From the NCBI GenBank assembly GCA_025617375.2, contig JAMYGW020000005.1, forward strand, positions 248,001 through 312,000: DNA of 64,000 nt. The letters run 5' to 3'. A program made the position numbers and the translations under genes. Below the pieces are notes generated by a model. That model did not search any database, was not told the DNA's origin, and worked only from the letters and a program-made list of their open reading frames with translations. The stretch is from Acarospora socialis. Lineage: Eukaryota > Ascomycota > Lecanoromycetes > Acarosporales > Acarosporaceae. Position 1 is the stretch's first letter, and every line of letters starts with the position of its first letter. Shown here in pieces: positions 1 through 64,000 of this stretch.

Positions 1-97
1 GAACTTACTTTTTTTCTAAAGCAGATAGTCTCATTATAAACTTGAGTCTGTCTTTCTTCAATGCATAAAAAATGTGTTCACAGTTACATTTCTTGTT

Positions 98-590
98 TCA
101 ACTGTCTTTTAAATGATACTTCACAAGATAAGCATCATAACAGTATACTGAGTGATCATTCATAAATAAAAAGTTTAATACTTCTGTGTCAAGCTTCATC
201 ATTTTGTTTATGACAGTGAAACACTGACTTATTATGTTTAATTTGATGACACTATTCAAAAAATAAAAAGCTAAAACTTGATCTTCTTTCACAATAATGA
301 TTTCTTTGATCACAATACTAAATCTAGTTTTTACTTTTGTTCTTCATTGTATTGTTATAAAAACTTCAATGAAACATTTTCTTTTTTTGACTGAGTCACT
401 GAGAAAATGCAGATATTGTTAAAGTTGTTTACTGACTTAATGTAATCACTAACATAGTAATTCTTTTCTTGACAGTGATAACATATCACATTCAGCTTTG
501 CTCTTAAGTGAACATTAAATGAATCTGACTTTGCATCAGTGTTATTATGTCATTCTGACTGCACAGTCTTCAAAGTTCTTTGATTATTAG
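98..590 (-). pseudogene. Zinc-knuckle and protease-like remnant of Gypsy I
   Basis: On the minus strand a knuckle-like stretch (CYHCQEKNYYVSDY, about 442-483) follows the CX2CX4HX4C pattern imperfectly. It is followed by a longer open stretch (98-313) that resembles the retropepsin region of fungal Gypsy elements. The order Gag, knuckle, protease fits Ty3/Gypsy. The function would have been RNA packaging and polyprotein cleavage. It is a fossil with many breaks, and the family call is inferred from layout and motif feel. Confidence 0.45.
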
Positions 591-598
591 AAGAAAAT

Positions 599-704
599 TG
601 TTGAGAATCTAACCACTAAGACAAAAGACCCACCTGACTGCAAGATCAGGTTCTAAGTGAATGTATAAGTGAATGTGCAGATTGTGCAGCACATGATCTC
701 AACA
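599..704 (-). repeat. TRIM LTR copy 1
   Basis: 106-bp LTR with TG...CA ends. It is close to the copies at 975 and 1,351 and keeps a short GACCC run that the others have lost. Confidence 0.85.
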
Positions 705-974
705 ACTGTTTCATCTTCACAAAAAGATGCTCACTCTCAAGCAAAAACACTATGTAATGAGTCTCAATTCAGGCTCAAATGCACACACATTCTTGTGAAT
801 TTGAGTCACAAATGAGTGCAGATCTCAGACACAGACAGTAAGCTTAAGTGTAATTAACACTCTCAGTGCAGTCTTCAGTGAGTCTTCAGCATTTGTGATC
901 TAGTCAGACTGTGCAATTTTGGTGTATCACACTTAGAAATTTGACACTGATAATGATCAGTTGATACTATCATT

Positions 975-1080
975 TGTTGAGAATCTAATCACTAAGACAA
1001 AAGATCTACCTGATCACAAGTTCAGGTTCTAAGTGAATGTATAAGTGAATGTGCAGGTTGTGCAGCACACAACCTTAACA
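975..1080 (-). repeat. TRIM LTR copy 2 (middle, shared)
   Basis: 106-bp LTR shared by the two units of the tandem array. It is flanked on both sides by the same 270-bp internal segment. Confidence 0.85.
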
Positions 1081-1335
1081 ACTGTTCTGTCTTTGCAAAA
1101 AGATGCTCATTCTCAAGCAAAAACACTATGTAATGAGTTTCAATTCAGACTCAAATGCACACACATTTTCACAGATTTGAGTCACAAATGAGCACAGATC
1201 TCAGATGTAGACAGTGAGCTCAAGTATAATTAACACTCTCAGTACAGTCTTCAGTGAGTCTTCAGCATTTGTGATCTGATCAGGCTGCATAATTTTGATG
1301 CATCACACTTAGAAATTTGACACTGATAGTGATCA

Positions 1336-1350
1336 GTTGATGCTATCATT
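1336..1350 (-). promoter_or_regulatory. TRIM primer-binding site (also at 960-974)
   Basis: Directly against the LTR, the minus strand reads AATGATAGCATCAAC here and AATGATAGTATCAAC at 960-974. The second is identical to the site after the 5' LTR of element D (12,921-12,935) and close to that of element C. It looks like a decayed site for the 3' end of initiator tRNA-Met, a few bases inside the LTR edge. The tRNA assignment is inference. Confidence 0.55.
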
Positions 1351-1456
1351 TGTTGAGAATCTAATCACTAAGACAAAAGATCTACCTGATCATGAGATCA
1401 GGTTCTAAGTGAATGTATAAGTGAATGTGCAGGTTGTGTGATGCACAATCTCAACA
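1351..1456 (-). repeat. TRIM LTR copy 3 (5' LTR in element orientation)
   Basis: 106-bp LTR that closes the array on the right. It ends TCAACA and is followed by the AGAAT copy of the target duplication. Confidence 0.85.
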
Positions 1457-1462
1457 AGAATG

Positions 1463-2230
1463 TTTGACTTGAAGCATTCTTTGTATAAAAATTGTTGTTT
1501 GATTTTCTCATCATTGTAATACTAAATTCATGAAGATTATTCTTTAACTGTGCTGCTAAAGCTACTAAATTATCTTGTTTGTTTGAAAAATCTTAATAAT
1601 TTAACAAAGTCTTTTTAATTTCTGATCATAACTTTGTAAAGAAGTGCATCACTAGCTGTTTCTCATTATAAGATGACAGTTGTGTCTCAAGAGTGCTAAG
1701 ATATGCTGCAAAAACATGCACACTTTGATTTAACTTTTGAACAATCTCAGTGTATACTTGTGCAGTATGTAACTGATGATTCACTGAGTCTTTGATGAGA
1801 TTAAGAAGATAATTAATAAAATATTCTCAAGAGATTGTCTCAAGAAAAATCATTTCTTAATGTCAATATCATGCATTTCATAATTCATTCATTAAGAATT
1901 GTATCACATATAGAATCTTTGTCTTGTTGTTAACAAAGTTCTTGAACATTAAGTGAAATACTGTCTCAACACTACATATAAAGTTAAGATGCTTCTGTAC
2001 AAATTTTTCAATATAAATATTTAGATATTCAGAACAAATATTTCTCTTAATTATTACTGCACTGAGATGATTCTCTGCAGATCATTTGTTAAAGACTTTG
2101 AATGAAACTCACTCTAATATCAAAAAACTGTTATCTGCTTTCACATCAAGTGAGTCATTAACAGATGTCTCATTGATGTTTTAATGTTGCAGCACTTGAA
2201 CTTCTCTCTCAATAAATACAAGATAATGTC
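1463..2230 (-). pseudogene. Gag remnant of Gypsy I
   Basis: Minus-strand coding remnant with a typical retrotransposon Gag helix-rich segment at about 1,520-1,850, including a run similar to SVHVFAAYLSTLETQL. This is the capsid-forming protein of the element. It lies upstream (in minus orientation) of the knuckle at 442-483. The TRIM array interrupts the region between the two. It is a fossil with many breaks, and the start of the protein is not resolved. Confidence 0.5.
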
Positions 2231-2455
2231 TTTTCAAAAGTAAGTTTTTTTTCTTTTTCATTCACTATAACTCAGCATTTAGATTCTCAAGTATCAATGT
2301 GAAGTGATTGATTTCATATTGCACTGTCTATGATGAATCTATTAAAGATGAATTCATCATAAGTGAATTATTCAAATCTGTGTGATCTCAAGATCAATTT
2401 GATGAATTCAGTGTATCATCATCATTTTAATGTTGTTGACTTCACATTTGCATAT

Positions 2456-2736
2456 TGTCACACAACAGACTGTCAATCATAATAGTAAAGAGATTAAAAT
2501 TGTAAATTTCAATATCTATCTATCACAGATAGATTACTAGAGTAGATTTATAACAGTGTAAGATATGATGATACACAGACTATTTGATGATAAAGCAACA
2601 CAATATATTTCTATTGATGTCAAAACTAATTTCTGAAGAGTTTTATGTGCAGAGAAGTTTCATACTTATAGATTCTTACTTAACTACACTTACTAAGATG
2701 TAGCACTATGACTGTGCTTCATTATTTACTCTGACA
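2456..2736 (-). repeat. Probable 5' LTR of Gypsy I
   Basis: The segment begins TGTCA and ends TGACA, the inverted termini expected for an LTR. Its right edge coincides with the resumption of Copia B2 sequence (CTCTGTAACATTGTCAC). The partner LTR is outside the window, so neither length nor target duplication can be checked. The left edge is a guess from the terminal motif. Confidence 0.35.
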
Positions 2737-3615
2737 CTCTGTAACATTGTCACTTTGTATAATTAAAATTTTTGTATCATTTTGTAATTTAATTTTCAGT
2801 TGTTATTTCTGCAGTTTCTGTAAAACATTATTATATTGCTTTAACAATATTATTTATGTTTTTTGTAAGTGATTATTTACAATCTTCAAAAAACATTAAT
2901 ATTCAGCAAATAAAAAAGACAGAAACTCACAAATATCAATGAAAACTAATATAAGAATGTTGATTTTCTGCTTACTCACAGTGTGCTTTTACTGATTAAT
3001 AAACTTAATGATAGCATAAACTTCACATATATTCTTTTTATCTTCAGCAATAAAAATTAATTTTTCAAGAATCATGATTTTGTAAAGATTATGAAGCTTT
3101 GTAAAGTCAAGATGAATAAATTATTGATGTTATAGTTTGTAAATCTTGATCTTTTCACTCAAAAATAAAGTGTCAACAAAGAATGAAGTGTCAGCAGAAC
3201 TTAATGAGTCAGTTTGCATCTGAGAGTTCACATTTAATACTGTAAATGAAAGAATCATCTTTAAATTAAACAATACATACATAATAAATAACAAAGCAAA
3301 TTTATTTAGTTCTTTCACAATATATTTAACTATATAGACACTGCTCTGCTCAGATGCTTCTATTATGATATTGTTATATTTATTCTGCATATAAAGATAG
3401 TGTTGATTAAAGATTTTTTGCAATTTTATTTTGCACATTTGCTTTCTCAATAAAAAATTGACTTTTAGTTTAAACACATAAAATATTAAATTCAAACTCA
3501 CAAAATTTCTAAATTCATTTTACATCACAATTACTTCACAATAGTGAAAGTATAAATGTTCTCTTTCAACTTTAATTCTTCAGCATCATATATATATTAA
3601 AGAGTCACTAAAAAT
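2737..3615 (-). pseudogene. Copia B2 protease to integrase-start remnant
   Basis: The minus strand corresponds to Copia A1 from just after the knuckle/protease region to the start of integrase (about 43,930-44,850 in A1). The stretch at 3,130-3,501 stays open and includes the segments FNQHYLYMQNKYN and SEKIKIYKL, which recur in A1, A2, A3 and A4. It would be part of the Gag-Pol polyprotein. It is a fossil. Confidence 0.65.
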
Positions 3616-3811
3616 TTGTAAGTTCACTTTAGTTTGTGAAGAGCTAGAACTTTCTTGTGAGATCTTGTGTAACTAGTATGCTTAGTAAGTCAGTCTTTGC
3701 AAAGAGATAAAAGTGCACACTTTTTCTTTTTGTGAAAACTAGTGACAATTCTATCTATGCATCTCAACTTTTAAAGTTCATTATCATGTAACTGTCAAGA
3801 TCAGTCTCACA
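3616..3811 (+). repeat. 5' LTR of F
   Basis: 196-bp direct repeat, beginning TGTAAGTTC and ending GTCTCACA, matched by 21,122-21,316. Differences between the two are mostly C/T, G/A and TG/CA. Confidence 0.9.
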
Positions 3812-3851
3812 GTATTGTTACTTCAATTTATTATAAAATAGTTACTCAACA

Positions 3852-5110
3852 ATGACTTCAAGATCAGAACAATTCTTGTGAAGAACAGAAAAAATTACAT
3901 AAGTGAGAGAAGTAAAATCAAAGAATCTTGTAATGCAAGAGAAATCTGAGCATCTGAAGAAGTTTGAAGTCTTTGTGAATAATTTCATTGAAGATGTTCA
4001 TGAATTGATTACTAACAAACTTGAAAGTGATGAGAACTCTATACTGTGAATATTGAATAATGAAGAAGAAAAAGAAGAGAATGAACTTAAAATTTGTGAA
4101 ATACAAATCATATTTCATAAAATCAATAAGTAAGTTCACAAATCTAAAGAAGTCATTCATGAGATCAGATACACTTTGTGAAAGAGCAAAGAACTTTTTT
4201 GTGAAATAGTAAACACTCTCATAAAGACACTGAAATTCAGAAAGTTCTCAGAAAATGCTGCAATTTACAAATTAAAGTTAAAAATTCAGCTTGCAGAGCA
4301 AAAACATACAAACTTGCAACTCTGTGCACAAATTAAATATGATTGTTCTGAATCTGTGAATTTAGAAATAGATTGTGAAGTTAAACAAATTTAATTCATA
4401 AAGATACTCTTGAGTGCAGATCTCTATAAAAGCAGTATTTACAGTTATTACTGCAACTTTTATCATCAGATAAATACTGATACAGAAAATATGTCAAAGA
4501 AAACTCAGTATTCAGAGATAATTTATTATTTACATTACTTTATCATGAGTCAATGAAAGACATACTGTGAAGAGAAAGAGCTCACAAAAGAATGAGAACT
4601 CTTGAAGAAAATCTTGAAGAATTTATTTAGAAAATAAAACAAATTGAACTCATAATATCTGAATGAAGTGATTGTGAGTGAGTAAAAGAGATGAAAAGTT
4701 GAATAAGAAATATCTTCATTGTTATAATGAATTTCAATTTCAGATAAAGAGCAAAGTAAACAAGATGAACAAGATTCAAATCATGCTCTTCTATTGCAGT
4801 CTGAATGAACTCATGTACAAGAAGATTTGTGAGCAATCAGAGTTATTTAATATTAAAGAGAATATGATAGTTCTTACAAAGAAATTATAACTCAATCTAT
4901 TCTTTTGCAAGCAAAAGAAAGCATCTCTTTATCAAAAGAAGTCTGAGTCTTTTCAAAAGATTAACAATAAGTCTGCAACAAAGCTCAAGAAAAAAGTCTC
5001 TCAAAATAATAGAAATCAATTTATTAAGTGCTTCAATTGTAACAAGATTAATTATCTTACAAAGAACTGCTGAAGCATCAAGAAAAATAAAACTTCTGTG
5101 AATACTGCAA
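3852..5110 (+). pseudogene. F Gag remnant with zinc knuckle
   Basis: Capsid/nucleocapsid region of F. A likely start lies near 3,852 just after the 5' LTR. The sequence is rich in Glu and Lys. A knuckle, CFNCNKINYLTKNC, lies at about 5,029-5,071 and fits CX2CX4HX4C apart from the histidine position. Lys-rich sequence follows before the protease region. It would have packaged element RNA. It is a fossil with many breaks. Confidence 0.7.
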
Positions 5111-5289
5111 ACAAAAAAAGCTTATGAAGTCTTCACAGAGCATATGAATTCTCAAAGAAGAATAACATCATGAAAAAGACAAAGAAAAAGTTCATGAAGA
5201 TTGACACTTTCAAGAAAGAGATTATACATAAAATGTATGAGTTCTTTCAGTTGAATCTCTCTGAGAAGAGTGTCTTATGAGTGATGATA

Positions 5290-5610
5290 TATTTTGCAAA
5301 GTGAGAACTATAAGCAATGATGAATAGCAAAAGTAATATGAACTTTCTACATCTGAACATAATCATGATCTTGAAGTTAATATTTTTGTTTTTTACAAGA
5401 GATATTGTTAATATTAATCAACAATCAACAATCACATATGATGTGTATCACAAACCAATCTTCATTCATGATGATAATGAAAAAACTTGCAAGCATTGTG
5501 AATTTCTTATAATCTTGAAGATAAAATCTAATATAATATCAAGAATGATCTGACTGATCTGAAGAAATTTGATAATAAGTTACTTTCAGTGAATTCTCAT
5601 TTAAAGAGAG
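5290..5610 (+). pseudogene. F protease-region remnant
   Basis: Lies between the Gag knuckle and reverse transcriptase, where Ty3/Gypsy elements carry retropepsin. A 78-codon open stretch at 5,317-5,553 is visible, but I cannot point to a clear active-site triad. The assignment is by position. Confidence 0.4.
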
Positions 5611-5699
5611 AATATAAAAGACTTTGCAAAGTCAGAGAACAGTGATAAACTAGATTTTAAAGCTCTTATGAAGAAGTTAAAGTTTAAAGATTTAAGTCA

Positions 5700-7060
5700 G
5701 ATATATCAAGTCTGTATAGTGCACACAGAGAATTAGAGTGACACAGCTCAAGTGAAAATTTCAGAGCTGTATTGTGATTTTGCAGAGATATTTTTAAAAA
5801 ATAAAATTAATAACTTGTCTCTGCATCACAAACAGAATCATGTTATTGACTTAATTAATAAGCAGACTTTACTCTTCAGTTCTATTTACAATCTCTCAAA
5901 AAAGAAGCTCACAGAACTTTGAAGATATCTGAATAAGAATTTAAAAAATGATTTCATCTAATTTTTGCAGTCTTTTACAGAAACATCAGTGCTATTTGTA
6001 CTCAAGCTTAATGATAAGCTGTGACTATGTGTTAACTATCATAAACTCAATGCAGTTATTATGAAGAATCATTATTTCTTACTCTTAATTAAGAAGATCA
6101 TAAATCACATAAATGAAATCAAGATCTTCACAAAGATTGATATAAAGAATGTTTACTACTGAATTTGCATCTGCAAAGATAACAATTAAAAGACAGTTTT
6201 CTGCATCTGATATGAGCTGTATGAATATTTAATGATGTTTTTTAAGTTAATCAATGTATCAGCAATCTTTCAGTCATATATTCATGAGATACTTCATGAA
6301 TATCTAAATATCTTTGTGATAATATTTCTGAATAACATTCTGATTTATTTTAAGAATAAAAATAAGCATAAACAACATGTTCACATCATTTTAGAAGTGC
6401 TTTTAGAAGTAGAACTGTATGTGAAGCTCAGTAAGTGTCAGTTCTCTGTGAAAAAAATATTTTTTGTGAAATTTATCATCACAGACAAAGAAGTGAAGAT
6501 AAAAGAAAATTACATTGTCACAATTCTCAACTGATCAGAGTCAGAAAGTATCTTTAAAATTTAAAGCTTTATAGACTTCATGAACTTCTATAGAAGATTT
6601 ATAAATGAATTTTTCTGTATTGCTGTAAAACTTATGAACATGTTGAAAGACAGTGAAGATATTTTGAAGAAAAAGTTGATCTTGTGAATATCAGAATTTC
6701 TGATTTCAAAGACTGCACATTTTTTTCACAAATTAATCAAGATCTTTACAACAGTATTTTTTCTGAGACACTTTGATTCAGAAAAAGAAATTCAAGTAAA
6801 GACAGATGTTTCAGAATTTGCTATATTTGACATTTTAATGCAAAAACACAACAACTGAAGATCAGTTGCATATTACTTGTGAAAGATGATATTTGTGAAA
6901 AGAAATTATGAAATTGATGATGAAAAGCTGCTTGTTATAGTTGAGAGTGTTTATCACTGATGACATTATCTTAAAAAAATGAAACACACAGTTAAGATTC
7001 TTACAGATTATGACAATCTGCATTAGATAGTGAAATTATTTCATAAGTTGTTGTGAAAAC
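5700..7060 (+). pseudogene. F reverse transcriptase and RNase H remnant
   Basis: Reverse transcriptase signatures are clear: KIDIKNVYY near 6,133, FQSYIHEILHEYL near 6,270 and the LNNILIYF stretch near 6,330 that occupies the catalytic YxDD-type block. SKCQFSV near 6,433 and INFYRRF-like sequence near 6,580 follow. RNase H is recognised by EIQVKTDVSEFAI near 6,790 and YEIDDEKLLVIVESVYH near 6,910. It converts element RNA to DNA. It is a fossil with many breaks. Confidence 0.85.
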
Positions 7061-7399
7061 ATGTGAAATAAACTCTGCAGCTATCAACATATGATTTTTG
7101 TATGATGTACTGCAAGAAAACTATGAATTTTGTGAACAGATCATCTCAAAAAGTCAATTATTGATGAAAGATTGAAGCAGAGAATACTATTATAAAGTAT
7201 CACTCAATACTAAAAGAAATTCTGTTCTTAACAGCAATGATTGTTGCAAAAAACAAACAGAATGCAAATGTAAGTCATAAAGTACATATTTGAGCTTGTA
7301 CACAAGTTAAACAGCTGTTAAGTGCAGACTGCATAAATTAAAAGAATAAAGATCATAAATAATAAGCTTGCAAAGCTGTCACAAAGAAAGTCACATATG

Positions 7400-8330
7400 A
7401 AAATATGAGTAAGATTCTTCTAAAGAGTCTATCAGAGTATTTTCAAATAAATTCTCTTGTAAACAAGATAACTCAGAGTCTGAAGACTGCTGAGACACTG
7501 AAAAAAGAGAGTTGATATTTTAACTGAACACAGATGAAAGATCTTCTCTATGTTAATGATGCAATGTATATTCTGCACATAAAAGTTTTGCACAATGAGA
7601 TATTGCAAAAACATCACAATGATCTTCTTGTGAAACATCTAATCACAGATTAAATTTATGCACAAATTTATAAGAAGTACTGATGATCAGAAATGAGAAA
7701 ACAGACTGAAAACTATTGTCTATTCTGTCTTGTATGTCTAAAAGCACAGATAATATGCAGAAAGTCTGTGAAACAATTACAGTTCTTAGAATACTCTACA
7801 CAGTTCTGAAACATAATCACAATAAACTTTATTATAGATTTGTTAGAGAGCAGAGTCTATAAAGATATCTATGATGTGATTTTGAATGTGATTGACAAAT
7901 TTTTGAAGATATGTTATTAAATTTCATGTTGAAAGAACATGATTGTGAGAGATCTTGTGAAGATCTTTATATAAGAAATAGTTCATTTGCATGAAGTTTC
8001 AACAGTCATAGTGTCAGATCAGAAATTACTGTTAATCTTGTGATTTTGCATCAATGTGATGTATACTTTAAAGATTAAGTGACAATTAAGCACTATCTTT
8101 CATTCACAAACTAATGAACAGACAGAGCATCAGAATAGTGTTTTTAAACAATATTTGTGAAGTTATGTTAATTATGAGCAAGATAACTGAACATCATTAC
8201 TGTTCTTAGTGAAGTTCACATATAATGTAAGCAAGCATTTCATAACTCAAAAGACATCTTTTGAAATGATGTACAGATATCATTTAAGATTCAATTAATT
8301 GATAATAAATAAAATAATCAAATATACTAC
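7400..8330 (+). pseudogene. F integrase remnant
   Basis: Begins with the HHCC-type region (HHNDLLVKHL near 7,615, then ENYCLFCLVC near 7,710). The catalytic core follows with FWNIITINFIIDLLES near 7,810 and IVHLHEVSTVIVSDQ-like sequence near 7,980. A HSQTNEQTEHQN-like segment lies near 8,104. The order is normal for Ty3/Gypsy integrase. It would insert element DNA into chromatin. It is a fossil with many breaks. Confidence 0.8.
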
Positions 8331-8599
8331 AAAGCAAGAAAGCTCTGCAGAAACTAAAAATCTAATAAACTGATTTTACACAAGTCACAAAGAGACTCAA
8401 AGATTTCTCATTAAAGCTTAAGAGTATCAGAAGAAGTACTACAATAAAAGATGAAAAAACATCATATTTATGCTGAAACAGAAAGTCTGACTATATATTA
8501 AGAACATATTTATAGAGAGACTCTTGTGAAAGCTAAACTAACTATGCTATGAACTCTATAGAATTCTTAAATGAGTAGAAAATTAAGTTTATAAGCTAA

Positions 8600-8930
8600 A
8601 GCTGTTAAAGATTCTAAATATTCATAATGTTTTTCATGTCAGTTTACTTTGAACTTATAGATCTTATGAAGACAATGAATTCTCAGAACTTAAATCTTTA
8701 CATTTAGTGATAAATTTAGACATATATGAGTATAAGATCTTCATTATTTTAAACTTGCAAGTTTGAACAATTCTCAATGAACAGTCAATACTGCAATATC
8801 AAATTGCATAAAAAGAATACACAGACTCTATCTGAAAATCTGAAGATAATGTGAAGAATATTTAAAGACTAGTTAATAAGTTTCACAAGAAAAACTCTGA
8901 CAAGTTCAAATTGACATTCACAAAGTTCAT
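8600..8930 (+). pseudogene. F chromodomain remnant
   Basis: After the conserved KILNIHNVFHVSLL segment at the integrase C-terminus (near 8,610) comes a chromodomain-like run (LQYQIA, KEYTDSI, VNKFHKKNSDK) at about 8,795-8,900. This places F in the chromoviruses, whose chromodomain targets heterochromatin. It is a fossil. Confidence 0.7.
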
Positions 8931-10401
8931 AAAAACTAAAGTCTGACTTGATTTTATCTTGCATTTACATGTAAAACTACTTGTCACTTACACTGCATAG
9001 AAGTGCAGACTTTTGTGAGTGTTCTTTACTCAAAACAGTTTAAATAATATGTCAATGAGATTCTCAAGAAGTCAGAATACTGATCAAAAAAACTCAGCAG
9101 AGTTTAACAAGATAAATATGTGATGAAAATTTAACAAAACTATCAAAAATAACTGAGTTCAGCAGTGCTTGAACTGAAGTTCTGTGAAGATGTGAAAAAA
9201 GTTGTAAATAATGATGTTAAAATATCAATATTTATAACAATATCAGAAATAAGAATTATCTACAGAAGTCAGAAGAAAAAGTTGACACATAATGAATTAA
9301 AGAGTGAAAAGAAGATTTATTTTCTCTGATTAAAGAAAGTGTGAATAACATATTTTTTTTGATTGCAGAGAAAGAAGAAAATGCTATCAATTAATATCAT
9401 AATTATATTTGTATAAAGAAAACTTGCAGAAGAGAAAGAAAGAACTGATTATCATAAAGATGAAAAACATTTACTTTGTTCTTTCAATCATGACTCATTA
9501 AATTTTCTTCATATACACAAGCATTCACAAAGTTCACTCACTCTCACAAAGTCTCAAAAACTCATTCACATAACTCAAAACAATTTTCACAGTTACACAC
9601 AGAAGCAACAGTGCATCAGAGAATAACACAGAAAATAGTGATGATGATGAAAATAATGATGATAATGATATTACAGCATTTAAAACAATAATTGCAACAA
9701 CTATAAGTCATTAATCTTAGACACAACAGATTAGAAAAAGTCATATATCAACTTAATTTTCATTCAAATCATCAGAAAATCTGCATGTTCACTCAAAAAT
9801 CTGTAAGTATTCTGTGCACTTGTCAGTTTTTGTGATATAACATTTGTAAAAGTAAACAATGACTCTTGAATTACTTTAAACTTCAGTGCACAGCAAACAC
9901 ATTAATATCTGAATATTCTTTTGTTTTATCATTAAAATAAATTATCAATACACTTTACAGTAATTCAAGAGCTCAATAACTCACAACACTTCACAATATT
10001 GCTGAAACAGCAAAGTTAAAAGCTCTATTTTCTGAGTAGTTAAGTTTTGTTGAAGAGAATGATTATTGATGACAATAAAGATTAAAAAATGTATTAAATC
10101 AACAATAAACTCATCATAAACTTTAAAATGATGATTTGAAGAAGAAGCAGTCATTATTTAGTTATTTATGAAACATTCACATATTAATTAACAACTTATT
10201 ACACATGTTCAGAATGAACATCTGACACACAGTGAAATGAATGATGTCATCTCACAACTACTCATCAACTATATTCAGTTTGATTTTGTGTGTGCAAATG
10301 ATGTGATGTGAAAAAAAGATTGAGAAAATATGCATTTTGTATGTGAAAAAATCAAAATTACTCACTTTTAATACATTTTTACATTCTGCTCAGAGATTCT
10401 T
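8931..10401 (+). other. F post-pol region, unassigned
   Basis: About 1.5 kb between the chromodomain and element C. I see no recognisable domain. A short acidic run encoded by GATGATGATGAAAATAATG lies near 9,640. Base composition matches F. It could be a non-coding 3' region of F or a remnant of another inserted element whose ends are lost. Confidence 0.4.
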
Positions 10402-10565
10402 TGTTAGAGTGTAAATTTAAGCTATGTGATTCAAGATATAATATATAAGTAATAATTGAGAGTTTAAGTGAGTAAAGAGATGTGATCACTATATATGCAG
10501 CAAGAATGCTTAATAAGCATGCTTAGTCAGCATGATCTTATGTGAAGTGATCATGCTCTGTAACA
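10402..10565 (-). repeat. LTR of C (left)
   Basis: 164-bp LTR matching 11,726-11,889 and 39,965-40,128. It holds the 12-bp palindrome TAAGCATGCTTA at 10,514-10,525 and a TATATA-like stretch upstream of it. Confidence 0.9.
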
Positions 10566-10750
10566 AGTTCTCTTCTTTGAAACTGAAAGACAGTGTTCTC
10601 ACTGTAACAACTATCTATAACTATGCTCTATATTCATTTGACATCTCATCTGTTCTATAACTCATTATAATTCATTCTCATGATCTTGTTGTTGTTGTGA
10701 ATGTGGATGAAAATGTGGTGTGCTTGAAAAGATTGAATTTGAGTGTGAAT

Positions 10751-11165
10751 TTGATGTAAATTGACATGTGTTGTAGCTGTAAAAATGAGTGTAAATCAAG
10801 TGTGAAATTGTCAAAACAAAAGAGTAAAGACTGATAATTAGTTGTGTCAAAAAGATGTTGATTTGTATGTGTTTTTGATGTAAATTGAAACATGTTGTAG
10901 TTGTAGAAATGAGTGCAAAAATGAGTGTGAAATTGAGTTTGAAATCAACAAAACAAATGACTAAAGACTAGTAACAAGCTGTGTCAAAAGGATGTCAATT
11001 TGTATGCATTTTTGACATAAATTGAAACATGTTGTAGCTGTAGAAATGAGTGTGAAAATGAGTGTGAAAATGAGTTCAAAATTGACAAAACAAATAAATA
11101 AAGACTAGTAACAAGTCATGTCAAAAAGACATTGATTTGTATGCATTTTTGATGTTAAAAGAAAC
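10751..11165 (-). repeat. 124-137 bp tandem repeat inside C
   Basis: Units begin at about 10,751, 10,875, 11,012 and 11,149. Each contains TGATGTAAATTGAAACATG followed by GTTGTAGCTGTAGAAATGAG or close variants, except that the last is partial. Spacing is 124, 137 and 137 bp. It lies downstream of the gag-like remnant in element orientation. Confidence 0.75.
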
Positions 11166-11187
11166 AAGATATCATCACATGTTGATT

Positions 11188-11589
11188 TCAAATTAAGATG
11201 TTTATGTCATCTGAATTGAACACAAAGACAGTCACATGAGTGTGTAATCTCAGATGAAAGAAAGAAGTCATTTTCACTAAATGTTTAGTCTGTAATAGAC
11301 TCTTTGTGATCATGTTTGAGTATGACATTGTTGTCATGATGAAGCATGACATTGTTGTTAGATTTTGAGCAACAGATTTGATAAAGATCTTGATGAAAAT
11401 CTTGATGAAAATCTCATTGAAGATTTTGTTGAAGAATTTGATGACAAAAATCTCAGTAACAGACTCATTGATGATCTTGATAGAAATCTCAATAGAAATA
11501 AGATCTAATTGATGAAGAACTTGCATGACTATTTCTTCAACAACTTTCTTAATAATAATCTTCACTTCTTTGCATGTGACAGAGTTCAT
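11188..11589 (-). pseudogene. Gag-like remnant of C
   Basis: 133-codon minus-strand open stretch starting about 137 bp inside the primer-side LTR. Its early segment (EVKIIIKKVVEEI then LHQLD) resembles DDIKTIAKQAVDEI...HQFD in the protein region of element D, suggesting related accessory Gag-like proteins. A short low-complexity run of KIF/IFI repeats follows. The function is unknown; by position it may be a structural protein. The element is decayed, so the open length says little. Confidence 0.5.
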
Positions 11590-11710
11590 TGCTTAAGTGA
11601 TTCAATGAGTACTGAGTGTCATCTTTTGTATGAGAAATTACTAATAAATGAAAACTAAATGTAGAAACTTAATCAGTCTAATTAAAGAATCAAGCATAAG
11701 AATTTGTGCA

Positions 11711-11725
11711 GTTGGTGCTATCAAT
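11711..11725 (-). promoter_or_regulatory. Primer-binding site of C
   Basis: The minus strand reads ATTGATAGCACCAAC directly after the LTR end, like the sites in D and the TRIM array. It is consistent with a decayed initiator tRNA-Met acceptor-end site. Confidence 0.55.
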
Positions 11726-11889
11726 TGTTAGAGTGTAAATCTAAGTTATGTGATTCAAGATATAATATATAAGTAATAATTGAGGGTCTAAGTGAGTAAA
11801 GAAGTGTGATCACTATATATGTGATGAGAATGCTTAGTAAGCATGCTTAGTCAGCATAATCTCATGTGAAGTGATCATGCTCTGTAACA
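11726..11889 (-). repeat. LTR of C (right, 5' in element orientation)
   Basis: 164-bp LTR ending at 11,889, followed by the TTCTT duplication. It carries the palindrome TAAGCATGCTTA at 11,838-11,849. Confidence 0.9.
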
Positions 11890-12009
11890 TTCTTACTCAG
11901 CTGTAAGTGAAAAGATTTGACAAAAATTTCACTGCAATTATAATGATGAAGTTACTCAGCTATAAATGAGAAGTCTTGATGTTTTATTGTGATTAAATCA
12001 CTCACTTAC

Positions 12010-12684
12010 TCAACACAGCTAAGTAAGTTCACAAGAGATCAGAAACATTCACAACAGTTAAATAAGTTTGCAAGACATCAGAAATGTTTGCAACAGCTGA
12101 GTAAGTTTGCAAGACATCAAAGATGTTTGTGACAGTTAAGTAAGTTCATGAGATGTCAGAAATGTTTACAATAATTAAGTAAGTTCACAAGATATCAGAA
12201 ATGTTCACAACAGCTAAGTAAGCTTGCAAGATATCAGAAATGTTTGCAATAGTCAGATAAGCTCATGAGATGTTAAAGATATTTATGATAGTTAGATAAG
12301 TTTGTAAGATATTAAAGACATTTACAACAGTTAAATAAGTTTGCAAAATATTAAAGACATTCATGACAGTCAGATAAGCTTGCAAGATGTTAAAGATGTT
12401 CACAACAGTTGAGTAAGTTTGTGAAATGTCAGAAATGTTTACAACAGTCAGATAAGTTCATAACACATTAAAAATATTCATAATAGTTAGATAAAACTCA
12501 CAGAATATCAGAAATAATTACAAAATACTGCAGAAAACTCACAGAACATCAAAAATGATCATAAAATACTGAAAAAGATTTGTAAAACATCAGAAATAAT
12601 CACAAAATACTGAAGAAGATCTGCAGAACATCAAAGATAATTATAAAACACTGAAGAAGATCTGCAAAACATTAAAGATGATTA
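12010..12684 (+). repeat. 39-bp minisatellite (left block)
   Basis: Tandem units of about 39 bp around AAGTTTGCAAGACATCAGAA and ATGTTTGCAACAG, drifting to about 41 bp towards the right end. The 39-bp period equals 13 codons, and one frame keeps a recurrent QLSKFARHQKCL-like pattern over many units. The block lies in the interior of F and is cut by element D at 12,684. It continues at 20,698. It is either part of F or an older repeat trapped in it. Confidence 0.8.
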
Positions 12685-12920
12685 TGTTATGATTATACTC
12701 TAGATGCTTTGCTTACCTGACTGCTTGTCTGATCATGTCTATTTGCTTAGATCTTATATAACTTTCACACATAGCTAGAGTGTAATAACAACAGACTTAC
12801 ACATTCACTTGATTTAGATAGTCATGACTCTACTTCACATACTAATTACTATATGACATTGAGCTCAATAGATCTCTACTGAGAACTTAACTTCTCATTG
12901 TGAGTATTGCACTTCTGACA
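12685..12920 (+). repeat. 5' LTR of D
   Basis: 236-bp LTR. It matches 20,457-20,692 closely, and several differences are TG/CA type. Confidence 0.9.
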
Positions 12921-12935
12921 AATGATAGTATCAAC
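12921..12935 (+). promoter_or_regulatory. Primer-binding site of D
   Basis: AATGATAGTATCAAC directly follows the 5' LTR. It is identical to the TRIM site at 960-974 on the other strand and similar to that of C. It fits a decayed initiator tRNA-Met 3'-end site, offset by about two bases. Confidence 0.55.
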
Positions 12936-13019
12936 AGTTTAATTTTATATCTTTATCTAAATCTTCTTATCAACCTCATTCATTCAATTCTTTCATTAAA
13001 CTCATCAAATTCACTCACT

Positions 13020-13732
13020 ATGACCTTCTACAACAACAACAACAACAGTTATTTTACTTCAGATCTTTACTATGACAACTACAACAATGAATACTATGAT
13101 CTTTATGTCTATCTTCAGCAAGCAAGAATGTTGATTACTTATGCTTGAGATATCATGCAAATCACATCTATTTGTGAGTCTTCTAAATTCATGTCATTGT
13201 CATTATCTGTTCATCTCAGTGATGATGACATCAAGACTATTGCAAAGCAAGCAGTTGATGAGATCTTTCATCAATTTGACAATCTACATCATCAAATCAA
13301 GTCTATAGAGCATACATCTTCATCTGAGTCTCTCATCAAATCTTCAATTCAGTCTTCTATATTGAGAACATCAATTCAGTCTATTCAGACTACTATTTCT
13401 ATTCTTTATACTTGTATAAAGATCACTAAGTCTAAGAATAAGAATACAGACATCATTAAGTTCTTCATTAATCATGTTGTTGAGTTTTTCATTAATCATA
13501 TCATTGAGTTCTTCATCAATCATGTTGTTGAGTTCATCATCATCACTCAAAACATTATTCAAAACATCATCACAACATTCTGTGCACTCATATGTCTATT
13601 TGTGGTGTTGACAAGTCTGACTCAGACTAAATTCACAGTAAATTCAGCTTCTATCACTCAACATATGTCACACACATATACAGTTTGTTTTGTCTTTGAT
13701 TTTGGTGAAAAACACTGTGAATTCATCATTAT
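13020..13732 (+). pseudogene. D gag-like protein remnant, left of E
   Basis: Plus-strand coding remnant starting near 13,020 with an Asn run (CAA/AAC repeat) and Tyr/Asn/Asp-rich sequence. A segment DDDIKTIAKQAVDEIFHQFD near 13,222 follows, then Ser/Thr-rich sequence and four short repeats of the FFINHVVE type at about 13,461-13,545. The 13,155-13,732 stretch remains open. E is inserted at its right end. I do not recognise a catalytic domain; a non-autonomous Gag or nucleic-acid-binding role is inferred from the finger on the other side of E. Confidence 0.55.
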
Positions 13733-14093
13733 TGTAACATTCTAACCTGAGATTTCTCAAGTATGTAGAGCTAAGAGTTTATGCTTGTTGATATAACAGC
13801 TGGTCTGAAACAGTTCTGGACTTTAACTCTTAGATGATTACTTAAGTTGAACATGATTGTTTTCATAAGAGAAATGACTCTACTATATAGAATGTGCTCA
13901 ATGTCTCTGCATTGAGCATTCTTGGTGTCTCAATGTCTTGATGTTGAGAGATTGAGTTCTCAGCTTGTCTGCTCACCATTGAGCTGTTGTGCTGTCATGT
14001 GACTGCTGTCTAGCAGTTTCTCTTGTACACACTTTGAACAAACTTCTAGTTTCAGACCTCTGAGTTTCTTTCTCTTCAGATATGATTGTAACA
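13733..14093 (-). repeat. 3' LTR of E (left on the window)
   Basis: 361-bp LTR with TGTAAC/GTAACA ends. Compared with 19,590-19,950 it differs at many TG/CA positions, for example TCTTGATGTTGAG against TCTCAATGTCAAG. Confidence 0.92.
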
Positions 14094-14158
14094 CCATTTT
14101 CTTTCTTCAAGTGCTAGTTCTCTAGGGTCTATTTAAGTGAGAGTATATAACAATCTCA

Positions 14159-14353
14159 TTGTCAGCAATGATGCTTTCTAAAAATTCCAATTGCCTAAGA
14201 ATTGCAAAGGAAATCCAACTTAGTGGTAGTCTCACTACATTCTCTTGTGAATTCTGTACTGCCTGTGGTCTTGATTGCTTTGTCATGGTTGGTGAAAGGT
14301 TGAAATGTGATAAGTGTACTTGTCACAGTTGTTCATGCATTGCAGTTTCATGA
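14159..14353 (+). CDS. Antisense Cys-rich open frame in E (accessory)
   Basis: A 64-codon frame on the strand opposite to E's Gag-Pol, between the chromodomain end and the 3' LTR. It begins with a CLRIAKEIQLSGSL-like segment, then Cys-rich groups: FSCEFCTACGLDC, KCDKCTCHSCSC. The spacing suggests a zinc-binding motif. From memory, similar small Cys-rich hypothetical proteins occur next to or inside fungal Gypsy elements; I could not search. A remnant with coiled-coil character follows at 14,390-14,562 on the same strand. Its role is unknown. It may be an element accessory gene expressed convergently with pol. Confidence 0.55.
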   Translation: MSAMMLSKNSNCLRIAKEIQLSGSLTTFSCEFCTACGLDCFVMVGERLKCDKCTCHSCSCIAVS

Positions 14354-14389
14354 AAGTCTCTCAACAGAACTTGTCTTTCTCTCTGAAAG

Positions 14390-14562
14390 AAAATAAGTGA
14401 TGTGAATGCAGCTCTTGATGCTCTTGCTGTCAAGATGGTGCATCTTCAAAAGACTTTGAACCAGATGAATCATCATGCTGCACAGAAGACTGATTGTCTT
14501 GCTGCTGAACTTGATAGTGATAATGATGAAACTGAGAATGAAGATTCTCAAACAATGTTGTA
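14390..14562 (+). pseudogene. Coiled-coil-like remnant next to the antisense Cys-rich frame
   Basis: Plus-strand sequence with ALDALAVKMVHLQKTL near 14,415 and an acidic end (ELDSDNDETENEDS near 14,507). Heptad-like leucine and alanine spacing suggests a coiled coil. It probably belongs to the same antisense accessory gene as 14,159-14,353. It is a remnant. Confidence 0.4.
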
Positions 14563-14589
14563 ACTTGTTGACTTGATGTCTTCATTCTT

Positions 14590-14800
14590 CTGAACTAATA
14601 TTGACTTTTTTTCTCAAAACATCAAAGTGTTCTTGCACAGTTCTTGAGGTTCTCTCTGGGTTCTCAGGTATTTTCTGAGGTATCATAATCTTTTCATTTC
14701 ATGAGATAGTGAACTTTTTCACTAATCATTCTCTTCTCTAAAATGTTCTCAACTTCATATTCTTCATTGAGTTTGACAGGTGTTTCATTAGTTTGAAGTG
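14590..14800 (-). pseudogene. E chromodomain remnant
   Basis: On the minus strand near 14,780-14,620 a chromodomain pattern is visible: PVKLNEEYEVENIL, KVHYLMK, KDYDTSENT, EPRENLKNC. This is the C-terminal end of integrase in chromoviruses and would guide insertion to methylated-histone chromatin. It is a fossil. Confidence 0.75.
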
Positions 14801-14949
14801 GTATGAACTGGTTGCAGTGCTGTAGCATGAATGCATGAAATACTGAGTGTATTCTCATTTTCTTGAGTAAGTCTAGTTCATAGCTTAACTCTTTGATGTT
14901 CTGTATGATCTTGAATGGTTCAATGCTCTTGTTTTCTAGCTTCTTGCTT

Positions 14950-15945
14950 TTTTTCTTTGTTCATATATTATTCATTCTTAGATATATCTTCTCTCCTTCT
15001 TCAAATGATTTTGCTCTTGTTGTTTGTTCTGTCTGTCTTCTGATTCATTCTGTTAGGTCTTGGTGTAGTTTTTTCATCTGAGTGATATTCAAAATTGCTT
15101 TTTGACTTTGTGATTCATGTCTTCTAGAATCTCACCATACCTCTGAGTTGTAGCTGTAGTTCACATAGAAAGATGTTTCTTTTGTGGTTTTGTTTCTTGT
15201 GTTGTTGTATGCAAACTGTGCTGTCAGCAACAGTCATACTCAGTTGTTCTGATTCTTGTTGACATAGTGTCTTAAGTATGTTTTTACTGTCTGATTCATT
15301 CACTTGCTTTGCTCATTCATCTGTGAGTGATATGCTGTTGACATCTTGTGTTTTATTCTGAGTTCTGCTGTGAGTGTTTTCCAAAATTTGCTTGTAAACA
15401 GCTTGTCTCTATTGGTGATAAATTCTTTTGATAGTCTGTGATTGCTAATCAATTCTCTCAGTATTGTGTATGTCAATATTGGTGCTGTTGTGGTTTCTCT
15501 GAATGAAATGAACATTGTGTACTTGATTAATCTGTTCACTATGATCAATATACTGTTGAATTTCATTTTTCATGCTGAATTCTTTGACAGTGATAGCTTC
15601 ATAATGAAGTTCATGATAACTGACTTTCATGGTGCATCTGATGTGTCTAGTCTTGTTACTTTGTCATATTACTTATCTCAATTGATCTTATTTCTTCAAC
15701 ATGAATCACACACAGCAATCATCTCAGTGATTTGATTTCTAAGATCACCAACATTGCATCTTCTTTGCACTAGATCTTCTGTGCATTTAACTTTCAGGTG
15801 TTTTCTGATTTTGCTGTGATGACACATCTTAATGAGTTCTTTGTCTGTTAAGAGAGCTTGCTTCATCTTGTATGTTGCTGCTAAGCTCTTTGTGAGAATT
15901 CTGTTGTTGTTTTTGCTCAGAATTTTGGTGTGTACTGTCTGTATG
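14950..15945 (-). pseudogene. E integrase remnant
   Basis: Minus strand. The zinc-binding region near 15,740-15,830 includes DLVQRRCNVGDLR and a CDSC end. The catalytic core lies at 15,300-15,600 with FNSILIIVNRLIKYTMFI, ELISNHRLSKEFITNRDKLF, FWKTLTAELRIKHKMSTAYH and MNEQSK, matching the Ty3/Gypsy core order. C-terminal basic sequence follows to about 14,950. It is a fossil with many breaks. Confidence 0.85.
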
Positions 15946-17200
15946 TCTTCATGATTGAGTTGTCTACTCAAGACATCTGCTTCATCATTCTCATTACTCT
16001 TCTTGTAATGAATCTGAAATTCATAGTCTGCCAACTGCTCTGCTCAATGAATCTGTTGTTGGTTGAGTTGCTTTGTTGTTGCAAAGTTTCTCAAATTCTT
16101 GTGATCTGTGTAGATCTGAATTGACTTGCTTGTTCTTGCAAGATAAGATCTTCAGTCTTGTAGTGCTTTCACTATTGCAAGAAGTTTCTTGTCATGAATC
16201 TCATACCTTTTCTTGAGTTCTGATAGTTTTCTAAATTGATATGCTATGAACTTCTGCTGTTTCTCTTTGATCTGATATAGACATGTGTTCACTGCAAAAT
16301 CTGAAGTGTCAGTTTTCAGTGTCTTCTCACATGTTGAATTGAGTATTCTCAGATGTGCTGTTTCACTAAGACTTTTCTTTAATGTGTAGAATGCATTCTT
16401 CTGCTCTTTATTTCAATGCTATTCTTTGCTCTTGTGTGTCAAATGCATTAGTGGTTTTGCAATTCTTGCATAGTTTGGTACAAACTTTCAATAATAGTTC
16501 ATCAATCCTAGAAAGACTTGTACTTCCTTGATTCTCTTTGGTGTTGATCAGTTTCTGACTGCTTTCATCTTTTTTAAATTCTTCTCAATTTGTTCAGATC
16601 AAATCACATAGTCTAGAAACTCAACTTTCTTGATTTCAAACCTGCTTTTTGACTTTTTCATGTACAAGACTCTCTCATTGAGCTTTGCCAATATCTTGTG
16701 CACATGCTCTCAGTGCTTCTCAAGATCTTCTGAGTATATCAGAATATCATCAAGGTATGTGATCACAAAATCATTGAGGTACTCTTTCAATGTATCATTG
16801 ATTAATCTTTGAAAGGTGACTGAGGCATTCTTTAGCTCAAATGACATGACAGTGTATTTGTAGTGTTCATATCTTGTTCAAAATGCCATCTTTCATTCTT
16901 CATCTTTCTTCATTCTAACTCAGTAGTAGGTGTCTTTGAGGTCTAAACTCATGAATCATTTTGTCTTTTCTAACTGGTCTTGCAACTCTTCTATTAGTGG
17001 TAAGAAATAACTATCTTGATGAGTTATCTTGTTGAGTTGTCTGTAATCAACACATAGTCATTTCTTGTCATCTTTCTTCAGTACAAACAGAATCAGATAT
17101 TCTGCTGGTGACTTTGATGATTTGATGAATTCTCTTTTATGATTCTTGTCAAGATAAGTTCTGACTTCTTTGAGCTGATTCTTGCTCATTGGGTATAACA
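15946..17200 (-). pseudogene. E reverse transcriptase and RNase H remnant
   Basis: Minus strand between the protease region and integrase. The RNase H end is clear at about 16,034-15,960 (ADYEFQIHYKK...ADVLSRQ). Upstream lie the RNase H body (about 16,350-16,050) and reverse transcriptase (about 17,180-16,450), including the catalytic loop region near 16,750 and KYHL/FRFGLKNA-type blocks. It is a fossil with many breaks. Confidence 0.8.
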
Positions 17201-17360
17201 GTATTCACTTAGATTGCTTTTCATCCAATAGTGGTATCTTGTGATTTCATGACTTATGCTCTGATAAGCTCATTTCTGGTTGTTTGAAAATCTTGTATGT
17301 GTTTTCAATTGTGCATATTTCTTTTGTGACTCAATCAATTCATGAATTCTTTTTGCACAA

Positions 17361-17700
17361 TCAAGACATCTCTAGCATTGCATCATATTCAATCAATTTC
17401 ATGACATCAAACATGATCTCTTGTGTGTTTTCAAGAATTGAGACTTTCACACAGATTTTCTCATCAATTCTTTCAATGACTCTGTTCATCATTTGTATGT
17501 TGAATGAATAGTGTGCTCTTTGTGTCACTAATTCTAACATATCAACTATTTGTTGACTCATAATATTTTCATTCACTTCAGAATTCACCAATGTGTTGAT
17601 CTGATGTTCATTGATCATGATCTTGATTCATATTCTGTGATTATTATTCTGTCTTTGAGACATCACTAGCTTCTTATTCTCTAGTCTCATTGAGGAAGCT
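17361..17700 (-). pseudogene. E protease-region remnant
   Basis: Minus-strand open stretch 17,618-17,361 containing INTLVNSEVNENIMSQQIV, which sits where retropepsin has its D(S/T)G loop, and ending EYDAMLEMS, where Gypsy proteases have an (I/L)LGMPW-like segment. It would cleave the Gag-Pol polyprotein. It is a fossil. Confidence 0.65.
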
Positions 17701-17899
17701 TCTCATTTTTTGACTCACTTGATTGTTCAGCTCATCTTCAAAGTTCTTGAAATCATCTGGGTTTTCTTCTGATCATAAGGTTTGCATACTTTAGGCTTTG
17801 TCATTCAATGCATCTTTTTGAATGTAGTTGAGATTTGTACTGATCATACTTCATCTGCAACTGACTCTCACAGACTTTTACTCTTTGCAGAAATTCAGG

Positions 17900-19567
17900 T
17901 GATATATACTCTTCACTGAAGATTCATCTGTCTTCATTCTGTGTGGTATATTCTTTGAGTAAGTGTATCTCAATCTTGTGACTCTTTGTCTTTCATACAA
18001 GAAATTTAGACAATATTGCATCATCACTGTTGAAACATTCATCTTTAACAGCTGTCATCAGCTCTTTCAACTGGTCATAGATCTTTCTTTCTTTCATGTT
18101 CTTGTGTTGTGCTTCTCATTTCTGAGCTTGTATCTCTTGCTTAAGTTTTTGCTTCTCAAAGTGAAGCTTTTCTTCTTTCAATGCTTGTCATTAGTTCTCA
18201 GAGTGCTGGTATGCTGTCTTCAGTCTCATATTGACTTTTCATTTGTCAATTTCTTTCTGGTCTGTGTTCAAATTCAGTGCTTGTCAGATACTATCACTGT
18301 AGTTTTCTTCTATCTGAGTTTCTTGAGCATCAGTTTCTTTGATCTCAGCATCAAGAACTTTTTTCTTGATAAGAATAGCTAATTCTTTCTTGTAGATTGA
18401 TCAACTCATTGTGTTGTATCTGTTCTTCACATCTTTGTGCAGTTTCTGAGAATATCATCTGACTCTGTCTTTTGCACTCATATGTGCTCAGCACATATCA
18501 TCATAACAGACTGTTCAACTCAGAGCATTGTGCACTACACTTGGTTTCTTCATTTTCATTTTGACTGTTATCACTGCAATATTCTTTCTTTTTATTCAAG
18601 GTCTGTTACACTCTTGAGCAAGATGTCTGAGTTTCTCACAGTTATAATACATTTGCATCTCATTTTGCAGTGTTGTCTGAGACTTAGTGAATCACTCTAT
18701 CTGACATTCATGCTTCACTTGTCTAGTCTTTCATGACTTCTGACAACACTTCTTGATCATATTGAGGTTCATAGAGTCTGTTTCTCTATGTCTTATCAAT
18801 AAAACATATTGTTTCATTCATGATCAGAAGCTTTCTTCTTGATCTTCTATCATAGGTGGCATTTGATATTCTTTTTGTTTCATTTGTTGTTTTCACTAAC
18901 AACTATCAATGTTGATACTCAGATCAATCATTCTCTGAAGATTGTCTGGTTGTTCTACTTGAACTATCTTGTCTTTGATGAACTTTCTCAATTCACAATA
19001 GTACTGATAGATAAGTGCTTCATCATTTTATCTGATAAGTGTTGCTAGTTGCTGAAACTCTGTAGCATATATCACTGCTGATTCACTCTGTCACAAGATG
19101 TGAACTCATCTCTCTGCTGCTCTTTCTTCATCAATTACTTTGAAGACTTTTCTTAATTCTTTCTTAAACTGTACATAGTTGTTGAACATAGACTCTGTGT
19201 CTGTGTTGCACTTCTCATATCTCTTTTCTAAAAACTCATGCAGTTTGAAATCAACTCAATCAAAGACTGCATCAGTGAGATAGGTTGCTGCAAACAGTGT
19301 CTTTTTTTGATCAGTTTGAAACTTCAACTGATTAAATTCAATGTACAGATTAAGCTTAGTCACAAAGACTTGCAGCTTTTCTTATTCTTCTTCAAAAACA
19401 TTGAGTACCTGAATCTTCAGTGCACTCATAGATAGTTGTATTATCTGAGCTGACATTACTAGTTGTGCCACCATTCTGTCTGAAGTAAATGGTAGAGGTG
19501 GGTTTGTCTGAGCTTGTCTCAAGAACAAAGTTGAGACATTCTTCTGTGTGTCAGACATCATACTCAT
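17900..19567 (-). pseudogene. E Gag remnant with zinc knuckle
   Basis: Starts near 19,567 with MSMMSDTQKNVSTLF. A retrotransposon Gag core lies at about 19,370-18,900 (FQTDQKKTLFAATYLTDAVFD, ELRKVFKVIDEE, YATEFQQLA). A zinc knuckle, YNCEKLRHLAQEC, lies at about 18,650-18,605. Gln/Glu/Lys-rich coiled-coil-like sequence follows to about 18,000. It would form the particle and bind RNA. It is a fossil with many breaks. Confidence 0.8.
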
Positions 19568-19574
19568 TATATTG

Positions 19575-19589
19575 TAAGAGTGTTCAAAG
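19575..19589 (-). promoter_or_regulatory. Primer-binding site of E, possible self-priming
   Basis: On the minus strand CTTTGAACA directly follows the 5' LTR. Its complement TGTTCAAAG occurs inside the LTR (plus-strand CTTTGAACA at 14,032-14,040; one wobble difference at 19,889-19,897). Chromoviruses such as Tf1 prime from their own RNA 5' end in this way. I saw no tRNA match. Confidence 0.45.
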
Positions 19590-19950
19590 TGTAATGTTCT
19601 AATCTGAGATTTCTCAGGTATGTAGAACTAAGAATTTATGCTTGTTGATATAATAACTGGTCTGAAATGGTTCTGAACTTTAACTCTTAGATGGTTACTT
19701 AAGTTGAACATGATTGTTTTCATAAGAGAAATGACCCTACTATATAGGATGTGCTCAATGTCTCTGTGTTGAGCATTCTTGGTGTTTCAATGTCTCAATG
19801 TCAAGAAATTGAGCTCTCAGCTCATCTGCTCACTGTTGAGTTGTTGCACTGTTATGTGACTGCTGTCTAGCAGTTTTTCTTGTATGCACTCTGAACAAAC
19901 TTCTAGTCTCAGATCTCTGAGTTTCTTTCTCTTCAGGTATGGTTGTAACA
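19590..19950 (-). repeat. 5' LTR of E (right on the window)
   Basis: 361-bp LTR followed by the ATTAT duplication. It retains more CC/GG (GACCC, AGGATG) than the left copy. Confidence 0.92.
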
Positions 19951-19955
19951 ATTAT

Positions 19956-20336
19956 ATGAATTTGTCATATTTGTCAAATCAATCTTCTCAATTTTGATCT
20001 TCAAATTCATCATATAACTCAGTGATGACAACATCAAATCAGTCTCAAAATCAGTCTTCATATCAGTATGAACAATACTCACTGCACAAATCATGAAATC
20101 ACCATAATCACTAATCTTCAGTCATTATACAAAACAAGTTTGTTGATAAGTCATGAGTCTACAATGCTGTCATCAATGATGTGAAGAATGTCATCAACAA
20201 TGTCTATGAGGTTTACTATTATGATTCATCAAACAATGCATACAAATTTGTCACAAAATGCTCTCACTGTCACTTTCACTTCAACATTTACAACAAGTTC
20301 ATAGAGCATATGCAAAGAGAAGGACACAAAGCTTAG
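19956..20336 (+). pseudogene. D zinc-finger-like remnant, right of E
   Basis: Plus-strand remnant to the right of E. It is Ser/Asn/Gln/Tyr-rich at first. A segment rich in VINDVKNVINNVYEVYY follows near 20,172. Then comes a C2H2-like finger, KCSHCHFHF near 20,255 with a downstream HMQREGH near 20,306 (CX2C...HX5H type). The finger spacing suggests nucleic-acid binding. It ends just after, about 120 bp before the 3' LTR. Confidence 0.6.
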
Positions 20337-20456
20337 AAATTGTCATACTAGTTACTATGGGGTTCTCTGATCACTGTGGTATTTGTTTTGATGAATAGAC
20401 ATTGTGGTGTGTTTTGCAATGAGAGCATTGCTTTTTTTGTTTTGTTGTGAACATAT

Positions 20457-20692
20457 TGTTATGATTATACTCTAAGTGCTTTGCTTACCTGACTGCTTGC
20501 TCAGTCATGTCTATTTGCTTAGATCTTATATAACTTTCACACATAGCTAGAGTGTAATAACAACAGACTTACACATTCACTTGATTTAGATAGTCACAGC
20601 TCTACTTCACATACTAATTACTATATGGCATTGAGCTCAATAGATCTTTACTGAGAACTTAACTTCTTATTGTGAGTATTGCACTTCTGACA
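20457..20692 (+). repeat. 3' LTR of D
   Basis: 236-bp copy of the 5' LTR, followed by the GATTA duplication. Confidence 0.9.
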
Positions 20693-20697
20693 GATTA

Positions 20698-21121
20698 CAA
20701 AACATTGAAGAAAATTTATAAAATATTATAAATAATCATAAAACACTGAAGCAAGTTCACAGAGTATTGAGAAAGATTCATAAAATATTATAAATGATCA
20801 CAAAACATCAAAAGCTGCTCACAAAAGATTAAAGAAGATCTGCAAAACATAATACTTACAAGATACTGAAGAATGTTCACAAAGCATTGAGATAAATTTA
20901 CAAAGTATTGACTCAAGCTTATGAAACACTGAGACTAAACTGTGAAGTATTAATCAAGTTAAAATGAACTGAAGAACTGTCTTAGTACTTTTTTTTTCAC
21001 AGAGTTTTGAATATTGAAGAAGTTTTACTCACTATTTTTCTTTTCATTGAGAAGTTTTTTCAACAGAGAGTCAGCTGAAGATAAGTGTCATGAGAATATG
21101 ATACATAAGAAAGAAAACAAC
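20698..21121 (+). repeat. Minisatellite (right block) and 3' end of F
   Basis: After element D the tandem repeat resumes with diverged units of about 41 bp (ACATTGAAGAAAATTTATAA type) to about 20,960. It is followed by about 160 bp of plain sequence with a purine-rich run (AAGAAAGAAAAC) just before the F 3' LTR, a plausible polypurine tract. Confidence 0.65.
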
Positions 21122-21316
21122 TGTAAGTTCACTTTAGTTTGTGAAGAATTAAAACTTTCTTGTAAGATCTTACATAATTAGTATGTTTAGTAAGTCAGTC
21201 TTCACAAAGAAATAAAAGTGCATACTTTTTCTTTTTGTGAAGACTACCAACAATTCTATTTATGTATCTCAACTCTTAAAGTTCATTATCATGTAACTAT
21301 CAAGATCAGTCTCACA
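21122..21316 (+). repeat. 3' LTR of F
   Basis: 195-bp copy of 3,616-3,811, followed by the AAAAT duplication. Confidence 0.9.
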
Positions 21317-22440
21317 AAAATTAACATTAATCAATTATGTATATAAAGAATTCAGAGTTCACAACTCATTTAGAGTTGAATATTTTACTGATAACTTTCT
21401 TAAATAAAATGACAATTTTATCATCTTTTTCTGCAACAAACTTAAATAAAAATATATTATTATCTTTTTTGATCTCTGCTTCAGCATTAAAGACTTTGTG
21501 CTTTTTTTCTTTAATTACTATTTTGTTTTTTTGTCAATACAAGTTATTTATAAATAATTGTCTATCTTTTTAATTAATTTAATCATGATTAAATCAACTG
21601 ACTTTCTTGCTTCAACAGCTTTGTGAACAACAAGAAAATATTTGTACTTTTGTGTACAATCAGTGCTACTATATAGAAAATATTTAAGTAACTTTTGACA
21701 AAGAAAGTTACTATTATCTGAACTGAATGATCTTCAATAGTGATATTTTATATTACACTAATATAAGTGCATAAAATCTTTCTCTTTTTTTCAATTTACT
21801 CACAAAATAGTCTCAACAGTTTTCACCTGTCTCTTCTTCTCTTAAAGTTTCTGTAGATCTTTCTTGATGTTTAAAATTTTCTTGAACATTGATTGTGTTA
21901 CAGATCACTGTGTATATTTCAGATAATATTTAAAATAATATTTAAAATTGTCACTCAAACTTAAACAAATCAGTTATATTAAGCTGAGTTGCAGTGATCT
22001 TTCTGCTCAGCTTACTTAGATGTGTTTATGTTTTATTAATGAATATTTTTATTGATATTTTGTACTCAATTATTGTTTCTTAATAATCTGCAATCTCTTT
22101 TTGTACTTGAACTTCAAGATGATTTAAGCATTCTTTGTGTTAATTTTGTCTGTAATATATTTCTGATTGTTTGTATTAATGTAGATAATGAGTCAGTAAA
22201 GAGTTTTTATGCTGAATTTTTGACTTTTAAAATTAAGATTGCTGAGAAAAAAGAAAAAGTCACTGACTGAAGTATTAATCACTGAAATCTCAATGATGTA
22301 TCATAGATCTTCATTGATTAATTATTTTCTCATAAAAGTGAATCATTAATCACAGTTTTTGTGACTGAGAACTGAAATGAGTTATTGTTTTGTGAATGAG
22401 TTGTTGAAGTTTATAATGTAGTTTGTGATGACAGTTAACA
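21317..22440 (-). pseudogene. Copia B2 Gag and zinc-knuckle remnant
   Basis: Reads leftward from about 22,440. It corresponds to the gag and knuckle part of Copia A1 (about 42,780-43,930) in reverse. The junction with F at 21,316/21,317 falls in the protease-start region. It is a fossil with many breaks. Confidence 0.65.
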
Positions 22441-22459
22441 CATAATATAAAAAATAAAT

Positions 22460-22842
22460 AAAATAAAGTAATAAGATGTACAGAAGAAGATAATATAAAT
22501 AAAAGAAAGAAAAAGTGTTTAATAAATACTTATTTGTTTAATAGACTTATAGTAAGCTGCTGAGATTTTTGTTTTACTTAATTTAAGTGTTATATTAAGA
22601 GTTGTGAATGTCTTATTTCATTAATCTTTGAGTGTTGTATTAAGAGTTATAAATATCTTATTTCATCAATTTTTGAACATCATATTAAGAGCTGTAAAAG
22701 TCTCATTTCATTAACTTTAAATGTTGTATTGAGAACTATAAAGTGTCTATTTTACTTAATCTTTAAGCTCTGTATCAGATCATTAAGATATTAAAAGTAT
22801 GTACTTTTTCTGAAAAGTTTTTGCTAACTTAAGTTCATAATT
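22460..22842 (-). repeat. Leader tandem repeats of Copia B2
   Basis: About 45-bp units (TTAATCTTTGAGTGTTGTAT type on the plus strand) between the gag start and the 5' LTR, as in every A and B copy here. The site next to the LTR reads AAATTATGAACTTAAG on the minus strand, fitting the anticodon half of initiator tRNA-Met. Confidence 0.7.
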
Positions 22843-23066
22843 TATTGAAAGATAATAGAATACTTGTGCTATACTGTCTATTTAATGAAACATATATTGT
22901 CAAAGATAATTGCAGACAATATATGCAGATTAATCATAATTAACATGAGTGTAAAGATTGCAAAATATATTCTGCATAAAAAGCAAAATATATAAATAGT
23001 GATAAACTTCTGACATTAAAGCTAACTAAATCAATAAAAGTGATTAGAACATCACACTTCTCAACA
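22843..23066 (-). repeat. 5' LTR of Copia B2
   Basis: 224-bp B-type LTR in reverse, ending CTTCTCAACA. Copia B3 pol sequence begins immediately at 23,067, which marks the insertion point. Confidence 0.8.
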
Positions 23067-23419
23067 AGAAACATAAATATAAATAAGCATATTTAAAGAC
23101 AATTCATACTGAGTAAGCATCAAAAAAAATGAGACTTATTAAACAGTTTTATTTCTTTAGCTTAAAAGAGACAATTAAGTTTTCTTGATCTTAATCAAAA
23201 ATATATATATATATATAAGTGATCAAAACACATTAATGTTATTTATCATTATATTTAAGATTTGCACAAGAGAAATCAAATTCAGATAAACTTTGTGTTC
23301 AGTTAAAATATAATGATTAATGAATTTGTTTTTGTCTAGACAGATTTTTGATTGCTTTGTTTGATGATTGAAATTTAATGTCAGTGAGAGTTAATAGATG
23401 TGATGTCATTGAGTGAAAG

Positions 23420-23757
23420 TGTTGAGAAGTTGTTATGATTGTGTTTGCACAATCTACACATTCACTCACTATATATTTACTTAGAACATGACCACACAGT
23501 CAGGCAGATCTTTTACCTTAATAGTTAAGATTTTTAACAGAAGTGTGATGTTTTAATTATTTTTATTAATTTAATTAGCTTTAGTGTCAGAAGTTCATCA
23601 CTGTTTATATATTTTGAATTTGATGCAGAATATATTCTACAATCTTTATATTTATGTTGATCACAGTCAATCTGCATATATTATCTGCAGTTGTCTTTAA
23701 CAGTGTATGTTTCACTAAATAGATAATATAGTATAAGTATTCTTTTATCTCTTAATA
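23420..23757 (+). repeat. 3' LTR of Copia B3, split by a solo TRIM LTR
   Basis: Begins TGTTGAGAAGT and resumes after the insertion with GAAGTGTGATGTTTTAATTA. It matches the LTR at 24,794-25,014. Confidence 0.75.
23431..23539 (+). mobile_element. Solo LTR of the TRIM family
   Basis: 109-bp sequence with ends TGTTA...TTAACA and a perfect GAAGT duplication (23,426-23,430 and 23,540-23,544). It aligns along its length with the reverse complement of the 106-bp LTRs at 599-1,456, for example CACATTCACT, TTACTTAGAAC and CAGATCTTTTACCTTA. It is therefore in the opposite orientation to the array, and is likely a product of LTR-LTR recombination. Confidence 0.8.
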
Positions 23758-24545
23758 GATGTATTAATTGCTAAAATTTTGACAGTGTATTATAAATCTT
23801 TGTTTATCAGTTATTTTCTTATGAGAGTAAATCATTGATTGCAGTTCTTGTGACTGAGAATTGAAATAAGTTATTGTTTTATGAAAGAGTTATTAAAATT
23901 TATAATGTAGCTTGTGACAGTGATTGATATGTAGTATAAGAAATGAATAAAGTAAAGTAATAAGATGTATAAGAGAAAATAATGTAAATAAAAGAAATAA
24001 AAAGTATATGTACTTATTTTGCTCAATTATTGAGTATTGTATTAAGTTGTCAGTAGATTTTGTTTTGTTTAAGTTTAAAGTTTTATATTAAGTGTTAAGA
24101 ATGTTGTTTTGCTTAATCTTTGAACTTTGTATTAATAATTAAAAGTGTTTGTTTTGATTTCATATTAAGTTGCTGAAAGTGCTGTTTTGCTTAATTTTAA
24201 AATCTTATATTAATTATTAAAAGTGTTTGTTTTGCTCAATCTTTAAGTTCTATATCAAATTATTGAGATATTAAAAGTATATATTTTTTCTAAAAAGTCT
24301 TTGTTAATCTGAACTCATAATTTATTGAGAGATAAAAGAATATTTATATTATACTGTCTATTTAGTGAAATATATACTATCAAAAATGATTGCAAACAAC
24401 ATATACAGATTAACTGTAATCAATATAAGTGTAAGATTTGTTCACTTTACATACTTTGCTTTGCAAACTATATAAAAATAAGTAGTTTCTGACATTAGTT
24501 TTAATTAAAACTATAAAAGCAGTTAAAACATCATATTTCTCAACA
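23758..24545 (-). mobile_element. Copia element B4, 5' end
   Basis: Minus-strand Copia. A short piece of gag (23,758-23,950) is followed by leader tandem repeats (about 24,000-24,290) and a 5' LTR at 24,323-24,545 (223 bp, ending TTTCTCAACA). The primer site next to the LTR reads AATTATGAGTTCAG on the minus strand. The rest of B4 lies left of B3, outside the window. It is the outermost layer of the left stack. Old. Confidence 0.7.
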
Positions 24546-24793
24546 AACTTTATAAAAACTCTTGCAGCTTGCACACTTTCATTTCTTTAGATCTTTGAAG
24601 AGATAATTTTTAGATTTATATTTCTCAACATATATATTATATTTTTGCTGCTCACTGCATTAAGCACTTATATAATTATAGTTATGACATTAAAAGCATT
24701 TCTGAATTTAACAAATTCTGTTATACAGTTTAATCTTTTTATACTTTAAGTTTCAAATCAGTTCTGTCTGTAAAGTCAAGTTAATTTGTTTTG
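24546..24793. other. Spacer between Copia B4 and Copia B1, nothing recognised
   Basis: 248 bp between two head-to-head B-type LTRs. No coding potential or repeat match was seen, apart from a TTTCTCAACA motif near 24,632 that recalls an LTR end. Confidence 0.4.
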
Positions 24794-25014
24794 TGTTGAG
24801 AAGTGTGATGTTTTAGTCACTTTTATTGATTTAGTTAACTTTAATGTTAAAAATTCATCATCTATTTATATATTCTGTGCTTGATGCAAAATATACTTTG
24901 TAATTTCTATACTTATATTGATTATATTTAATCTGCACACATTATTTACAGTTATTTTCAACAGTGTATGTTTCATTAAATAATCAGTATAGTATGAGTA
25001 TTTTTATCTCTTAA
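24794..25014 (+). repeat. 5' LTR of Copia B1
   Basis: About 221 bp, beginning TGTTGAGAAGTGTGATG and ending near TCTCTTAA. ATTATAAGCTC just inside fits a decayed site for the anticodon half of initiator tRNA-Met, as in Drosophila copia. Confidence 0.75.
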
Positions 25015-25039
25015 GAGATTATAAGCTCAAATTAGCAAA

Positions 25040-25340
25040 GACTTTTTAAAGAAAATGCATACTTTTAATGTCTTAATAATTTAATATAAAACTTAAAGAT
25101 TGAGCAAAATAGACACTCTTAACAGTTAATATAAAACTTTAAAATTAAGTAAAATGACACTCTTAACAGCTTAATATGAAGTTAAAACAAACACTCTTAA
25201 TTATCAATACAAAGCTCAAAGATTAAACAAAATAACATTCTTAACACTTAATACAAAGCTTTAAGATTGAGCAAAACAAGAGTTATTAATAACTTAATAT
25301 AATACTCAATGATTAAGTAAAACAAGCACACACACTTCTT
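25040..25340 (+). repeat. Leader tandem repeats of Copia B1
   Basis: About six units of 40-45 bp with the core AAAGATTGAGCAAAA, each followed by a short (A)CACTCTTAAC-like stretch. They lie between the LTR and the gag region. Confidence 0.75.
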
Positions 25341-25375
25341 ATTTCTCTTATTAACATTATTTTTCTTTGTATATC

Positions 25376-25551
25376 TGTTGAAATTAGAAGACTCTTTAGA
25401 AGTTCAACTCTATTTGATTTAGTGTTGAAATCTTTTGTGTTATGTGATATCACTTAGTCATCACACACAAAAGTTATTCTTTGTGTATTCTAGTCATCTA
25501 GATAATTAAGACATCTAATATTAAGCAATAAAAAATGTTTCAATTTCAACA
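25376..25551 (+). repeat. 5' LTR of G
   Basis: 176 bp, nearly identical to 30,444-30,619. The few differences include TTATG/TCACA and ATATCAC/ATATTGC. Confidence 0.93.
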
Positions 25552-25566
25552 GATTATAAGCTCAAC
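25552..25566 (+). promoter_or_regulatory. Primer-binding site of G
   Basis: GATTATAAGCTCAAC directly follows the LTR. It resembles the complement of the anticodon stem-loop of initiator tRNA-Met (half-tRNA priming, as in copia and Ty5). Confidence 0.65.
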
Positions 25567-25588
25567 TTTTCACCTTATCTAGAATGTT

Positions 25589-26790
25589 TTCTTGTCTTCA
25601 ATTAATCTCACTGTCATCATTTCAACAGCATCTTTTCTCATTTCAATAGTCTATCTGAATGCTTTCTCAAATGATTCTTTTGTCATCTCAATATTCTTAA
25701 ATGACATTCTTCTTTTTTATCTTTTCAATAATCTACACATTTTGATGTTCATTCTGCAGAAACAACTCACATAATTATGACTTTCTTAAACAGCACTTTC
25801 AACTTTTCTTGTCTTGCTGATGCTGATAACTATGTTTTATGAGCTATTAATGTCAAGTTTGTTCTTATAAACAAGAATCTATGAACTGTTGTTTTCAGCA
25901 CTTTCTTTAAACTCATCATTATATCTGAAGTGATCAACAATCAAAACTCAAAGTTCTCATCAAAATACATCATCTGAAGTAGAAAAAACAGCAGAACATG
26001 TGCTACTATAGTTCTCTCTTGTCAGAATGACTTTAAAAACTTCATTTAAAATCTATCTGTCTGTCAGATGTAATTAAAACTGAAGAAGTTGTATGAGATT
26101 TAAGAATTTAATATCAGATATCTCACATTCACTATGCTTCTTGATCATCATTATGATATTTTCAAGTTCATTGAGAACTATGTTGATCAGTTTAAGACTT
26201 TGTCACAACATTTAAAAGAAATGAATTCTATCTTTTCAGACTGAATTATATTCACAGTTCTTCTTAACAATCTGAAATCTACTTTCAACATTTTTGTCAT
26301 GATTAAATGTCAATCTATTTGAGTCATTACTTTTATCTTTGATGCTCTTGTCATCAAACTCATTGACAAGACTAAAATGAAGAATAACAAGATCTGAGTG
26401 ATCATGATCTTTTGAAATAAGAACTTGAACTTAATTTTTAGATCAAACTTCAAATCAACATTGTTACTTCTTTACACTTACTGCAAAAAGACTGATCATG
26501 AGAAGCATAATTGCTTTCTTAAATACTCTCATAAGAAAAAGAAATTTGATGTGATTAAGTCTACTAAGTAAAAGAGCAAAGACAAAGTGACTAAGTCATT
26601 CACTTCATTCAAGTCTAGTGATAACAATATCACAATTCTTAGCTTTATGACTCACATCAATGAGCTTTATTCTGATGCTCACATCATCAAGCTTTATTTT
26701 GAAGCTCATGTTTCTGAACTTCATTTTGAAGCTTATGACATTGTTGAGTTTCATTCTTATGCTCTTGTCATTGAGTCTTGCATCATAAGC
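25589..26790 (+). pseudogene. G Gag remnant with zinc knuckle
   Basis: A UBN2-type Copia Gag remnant starts near 25,589. The helical core lies at about 26,090-26,400 (FKFIENYVDQFKTLSQHLK). A knuckle-like stretch YCKKTDHEKHNC lies near 26,478. Acidic and His-rich repeats (ELYSDAHIIKLYFEAHVSEL) follow at 26,660-26,790. It would form the particle. It is a fossil. Confidence 0.7.
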
Positions 26791-28200
26791 ATATAAGTAG
26801 TTGACACAGCAATCTCTGATCACTTGTGCTCAACATGTGAATTCTTTATCATTTATGAATTTATTGATAGATCTCTTCTTACAGCTAATGAAGCAACTAA
26901 GATCATAGAAAAGAATTAAGTTTCTCTATATCTAGTTCATTCTGATGAAGACATACAAGAAATCATTCTTAATAACATTATACACTTTCTTATCATCTCT
27001 GCAAATCTCATTTTCAGTATCTGTATGTAAGTTAAAGACATTATGTTCAACATGAAGAATTGCATCTTATATCATAATGACAAAATCATTGAATATGCAT
27101 CTGAAGTTGATGACTTATTTCAGCTACAACTCAATGATATATCTCAGTCTCATGTCTTTATGACTAATAGAAAGTTCAAGATATCTTTTAAAATGTGACA
27201 CTGTTGACTAGATCACTTAGATCATGTTAATATTGAGTGACTGATTAAAATCATCAATGATATCAATCTTAAGAATCTTTCTAAACATCAAGACATCTAT
27301 AAGTCATGCATCAAGATCAGATAGATATATTGTTTCTACAATGCTTTCATTGAGTAAGCAACTCAATCACTAGATCTTGTTCATTCAGACATTGTTGAAT
27401 CTATTACATTCATTACTTATAACAGTTCAAAGTGATTTATTATTTTCATCAAAAACTTTATCAGATTTATCTGAATGTTTCTCATGAAGTTCAAGATCAA
27501 AATAGTCAAGCATATTAAGAACTTCATCACTTTAATGAAGACAGATCATTTTAACTATTCTTTAAAATATCTTTACATTGATCTTAAGTGTAAATACTTT
27601 ATTCTGAAGAACTGATTCATCATCAATGACATCACATGAAAATTTACTACATTTTACTCATCTAAAGAAAATGACATTTCTGAGCAACTAAATCACATTA
27701 TTTGCAAATTCACTAAAACTATACTCAAAGACTCTAATCTGAAGTTTTATTTCTGATCAAAAGTTATTTGAACTGCAGTCTATTTAAAGAATTGATTTTT
27801 TACTTGTGCACTCAATACAACACTCTATGAAGCATAAACAGATAATGTTTTTGATCTATTAAGTCTTTGTGTCTTCAGTACTACTGCTTGAGCATATATT
27901 TTTAAGAAATGATGTCAGCAAAAAGTCAAATTTGATGATCACAGTCTCAAATGTCACTATTTAGACATAAACAATAGCTCTATCTATCATGTTTGAGATC
28001 TAAAATCAGAATGTGTTCTCATTATTCATAACTGTTTTGTGAAAAAAGATATTAACATTTATAAAAACATGACTAATCTAGAGATCTATAGCAAGAAGAA
28101 AACATTTAGTACTGTTGATTTTTCTTTCAATTTCTCATTTTTATTCACATCTTTGTCATTATGATCTTCTTTCTCTTCAGAAAAAGTTTTCAGATCAGCT
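26791..28200 (+). pseudogene. G protease and integrase remnant
   Basis: The protease loop region reads VVDTAISDHLC near 26,797, where Copia proteases have DSGAT/DTGAS. A GAG-pre-integrase segment with LDHLDHVNIE lies near 27,210. The integrase zinc region and core follow at about 27,280-27,830 (DLVHSDIVESITFITYN, FYSSKENDISEQLN, IICKFTKTILKDSNL, YEA near 27,830). The downstream part is Ser/Phe-rich. It is a fossil with many breaks. Confidence 0.8.
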
Positions 28201-28499
28201 TCATCACTGTTATGATTTTTGCTGTTACAGTGTTTTCAAAATCTTTGAGATATTGATCTGAATAACTCTTGTTCATTGAACACATCTTGATTTAGCATGT
28301 CTGACACAGAAAATTGAGACTTAACATCATTTATACAGTATTCAGTCATTGAAGCTCACTCATCTTTCTCACTGACACTGTTTAACATTACAGTTGATTA
28401 TTCTTCTTTTTATTTTGAATTCTTATCTTTGTTCTCTTCATCTCAGAATTCTCAACTTTCTGAATTTTTTGATGACTTTGATGCACACTTTTTGTATGC

Positions 28500-30081
28500 A
28501 TACATCATGATCTCTTCAAGTGACATTGTTGAATCTTCTATCTATAAACAAGTCATTGAGTTGTCATTGTGTAAGAAGTGAAAGCAAGTGATGAAGAATG
28601 AGATACACTCTTTGAAGAAAAATAACACATAAAAAATGATTTCTGTGCTGTCAGATCAGCATGTTCTTCAAGAATACTGAGTATATAAGATCAAGTGTGA
28701 TGCTTATGATCAAGTTAGTCACTATAAGACTTGCTGAGTAGTCAAGAGCTACAAACAGCAATTTAGCATTAACTATGATCAAATCTTTGTATCTGTCATT
28801 AAGTCACAAATCTACAAAGCTCTCTTCATCTTAATCACTTATTTTGATCTAGAAACTGAGCAAATGAACATGATAACTGCATTTCTTTATGATTCTATTG
28901 ATCAGATCATCTATATGAAGCTTTTTTATGAATATGAGTTTTCTGACATGATTGTCTTGCTCAATAAGATTTTATATGATTTAAAGCAGACATCTCATCT
29001 TTGATATAAGACTCTATATGATCATCTTATTTCATTTAATTTTTATCATCTCAATTCTGATCATAGTGTTTTCTTTTGAATCAATGATGATGTTATCATC
29101 ACTGTTTACATTGATGATCTTCTTTTTATAGAAAAGAATAAATCAGTCATTCAAGACATCAAAGTATGTCTTACTAACATCTTCAAGATGTCAGATCTCA
29201 ACTCTATGTTTTATTATTTAAGTATAAAGATTGAGTGTAATTGTTCTGAATGCACTATTTGTCTTATTCAGACAGCTTACATCAATAAGATTCTTGAGAC
29301 ATTTCAACAGTTGCAGACAGTTTCTGTTGACATATTTATGAATTTTGATGCAGTACTCATAAAGAAATTCATTACTCAGACTGACATCATCACTATTTGA
29401 TGCTATCAAAAGACAGTAAAATCACTAATGTACATTATGTTACAGATGTGTTTTAACATCATCTTTGTCATCTTTACTGTCAGTCAGTTTGATCAGAATC
29501 TGAATGTCTCACACTACAATGCTGTCAAGTGAGTCTTCAAATATCTCACTGACACTACAGACTTAAGTATCATTTATGACATCACTGATACAGATCTCAT
29601 TGACTATATCAATACTGATTGAAACAGATGTCATGATACTCAAAAGTTCACTGACACTTATTTCTTTCTTTTCTTTAAAGATTCTATTAATTGATGTTCT
29701 AAATGTCAACAGATCATTGTTTTGTTGTTCATTGAGTCTGAATACATGACTGAAATACAAGTAACAAAGAAAGTCATATGACTTCATCATTTTCTTATGA
29801 AAATTAACTTTCTTAATGACAGTGATTCTATCATCATTTGTGCTGACAATCATGATGCTATGAATCTAGCTTGAAACTCTGAGTTTCATGTTCACATCAA
29901 GCACATTGATATTCAGTATCACTTTGTTTGTGAGACTGTCAATTGCAATTGCAATCTTGTCAATCTCAAGTTTGTCTCTACATCTGAACAAGCAGTCAAC
30001 AAACTCATTAAGTCTTTATCTGTCATCAAGTTTCATCACTTTCTTAGTCAGCTAGATCTTCTAGCTGCAACAACTTTATAA
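28500..30081 (+). pseudogene. G reverse transcriptase and RNase H remnant
   Basis: Copia-type reverse transcriptase: MNMITAFLYDSIDQIIYMK near 28,870, the DLKQTSHL segment near 28,980 and the catalytic VYIDDLLF at 29,104-29,127. Then come the conserved SLMYIMLQ-like segment near 29,420 and RNase H (DLIDYINTD near 29,590; HVHIKHIDIQYHFV near 29,890). The frame ends near 30,081, about 360 bp before the 3' LTR. It is a fossil with a moderate number of breaks. Confidence 0.88.
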
Positions 30082-30443
30082 ATCAAATCAATGAAACAAC
30101 AACTAGTTGCAATCTGAGTAATTGACTTACTTATTCATGAAGTATGACAGATCATAGTCTACATCATAGTAATTAAGTCAGTTTCTCAAATTGTCAACTG
30201 ATTTTTTGATCACACATTTGAGTTCTGATCTCATTGTTGCTTCATTTTTTGTGTCTTTGCTACATCTTTTCTTTTTGTCTTGTTCTTGCTTTCTCATCTC
30301 AATGTTATTTCAATCTTTTTCATGATTTCTTTGTCATCTCACTGTTGAGTCTATCTTTTGATAGAATCAAAGAATCTATACTGATTAGTGAATGAGTATC
30401 TAGATTGTTTAAAACATCTAAATCAACTAGATTTAAAAAAGAG

Positions 30444-30619
30444 TGTTAAAATTAGAAGGCTCTTTAGAAGTTCAACTCTATTTGATTTAGTGTTGAAATC
30501 TTTTGTGTCACATGATATTGCTTAGTCATCACACACAAAAGTTATTCTTTGTGTATTCTAGTCATCTAGATAATTAAGACATCTAATATTAAGCAATAGA
30601 AAATGTTTCAATTTCAACA
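30444..30619 (+). repeat. 3' LTR of G
   Basis: 176-bp copy of 25,376-25,551, followed by the ATATC duplication. Confidence 0.93.
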
Positions 30620-30624
30620 ATATC

Positions 30625-31743
30625 TTATTACTTTTACTTTATTTCATTTTTTATACTATGTGTCAACTGTCATCACAAACTACATTATAAATTTTAATGA
30701 CTTTTTCACAAAATAATAATCTGTTTCAATTCTCAGTTATAAGAACTGTAATTAAGATTTACTTTTATAAAAAAATGATTAATAAACAAAAATCTATAAT
30801 ACACTGTTAAAATCTCAGCAATTAATATTTTAGTCAATGACTTTTTTTTCTCACTCAGCAATCTCAGCTTTAAAAATTAAAAGTTTAATGCAAAAATTCT
30901 GTATTAATTTATCATTTATATCAGTGCAGATAATCAGAAATACATTACAGACAAAATTAATGTAAAAAATACTTAAAATATCTTGAAATTTAAGTACAAA
31001 AAGAAGCTGCAGATCACTGAAAAATAATATTTAATGAAGTTTATTAAATATAAAATATTAATAAATATATTCATTAATAAAGCATAAACACATCTCAGCA
31101 AACTGAACAGAAAGATCACTGTAATTCAATTTAATATAATTAATTTATTTAAGTTTGAGCAATGATTTCAGACACTTTTTTAAATATTATTCAAAAATTA
31201 CACAATGATTTGTAACATAATCAATATTTAAAATATTCTAAATACTGAAAGAGATCTGCAAAAGCTTCAAGAAAAAAAGACACAATTAAAAACTATTAAA
31301 ACTACTTTGTGAATAGATTAACACAAAAAGAAAAATTTAACATATTTATATTACATAATGTAAAATATCATTATTAAAGATCATTAAGCTCTGACAATGA
31401 TTACTTTTCTCAGTGTAAATTAGTTAAATATTTTCTTTGTTGTAATTCTTATTATATTTCAGACTGTGAATGTTTTTCTGCTTTTTACAAAAATATTAAA
31501 TTAAAAAAGTTATCTGTTTTAATCACAATTAAGTTAATTAAAAAGTTAGACAAATTGTCTACAAACAATTTACATTATAAAAACAAAATAAAATTTAAGT
31601 ATAGAGACAGAAAGCATAGAACTTTTTATGCTGAGACTGAGAAAAATAATGACTTATTTTCATTGAAGTTTGACACAAAGAAAAACAATAAAATTGTCAC
31701 TCTGTTTAAGAAAGCTATCAGTAAAATATTTAGTTTTGAGTAA
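30625..31743 (+). pseudogene. Copia B1 Gag and zinc-knuckle remnant
   Basis: Continues B1 after G. It matches A1 42,780-43,890. A basic linker after the knuckle (SHH/LHYKNKIKFKYRDRKHR, about 31,560-31,620) stays open to 31,743. It is a fossil with many breaks. Confidence 0.65.
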
Positions 31744-33046
31744 ATTGTGAACTCTAAATTCTTTATATACATAATTGATCAATATTAACTCTTCAGTAGT
31801 TTTTTAAAATGCATATAGTGCTGAAAAATTTAAGTTAAGAGAAAACATTTATATTCTTATTACTGTAAAGTAACTGTAATGTGAGATGAATTCAGAAACT
31901 TTATAAATTTAAATTTAACACTTTATATATTTAAACTAGAAGTCAATCTTCTATCAGAAAAGCAAATATATAAAATAAAATTATAGAAAAGCTTTAATTA
32001 ACACAGTTTTTATATATGAAATAAGCATAACAATATTATGATAAAAGTATCTGAGTAAAATAATATTCATATAATTAAATACATTGCAAAAAAATTGAAT
32101 GAATTCACTTTGTTATTCACTTTACATATATTATTTAACTCAGAGATAACTCTTTCAGTCACAGTATTAAACATGAATTTTTAAATGTAAATTGAGTTAT
32201 TGAGCTCTGTTAATACTTTATTTTCTGTTAATACTTTATTTTTTGTTAACACTTCATTTTTAAGTGAAAAGATCAAGATCTACAAGCTGTAATATCAATA
32301 ATTTGCTCATTTTGACTTCACAAAACTTTATAATTTTCATAAAATTATAATTTTTAAAAAGTCAATCTTCATTGCTGAAGACAAGAAGAATATATGTGAA
32401 ATTTATGCTGTTATTAAGTTTGTTAATCAGTAAAAACACATTATAAATAAGTAAAAAATCAATATTCTTACTCTGATCTTCATTGATATATGTAATTTTC
32501 TTTCTTTGTTTTTTGCTGAATATCAGTACTTTTGAAAAATTGTAGATAATTATTTACAGAAAATATAAATAATATTGTTAAAGTAATGTGACAATGCTTT
32601 ACAGAAAGTATAAAGATAATAATTAAAAATTAAGTTACAAAATAATATAAAACTTCTAACTATATAAAATGACAATGTTACAGAGTTCAAAGTTATTCTT
32701 AATGACTGATACAAGTTTATTAATATTATATCACAATATATTGTACTTTATATATTTATTCAGAATAAAGTAGCTAAACAGACAATTTAAATTACTGAGA
32801 ACTCAGTGCATATCATGATCAAAAAAACAGAACTTTTAATAAAGATTTGAGTGAAAATAGTGCAAATAAATATTTATCTTTATAATTAAACAGCAATTAA
32901 ATTCTTAATTAATAATAAGCAAACAATTCTGAAGAAAATCTTTATCAATAAACAGTTATTTATTGATTATATTTGTGTGTGAAAATGCAAATATTACTTT
33001 TATATTGATTTTAAATTGCTATCTGAAAGCAGATAAGATAAGTTTA
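31744..33046 (+). pseudogene. Copia B1 protease, pre-integrase and integrase-start remnant
   Basis: Matches A1 43,890-45,175 in order, including the ITDQ-like segment near 31,775 and the SEKIKIYKL-like segment near 32,265. It ends at the H1 insertion. It is a fossil with many breaks. Confidence 0.6.
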
Positions 33047-34046
33047 TGTTGAAAATTGTTAATGTTGTTGTTATTAAACTAAATGCTGTGTGTGTTTTCT
33101 ATGTAAAAACACTAGTAACAAGCAAGCAGCTAGACTCAATTTCAATACACTCTCTGAGTTTAAACATCATCACTATCATCACTGAAAGAAATAAAAAACT
33201 TACAGATTTAGATCTGCAAGTTAAAAAGATAAAAAACAGACTAATAATAGTCTTGTTAATATATCATTCATCAGTGTCTGTTCATTAGTATATTGTTTAT
33301 CAGTATCTGTTCATCAGTATATTGTCTGTTAGTGTCATTCACTAAAGTATATTCTTCAGTATCATTTATCACATCATTCACTAGTATCTGTTCACTGCAT
33401 CATTCACTAATTAAAAAGTATGTGTCACAGTCTCAGCAGAACTTACATAAGCTTTTATAAAATGTCACTGTCTCAGCAGAACTTATGTAAGCTTTTAAGT
33501 GTCTGTTTTTATTCTGTTTTGTAACACTCTGTTGAGTTAAGAGCAACAAGATTTATTTTATTTTGTAACTGTAATCAAGTCAAGAGCAATAAGATTTGTT
33601 CTGTTTTGTAATCATAGATGTGTCAAGAACAGTAAGACAGTGAGATGAAAGAACATCAAAAATATGTGTCACAGTCTCAGCAGAGCTTACATGAACTTTT
33701 ATAAAGAGAATATTAATGAGATATGTGTCTGAATAGATCTTAACTTTGTGACTTTACTACATAGAAACTTTTGTGTCTGACTGCAAAACTGTCATGTCTT
33801 TACATCTAGAACAGCAACAGCAAGATAGATAGAACAGTAACTAGAGTATCTTGTAGTCTTGAATGATAGAACTTATTGTAGTCTACTAATGAAACAACAA
33901 ACAAGCTGATTTGAGTGTGAATTACATGAAATCTGAACTCATAATCTGTTGAAATTGTTGATGTTGTTGTTATTAAACTAAATGCTGTGTGCATTTTCTA
34001 TGTAAAAACACTAGTAACAAGTGAGCAGCTAGACTCAATTTCAACA
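33047..34046 (-). mobile_element. Mini LTR element H1
   Basis: Exactly 1,000 bp with LTRs of about 100 bp (33,047-33,147 and 33,947-34,046; ends TGTTGAAA...TTTCAACA) and a perfect GTTTA duplication (33,042-33,046 and 34,047-34,051). The primer-site-like motif GATTATGAGTTCAG on the minus strand beside the right LTR gives minus orientation. The interior has a decayed run of ATCAGTATCTGTTCA-type repeats (33,260-33,420) and a decayed repeat of AGCAACAAGATTTATTTTA type near 33,540-33,625. It lacks the gag core seen in H2, so it is probably a deletion derivative. Confidence 0.9.
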
Positions 34047-34051
34047 GTTTA

Positions 34052-34676
34052 TAAATTAAGAATGAGTAAAAGTTTTTATAAACTACATTAAGAAAATCAC
34101 AAAACAGTATTCACTTTAAACTCAGATCTTAAGTGAGCCATTAAGAGTTATGTTGTTAAGTTCATTGAGAATAAAAAGAAAAACAGTATTGATCTTAAGC
34201 TGCAAAAATAAACATTAAATATTTTGTTAAAGTGAAGATTAGTTAAATATTTGTGAAAAAAAAAATTATTATAAAATTTACAAAAGAAATACTTGACAAT
34301 GCAGATTTATCTGTATTTATAATTTTATTAAAGTTATTTACAAACAACTTTAATTCAACTTACAGATCTGAACTTACAAGTTTAAATGTTAATATAATGA
34401 ATAAATTAATTATAATTAATCTAAATACATTACAGACAGACTTAAACAAAATAAAGTAATTTTTACATATTAAGATTTTCATCAGCAAAACAGACAAATC
34501 AGTGAAGAGTATTTTAACAGAGAAAATTAAAATATTTCTATGTGTTGAAATTTCAAAAAGAAAACAAAATGATGATAATAATAAGTAAAACTTAAACAAA
34601 CTTTTGTTTAAAATATCAAAAATTATACTGACACTAACTGTCTTCACAGTAAATAAAGAAAAGTTTGATAATATTA
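34052..34676 (+). pseudogene. Copia B1 integrase to reverse transcriptase linker remnant
   Basis: About 630 bp of B1 between H1 and H2, matching A1 45,175-45,800. It includes a 68-codon open stretch at 34,253-34,459. It is a fossil. Confidence 0.6.
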
Positions 34677-34681
34677 AATAT

Positions 34682-36027
34682 TGTTGAAAATTGAGTCTAG
34701 TTGCTCACTTGTTACTAGCATATTACATAGATAACACACTCAGTGTTTAGTTTAATAACAACAACATCAATGATTTCAACAGATTATGAGTTCAGATTTC
34801 ATGTAATTCACACTTAAATCTGCTTGTTTGTTATTTCATTAGTAGACTACAAGAAGTTCTACATTCACAGTCATTTTCTATCTCACTGTTGTCATTATCA
34901 CAAGTTTTAGTTTTATCATGCATTATGATCACAAATATCATCTTCATCATTTCTAGACTTATGAAACACAACTTTGCAAAGTGACTTGTCAATATACAGA
35001 CTCATTTACAACAAAACAAACTATAAAAGTACACTCAGAAGAATGTAATGAAGAAGATTAAGAACAAAAATAAATGAAAGAAAGCAGCAGATGTCATGAC
35101 ATCAATATTGTCTGCTGAAATCAAGAGAAAATTGACAGAAAAGAACTTCAACAATGAGTACAAGATGCTCACAAAGTTGAGTAAGCTTCTGCAATCTGAT
35201 GATGATGCTCAGTTTATGTGTTTTATCTATGAGTACTACACTTTATGATACAATGAATATGAAAATGAGTCTTTTTTTGACTTTCTCATGTGTGTGAAAG
35301 ATCTTGAAGAACACATTGATTCAACAAACATTCAAATGAACAACAATAAATAAATTCTTCTTTGTCTATCAATAAGTCTGTCAGTTAAATATCACTTTCT
35401 CATACAGATTTGAAGTGCTACAGATGATATAACAACAGCAAAGACAACAAAAATACTACTAAAAAAGAAGCAGAGAATGAAGAATGATGATGATCTTAAT
35501 GAAAAACTCATTATGCTGACTATACAGAATGAAAGAAATAAAAGTGATAAGAAAAAATACAATTACTGCAAGTGATCAGAACATAATGTCAATCACTACT
35601 GAAAGAAGTATTTAGAGCTGACATCAAAGAATAGTAAGAAGAAAAAGAAAAGAGTCTTTACAACTTTAAGTTTTTAGACACTGACAACATGTTGATGATG
35701 ATGTTGACAATATGTTGATGAAGTTATTAGATTGATGACAGCAATAACTACACTGATGACATGCTGATGATGATGCTAGCAACACACTGATAAAACAATT
35801 ACACTGATGACATATCAATAACAAATGCAGATAACACATCAGCAAAGACATATTAGTCATTAGACTGTTTTTATCTTTCTTATCTCTTTTGATGATGACA
35901 GTGACAATGTCTAGACTCAGAAAATGTGTTGAAAATTGAGTTTAGTTGCTCACTTGTTACTAGTGTTTTTACATAGAAAATGCACACAGTGTTTAGTTTA
36001 ATAACAACAACATCAATGATTTCAACA
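34682..36027 (+). mobile_element. Mini LTR element H2 with gag only
   Basis: 1,346-bp element with LTRs of about 100 bp (34,682-34,781 and 35,927-36,027), a perfect AATAT duplication (34,677-34,681 and 36,028-36,032) and a half-tRNA-type primer site GATTATGAGTTCAG at 34,782. The interior holds a Copia-like Gag remnant with a zinc-knuckle-like motif and no polymerase. It is the same family as H1, in the opposite orientation. It presumably relied on a Copia element in trans. Confidence 0.9.
35090..35680 (+). pseudogene. H2 Gag-like remnant
   Basis: Charged helical sequence near 35,118 (AEIKRKLTEKNFNNEYKML), FDFLMCVKDLEEHID near 35,278, and a knuckle-like stretch YNYCK...HNVNHY near 35,560. Lys-rich sequence and a decayed GTTGATGATGATG repeat follow (35,690-35,850). 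This fits the Gag of a non-autonomous Copia derivative. Confidence 0.6.
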
Positions 36028-37307
36028 AATATTAATAAAGTTTTCATGAAAATTTTTCTTAAAAAAATCATCTACATAACAGCTTCTTCTAAAGTTCATA
36101 TTATTTCTGATTGCACACTGTATATATTGTATAATTTTTATAATTTAAATAAAATTATACAAAATTAACATGAACAATGTATTACAAAGTTGTTTAAACT
36201 AAATTTTCATTAAAATAATGTAGATTTTTGTCTTCTTATTTATATTGTTAAAGAAATTATGCTGTTTTTATATGTAAATAATTTTATTGTAATTTTATTA
36301 TGTCTACTTAATATTTTTTAACCTAAGAGAACTTTTGCTGAGATGCTTAAAGTTAAGAATTTAAAGAAGACTCAAAAAATTCTTAATATTACAGTTATAT
36401 ACAACTGTAAGAGAAGAACTTTATGTCTGAATAAAATTAATTATGTAAGTAAAATGTTGAAAAATTTTCATATGTGATTTAATAAACATAAAATCATGAG
36501 AATTTTACTCAATAAATATAATACTCTTCACTTTGTCAATTCAATTGATCAAAGAATAAATTAAAGATAGTATCAGTAAATAATAAAAAAATAAAATATA
36601 TACAGTAATTTACATATGATCAGACATCTTCTTTACTTTAAATTAATTAAATTAATATTTTAGTGATTCTGCAGAGTATCACAAATATATATTTAAGAAA
36701 TTATTGTGATATGTCAGATTAATTATTAATTTTGATATAGTATATAAGTTTAATGAAAGTTAAATTATATTTAAATATTTTAACTCAAACTATATATTGA
36801 ACAAATAAAATTGAAAGTTTATTGTAAAACAGATTTATATATTTAAAAATAAATTAATTTCATGAGCAAATTAAAAGCAGAAGTTTGTTGTCACATTAAT
36901 TACTGAAATTAAGTACATAATTATATCAATGTGTATAAAAATTAAAATTTAACTCACTTAAATCCTGAGAAACATGAATATAGATAAGTATCTTGAAGAT
37001 AATTTATACTGAGTAAACATCAAAAAAATAAGTCTGATTAAACAGTTTCATCTTTTTAGTTTAAGAAAGACAATTAAGTTTTTTTGACTCTGATTAAGAA
37101 CATATATGTGTATAAGTGATCAAAGTACATTGATATTGTTTATTATTATATTTAAGATTTGCACAAAAGAAATTAAATTTAAATAGACTTTGTACTCAGT
37201 CAAAATATAATGATTAATAAATTGATTTAATTCTTATTTAAATAGATCTTTAAGTGTTTTGTTTGACAGCTGAAACTTAATGTTAGTGAAAGTTAATAGA
37301 TATAATG
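36028..37307 (+). pseudogene. Copia B1 reverse transcriptase and RNase H remnant
   Basis: Matches A1 from about 46,160 to 47,420. It includes the segment HFVNSIDQRIN near 36,530 and RNase H sequence near 36,900-37,200. It ends abruptly at the LINE tail, just before the expected 3' LTR. It is a fossil with many breaks. Confidence 0.7.
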
Positions 37308-37330
37308 TTATTATTATTATTATTATTATT
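37308..37330 (-). repeat. (TAA)n tail of the LINE
   Basis: Eight near-perfect TTA triplets on the plus strand, at the junction between Copia B1 and the LINE 3' end. Confidence 0.85.
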
Positions 37331-38299
37331 CTTACACTGAACTAACTATGCTAAGTAAAACTTCTCTTCAGTTCATATCTTAGAAAATTTTACAAGAATG
37401 AAAATTTAAACTCATAATGTTCTTCATATAAAAGTAAATTAAATGCAAAAGTTAAGTGAATAAGATATAAGATGAGAGATCTCACTTTTAGTTATAGAAA
37501 ACACTGATTATAAATTGAAACTAATTTAAATGACTGTCACACACAATTCATTTAACAATCATATAAGTCAGCTCTTTAATGAACAGAAAATATATAAAAT
37601 CTTTTTTTCTTTCTTTTTAAATAATAAGCAGCTGAGAGTTCTTTCTGAATTCACATGTCAACAATATATGTTGTGAAGTTTCTGCTTTCTTGTTATACAA
37701 GTAGTTAACAGAGAAAATTTCAGAAATCTTGATTTTATAAAAAAAATAATTATAATCAACACATTTTATACAAAACTGAATCAATTCTGAACTTTCAGTC
37801 TTTCTTAATCTTTAATGAAGTTGAAGAACTCTTTTGAAAAAAGATTCAGTAATTTGATTTTATCTTTTGATCTTCTTTTTCTTATTGATGTTATATTATC
37901 TTTGAGTTTATGCATTTTATACAGTTTCTTTCAAACTGATATTCTTCATCAGTTTCTTTAAAAAGTAAGTAACTGTCATAGTTATCATGAATCAATTAAC
38001 TTTCTGCTTAATTTTTTTTCTGATGAGATTGTAGATTTTATTTTTTATTTCTGTAAAGACTGTGTTCTTTGTACAAACAGCATAGATTTACACTTTATCA
38101 TCTAAATATAGATCAAGAGAAAAAATGTAGATCTTGAATTTTAATATACTGATTAAAGTAGCTTGATAAGCACTGACAATTATACAAAGATATTTGAACT
38201 GAGTGATCTTAATTGCACTGATAATCTCTTTATGTGATGATTCTTGATAAATATGTGTCAAATATGTACTTTATAAGTCATTGTTGATCAAATAACTGT

Positions 38300-39560
38300 T
38301 GTGTAAATCTGTTGAGATTGTACAAAAGAAATTTTTCAAATAAATACTGTTATTCTGATTAGCACTTCTGTCTGTTTAATCATCTTGTTTTGAAGAATCT
38401 TGATATGAGTGATTCATTTAAGTTTAGAATCAAATCATATTTCTAAAATTCTCACACTTAAAAAAAAAAACAATTCATTGTTCTGAATTTGTACAACTGT
38501 CTGCATGTTGAATTTGATTTTGACTTTGAAGAAGTGAATTATTTCATATTTGTGAAAAACAAATCTAGCTTCATGTTGTGTGATTCAGCTTTCACATTCT
38601 CTATGAATTTTTTTCAGTTTGATGCAGTTAATCTCAGTAAATAATCTGTACAAAAGAATGTTGATATCATCAGCAAAGTTAATTGTCAAAATTTTCTCTT
38701 TTATCAATTACATCACTTCAGTCAGATCTGCATTGTAAAATAAAAAAAGAATAAATAATAAAAAAATTTTTTATAAAACTTCAGTCTTTACAGAGAAGCA
38801 GTTTGTCTTCTGTTTTTATATAATCAATAAGATAGTTTAATTGTGAAGAAAGCTCTGAACTCATTGTATAACTCAATAAAACATCTGTTTTTTTATAAGT
38901 TGTTCAGAAGTTAAGTTGAATTCATTGTGTTAAAGATCTTTGTTATGTTCATTGACAGAAGAATGACAACATGTTTTTTACTATTTCAGATTATACAAAT
39001 CTGACTTATCAACAGATTCAATATAGTTTTTGTAAATCATTCTATTCTATATCTCATCTGATTTTTAAAAAGAAAATTGTTGTCTTTTACAGTCTGCTTG
39101 ATTTGTATAATTAACAAAGTTTTTATAATTTTTCTCACTGTGTTCAGCAGAGCAATTAATCTTTATAATTTAACTTCTTTATAGAATTGCTTTTCTGACT
39201 TACATAATACTATTGTATAAACTCTCTTGTATTTCTCAGAAAGAAAGTTTAGCTTTTAGCTTACATTGATGAAATTTATTATTGTTTAAACAAATTTGAA
39301 TTTCATTGCTTTAAAAAAGCAATATGAGATGCTGTCTGACTCTGATGCATTATTAAACATTTTATATGAAGAATTACAGAAATCTTCTCAGTATTAGTTG
39401 AGTTAGAAATGAATATAGATTGAATAAAGATTTTGAAATCAATAAATTTGTTTTTCTGTGAAAATCAAAGCACTTTGATATTTAAAATATTCTGAAGATT
39501 GACTGTCATCTTGAGATAACATTTTTTCTTAAAGATCTTAGCTTTTTTATTCAGAATGTG
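38300..39560 (-). pseudogene. LINE reverse transcriptase remnant
   Basis: On the minus strand near 38,960-38,890 there is a palm A-motif-like segment (VVILLSMNITKIFNTMN) with the NEFRAFFTIKL and YKNRRQTASL segments downstream. The catalytic motif reads NFADDINILLYRLFTEIN at about 38,690-38,635, with the two Asp residues at 38,664-38,675. It primes cDNA synthesis at the target site. Many stops and frameshifts interrupt it, several at positions where Tad-type proteins have Trp or Gln. Confidence 0.8.
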
Positions 39561-39964
39561 AATTTCTTTATGTATTGTACAAATTGAGAGAACTATTACT
39601 GCAGAGTTTAAATCTTTTTTTTTCATCTTAATTAAAATTCAAAGCTCATTACTCTTTGCTGTCTCACTAATCACATTGTGAAAGTATATAATTTTTGCTT
39701 TTGTAATCAGATTTCTCTTAATTTTGTCTTTCATCTTAATTAACTTTCATGCTTCTTTCATACAAATTATTCTTATTTATTGTCTTGTTCTTTTTTCTTA
39801 TCTAACTGTTTTATTAATTATATTTGTTCATCAGACTTCTTCTTAATTCAAGAACTTGTGCATAGAAACTGAGTTACTGATTAATGTCTCAATAAAGTTA
39901 ACAAGATACTCTGTGTATTGTATAATCTCAGTTTTTGTTAACAGATTTTAATTTGTTTGAAGAT

Positions 39965-40128
39965 TGTTAAAGTGTAAATCTAAGCTATGTGATTCAAGAT
40001 ATAATATATAAGTAATAATTGAGGGTCTAAGTGAGTAAAGAGGTGTGACCACTATATATGCAGTGAGAATGCTTAGTAAGCATGCTTAGTCAGCATGACC
40101 TCATGTGAAGTGGTCATGCCCCATAACA
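39965..40128 (+). mobile_element. Solo LTR of family C inside the LINE
   Basis: 164 bp, TGTTAAAGTG...CCATAACA, with a perfect AAGAT duplication (39,960-39,964 and 40,129-40,133). It matches the LTRs of element C. It keeps GAGGGTC, GACC, GTGG and CCCC runs that the LINE around it lacks, so it is younger than the LINE. The palindrome TAAGCATGCTTA is at 40,077-40,088. Confidence 0.92.
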
Positions 40129-40204
40129 AAGATGTTGAGTTTCAATTAATATAATTTCTTAATTCATTTTCTTTCAGTATCTTACTTTATTTAAGATAAT
40201 TTGT

Positions 40205-40460
40205 ATAATCTTAAAATTGAAAATCACTGAAATAAAAAGATGATCTGAATCATAATTCATATTCTTCTTAATAAAGTATTCTTTCAGCTAATCTACAAAA
40301 GTTCAACTGACAAAAATCAGATCTATTGTGCTGAAGATTTTCTGAATATATTAAGTAGAGATATTTGATGTGATCAATAGAAAAAGATTGTATGATGTGA
40401 CTGTTTCAGCAAGAATTTCTTTTATGCTGTGAATGCTTAAGTTAAAGAATTCACTTCACA
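40205..40460 (-). pseudogene. LINE endonuclease remnant (APE type)
   Basis: The minus strand shows NLSIHSIKEILAETVTSYNL followed by STIDLIFVS near 40,330 and YDSDHLFIS near 40,255-40,230. The SDH block is the conserved C-terminal catalytic motif of APE-type endonucleases, and STIDLIF is the block before it. It nicks the target DNA. The frame is interrupted several times. Confidence 0.75.
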
Positions 40461-41284
40461 GTAAATAATGTAAATTAAAGTTTTTTAAAACTATATATTC
40501 ATTCTTTCTTCATACAAGTATTAACAGAAGAAAAATAGAAAAGAAGTAATCAGTATTTGTATAATTTTTTGAAGACTGCAAATAAATATTGTATATTCAG
40601 AGAGTTCTGTTGTTCATATGAAGACAAAATATATATAAGTTGAAAATGAAAAAGTTCACTAATTAAATACTAAAATCAAGTTTTTTGTTAATCAGAAAGC
40701 AACTTCATTGTGAAATTAAATCATGCTGTAAAATAAAAGAAGTGATCTTGAAGCTATAAAATGTTGATGTAAAAGAATTTTGTCAGAATTTCTGAATTAT
40801 TAAAATATTATATAATTAGATTGTCTTGTCAGTCAGAAAAGAAATCATCATCTTGTTTTTGCTTTTCTGCACATTATATTGCAGAATGAACAGTTTATTC
40901 ATCAGTTTGTGACTAAGAGAGTATTTCTGTAATTATGAAATTTGTATAATTAACTGTTAATGTCTTAAATGATTTTCTTCTTTTTCTTTTCAGAACTGAA
41001 AAAAAGTCATTGTCATTGACTGTCATAACTAAGCTTAAGAACTGAAAAGTGAAACTGATATCTTCATGAGAGAATATTTTGAATGAAATGTTCAGTGAAA
41101 CTCTGAAAAAAAGATCTTTGATTGAAATTTAAAAGTGTGTGAATTGTATAAGATAAATTTATCTTATTTTCTTTACTTTCTTCACTCTTTCTAAACAATG
41201 TCTAATTTATATAGAATGTTTTTTGTTCTTCTTTTCATATAATGCACATCAGATCTTCAGAAAATTTTTTTTTTTAAATATAAT

Positions 41285-41400
41285 TTTCAATTATGTGATC
41301 TGATGCTGCACAGAAGTCATATTGTACAATTTTTTTGCAGTATTTAACTGTGTAATTCTTGTACTACTGATATTTGAAGCATCAAATGACAATGCAGTTC
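41285..41400 (-). pseudogene. LINE ORF1 zinc-knuckle remnant
   Basis: The minus strand has two or three CCHC-like groups: NCIVI, CFKYQ, YKNYTVKYCKKIV, YDFCAASDH. Tad, I and R1-type ORF1 proteins carry such knuckles for RNA binding. Some Cys and His positions are replaced, and stops interrupt the frame. Confidence 0.6.
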
Positions 41401-42196
41401 TTAGAGAAAATTTTGTAATCATGAAACTTAAAATTAAGAAGAAGATCATTTTGCAGAAGATAGTTTGTCTGCTCAGTTTTTGCTATCTTAATGTGAAGTA
41501 ATTTAAAGATATATTCTTGTACAATTATTTTCTTGAATCATTTTACTTATAGAATTCTCACTTATTTCTTAAGTTGTGAATTTTGCATGTAAAGAGTTTC
41601 TATTGTCTTAACTTGATTTTTGTTGTTTATGAAGATAATTTAAATTTCATAAATCATAATGATGTACTTTCACTGCTTGATTCTGACATTGAGTTTAAAG
41701 ACTTGTATGACTTTTTCTCTTTTTTTCACATCATCTTGTTCTTTTTCTTCTCAAAAATGAAAATTATATTGTCACTGAGCAGATATCTTGCAGTCATCAT
41801 TATTTCTGAAATTTCTATTTCTTTTTGTATCTTTTGTACAATGTTCTGTTCTGTTCTTGTTCTTTATATTTTTGTTTTTGCTTTTGATTTGATCATTATT
41901 TTCTGATATTTTTTTTTAAGATACTGATAAAACTCTTGTTTTAAAACTCTTGAAACTGACTGCTGCTGTTGTGTATGTTTGTAAAGATGTAAAAACTTTG
42001 ATGAAATCTTATATAATGTTTGTAAGATTCTTAATTTGCTTCTTGATTTTCTGAAGATCAGTGTTCAAAGTGTTATTCTTTTTTTTCTGTGTTATGATTC
42101 TGATCATTTCTCAAATCTCTTTTATTTTAACTGAATTGTTACTGATTCATATAAAACAGTCTAGAGTGCTGATTGTCTCTGAAAGACTTTGAAAGT

Positions 42197-42407
42197 TGTT
42201 AAGAAGTGTGGTGTTCTAGCTGCTTTCATAGTCTTAGTTGAAACTAGCATCAGAAATTGCTCATTATTCATATAGTCTGTGTGAAAAAGCATGTGAATAA
42301 ACAATCTCTACAATTCATGTCAATTATAATCAGATTGATGATGTATGTTTCACTAAATAGACAGTTAGTCAGCAGTATAGCATGAATATTCTTTTTATCT
42401 CTCAATA
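42197..42407 (+). repeat. 5' LTR of A1
   Basis: 211 bp, TGTTAAGAAGTGTGG...CTCTCAATA. It is followed by AATTATGAGTTCAG, the decayed initiator tRNA-Met half-tRNA primer site. Confidence 0.9.
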
Positions 42408-42449
42408 AATTATGAGTTCAGATTAGCAAGAAGCTTCTTAAAGAAAGTG

Positions 42450-42730
42450 CATACTGTTTTAGTGTCTCAGTGACTTGATATGAGAGCTTAAAGATTGAGC
42501 AAAATAAACATTATTGATCATCAATATGAAACTTTAAGATTGAGTAAAATGAAATTTTTGACAGCTTAATACAAAATTAAAACAAGCACTCTTAACTGTC
42601 AATACAGAACTCAAAGATTGAGCAAAATGACATTTTCAGCACTTGATATGAAACTCTAAGATTGAGCAAAATGAGACTTACTGACAACTTGATATGATGC
42701 TCAATGATTGAGTAAACAAGCATACACACT
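42450..42730 (+). repeat. Leader tandem repeats of A1
   Basis: About six units of 40-45 bp with the core TTAAGATTGAGCAAAATGA. They are positioned as in B1, A2, A3 and A4. Confidence 0.75.
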
Positions 42731-42779
42731 TCTTCTTTTTTTTATTTACATTATCTTCTTCTGTACATATTAATATTTC

Positions 42780-44050
42780 ATTTTATTCATTTTTTATATT
42801 ATGTGTCAACTGTCATCAAAAGCTACATCATGAATTTTGATAACTCTTTCATGAAGTGATGACTCATCTCAATTCTCAGTTGCAAGAACTGCAATCAATG
42901 ATTCATTTTCATAAAAAAATGACTGATAAATGAAGATCTTTGATATACTGTTGAGATCTCAGTGATTAACACTTCTGTTAGTGACTTCTTCTTTTTACTC
43001 AGCAATTTTAATTTCAAAAGTCAGAAATCTAATATAAAAACTCTGTACTGATTCATCATCTATATCAGTGCAGATAATTAGAAGTATATTGCAGACAAAA
43101 TTAATGCAAAGAATATTTGAAATATCTTGAAGTTCAAATACAAGAAGAAGCTGCAGATCACTGAAAAACAATATTTAATGAAATTTATTGAATATAGAAT
43201 GTTGACAAATATATTCATTGATGAAGCATAAACACATCTCAGCAAACTGAACAGAAAGATTGCTGTGACTCAGTCTGATATGACTGATTTATTTAAGTCT
43301 GAACAACAATTTTAAACATTTCTTCAAGCATTATCTGAAAACTACACAGTGATCTACAACACAATCAACATTCAAAATATCTTAAACATCAAAAGAAGTC
43401 TGCAGAAGCTTCAAGAGAAGAAAATACAATTAAAGACTGTTGAAACTCTCTTATGAGCAGATTGATGCAAAGAGAAAAATCTGACACACTTATATCAGCA
43501 TGATGTGAAATATCATTATTGAAGATCATTAAACTTCAACAATGATTGTTCTTCTCAGAATAAATCAATTAAATGTTTTCTCTGCTGTAACTCTCATCAC
43601 ATTTAAGACTGTGAATATCTTTCTGCTGTTCACAAAAACATTAAATTAAAAAAGTTATCTATCTTAACTGCAGTTAAGTTAATCAGAAAGTCAGACAAGT
43701 TATTTGCAGACAACTCACATCATAAAGACAAAATAAGATTTAAGTACAGAAACAGAAAGCATAAAGTTTTTGATGCTGAAATTAAAAAAAACAATAATTC
43801 ATTCTCATCTGAGTCTGATGCAGAGAAAGATAATGAGATTGTTATTCTGTTTAAGAAAGCTGTCAGTAAAATATTCAGCTTTGAATGAGTTGTGAATTCT
43901 GAATACTTCACATACATAACTGATCAATGTCAACTCTTCAGTAACTTTTTGATATGTATATGATGTTGAAGAATTAAAGTTAAGAAAAAACACTTATACT
44001 CTCACTACTGTGAAGTAACTGTGATGTGAAACAGATTCAGAAACTTTGTA
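42780..44050 (+). pseudogene. A1 Gag, zinc-knuckle and protease-start remnant
   Basis: A Gag region of UBN2 type (FDLFKSEQQF and FLQALSENYTVIYNTINIQN-like segments near 43,290-43,380) is followed by a knuckle-like CFLCCNSHHI...DCEYLSA near 43,572. A Lys/Arg-rich linker follows, then a protease-like start with YITDQCQLF near 43,912. It is a fossil with many breaks. Confidence 0.7.
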
Positions 44051-44329
44051 AATCTGAGTTTAACACTTTATATGTTTAAATTAAAAGTTAATCTTTTATC
44101 AGAAAAGCAAATGTGCAAAATGAAATTGTAGAAAAGCTTTGATCAGCACAGTCTTTATATGTGAAATAAACATAATAATGTCATAATAAAAGTATCTGAA
44201 CAGAGCAGTGTCTATATAGTCAAACACATTGTGAAAAAACTGAATAAGTTTGTTCTGTTATTTGTCATACACATATTATTCAATTCAGAGATGATTCTTT
44301 CAGTAATAGTACTGAATATAAACTCTTAG

Positions 44330-45800
44330 ACACAGATTAATCTGTTAAGCTTTACTGACACTTTATTTTCTGTTGATACTTATTTTTAAGTGAAAAGATC
44401 AAGATCTACAAGCTGTGACATCAATAATTTGCTCATCTTGACTCTGTAAAACTTTGCAATCTTTATAAAGTTATGATTCTTAAAAAGTCAATTCTTATTG
44501 CTGAAGATAAGAAGAATGTATGTGAAGTTTGTGCTGACATCAAGTTTATTAATCAGCAAAAGCACACTGTGAGTGAGTAGAAGATCAATATTCTTGTTTT
44601 GATTTTCATTGATATATATAATTTTTTATCTCTATCATTTATCAAACATCAGTACTTTCTGAAGATTGTGAACAATTATTTTTGAAAGATATAAACAATA
44701 CTGCTGAAGTAATGTGATAATGCTTTATAGAAACTGCAAGAGTAATGATTAAAGATTGAGCTTTAGATTGATGTGAGAATGCTTACTGTATAAAGTGACA
44801 ATGTTATAAAGTTAAAATCAATTTTAATTAACTGATGCAGATCTTTTAACATCACACTGCAGTACACTGTGCTTTATATATTTATTCAGAATGATGTTGT
44901 CAAAAAAGTTATTTATATCACTGAGAATTCAGTGCACATCATGATTAAAAAGACAGAATTTTTAATAAAGTTCTAAGTGAAAACAACACAAACAGATATC
45001 TATCTTTGCAATTGAACAGCAACTGATTTCTTGATGAATGATAAATAAATAACTTTGAAAAAGATTTTCACTGATATGCAGCTGTTCATTGATCACATTT
45101 GTGTCTAAAATTGCAAGTACTACTTCTATATTGATTTTAAGTTGATGTTGAAGAATAGACAGAACAAGTTCATGAATTAAGAATGAGTAAGAGTTTTCAT
45201 AAACTATATAAATAAAATCACAAAGCAGTATCTGCTTTGAGTTTCAGATCTTAAGTGAATCATTAAAAGTTATACTGTGAAGTTCATCAAGAATGAGAAG
45301 AAAGACAGTGTTGATCTCAAACTGCAAAGATAAATGCTGAATATTCTGTCTGAATAAAAGTCAGTTAAGTGATCATGAAAAAATGCAGTCATCATAAATA
45401 TTACAGCATTTACAACTCTGTCTACTGTCTCTGAGCAAATTTACAGATTCAGATTCATGAGTTTAAACAACAAAAGAGAATTTAAGTTGACTGTAAACAA
45501 TCTTGACACATTCTCATTAGACACTCATATGATGAATAAATTGACTACAATCAATTTAAACAAGTCACAGACAAATAAACAGAGTAAAATCAAACAGTTC
45601 TTACACATTGAAGTTTCTGTCAGCAAAATATTGAATATTTTAACTGAGAAAGTCAAAACATTCTTGTGTGTTGAGATTTCAAAGAGAAAATGAAACAACA
45701 ACAATGAAAACTTCAACAAATTCATGATCAAGATATCATGAATTATGCTGATATTTACAGTATTCATTGTAGATAATGAGAAAGACACTGAGAACATTAA
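44330..45800 (+). pseudogene. A1 pre-integrase and integrase remnant
   Basis: SEKIKIYKL near 44,390, an AHLDSVKLCNL-like GAG-pre-integrase segment near 44,440, and a zinc-region segment (EVCADIKFINQ) near 44,525. The core follows, with IDICDFL-like sequence near 44,610. It continues to the Thr/Lys-rich linker at 45,457-45,693, which stays open. It is a fossil with many breaks. Confidence 0.65.
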
Positions 45801-45879
45801 ATCTGACATTTTCACACTTGTTATCTACACTGAAGCAGTGAAAGACTTAGTTTGAGAAAAGATGTAAAAGAATATTATT

Positions 45880-47330
45880 TATGCAGAATTAATAATTCTG
45901 ACAGTTAACAGAACATAAAAAGAAATTGTGTCATCAAAGAATGTAAACATAGTGATCAGCAAATAAATATTCAAACTTAAGCTGAACACTGATGAATTTC
46001 TGAACAAATTTAAGACAAAAATTATGACAAAAGATTTTTCACAGATATATAACATTGATTATGAAAACATCTTCACATTTACAGTTAAATTCAACACTCT
46101 TTGAGTCTTTCTTGTCATTGTTGTTCTTGAGAATCTTAAATGTCATTAAATAAATATCAACAATGTTTTCACAAAATTCTTTCTTAAGAAGATCATCTAC
46201 ATAACAATTTCTTCTGAAATTCAAGTTGCATTTAACTGTGCACTATGTATACTGTATAGTCTTTATGATCTGAAGCAAACTACACAAAACTGACATAAAT
46301 AATGCATCACTGATCTGCACAAGTTAAACTTTCATTGAAGCAATATTAATTTATGTTTTTTCATCAACAGCATCAAAAGAATCATGCTGCTTCTTTATGT
46401 AAATAATATGATTATAATTTCAGTAAGTCTGACATACATTCTCTGATTCAAAAAAGTTCTTGTGAAGATATTCAAAGTTAAGAACTTAAGAAAGACACAG
46501 AAAATTCTTAATATATAAGTTACACATAACTGCAAGAGAAGAATTTTATATTTAAATTAAACTCATTATGTAAATAAAATGCTGAAAGATCTTCACATGC
46601 AGTTTGACAAGCACAAGATCACAACAATCTCACTTAATGAATATGATACTTTTTACTTCATCAATTTAACTGATCAAAGAATAGATCAAAGACAGTATCA
46701 ACATGCAATTGAAAGTTTGATGTACACAGTAATTCATACTCAACTAAATATCATCTTTACTTTAAATCAACTAAGTCAGTATTTTAATGATTTTACAGAG
46801 CATTATGAACATATGTTCAAGAGACTGCTGCAATATATGAGATTAATCATCAATTTTGACATTATATATGAGTTCAGTGAGAGTCAAGTCATGCTTAAAT
46901 ACTTTAACTTTAATTATGCATCAGACAAACAAGATCAAAAGTTAATTTTAAGACATGTGTACATGCTTAAAAACAAATCAGTGTCATAAACAAATTAAAA
47001 ACAGAAGTCTATTATCATCTTAATTACAGAGACTGAATACATAATTATGTTAATATGTGCAAAGACTGAGATCTGATTTACACAGATGCTGTAAAACATA
47101 AATATGAACAAGTATCTTGAAGATAATTCATACTGTATAAGCATTAAAAAGAATGAAGTTCATCAAGCAATTTTATTTCTTCAGTTTAGAAAGACAATCA
47201 GATTGTCTTGACTCTGATTAAGAATGTATATGTGCATGAGTGATTAAAATACATTAACATTGTCTATCATCATATTCATGATCTGCACAAGCAAAATCAA
47301 ATTAATGTGAATTTTGTGTTCAGTCAAAAC
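45880..47330 (+). pseudogene. A1 reverse transcriptase and RNase H remnant
   Basis: Copia reverse transcriptase with the catalytic region LLLYVNNMIIIS near 46,387. It is followed by an open 136-codon stretch (46,579-46,989) containing QYQHAIESLMYTVIH, FTLNQLSQYFNDF and KRLLQYMRLIINF, typical of the Copia RT/RNase H connection. RNase H continues with ETEYIIMLICAK near 47,030 and an end segment with HIRDLHK-like sequence near 47,275. It is a fossil. Confidence 0.88.
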
Positions 47331-47445
47331 ATGATGACTGATGAATTAATCAAGCTTTTATTTAGATGAATCTTTAAGTGCTTTGTTGAACAATTGAAAT
47401 TTACTGTTAGTGAAAGTCAATAAATGTAGCATCATTAAGTGAAAA

Positions 47446-47656
47446 TGTTGAGAAGTACAGTGTTCTAACTGCTTTCATAATCTTAGTTGAAATTAACATC
47501 AAAAATTACTCATTACTTATATAGTCTGTGTGACAGAGTATGTGAATAGACAATCTTTACAATTTATGTTGATCACAGTTAAGTCAACAGCATACATTTC
47601 ACTAGATAGACAGTTAGTCAACAGTATAGCACAAGTATTCTTTTTATCTTTCAATA
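47446..47656 (+). repeat. 3' LTR of A1
   Basis: 211 bp, TGTTGAGAAGTACAG...TTTCAATA. It matches 42,197-42,407. Confidence 0.9.
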
Positions 47657-47818
47657 AATTCAATATATCTATATATTCTGCACATAATGCAGATATACTT
47701 TGTAATTTTTATACTTACATTGATTATAGTTAATTTACATATGTTGTCTGTAGTTCTCTTTAACAATATATGTTTCACTAAATAGTCAGTATAGCATCAG
47801 TATTCTTTTATCTCTTAA
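47657..47818 (+). repeat. B-type LTR fragment (3' part)
   Basis: It matches the second two-thirds of the B1 LTR (24,870-25,014): ATATATTCTGCACATAATGC, TTTACATATGTTGTCTGTAG, TTTCACTAAATAGTCAG. The first third is absent. It starts exactly where the A1 3' LTR ends. It may be what is left of the B1 3' LTR. Confidence 0.65.
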
Positions 47819-48522
47819 GATTTTACATTAAAAATCTTTATTATTATGAAGTCTGCAACACATTTTGAAGAATATAATCAATTAATATATTTAATTAAAA
47901 TGTTAATATTGATCTTATAATTTTCAGTTTAAATATAAACTATAATTTGTTTCTGATTATTCATTTTAATGCTGATTGTGAGAATTTTATGAATTATGAT
48001 GTTGTAAATTGTTATTATCACTTTGCAGATTTCAAAAATTTTAACTCAGTTAAAACTGATCTGCAAAGTTTTCTTCTTAGTCACAGTTTGAATGTAAATT
48101 GTTAAGTTTTTGAAATTTAGTTGTTTAACAACAGTTATATGCAAAGTTACAATATTTTGATCAGTAAATATATATATATAACTGGTAATTTAATTGTGCA
48201 GAGTTTTGAAAGTGAGAGTATGATAGTAATAAATAAATATAAAGTTTTATTTAATAATTATTCTTCAATTATTAAAAATTAAAAGATCAATAATAATGTT
48301 TTGAGTGCTCTGAACAGCAAATGTAAATGAAAAAAAGATTATTAATGAGAAAAATAATGTTTTAATAGTTATTTGCATTTATAAATGTATGTTTTTGTAG
48401 CTGATAGTGATAAAGAATATTGAGATTAAGTTTTTATCAATAGAAATTTTTAATAAATTCTTTATAATAATAATATTCTATTTCATCATATTTATTCTTT
48501 AAATCAAAACTTTAAAATCTAC
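47819..48522. other. Unassigned background left of A2
   Basis: About 700 bp without recognisable coding or repeat signal. It has a (TA)n run near 48,168-48,180 and A/T-rich text. It would be continuous with 53,854-54,864 before A2 inserted. Confidence 0.4.
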
Positions 48523-48697
48523 TATTGATAGATAAAGAATACTCATGCTATACTGCTGACTAACTGTTTATCTAGTGAAATGTACACTATTAATTTGACT
48601 GTGATCAACATAAGTTGTAAAGATTGTTTATGAGTAACTTCTGACACTAGTTTCAACTAAGACTATGAAAGCAGCTAGAACACTGCACTTCTTAATA
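48523..48697 (-). repeat. 3' LTR of A2
   Basis: 175-bp LTR in reverse, matching 53,679-53,853. Confidence 0.85.
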
Positions 48698-48769
48698 CTC
48701 TTACTTGATGATGCTGCATCTATTGACTTTCATTAACAGTAAGTTTCAGTTGTTCAATAAAGCACTTAA

Positions 48770-50300
48770 AAATTTATTTAAATAAAAACTTGATTAATTC
48801 ATTAGTCATCATGTCTTGACTAAGCACAAAGTTCACATCAATTTGATTTTGCTTGTGCAGATCATGAATATGATAATAGATAATGTTAATGTATTTTAAT
48901 TGTTCATGCATATATACATTCTTAATCAGAATCAAAACAATTTAATTGTCTTTCTTGAGCTGAAAAAATAAGATTACTTAATGAACTTCATTCTTCTTAA
49001 TGTTTACACAGTATAAATTATCTTCAAGATACTTATTCATATTTATGTCTTACAGAATCTGTGTAAGTCAGACTTCAGTCTTTGCACATATTGATATAAT
49101 TATATATTCAGTCTCTGTAATTAAGATGACAATAAACTTTTGTTTTTAATTTACTCATGATATTGATCTGTCTTTAAGCATGTATATATGTCTCAGAATT
49201 GATTTTTGATCTTGTTTGTCTGATGTATAGTTAAAGTTAAAATATTTAAGTATGACTTAACTTTCACTGAACTATTACACAATGTCAAAATTAATAATTA
49301 ATTTCACATATTACAGCAGTTTCTTAAGCACATGTTCATGATGTTCTGCAAAATCACTAAAATACTGACTTAGTCAATTTAGAGTAAAGATGATATTCAG
49401 TCAAATATGAATTGCTGTGTACATCAGACTTTCAATTACATATTAATATTGTTTTTAATCTATTCTTTGATCAGCTGAGTTGATGAGATAAAAAACATTA
49501 TATTTATTAAGTGAAATTGTTGTGATCTTGTGCTTATCAAATTACATATGAAGATCTCTCAGCATCTTGTTTACATAGTGAGTTTAATTTAAATATAGAG
49601 TTCTTCTCTTGCAGTTATATGTGACTTGTATATTAAGAATTTTCTGTATTTTCTTCAAGTTCTTAATTTTAAACATCTTCATAAGAACTTTCTTAAATTA
49701 AAAAACATATATTAAATTTACTGAAACTACAATCATATTGTTTACATAGAGAAGCAGCATGATTCTTTTGATGCTGTTGATGAAAAAACATAAATCAGTA
49801 TTATTTTAATGAAAATTTAGTTTGTACAGATCAATGACACATTGTTTATATCAGTTTTACATAGCTTGCTTCAGATTATAAAGACTACACAGTATATGTA
49901 GTACATAATTAAATGCAATTTGAACTTCAGAAAAAACTGTCATGTAGATGATTTTTTTAAGAAAGAATTTTATGAAAATGTTGTTGACATCTATTTAATG
50001 ACATTCAAAATTCTTAAGAGCAACAATGACAGAAAAAACTCAAAGAGTGTTGAATTTGACTGTAGATGTGAAGATGTTCTCATAATCAATGTTATATGTT
50101 TGTAAAAAATCTCTCATCACAACTTTTATTTTAAACTTGTTCAGAAATTCATCAGTATTTAGTTTAAATTTGAACACTTACTTACTGATTATTATATTTG
50201 TATTCTTTGATGACACAATCTCTTCTTATGTTCTGTTGACTGTTAGAGTCATTAATTTTGCATAAATAACATTTTTTTACATCTTTTCTCAGACTGAGTC
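48770..50300 (-). pseudogene. A2 reverse transcriptase and RNase H remnant
   Basis: Reverse complement of A1 45,800-47,400 in full order. Plus-strand open stretches here are only antisense shadows. The catalytic loop lies near 49,745. It is a fossil with many breaks. Confidence 0.75.
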
Positions 50301-52190
50301 TCTCACTGCTTCAGCATAAATGACAAATATAAAAATATCAGATTTAATGTTTTCAGTATCTTTCTCATTATCTGTGATGAATGCTGTAAGTGTCAGCATA
50401 ATTTGTGATATCTTAATTATGAACTTGTTGAAGTCTTCATTATTGTCATTTTATTTTCTCTTTGAAATCTCAATGCACAAGAATGTCTTGACTTTCTCAG
50501 TTAAAATATTCAGTGCTTTACTGACAGAAACTTTAATATGTAAAAACTACTTAATCTTATTTTGTTTACTTATCTGTAATTTGTTTAAATTGATTACAAT
50601 TGATTTATTCATCATATGAATATCTGATGAGAATGTGTCAAAATTGTTTGCAGTTAACTTAAATTCTTTTTTGTCATTTCAATTCATAAATTTAAATCTG
50701 TGAATTTACTCAGCAACAGTAGACAGAGTTGTAGATGCTGTAAAATCTATGATGACTGCATTTTTTCATGATCACTCAACTAATTTTTATTCAGACAGAA
50801 TGTTCAGCATTTATTTTTGCAGTTTGAGATTAACACTGTCTTTCTTTTCATTCTCAATGAACTTTACAGCATAACTCTTAATGATCTGCTTAAGATCTGA
50901 GACTTAAAGTAAATACTGTTTTGTGATTTTATCTGTATAATTCATGAAGACTTTTACTTATTCTTAATTCATAAACTTATTCTATCTATTCTTCAGCAAC
51001 AACTTGAAGTCAATATAGAAGTAGTACTTGCAATCTCAGACACAAATGTAATCAATAAACAGCTATACATCAGTGAAGATCTTCTCTGAAATTATTTGTC
51101 TGTCATTGATTAAGAAATCAGTTGCTGTTCAATTGCAAAAATAAATATTTATTTGTACTGTCTTCATTCAGAACTTTATTGAAAGTTCTGTTTTTTTAAT
51201 TATGATGTATATTGAATTTTCAGTGATATAAATGATTTTTCTAGTAATATCATTCTGAATAAACATATAAAACACAGTATATTGCAGTGTAATGTTAAAA
51301 AATCTGCATCAGTTATTCAGAATTGATCTTAATTCTGTAACATTATCACTTTATACAATAAGTATTTTCACACTCATCTGAAGCTCAATCTTTAATTATT
51401 ACTCTTGTAGTTTCTGTAAAACATTATTGCATTATTTCAGCAGTATTATTTATGTCTTTCAAAAATAATTGTTCACAATTTTCAGAAAGTTCTGATGTTC
51501 AGTAAATGACAGAGATAAAGAACTGTATATGTCAATGAAAATTAGAATAAAAATATTGATCTTTTTCTTGTTTACATTGTGTTCTCACTAATTGACAAAC
51601 TTAATGAAAACACAAACTTCACAGATATTCTTCTTGTCTTCAGCAATCAGAATTGATTTTTTAAGAATTGTTACTTTGTAAAGATCATGAAGTTTTGCAG
51701 AATTAAGATGAATAAATCATCAGTGTTACAGCTTGTAGATTTTGATTTTCTCACTTAAAAATAAAATGTCAATAAAAGATGAAGTGTCAGCAGAGCTTAA
51801 TGAATCAGTCTGCATCTGAGAGTTTACATTCAGTACTGTGACTAAAAAAGTCATCTTTGAATTAAATAACACATATATGACAGATAACAGAACAAATTCA
51901 TTCAGTTTTTTTGCAATGTGTTTAACTATATAGACATTACTTCACTCAGACACTTCTATTATAACATTGTTATATTTATTTTGCATGTAAAGACTGTGCT
52001 GATCAAAGCTTTTCTGCAATTTCATTTTACACATTTACTTTCTCAACAGAAGATTGACTTCTAGTTCAGATACATAAAGTGTTGAACTTAAATTTATAAA
52101 GTTTCTGAATCTGTTCTGCATGATTGCAACTTTATAGTAATGTGAATATAAGTGTTCTTTCTTAACTTTGATTCATCAACATCATATACA
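50300..52190 (-). pseudogene. A2 protease, pre-integrase and integrase remnant
   Basis: Reverse complement of A1 43,930-45,800. The SEKIKIYKL-equivalent segment is near 51,735-51,760, and the linker that is open in A1 lies at about 50,400-50,620. It is a fossil with many breaks. Confidence 0.65.
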
Positions 52191-52199
52191 TATTAAGAA

Positions 52200-53330
52200 A
52201 TCACTAAAAAATTGATGTTAATCAGTTATATATATGAAGTATTCAGAGTTCATAACTCATTCAGAGCTGAGTATCTTACTAATAGTTTTCTTAAACAGAG
52301 TAACAATCTTATTGTCTTTCTCTGTGTCAGACTCAGATGAAAATAAGTCACTGTTTTTCTCAGTCTCAGCATTAAAAATCTTATGTCTTCTCTCTTTGTG
52401 CTTAAATTCTAACTTGTTGTGATGTGAGTTGTCTGCAGTTAACTTACTTAACTTTTTCAACTTAATGTTCTTGTGAGCAGCAGAAAGATATTCACAATCT
52501 TAAATGCAATGAATGCTGCAGCAAAGAAGACACTTAAATAATTTGCAGTAAAAAGAGTGCTCATTGTCAGAGCTTGATGATCTTCAATAATGATATCTCA
52601 CATCATGTTGATATGTGTGCATCAGATCTCACTCATTCTTGTGTAAATCTGTTTACAGAGTAGTCTCTGTGATCTTCAGCTGTGTTTTTTTTTTTTGAAA
52701 TTTCTGCAAATCTCTCTCAATATTTAAAATGTTCTGAGTATTAATTGCATCACAAATCACTATATAGTTCTTCAGTAGTGTCTGAAGCAATGTTTAAAAC
52801 TGTTGCACTGACTTGAACAGTTAAGTCATATCAGATTGAGTTGCAGTAATCTTTCTGTTAAACTTGCTGAGATAAACTTACACTTCATCAATAAACATGT
52901 CTGCTGACATTCTGTACTCAATGAACTTTATTATATATTGTTTTTCAGTAATCTGCAACTTTTTCTTGTATTTGAATCTCAAGACATCTCAAACATTCTT
53001 TACATTGATCTTATCTGTCAAATATTCTTGATTGTCTGTACTGATGTAAATAATGAGTCAGTATAAGATCTTTACATCAGTCTTCTGATTTCTGAAGTCA
53101 AAATTGCTTAAAAAAAAGAAGAAGTCATTGACAGATGTGTTGATCACTGAGATCTCAATGATGTATTATAGATCTTCATCTATCAGTCATTTTTTCATGA
53201 AAGTGAATCATTAATTGCAGTTTTTCTGAGTGAGAACTGAAACAAATTGTTGCTTCACAAAAGAGTTGTCAAAGTTCATGATGTAACTTGTGATGATAGT
53301 TGGCACATAGTATAAGAAATGAATAAACTA
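52200..53330 (-). pseudogene. A2 Gag and zinc-knuckle remnant
   Basis: Reverse complement of A1 42,780-43,920. The basic linker after the knuckle (KHKERRHKIFNAETEKN) stays open at 52,460-52,257. It is a fossil. Confidence 0.7.
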
Positions 53331-53389
53331 ATGTAATAAGATGTATGAGAAAAAAAAAGATAATGTAAATAAGAGAAAGAATATGTTTG

Positions 53390-53660
53390 TGTGTGTGCTT
53401 GTTTTGCTTGATCATTGAGCATTGTATTAAGCTGCTGATATGTCTCATTTTACTTAATCTTTGAGCTTCATATTGAGTGTTGAGAGTGTCATTTTGCTCA
53501 ATCTTTGAGTTATGTATTGACTGTCAAAAAATATTGTTTTGCTTAATCTTAGAGCTCTGTATCAATGACTGATAATGCTTGTTTTGCTTAATCTTTAAGT
53601 TCTTATATCAAGTTGTCAAGACATTAAAACAGTATACACTTTCTTTGAGAAGCTTCTTGC
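53390..53660 (-). repeat. Leader tandem repeats of A2
   Basis: On the plus strand TTTTGCTTAATCTTTGAGCT-type units of 40-45 bp. These are the reverse of the A1 leader. Confidence 0.75.
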
Positions 53661-53678
53661 TAATCTAAGTTCATAATT

Positions 53679-53853
53679 TATTGATAGATAAAGAATACTT
53701 GTGCTATACTGCTGACTAACTATTTATCTAGTGAAATGTACACTGTTAACTTAATTATGATCAACATGAGTTGTAAAAATTGTCTATGAGCAACTTCTGA
53801 CACTAGTCTCAACTAAGACTATGAAAGCAGCTAGAACACTGCACTTCTCAACA
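53679..53853 (-). repeat. 5' LTR of A2
   Basis: 175 bp in reverse, ending CTTCTCAACA, then TCTAT. Confidence 0.85.
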
Positions 53854-54864
53854 TCTATAACAATTTAAATCATCTTTAATTAATTTAGAATTCTTTCTGT
53901 CAGCTTTTTAACTGATAAGAAGAAAATTCAATATAAAATTATTAACTTGTCTTTCTAAACTTGTTATCATCATTTTTGTTTATAATAAATTTATAAGGTT
54001 TTGATGCTTCATGTTTGATTTAAGTGACATACTTAAGTAAAAATGCAGATTTTATTTCTATTCTGAGTCATGATGTTGTTGTTATTGTTTTTTATTAATT
54101 GACTTAAATTAAAAGATAAAGTATAATGAAATAATTACAAAGCTGCAAATATGAGCAATTTAAAGCTTAATTTGATGAAGTTATTTCAAAAATTAAATTT
54201 AAACTTCATAAAATGTTTTTTCAGAGAGCTTTGCTGAGCTTTTATTCTTTAATATTTAAGTAATAGTTTGACACAAGCAAACATAATAATAATAATGAAT
54301 CTCATAAATGTTTTTTACATGAGATGAGTTGCTCAGCAGAGTAAAATACACTAATTTTACATATTTTAAACAAATATCTGAATCAGAATTCTCTTTAAAA
54401 CAGAAAAAATGATATATTTAATAGTTTAATAATCAAACTTTGTTATAGACTGAGCAGATATGCTTAGAAATGAACTGATATTTATATAAATTTTGATAAA
54501 TACTGAGTGATTATTATAAGTTTACTTGATGCATCTTTCTTATCTCATCATTATTACATCACAATGTGACTCATCTTGCTACAAAGCTTACTTCTCACTC
54601 ATATATGTAGCTGATTTCATAGTTTAAAAATATTTCACTTTACATTGTATGTATAGCAATTAATAACATCAACTGTTTCATCATAATGACAATAATAATC
54701 ATTGATTTGTTATTCATCACACCAGATATTCAGCACCATTAACTGCTTAAATTGACTAAATCTTTGAATTGAGTCACAGTTATACTGTTATCTTACTCTT
54801 TAGTTTTTTCTGCTACATATCTTATATCTATTTCACTGTTTTAGATTAGTAAATTGATTAACAG
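53854..54864. other. Unassigned background between A2 and A3
   Basis: About 1 kb with no recognised element. It retains a few GG and CC (GGTTTTGATGC near 53,998; CACACCAGATATTCAGCACC near 54,717). No coding frame of note. It could be old host intergenic DNA or an unrecognised repeat. Confidence 0.4.
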
Positions 54865-55074
54865 TGTTGAGAAGTGCAGTGTTCTAACTACTTTTATAGT
54901 CTTAGTTAAAACTAACATCAGAAGTTGCTCATTATTCATATAGTTTACATGACAGAGTATGTGAATAGACAATCTCTACAACTTACATTAACTATAATTA
55001 AATTAATGATATACATTTCAATAGATAAACAGTTAGTCAGCAGTATAGCATAAGTATTTCTTTATTTCTCAATA
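54865..55074 (+). repeat. 5' LTR of A3
   Basis: 210 bp, TGTTGAGAAGTGCAG...TCTCAATA. It is followed by AATTATGAGCTCAAAT, the least decayed half-tRNA-Met primer site among the A copies. Confidence 0.85.
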
Positions 55075-55109
55075 AATTATGAGCTCAAATTAGCAAGAAG
55101 CTTCTTAGA

Positions 55110-55350
55110 GAAAGTGCATACTGTTTTAATGTCTCAGCAGCTTGATATAAGAACTCAAAGATTGAGCAAAACAAACATTACTGATCATTAATACAAAACT
55201 TTAAGATTGAGTTAAACAATATTTTTTGACAGTCAATACAGAGCTTAAAGATTAAACAAAACAGCACTTTTGACACTCAATACAGAACTTAAAGATTGAG
55301 CAAAACAAGACTTATTAGCAACTTAATATGATACTTAACAGTTGAGCAAA
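55110..55350 (+). repeat. Leader tandem repeats of A3
   Basis: About five units of 40-45 bp with cores such as AAGATTGAGCAAAACAA. Confidence 0.7.
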
Positions 55351-55419
55351 TAAACATTTACACTTCTTCTTTCTCTTATTTACATTATCTTCTTCTGTAC
55401 ATCTTAATACTTCATTTTA

Positions 55420-58400
55420 TTCATTTTTTATATTAAGTGTCAACTGTCATCAAAAGCTACATTATGAATTTCAACAACTCTTTCATTAAGTAACAATTCA
55501 TTTCAATTCTCAGTCACAAGAACTGCAATCAATGATTTACTCTCATGAAAAGATGACTGATAAATGAAGATCTATGATATATCATCAAGATTTCAGCAGT
55601 CAACACTTTAATTAACAGCTTTTTCTTTTTTTTTAGCAATCTTAACTTCAAAAGTCAGAAGTTCAACACAAAAACTCTGTACTAACTCATTATCTATATC
55701 AGTACAGATAATCAGAAATACATTGTAAACAAAATCAATGCAAAAAACACTTAAAATATCTTGAAGTTCAAATACAGAAAGAAGCTGCAAATCATTGAAA
55801 AACAATATTTAACAAAGTTTATTGAATACAGAATATCAACAAATGTGTTTATTAATAAAGCATGAACACATTTCAGCAAGCTTGACAGAAAGATTGTGAT
55901 CACTTAGTCTGATATAATTAATTTATTCAAGTTTGAACAACAATTTCAAACACTTCTTCAAGCACTATTTAAAAATTACACAATGATTTACAACACAATC
56001 AACACTCAAAACATCTCAAACATTAAAAGAAATCTGCAGAAGCTTTAAGAGAAGAAGACACAATTAAGAACTATTGAAACTGTCTTATAAGTAAATCAAT
56101 GCAAAGAGAAAAATTCAGCACACTTATATCAGCATGATATGAGATATCATTATTGAAGATCATTAAGCTCTGACAACAATCATTCTTCTCAGCATAAATC
56201 AGTTAAATATCTTCTCTGTTATAATTCTTATCACATTTAAGACTGTGAATATCTTTCTGCTGCTTGCAAAAATAATAAGTTAAAAAAGTTATTTGTTTCA
56301 ATTACAGTTAAGTTAGTTAGAAAGTTAGACAAATTGTCTGCAAACAATTCACATCATAAAAACAAAATAAGATTCAAGCACAAGAATAGAAAGCATAGAG
56401 TTTTCAATGTCAAGATTGAGAAAAATAATGACTCATTCTTATCTGAGTTTAACACAGAGAAAGAAAATAAGATTGTTACTTTGTTTAAGAAAGCTATTAA
56501 TAAGATATTCAACTTTAAATGAGTTGTGAACTCTGAATACTTTATATACATAATTAATCAACATTAATTCTTCAGTGATTTCTTAATATACATATGATGT
56601 TAACAAATCAAAGTTGAGAGAAAACACTTATACTCACACTATTATAAAGTTGCAGTCATACAGAATAAATTCAGAAACTTTGTAAATCTGAGTTTAACAC
56701 TTTATGTGTTTAAACTAGAAGTCAATCTTCTGTCAGAAAAGCAAATATGTAAAATAAAATTGTAGAAAAGCTTTAATCAGTACTGTCTTTACATGCAAAA
56801 TAAGCATGACAATGTCATGATAAAAGTGTTTGAGTAAGACAGTATCTACATAGTTAAACACATTGCAAAAAAACTGAATGAGTTTGCTCTATTATTCATC
56901 ATGCACATATTACTCAATTCAAAGATGACTTTTTCAGTCACAATATTAAATGTGAACTCTCAGATGCAGACTGATTCATTAAGTTCTGTTAACACTTTAT
57001 TTTCTACTGACATTTCATTTTTAAGTGAGAAGATTAAGATCTATAAGCTGTGACATCAACAATTTACTTATTTTGACTTTACAAAACTTCATGATCTTCA
57101 CAAAGTCACAATTCTTAAGAAATCAATTTTCATTGCTGAAGACAAGAAAAACATCTGTGAAGTTTGTGTTCTCATTAAGTTTGTGTTCTCATTAAGTTTG
57201 TTAATCAGTAAAAACACAATATGAGCAAGAAAAAGATCAACATTCTTGCTCTGATTTTCATTAATATATGTATTTTTTTATCTCTGTCATTTACTGAACA
57301 TCAGTACTTTCTGAAGATTGTGAACAACTATTTTTAAAAGACATAAATAATACTGCTGAAGCAACACAATAATATTTCACAGAAACTGTAAGAGTAACAA
57401 TTAAAGATTGAGTTTCAAATCAATACAAAAGTGCTTGTTGTATAAAGTAACAATGTTACAAAGTTAAGATTAACTTTGAATGACTGATGTAAATTCTTTA
57501 ACATTACACTGCAGTACACTGTGTTCTACATGTTTATTTAAAATGATGTTGTTAAAAAAATCATATATATCACTGAGAATTCAGTGCACATCATGATTAA
57601 AAAGACAGAACTTTCAATAAAATTCTGAGCAGTGACAACATGAATAGATGTTTATTTTTACAATTAAATAGTAATTAATTTCTTGATCAATAATAGATAA
57701 ATAACTTTGAAGAAGATCTTCACTGATATGCAATCATTCATTGATCATATTCATATTTAAGATTGCAAGTGCTACTTCTATATCAATCTTAAGTCATTGC
57801 TGAAAAGTAGACAGAATAAGTTTATAAATTAAGAATAAATAAAAGTTTTCATGAACTATGCAGATAAAATCACAAAACAGTATCTGCTTTAAATTTCAGA
57901 TCTTAAGCAAATCATTAAGAATTATGTTGTGAAGTTCATTAAGAATAAGAAGAAAAACAGTGTTAATTTTAAACTGCAAAGATAAATATTAAACATTCTG
58001 TCTGAACAGAAATCAGTTAAATAATCATGAAAAAATGTAGTCATTATAAATTTTACAACAGCTACAACTCTGTTTACTGTCTCTGAGCAAATTCACAGAC
58101 TTAGATTTATGAATTTAAACAATAAAAAAGAGTTTAAATTAACTGCAGACAATCTCAACACATTCTTATTAAATATTCATATGATAAATAAATCAATCAC
58201 AGTCAACTTAAACAGATCACAGACAAGTAAATAGAGTGAGATTAAGTAGTTTTTACACATTGAAGTTCTTGTCAGCAAAGCACTGAACATTTTAACTGAA
58301 AAAGTTAAGACATTCTTGTATATTGAGATTTTGAAGAGAAAATAAAACAATAACAATGAAGATTTCAACAAATTTATAATCAAGATATTACAAACTATGC

Positions 58401-58446
58401 TGACATTCACAGTATTCATCACAGATAATAAGAAAAATACTGAGAA
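55420..58446 (+). pseudogene. A3 Gag, protease and integrase remnant
   Basis: Matches A1 42,780-45,790 in order. The basic linker near 56,334-56,522 (SHHKNKIRFKHKNRKHRVFN) stays open. A small direct duplication, TAAGTTTGTGTTCTCAT, lies at about 57,175-57,200. It is a fossil with many breaks, cut at 58,446 by A4. Confidence 0.7.
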
Positions 58447-58655
58447 TGTTGAGAAGTATAGTGTTCTAACTGCTTTCATAATCTTAGTTGAAACTAATGT
58501 CAGAAGTTACTCATTTTCATATAGTCTGCATGACAGAACATGTGAATAGATAATCTCTACAATTCATGTCAATCATAATCAGATTGATGATGTATGTTTC
58601 ACTAAATAGACAGTTAGTCAGCAGTATAACACAAGTATTCATTTATTTCTCAATA
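58447..58655 (+). repeat. 5' LTR of A4
   Basis: 209-bp LTR, followed by AATTATAAGTTCAGATT (primer site). Confidence 0.9.
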
Positions 58656-58729
58656 AATTATAAGTTCAGATTAGCAAGAAGCTTCTTAGAGAAAGTGCAT
58701 ACTGTTTTAATGTCTCAGTAGCTTGATAT

Positions 58730-58980
58730 AAGAGCTCAAAGATTGAGCAAAACAAGCATTACTAACTATTGATATAAAGCTTTAAGATTGAGCAAAATGA
58801 CACTCTCAGCAGCTTGATACAGAATTAAAATAAACATTCTTGACTGTCAATACAGAGCTTAAAGATTGAACAAAATGACATTCTTAACACTTGATATGAA
58901 ACTTTAAGATTGAGCAAAACAAGACTTATTAGCAACTTAATATGATACTTAACAGTTGAGCAAATAAACATTTACACTTC
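58730..58980 (+). repeat. Leader tandem repeats of A4
   Basis: GATTGA cores at 58,741, 58,786, 58,864 and 58,908, with a weaker unit near 58,822. Spacing is 36-45 bp. Confidence 0.75.
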
Positions 58981-59029
58981 TTCTTTCTCTTATTTACATT
59001 ATCTTCTTCTGTACATATTAATATTTCAT

Positions 59030-60200
59030 TTTATTCATTTTTTATATTATGTGTCAACTGTTATCAAAAGCTACATCATGAATTTTGATAACTCTTTCAT
59101 GAAGTGATGACTCATCTCAATTCTCAGTTGCAAGAACTGCAATTAATAATTCATTCTCATAAGAAAATGACTGATAAATGAAGATCTGTGATATACTGTT
59201 GAGATCTCAGTGATTAACACTTCTGTTAATGACTTTTTCTTTTTACTCAGCAATTTTAATTTCAGAAGTCAGAAATCTAATATAAAAACTCTGTACTGAT
59301 TCATCATCTATATCAGTGCAGATGATCAGAAATACATTGTAGACAAAATTAATACAAAGAATATTTGAAATATCTTGAAGTTCAAATACAAGAAGAAGCT
59401 GCAGATCACTGAAAAACAATATTTGATGAAGTTTATTGAATATAAAATGTTGATAAATATATTCATTAATGAAGCATAAACACATCTCAGCAAGCTGAAC
59501 AGAAAGATTGCTGTGACTCAGTTTGATATGACTGATTTATTTAAGTTTGAACAACAATTTCAGACATTTCTTCAAGTATTATCTGAGAACTACACAATGA
59601 TCTACAACACAATCAACATTCAAAATATCTTAAACATCAAAAGAAGTCTGCAGAAGCTTCAAGAGAAAAAGATACAATTAAAAACTGTTGAGACTTTCTT
59701 GTAAGCAGATTGATGCAGAGAGAAAAATCTGATATATTTATATCAGCATGATGTGAAATATCATTATTAAAGATTGTTAAGTTCTGACAATGATTATTCT
59801 TTTCAGTGTAAATCAGTTAAATATCTTCTCTGTTGTGATTTTCATTGCATTTAAAACTGTGAATATCTTCTTGCTGCTTGCAAAAATATTGAGTTAAAAA
59901 AGTTATCTGTCTTGATTATAATCAAGTTAGTCAAAAAATTAGACAAGTTGTTTGCAGACAACTCACATCATAAAGACAAAATAAGATTTAAGCACAAGAA
60001 CAGAAAGTATAGAGCTTTTAATACTAAAATTGAGAAAAACAGTGACTCATTCTTATCTGAGTCTGATATAGAAAAAGATGATGAGATTGTCATTTTGTTT
60101 AAGAAAGCTGTCAGTAAAATATTCAGCTCTGAATAAATTGTGAATTCTGAATACTTCACATACATAATTAATCAATATTAACTTTTCAGTGATTTCTTAA
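59030..60200 (+). pseudogene. A4 Gag and zinc-knuckle remnant
   Basis: Copia Gag helices at 59,513-59,704 (FDMTDLFKFEQQFQTFLQVL) stay open. The knuckle region follows near 59,835 and the basic linker at 59,912-60,136. It is a fossil. Confidence 0.72.
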
Positions 60201-62050
60201 TATGCATATGATGTTGATGAATCAAAGTTAAGAAAAAACACTTATACTCACACTACTGTGAAGTTGCAGTCATACAAAATAAATTCAGAAATTTTGTGAA
60301 TCTGAATTCAACACTCTATGTGTCTGAACTAGAAGTTAATCTTTTGTTGAGAAAGTAAATATATGAAATGAAATTGCAGAAAAGCTTTAATCAGCATAGT
60401 CTTTACATGCAGAATAAACATAACAATGTTATGATAGAAGTGTCTGAGCAGAATGATGTCTATATAATTAAATACATTGCAAAAAAACTGAATGAGTTTG
60501 TTCTGTTATCTGTCATACACATATTACTTAATTCAAAGATAACTCTTTCAATCACAGTACTGAATGTGAACTCTTAGATGCAGACTGATTCATTAAACTT
60601 TGTTAACACTTTATTTTCTGTTGACACTTCATTTTTAAGTGAGAAGATTAAGATCTACAAGCTGTAACATCAATGATTTGTTCATCTTGATTCTGTAAAA
60701 TTTCATGATTTTTACAAAGTTATGATTTTTAAAAAGTCAATTTTCATTGCTGAAGATAAGAAGAATATCTGTGAAGTTTGTGCTCTCATTAAGTTTGTCA
60801 ATCAGTGAAAACACAATGTGAACAAGAAAAAGATCAACATTCTTGCTTTAATTTTCATTGATATATGTGATTTTTTATCTCTGTCATTTATTGAACATCA
60901 GTACTTTCTGAAGATTGTGAACAATTATTTTTGAAAGACATAAATAATATTGCTGAAACAACACAATAATGTTTCACAGAAACTGCAAGAGTGACAATTA
61001 AAAATTGAGCTTCAAATTGATGCAAGAGTGCTTACTATATAAAGTAACAATGTTACAGAATTAAGATTAATTCTAAATGACTGATGCAGATTCTTTAACA
61101 TTACACTGCAGTGCACTGTACTTTATATATTTATTCAGAATAATGTTGTTGAAAGAGTTATTTATATCACTGAGAACTCAGTGCACATCATGATTAAGAA
61201 GACAGAACTTTCAATAAAGTTTTAAGTGAAAATAACATAAACAGATGTTTATCTTTGCAATTGAACAGCAATTGATTTCTTAATCAATGACAGACAAATA
61301 ACTTTGAAAAGAATCTTTATTGATGTGCAGTCATTCATTAATTATATTCATGTTTAAGATTGCAAGTGCTACTTCTATATTGATTTCAAGTTGTTATTGA
61401 AGAACAGACAGAATAAGTTTATAAATTAAGAATGAGTGAAAGTTTTCATAAACTATGTAAATAAAATTACAAAACAGTATCTGCTTTGAACTTCAGATCT
61501 TAAATAAATCATCAAGAATTATGCTGTAAAGTTTACTGAGAATGAGAAGAAAGACAGTGTTGATCTTAAACTGCAAAAATAAATGCTGAATATTCTGTCT
61601 GAACAAAAATCAGTTAAATAATTACAAAAAAATGCAGTCATCACAGATTCTGCAGCATTTACAATTCTGTTTACTGTCTTTGAGTAAACTTACAGATTTA
61701 AATTCATGAATTCAGATGACAAAAAAGAATTCAAATTAACTATAGACAATCTTGACATATTTTCATCAGACATTCATATGATTAATAAATTAATCACAGT
61801 TAACTCAAACAGATTACAGACAAGTAAATAGAATGAAATCAAGCAGTTTTTACATATTGAAGTTTCTGTCAGCAAAGTACTGAATATTTTAACTGAGAAA
61901 GTCAAGACATTCTTGTGTGTCAAGATTTTAAAGAGAAAACAGAACAATAATGATGAAGACTTTAATAAGTTCATGATTAAAATATCATGAACTATACTGA
62001 TACTCATGATGTTCACTGCAGATGATAAAAAAAATACTGAGAACATCAAA
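60201..62050 (+). pseudogene. A4 protease, pre-integrase and integrase remnant
   Basis: Matches A1 43,930-45,790. FNQHSLYMQNKHNNVMIEVS near 60,383 is the best preserved copy of that segment. It is a fossil with many breaks. Confidence 0.68.
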
Positions 62051-63600
62051 TCTGATATTTTCACATCTGTCATCTATATTAAAGCAGTGAGAGACTTAAT
62101 CTGAGAAAAGATGTAAAAAAATGTTATTCATGCAGAATTAACAGTTCTGATAGTCAATAGAACATGAAAAGAGATTGTGTCATTAAAGAATGCAAATATA
62201 ATGATCAGTAAATAAGTATTCAAACTTAAGCTGAACATTGATGAATCTCTTGACAAATTTAAGACAAAAGTTATGACAAGAGATTTTTTACAGATATATA
62301 ACATTAATTATGAGAACATCTTTGCATTTACAGTCAAGTTCAACACTCTTTGAGTCTTTCTTGTCATTTTTATTCTTAAAAATCTTGAATGTCATCAGAT
62401 AAACATTAATAATATTTTCACAAAATTCTTTCTTAAAAAATTATCTACATAACAGTTTTTTCTGAAGTTCAAGTTGCATCTAACTGTGTACTGTGTATAC
62501 TGTGTAGTTTTTATAATCTGAAGTAAACTGTGTAAAATTGACATAAATGATGCATCACTGATCTGTGCAAACTAAATTTTCATTAAAATAATACTGATTT
62601 ATGTCTTTTCATTAACAGCATTAAAAGAATCATGCTGCTTCTTTATGTAAACAATATAATTGTAGTTTCAGCAAATCTAACACATGTTCTTTGATTTAAG
62701 AAAGCTGTTATGAAGATATTCAAAGTTAAGAACTTAAAGAAGACACAGAAAATTCTTGACATATAAATTACACACAATTACAAGAAAAGAGTTCTACATT
62801 TAAATTAAACTCACTATGTAAACAAGATGCTGAGAAATCTTCATATGTAATTTGATAAGCACAAGATCACAACAATTTCACTTAATAAATATAATGCTTT
62901 TTATCTCATCAACTCAGCTGATCAAAGAATAGATTAAAGATAATATTAACATGTAATTGAAAGTCTGATGTACACAGCAATTCATACTTGACTGAATATC
63001 ATCTTTACTCTCAATTGACTAAGTCAGTATTTTAGTGATTTCACAGAGCATTATGAACATGTGCTTAAGAAACTGCTGTGATATATGAAATTAATTATTA
63101 ATTTTGACATTGTGTACAGACTCAGTGAAAGTTAAGTCATGCTTAAATATTCTGACTTCAACTATATATCAGACAAACAAGATCAAAAATTAATTCTGAA
63201 ATATGTGTACATGCTTAAAGATAAATCAGTGTTATAAACAAGTCAAAAACAAAAGTTTGTTGTCATCTTAATCACAGAAACTGAATACATGATTATATCA
63301 ATATGTGCAAAGACTGAAGTTTGACTTGCACAGATGCTGCAAAACATAAATATAAATAAGTATTTTGAAGATAATTCATACTGTGTGAGCATTAAGAAAA
63401 ATGAAGTTCATCAAGCAGTCTTATCTCTTCAGTTTAAGAAAGACAATCAGACTGTCTTGACTTTAATTAAGAATGCACATGTGCATGAATGATCAAAATA
63501 CATTAATATTGTTTATCATCATATTCATAATCTGCACAGACAAAATCAGATTGATGTGAATTTTGTGCTTCATCAAGACATAATGATTGATGAACTAATT
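62050..63600 (+). pseudogene. A4 reverse transcriptase and RNase H remnant
   Basis: Matches A1 45,800-47,400. The catalytic loop is near 62,640 (LLLYVNNI). The ESLMYTAIH segment is near 62,960 and RNase H follows to about 63,600. It is a fossil with many breaks. Confidence 0.75.
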
Positions 63601-63694
63601 AAGTTTTTATTTAAATAAATTTTTAAGCACTTTGTTGAACAACTGAAACTTACTGTTAATGAAAGTCAATAAATGCAGCATCATTAAGTAAAAG

Positions 63695-63903
63695 TGTTAA
63701 GAAGTACAGTGTTCTAGCTGCTTTCATAATCTTAGTTGAAACTAACATCAGAAATTGCTCATTTTTATATAATCTGCATAACAGAGTATGTGAACAGACA
63801 ATTTCTACAATTTATGTTGATTACAGTTAAGTTAATGATGTATGTTTCACTAGATAGACAGTTAGTCAGCAGTATAGCATGAGTATTCATTTATCTCTCA
63901 ATA
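63695..63903 (+). repeat. 3' LTR of A4
   Basis: 209-bp copy of the 5' LTR, followed by the GAGAA duplication. Confidence 0.9.
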
Positions 63904-64000
63904 GAGAACATCAAATCTGATATTTTCACATCTGTCATTTACACTGAAGCAGTAAGAGATTCAGTCTGAGAAAAAATGTAAAAAAATATTATTTATGCAG

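Follow-up and report, generated by a model that had tools for sequence, protein, structure and literature searches.

The window, by which we mean the whole stretch of 64,000 bases analysed here, is a nest of dead LTR retrotransposons (Table 1). Exact target-site duplications show that elements were inserted in place; a matching 5-bp duplication was looked for at the ends of old copy A and none was found. Within a single frame, broken by stops, the Ty3/gypsy element E still has four domains that pass the Pfam cut-off, namely reverse transcriptase (RT), RNase H, Tf2-1-type SH3 and chromo, together with an integrase zinc-binding match that narrowly fails it. In the copia element F, an RVT_2 match above the cut-off shares its frame with a copia gag match below it. 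A comparison of F with the PDB and of the three forward frames of old copy D with Pfam gave no match, no host genes emerged from tRNA and Rfam searches, and sub-cut-off Pfam matches of short open reading frames were set aside as chance. In two collections that are not fungal, E and a copia-like open reading frame had no related locus (viral_contigs), and a degenerate pattern of the E LTR found no match (viral_contigs and genome_contigs).

Table 1. Repeats and retrotransposons of the window, with positions in the 64,000-base stretch
Feature	Position	Strand	Description
Tandem array	598-1457		376-bp unit, ~2.2 copies; 15 CC/GG left
Short LTR element	10402-11889		LTRs 10402-10565 and 11726-11889; target-site duplication TTCTT; 6 CC/GG left
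LTR element D	12685-20692		236-bp LTRs; target-site duplication GATTA; E nested within
Ty3/gypsy chromodomain retrotransposon E	13733-19950	-	361-bp LTRs; target-site duplication ATTAT
Ty1/copia retrotransposon F	25376-30619	+	176-bp LTRs; target-site duplication ATATC; 2 CC/GG left
Older fragment, old copia-like family	30622-33048	+	Most mutated of the five copies in the context counts
Solo LTR, family of 10402-11889	39965-40128		Target-site duplication AAGAT; 9 CC/GG left
Old copia-like copy A	42197-47656	+	LTRs ~210 bp
Old copia-like copy B	48523-53853	-	Target-site duplication TCTAC/TCTAT, one C/T change
Old copia-like copy C	54865-58446	+	Interrupted by copy D, continues at 63904
Old copia-like copy D	58447-63903	+	Inserted in copy C; target-site duplication GAGAA

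The first-pass annotation had claimed that CG is absent from all 64 kb, and the full dinucleotide count bears this out: CpG occurs 0 times where base composition predicts 1,216 (Poisson probability ~10^-528), whichever of the four bases stands 5' of it, and it is also missing from all 12 inter-element intervals listed. GpC, which has the same composition, is normal (1,299, o/e 1.07) in this window of 27.6% GC. CC and GG are reduced to 56 (o/e 0.05) and 110 (o/e 0.09), with ~1,200 of each expected, and they are graded among the elements as had been noticed: E and element D together hold 119 of the 166, and the longest run without CC, GG or CG is the final 9.3 kb of the window. This gradient does not reflect age alone, since copia F has lost nearly all its CC and GG (Table 1) yet has LTRs that are 95.5% alike and nearly intact CpA and CpT. 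CA (4,780, o/e 1.50) and TG (4,844, o/e 1.51) do stay common, as had also been claimed; they were not simply spared, however, because CA and TG are largely the products of CG and because CpA and CpT are slowly mutated too. A count of exactly zero is unusual and raises the suspicion of an artefact, either an in silico conversion or filtering step or a loss of CGs in assembly, but the choice between TG and CA varies among copies, some elements retain CC and GG, and the target-site duplications are exact; no single filter does this, and an artefact is almost certainly not the explanation.

Repeat-induced point mutation (RIP) acts on duplicated DNA before meiosis through a methyltransferase of the RID/DIM-2 class. 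Classic RIP inactivates repeats by C:G to T:A transitions that far exceed other changes, and the same holds in the window. In the window the multi-copy elements are mutated, and the 12 listed intervals between them, which may or may not be repeated elsewhere, are all equally free of CpG. The target preference of the window is nevertheless almost opposite to that of textbook RIP. TpA is depleted rather than enriched (5,681, o/e 0.68), and with TpA/ApT at 0.76 and (CpA+TpG)/(ApC+GpT) at 1.47 the window falls on the "no RIP" side of both indices, classic RIP lying at TpA/ApT >= 0.89 and (CpA+TpG)/(ApC+GpT) <= 1.03 (cut-offs as given in extracts of PMC3828140). Neither normal CpG nor CpA-type RIP indices, either of which would have spoken against the first-pass annotation, were thus found in the window. 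Surveys that rely on these two common indices, which call a 64-kb graveyard RIP-free, could miss whole lineages.

The order of targets can be read as change between copies in the younger LTR pairs. We pooled five of the six pairs, omitting the sixth because one short LTR would otherwise be counted twice. The estimated share still C is 0.40 for CpC, 0.94 for CpT and 0.96 for CpA, with no CpG left; the corresponding site counts (C in both LTRs/C in one and T in the other) are 7/21, 160/20 and 177/14, and CpC differs from CpT and CpA together with p = 2e-12. All six pairs give 7/22, 178/24 and 199/16. The succession of CpG first and CpC second, which had been proposed from absence only, thus holds as observed change. 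When CCC is excluded, the first C of CC changed 19 times and the second 3 times in the younger pairs (p = 0.0009), which indicates from the aligned letters that the 5' C of CpC is the main target there, giving TpC or GpA. Deamination of the APOBEC3G type targets the second C of CC; it was rejected on the 19 to 3 count, and the old alignment does not decide, since its inferred CC sites, with 206 TC and 199 CT, are recognisable only where both occur. A shielding of CpC by a 5' A is strong among surviving sites; among the younger pairs it does not reach significance (p = 0.56), and we therefore keep it as a possibility only.

These pairs also bear on the rate of the process. The LTR pairs of E, element D and F contain 0 transversions in 773 aligned bases, and all 26 site-copies at their 13 TG/CA sites lack CG, so that the CpG rate is at least ~1,100 times the transversion rate. 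Wholly lost CpG in the lack of any transversion favours active hypermutation over passive decay, in which methylated CpG (and some CpC) in transposons would be lost by slow spontaneous deamination of 5-methylcytosine, a mechanism put forward for the rust Austropuccinia psidii. According to extracts of PMC8063080 and PMC12774611, the gypsy and copia elements of that rust are poor in CpG, rich in AT and escape the classic RIP indices, much as in the window, and passive decay also fits the mutation of either CpG strand and the lack of strand tracts seen here. In those same extracts, however, CpG declines gradually as elements age and the genome as a whole has an excess of CpC, whereas in the window CpG is zero even in E, element D and F and CpC is nearly gone; we consider passive decay distinctly unlikely. 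Of the two processes first envisaged, RIP-like mutation and methylation-deamination, the rate argument thus favours the former in its active form and disfavours passive loss of methylated C.

Hypermutation might also have proceeded in two overlapping processes, a fast one on CpG and CpC of young copies and a separate, later and slow one on CpA and CpT. The ratio of CpC to CpT and CpA indeed differs between F, which keeps 0.98 of CpT and 0.96 of CpA with CpG and CpC almost gone, and E, which keeps one third of CpC and 0.91 of CpT, but the F ratio rests on few sites (176-bp LTRs with 3 C/T differences at CpT and CpA) and a simulated single process whose rates depend steeply on context comes close as well, so that two processes seem unlikely. 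In simulations with hand-chosen rates, which left TA too high (0.78-0.84 vs 0.68), complete mutation of CpG and CpC came close to the F profile, and the same with slow loss of CpA and CpT came close to that of the window. A Neurospora-like order gave enriched CpG and a TpA/ApT of 1.24-1.34, unlike the window.

The five old copia-like copies provide 146 ancestral CpG sites and 643 site-copies, which now read TG in 277 cases, CA in 249, TA in 117 and CG in 0; when sites were defined from other copies only, CG was found in 0 of 512. Where some copies have TG and others CA at one site, CG must have stood there and either strand was mutated. As these alignments show, each recognised CpG ended as TpG or CpA depending on the strand mutated, and some became TpA later, so that the TG/CA outcome at each dead CpG records the strand that was hit. 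No strand tracts were found at the dead CpGs: neighbouring outcomes agree no more than in shuffles in all five copies, and less than in shuffles in the oldest. Copy C is strand-biased over its length (19 TG vs 57 CA, p = 1.5e-5), and among 49 sites compared between copies D and C, 0 have CA in D where C has TG, and 16 have the reverse. Outcomes are therefore not independent between copies, which makes a shared mutated ancestry possible, and the figure of 643 overstates the number of independent events. We looked for a rule by which the 5' base sets which CpG strand is mutated and found none; a strand with a 5' T receives no larger share of the changes (0.47), a test in which saturation could mask a weak preference. 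The old copies retain about 0.7 of their CpT and CpA (~30% lost), which shows that these contexts are mutated too, slowly. C-to-T transitions dominate throughout the comparison of copies A and D, where 28 of 762 mismatches in 5,455 aligned bases are transversions.

The damage is visible in coding sequence as well. Over seven of the nine blocks of an RT and integrase alignment with Ty3, all 5 Ty3 tryptophans fall on TGA codons of E, and TGG to TGA is a CpC change on the other strand; 4 of 36 arginines fall on stops in E, 3 glutamines do likewise, and changes from P to S (9) barely exceed those from P to L (7). Among the stops in the coding frames, TGA is the most frequent in both E (79 of 100 stops) and F (44 of 58). 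It is also the commonest in their other five frames, so that the excess alone is weak, and it was dropped as proof of frame-specific damage. A change of the genetic code to TGA as tryptophan was rejected, as stops of E also lie on Ty3 arginines and the stretches between elements have lost CpG as well.

We consider it probable that this nest of LTR retrotransposons, whose host is most likely a filamentous fungus, was destroyed by active, RIP-like C-to-T hypermutation with the order CpG > CpC >> CpT and CpA. Such mutation would have recurred, probably once in each sexual cycle as RIP does, eliminating first CpG and later CpC as CpA and CpT eroded. The putative agent may be a cytosine methyltransferase of the DNMT1 class (RID/Masc1-like or other) with an altered context preference or, alternatively, a deaminase coupled to a DNMT1-class cytosine methyltransferase. 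More tentatively, and short of calling it probable, we suggest a fungal machinery with an enzyme that reads C before G or C (CpS), for which CpC would be a true second target, perhaps weakened by a 5' A; it would eliminate every CpG across tens of kb, an almost inverted RIP that the two common indices score as absent. If the host enzyme does prefer CpG and CpC, comparison with the RID of Neurospora would make the cytosine choice of RIP directly testable.

CpG-directed RIP-like mutation is already known; what is unusual here is that CpC clearly ranks second. Neafsey and colleagues reportedly found in 2010 that the RIP of Coccidioides is distinct from that of Neurospora, and their work, together with that of Sharpton in 2009 and Clutterbuck in 2011, is said to describe a strong loss of CpG from Coccidioides repeats, unlike in Neurospora; this loss would be shared with the window. 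The window could thus be an ordinary case of the RIP already profiled in Coccidioides and the Onygenales or a close relative, a reading that is compatible with active hypermutation and bears on novelty, and towards which we are doubtful. It draws on an extract of PMC8063080 that cites Neafsey et al. 2010 for the CG context, and on the transposon GC of 28-39% in an extract of PMC5872316, beside 27.6% here. The order is CpA>CpT>CpG>CpC in N. crassa and CpA ~ CpG, then CpT, then CpC in T. reesei (extracts of PMC5496416), whereas in the window CpC comes second, CpA is lowest with CpT and TpA is depleted. CpG also comes first in the MATE repeats of Aspergillus nidulans and in Ganoderma sinense, but there the second target is CpA (PMC2621366; PMC4457147, in the portions available). 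Microbotryum likewise shares CpG as target, but the TpCpG preference given for it in part of PMC4352252 (the Pucciniomycotina type) has no counterpart in the window, where all four NCG trinucleotides are missing. CpG is also a preferred target in Rhizoctonia solani AG8, and a table there gives CpC changes at a shorter spacing than CpG, in unnormalised figures (PMC4014442, in excerpt) that are possibly a similar, little-noted signal.

The window is a nest of LTR retrotransposons (see table), and an exact 5-bp target-site duplication was found at each of five of them: E, element D, F, the short LTR element and the solo LTR. Similarly, copy D of the old family sits in copy C of its own family (54865-64000) with an exact 5-bp duplication. 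The E domains share one frame, broken by stops; its integrase zinc-binding match falls slightly below the Pfam cut-off, and Ty3 was aligned by phmmer to its reverse transcriptase/RNase H and integrase parts. Element D looks non-autonomous, because its internal DNA outside E (12921-13732 and 19951-20456) amounts to only ~1.3 kb. To its left (12024-12458), a 39-bp unit is repeated ~11 times in tandem, with 74% matches. A Pfam search of three forward frames of copy D found no domain and all Pfam matches of an ORF in copy A (46561-46989) were sub-cut-off; the old family is called copia-like after the label of the first-pass annotation and our reading of that ORF. No tRNA genes were found in the window, and an Rfam search of it returned no family at gathering score.

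Elements of the nest (window coordinates)
Feature	Position	Strand	Remarks
E	13733-19950	-	Ty3/gypsy; reverse transcriptase, RNase H, Tf2-1-type SH3 and chromo domains above Pfam cut-off
Element D	12685-20692		encloses E
F	25376-30619	+	Ty1/copia; RVT_2 above Pfam cut-off
Short LTR element	10402-11889
Solo LTR	39965-40128		family of the short LTR element
Old family	A 42197-47656; B 48523-53853; C 54865-58446, continuing from 63904; D 58447-63903		copies A-D and several fragments

Base counts gave a composition of 72.4% A+T, and not one CpG in 64,000 bases vs 1,216 expected, while GpC, of equal composition, occurs 1,299 times; CpG was also absent from 12 of the 12 inter-element intervals listed. 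CC and GG (56 and 110 occurrences) are graded between elements, 119 of the 166 lying within E and element D, 15 in a tandem array (598-1457), 9 in the solo LTR, 6 in the short element and 2 in F. CA and TG stand at 1.5x expected, TC and GA at ~1.3x and TA at 0.68x. The counts thus bear out the first-pass annotation, which had described CpG as absent, CC/GG as graded and CA/TG as common.

Dead CpGs were recognised where aligned copies split into TG and CA, which a single CG yields according to the strand that was hit. At 146 such places in five aligned copies of the old family (including an older fragment, 30622-33048), TG was found 277 times, CA 249, TA 117 and CG never. When each site was defined from the other copies only (leave-one-out), the counts were TG 211, CA 175, TA 117, other 9 and again no CG. 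Therefore, the CA and TG excess is largely a product of CG and not immunity. CpG loss is seen likewise for single insertions in LTR pairs, the E pair showing 9 TG/CA differences and no transversions in 361 bases. Strand tracts of CpG outcomes were not found within elements, a point that sits poorly with the RIP-like reading. In the leave-one-out count, CA is what most CpGs of copy C became (57 of the 76 sites with TG or CA), a bias that runs the whole length of the copy, and copies A and D favour TG. The fate of a given CpG is correlated between some copies, perhaps through shared history or a site-specific strand choice, so site-copies are not all independent.

For other cytosines, the share still C was estimated from pairs, because sites lost in both copies go unseen, as twice the both-C sites over twice the both-C plus C/T sites. 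Across five younger pairs (the E, element D and F LTRs, a pair from the short LTR family and a tandem with a 376-bp unit), CpC was kept at 0.40 (7 both-C, 21 C/T), CpT at 0.94 (160 and 20) and CpA at 0.96 (177 and 14), and no CpG remained. The share for CpC differs from that of the pooled CpT and CpA sites (p = 2e-12); between CpT and CpA there is no difference (p = 0.23). This agrees in outline with the process proposed in the first-pass annotation, CpG first and CpC second. Including a sixth pair, omitted from the main pooling to avoid counting one copy twice, gave 0.39, 0.94 and 0.96, and the E, element D and F pairs alone gave 0.38, 0.94 and 0.98 (CpC, CpT and CpA, respectively); the old copies retain ~0.7 of their CpA and CpT. 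CpC loss does not simply track LTR divergence, since F, whose LTRs are 95.5% alike, has lost its CpC apart from 2 CC/GG, whereas E, with LTRs 89.2% alike, still keeps part of it. Within E (14094-19589), observed/expected is 0.13 for plus-strand CC vs 0.43 for GG, an element-wide strand bias.

In the younger pairs (CCC omitted), CpC change falls on the first C 19 times and on the second 3 times; the old alignment is near parity (TC 206 vs CT 199), with sites recognisable only if both are present. Surviving CpC is preceded by A in 121 of 166 cases (73%, both strands counted), twice the share for CpA/CpT (6,424 of 17,475; p = 6e-21), and a 5' A may protect CpC. The younger pairs alone showed no such effect (p = 0.56) and no 5' A rule was seen at CpG. 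Over 7 of the 9 blocks of the E-Ty3 protein alignment, proline is replaced by serine 9 times and by leucine 7 times, counts that do not clearly support the first-C rule. In the same blocks, three Ty3 glutamines fall on E stops, 5 of 5 Ty3 tryptophans on TGA, and 1 of 24 Ty3 glycines is kept; Ty3 being a distant relative, part of this change is ordinary divergence. The predominance of TGA among stops is not restricted to coding frames.

Could the loss be passive? The usual rate excess of spontaneous 5mC deamination is a few tens-fold. The E, element D and F LTR pairs hold no transversions in 773 aligned bases and CG was lost in 26 of 26 site-copies at 13 TG/CA sites, which sets the CpG rate at ~1,100x the per-site transversion rate or more. 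We take this as too high for spontaneous deamination, and passive loss is accordingly disfavoured. The old copies, too, have lost CpA/CpT at a level far above transversions (596 C/T differences at these contexts vs 28 transversions between copies A and D). Both the CpG loss and this slower loss are explained by one hypermutation process whose context scale is steep. Nevertheless, two processes may be at work instead, given that the CpC-to-CpT loss ratio is unlike between F and E.

The closest precedent is reportedly in papers on Coccidioides. The process in the window would work like RIP; however, classic RIP prefers CpA, and as this preference was tested in the window and not found, the process is not filed as classic RIP. 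RIP-like is the description that suits it best, its preference being for CpG and then for CpC. Published orders, as far as the sources cover them, are CpA>CpT>CpG>CpC in N. crassa and CpA ~ CpG, then CpT, then CpC in T. reesei (PMC5496416), CpG and next CpA in A. nidulans MATE repeats (PMC2621366), and CpG then CpA in Ganoderma sinense (PMC4457147). Amselem et al. describe CpA, CpT and CpG signatures across 10 fungal genomes, the term CpC being absent from the main text (PMC4352252). In Austropuccinia psidii, CpG loss rises with age and is attributed to 5mC deamination, and CpC is over-represented (PMC8063080, PMC12774611). A SNP table for Rhizoctonia solani AG8 gives a shorter spacing for CpC than for CpG changes (PMC4014442), and Monilinia shows the classic type, directed at CpA, together with double changes from CpC to TpT (PMC8959702). 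No account of CpC as second RIP target was seen in the literature searched, where subscription journals are mostly uncovered, and one may exist.

In simulations with hand-chosen rates, mutating CpG and CpC to completion from 46-50% G+C gave CA 1.61-1.68, TC 1.48-1.52, TA 0.56-0.64 and TpA/ApT 0.56-0.64, and the internal part of F measures 1.61, 1.52, 0.59 and 0.61, at a G+C of 0.293 vs 0.32-0.34 simulated. With slow CpA/CpT loss added (start 42-50% G+C), CA was 1.43-1.49, TC 1.29-1.35 and TA 0.78-0.84. These values approach those of the window (1.50, 1.34 and 0.68), except that TA comes out too high. A simulated Neurospora-like order produced a profile opposite to the window's.
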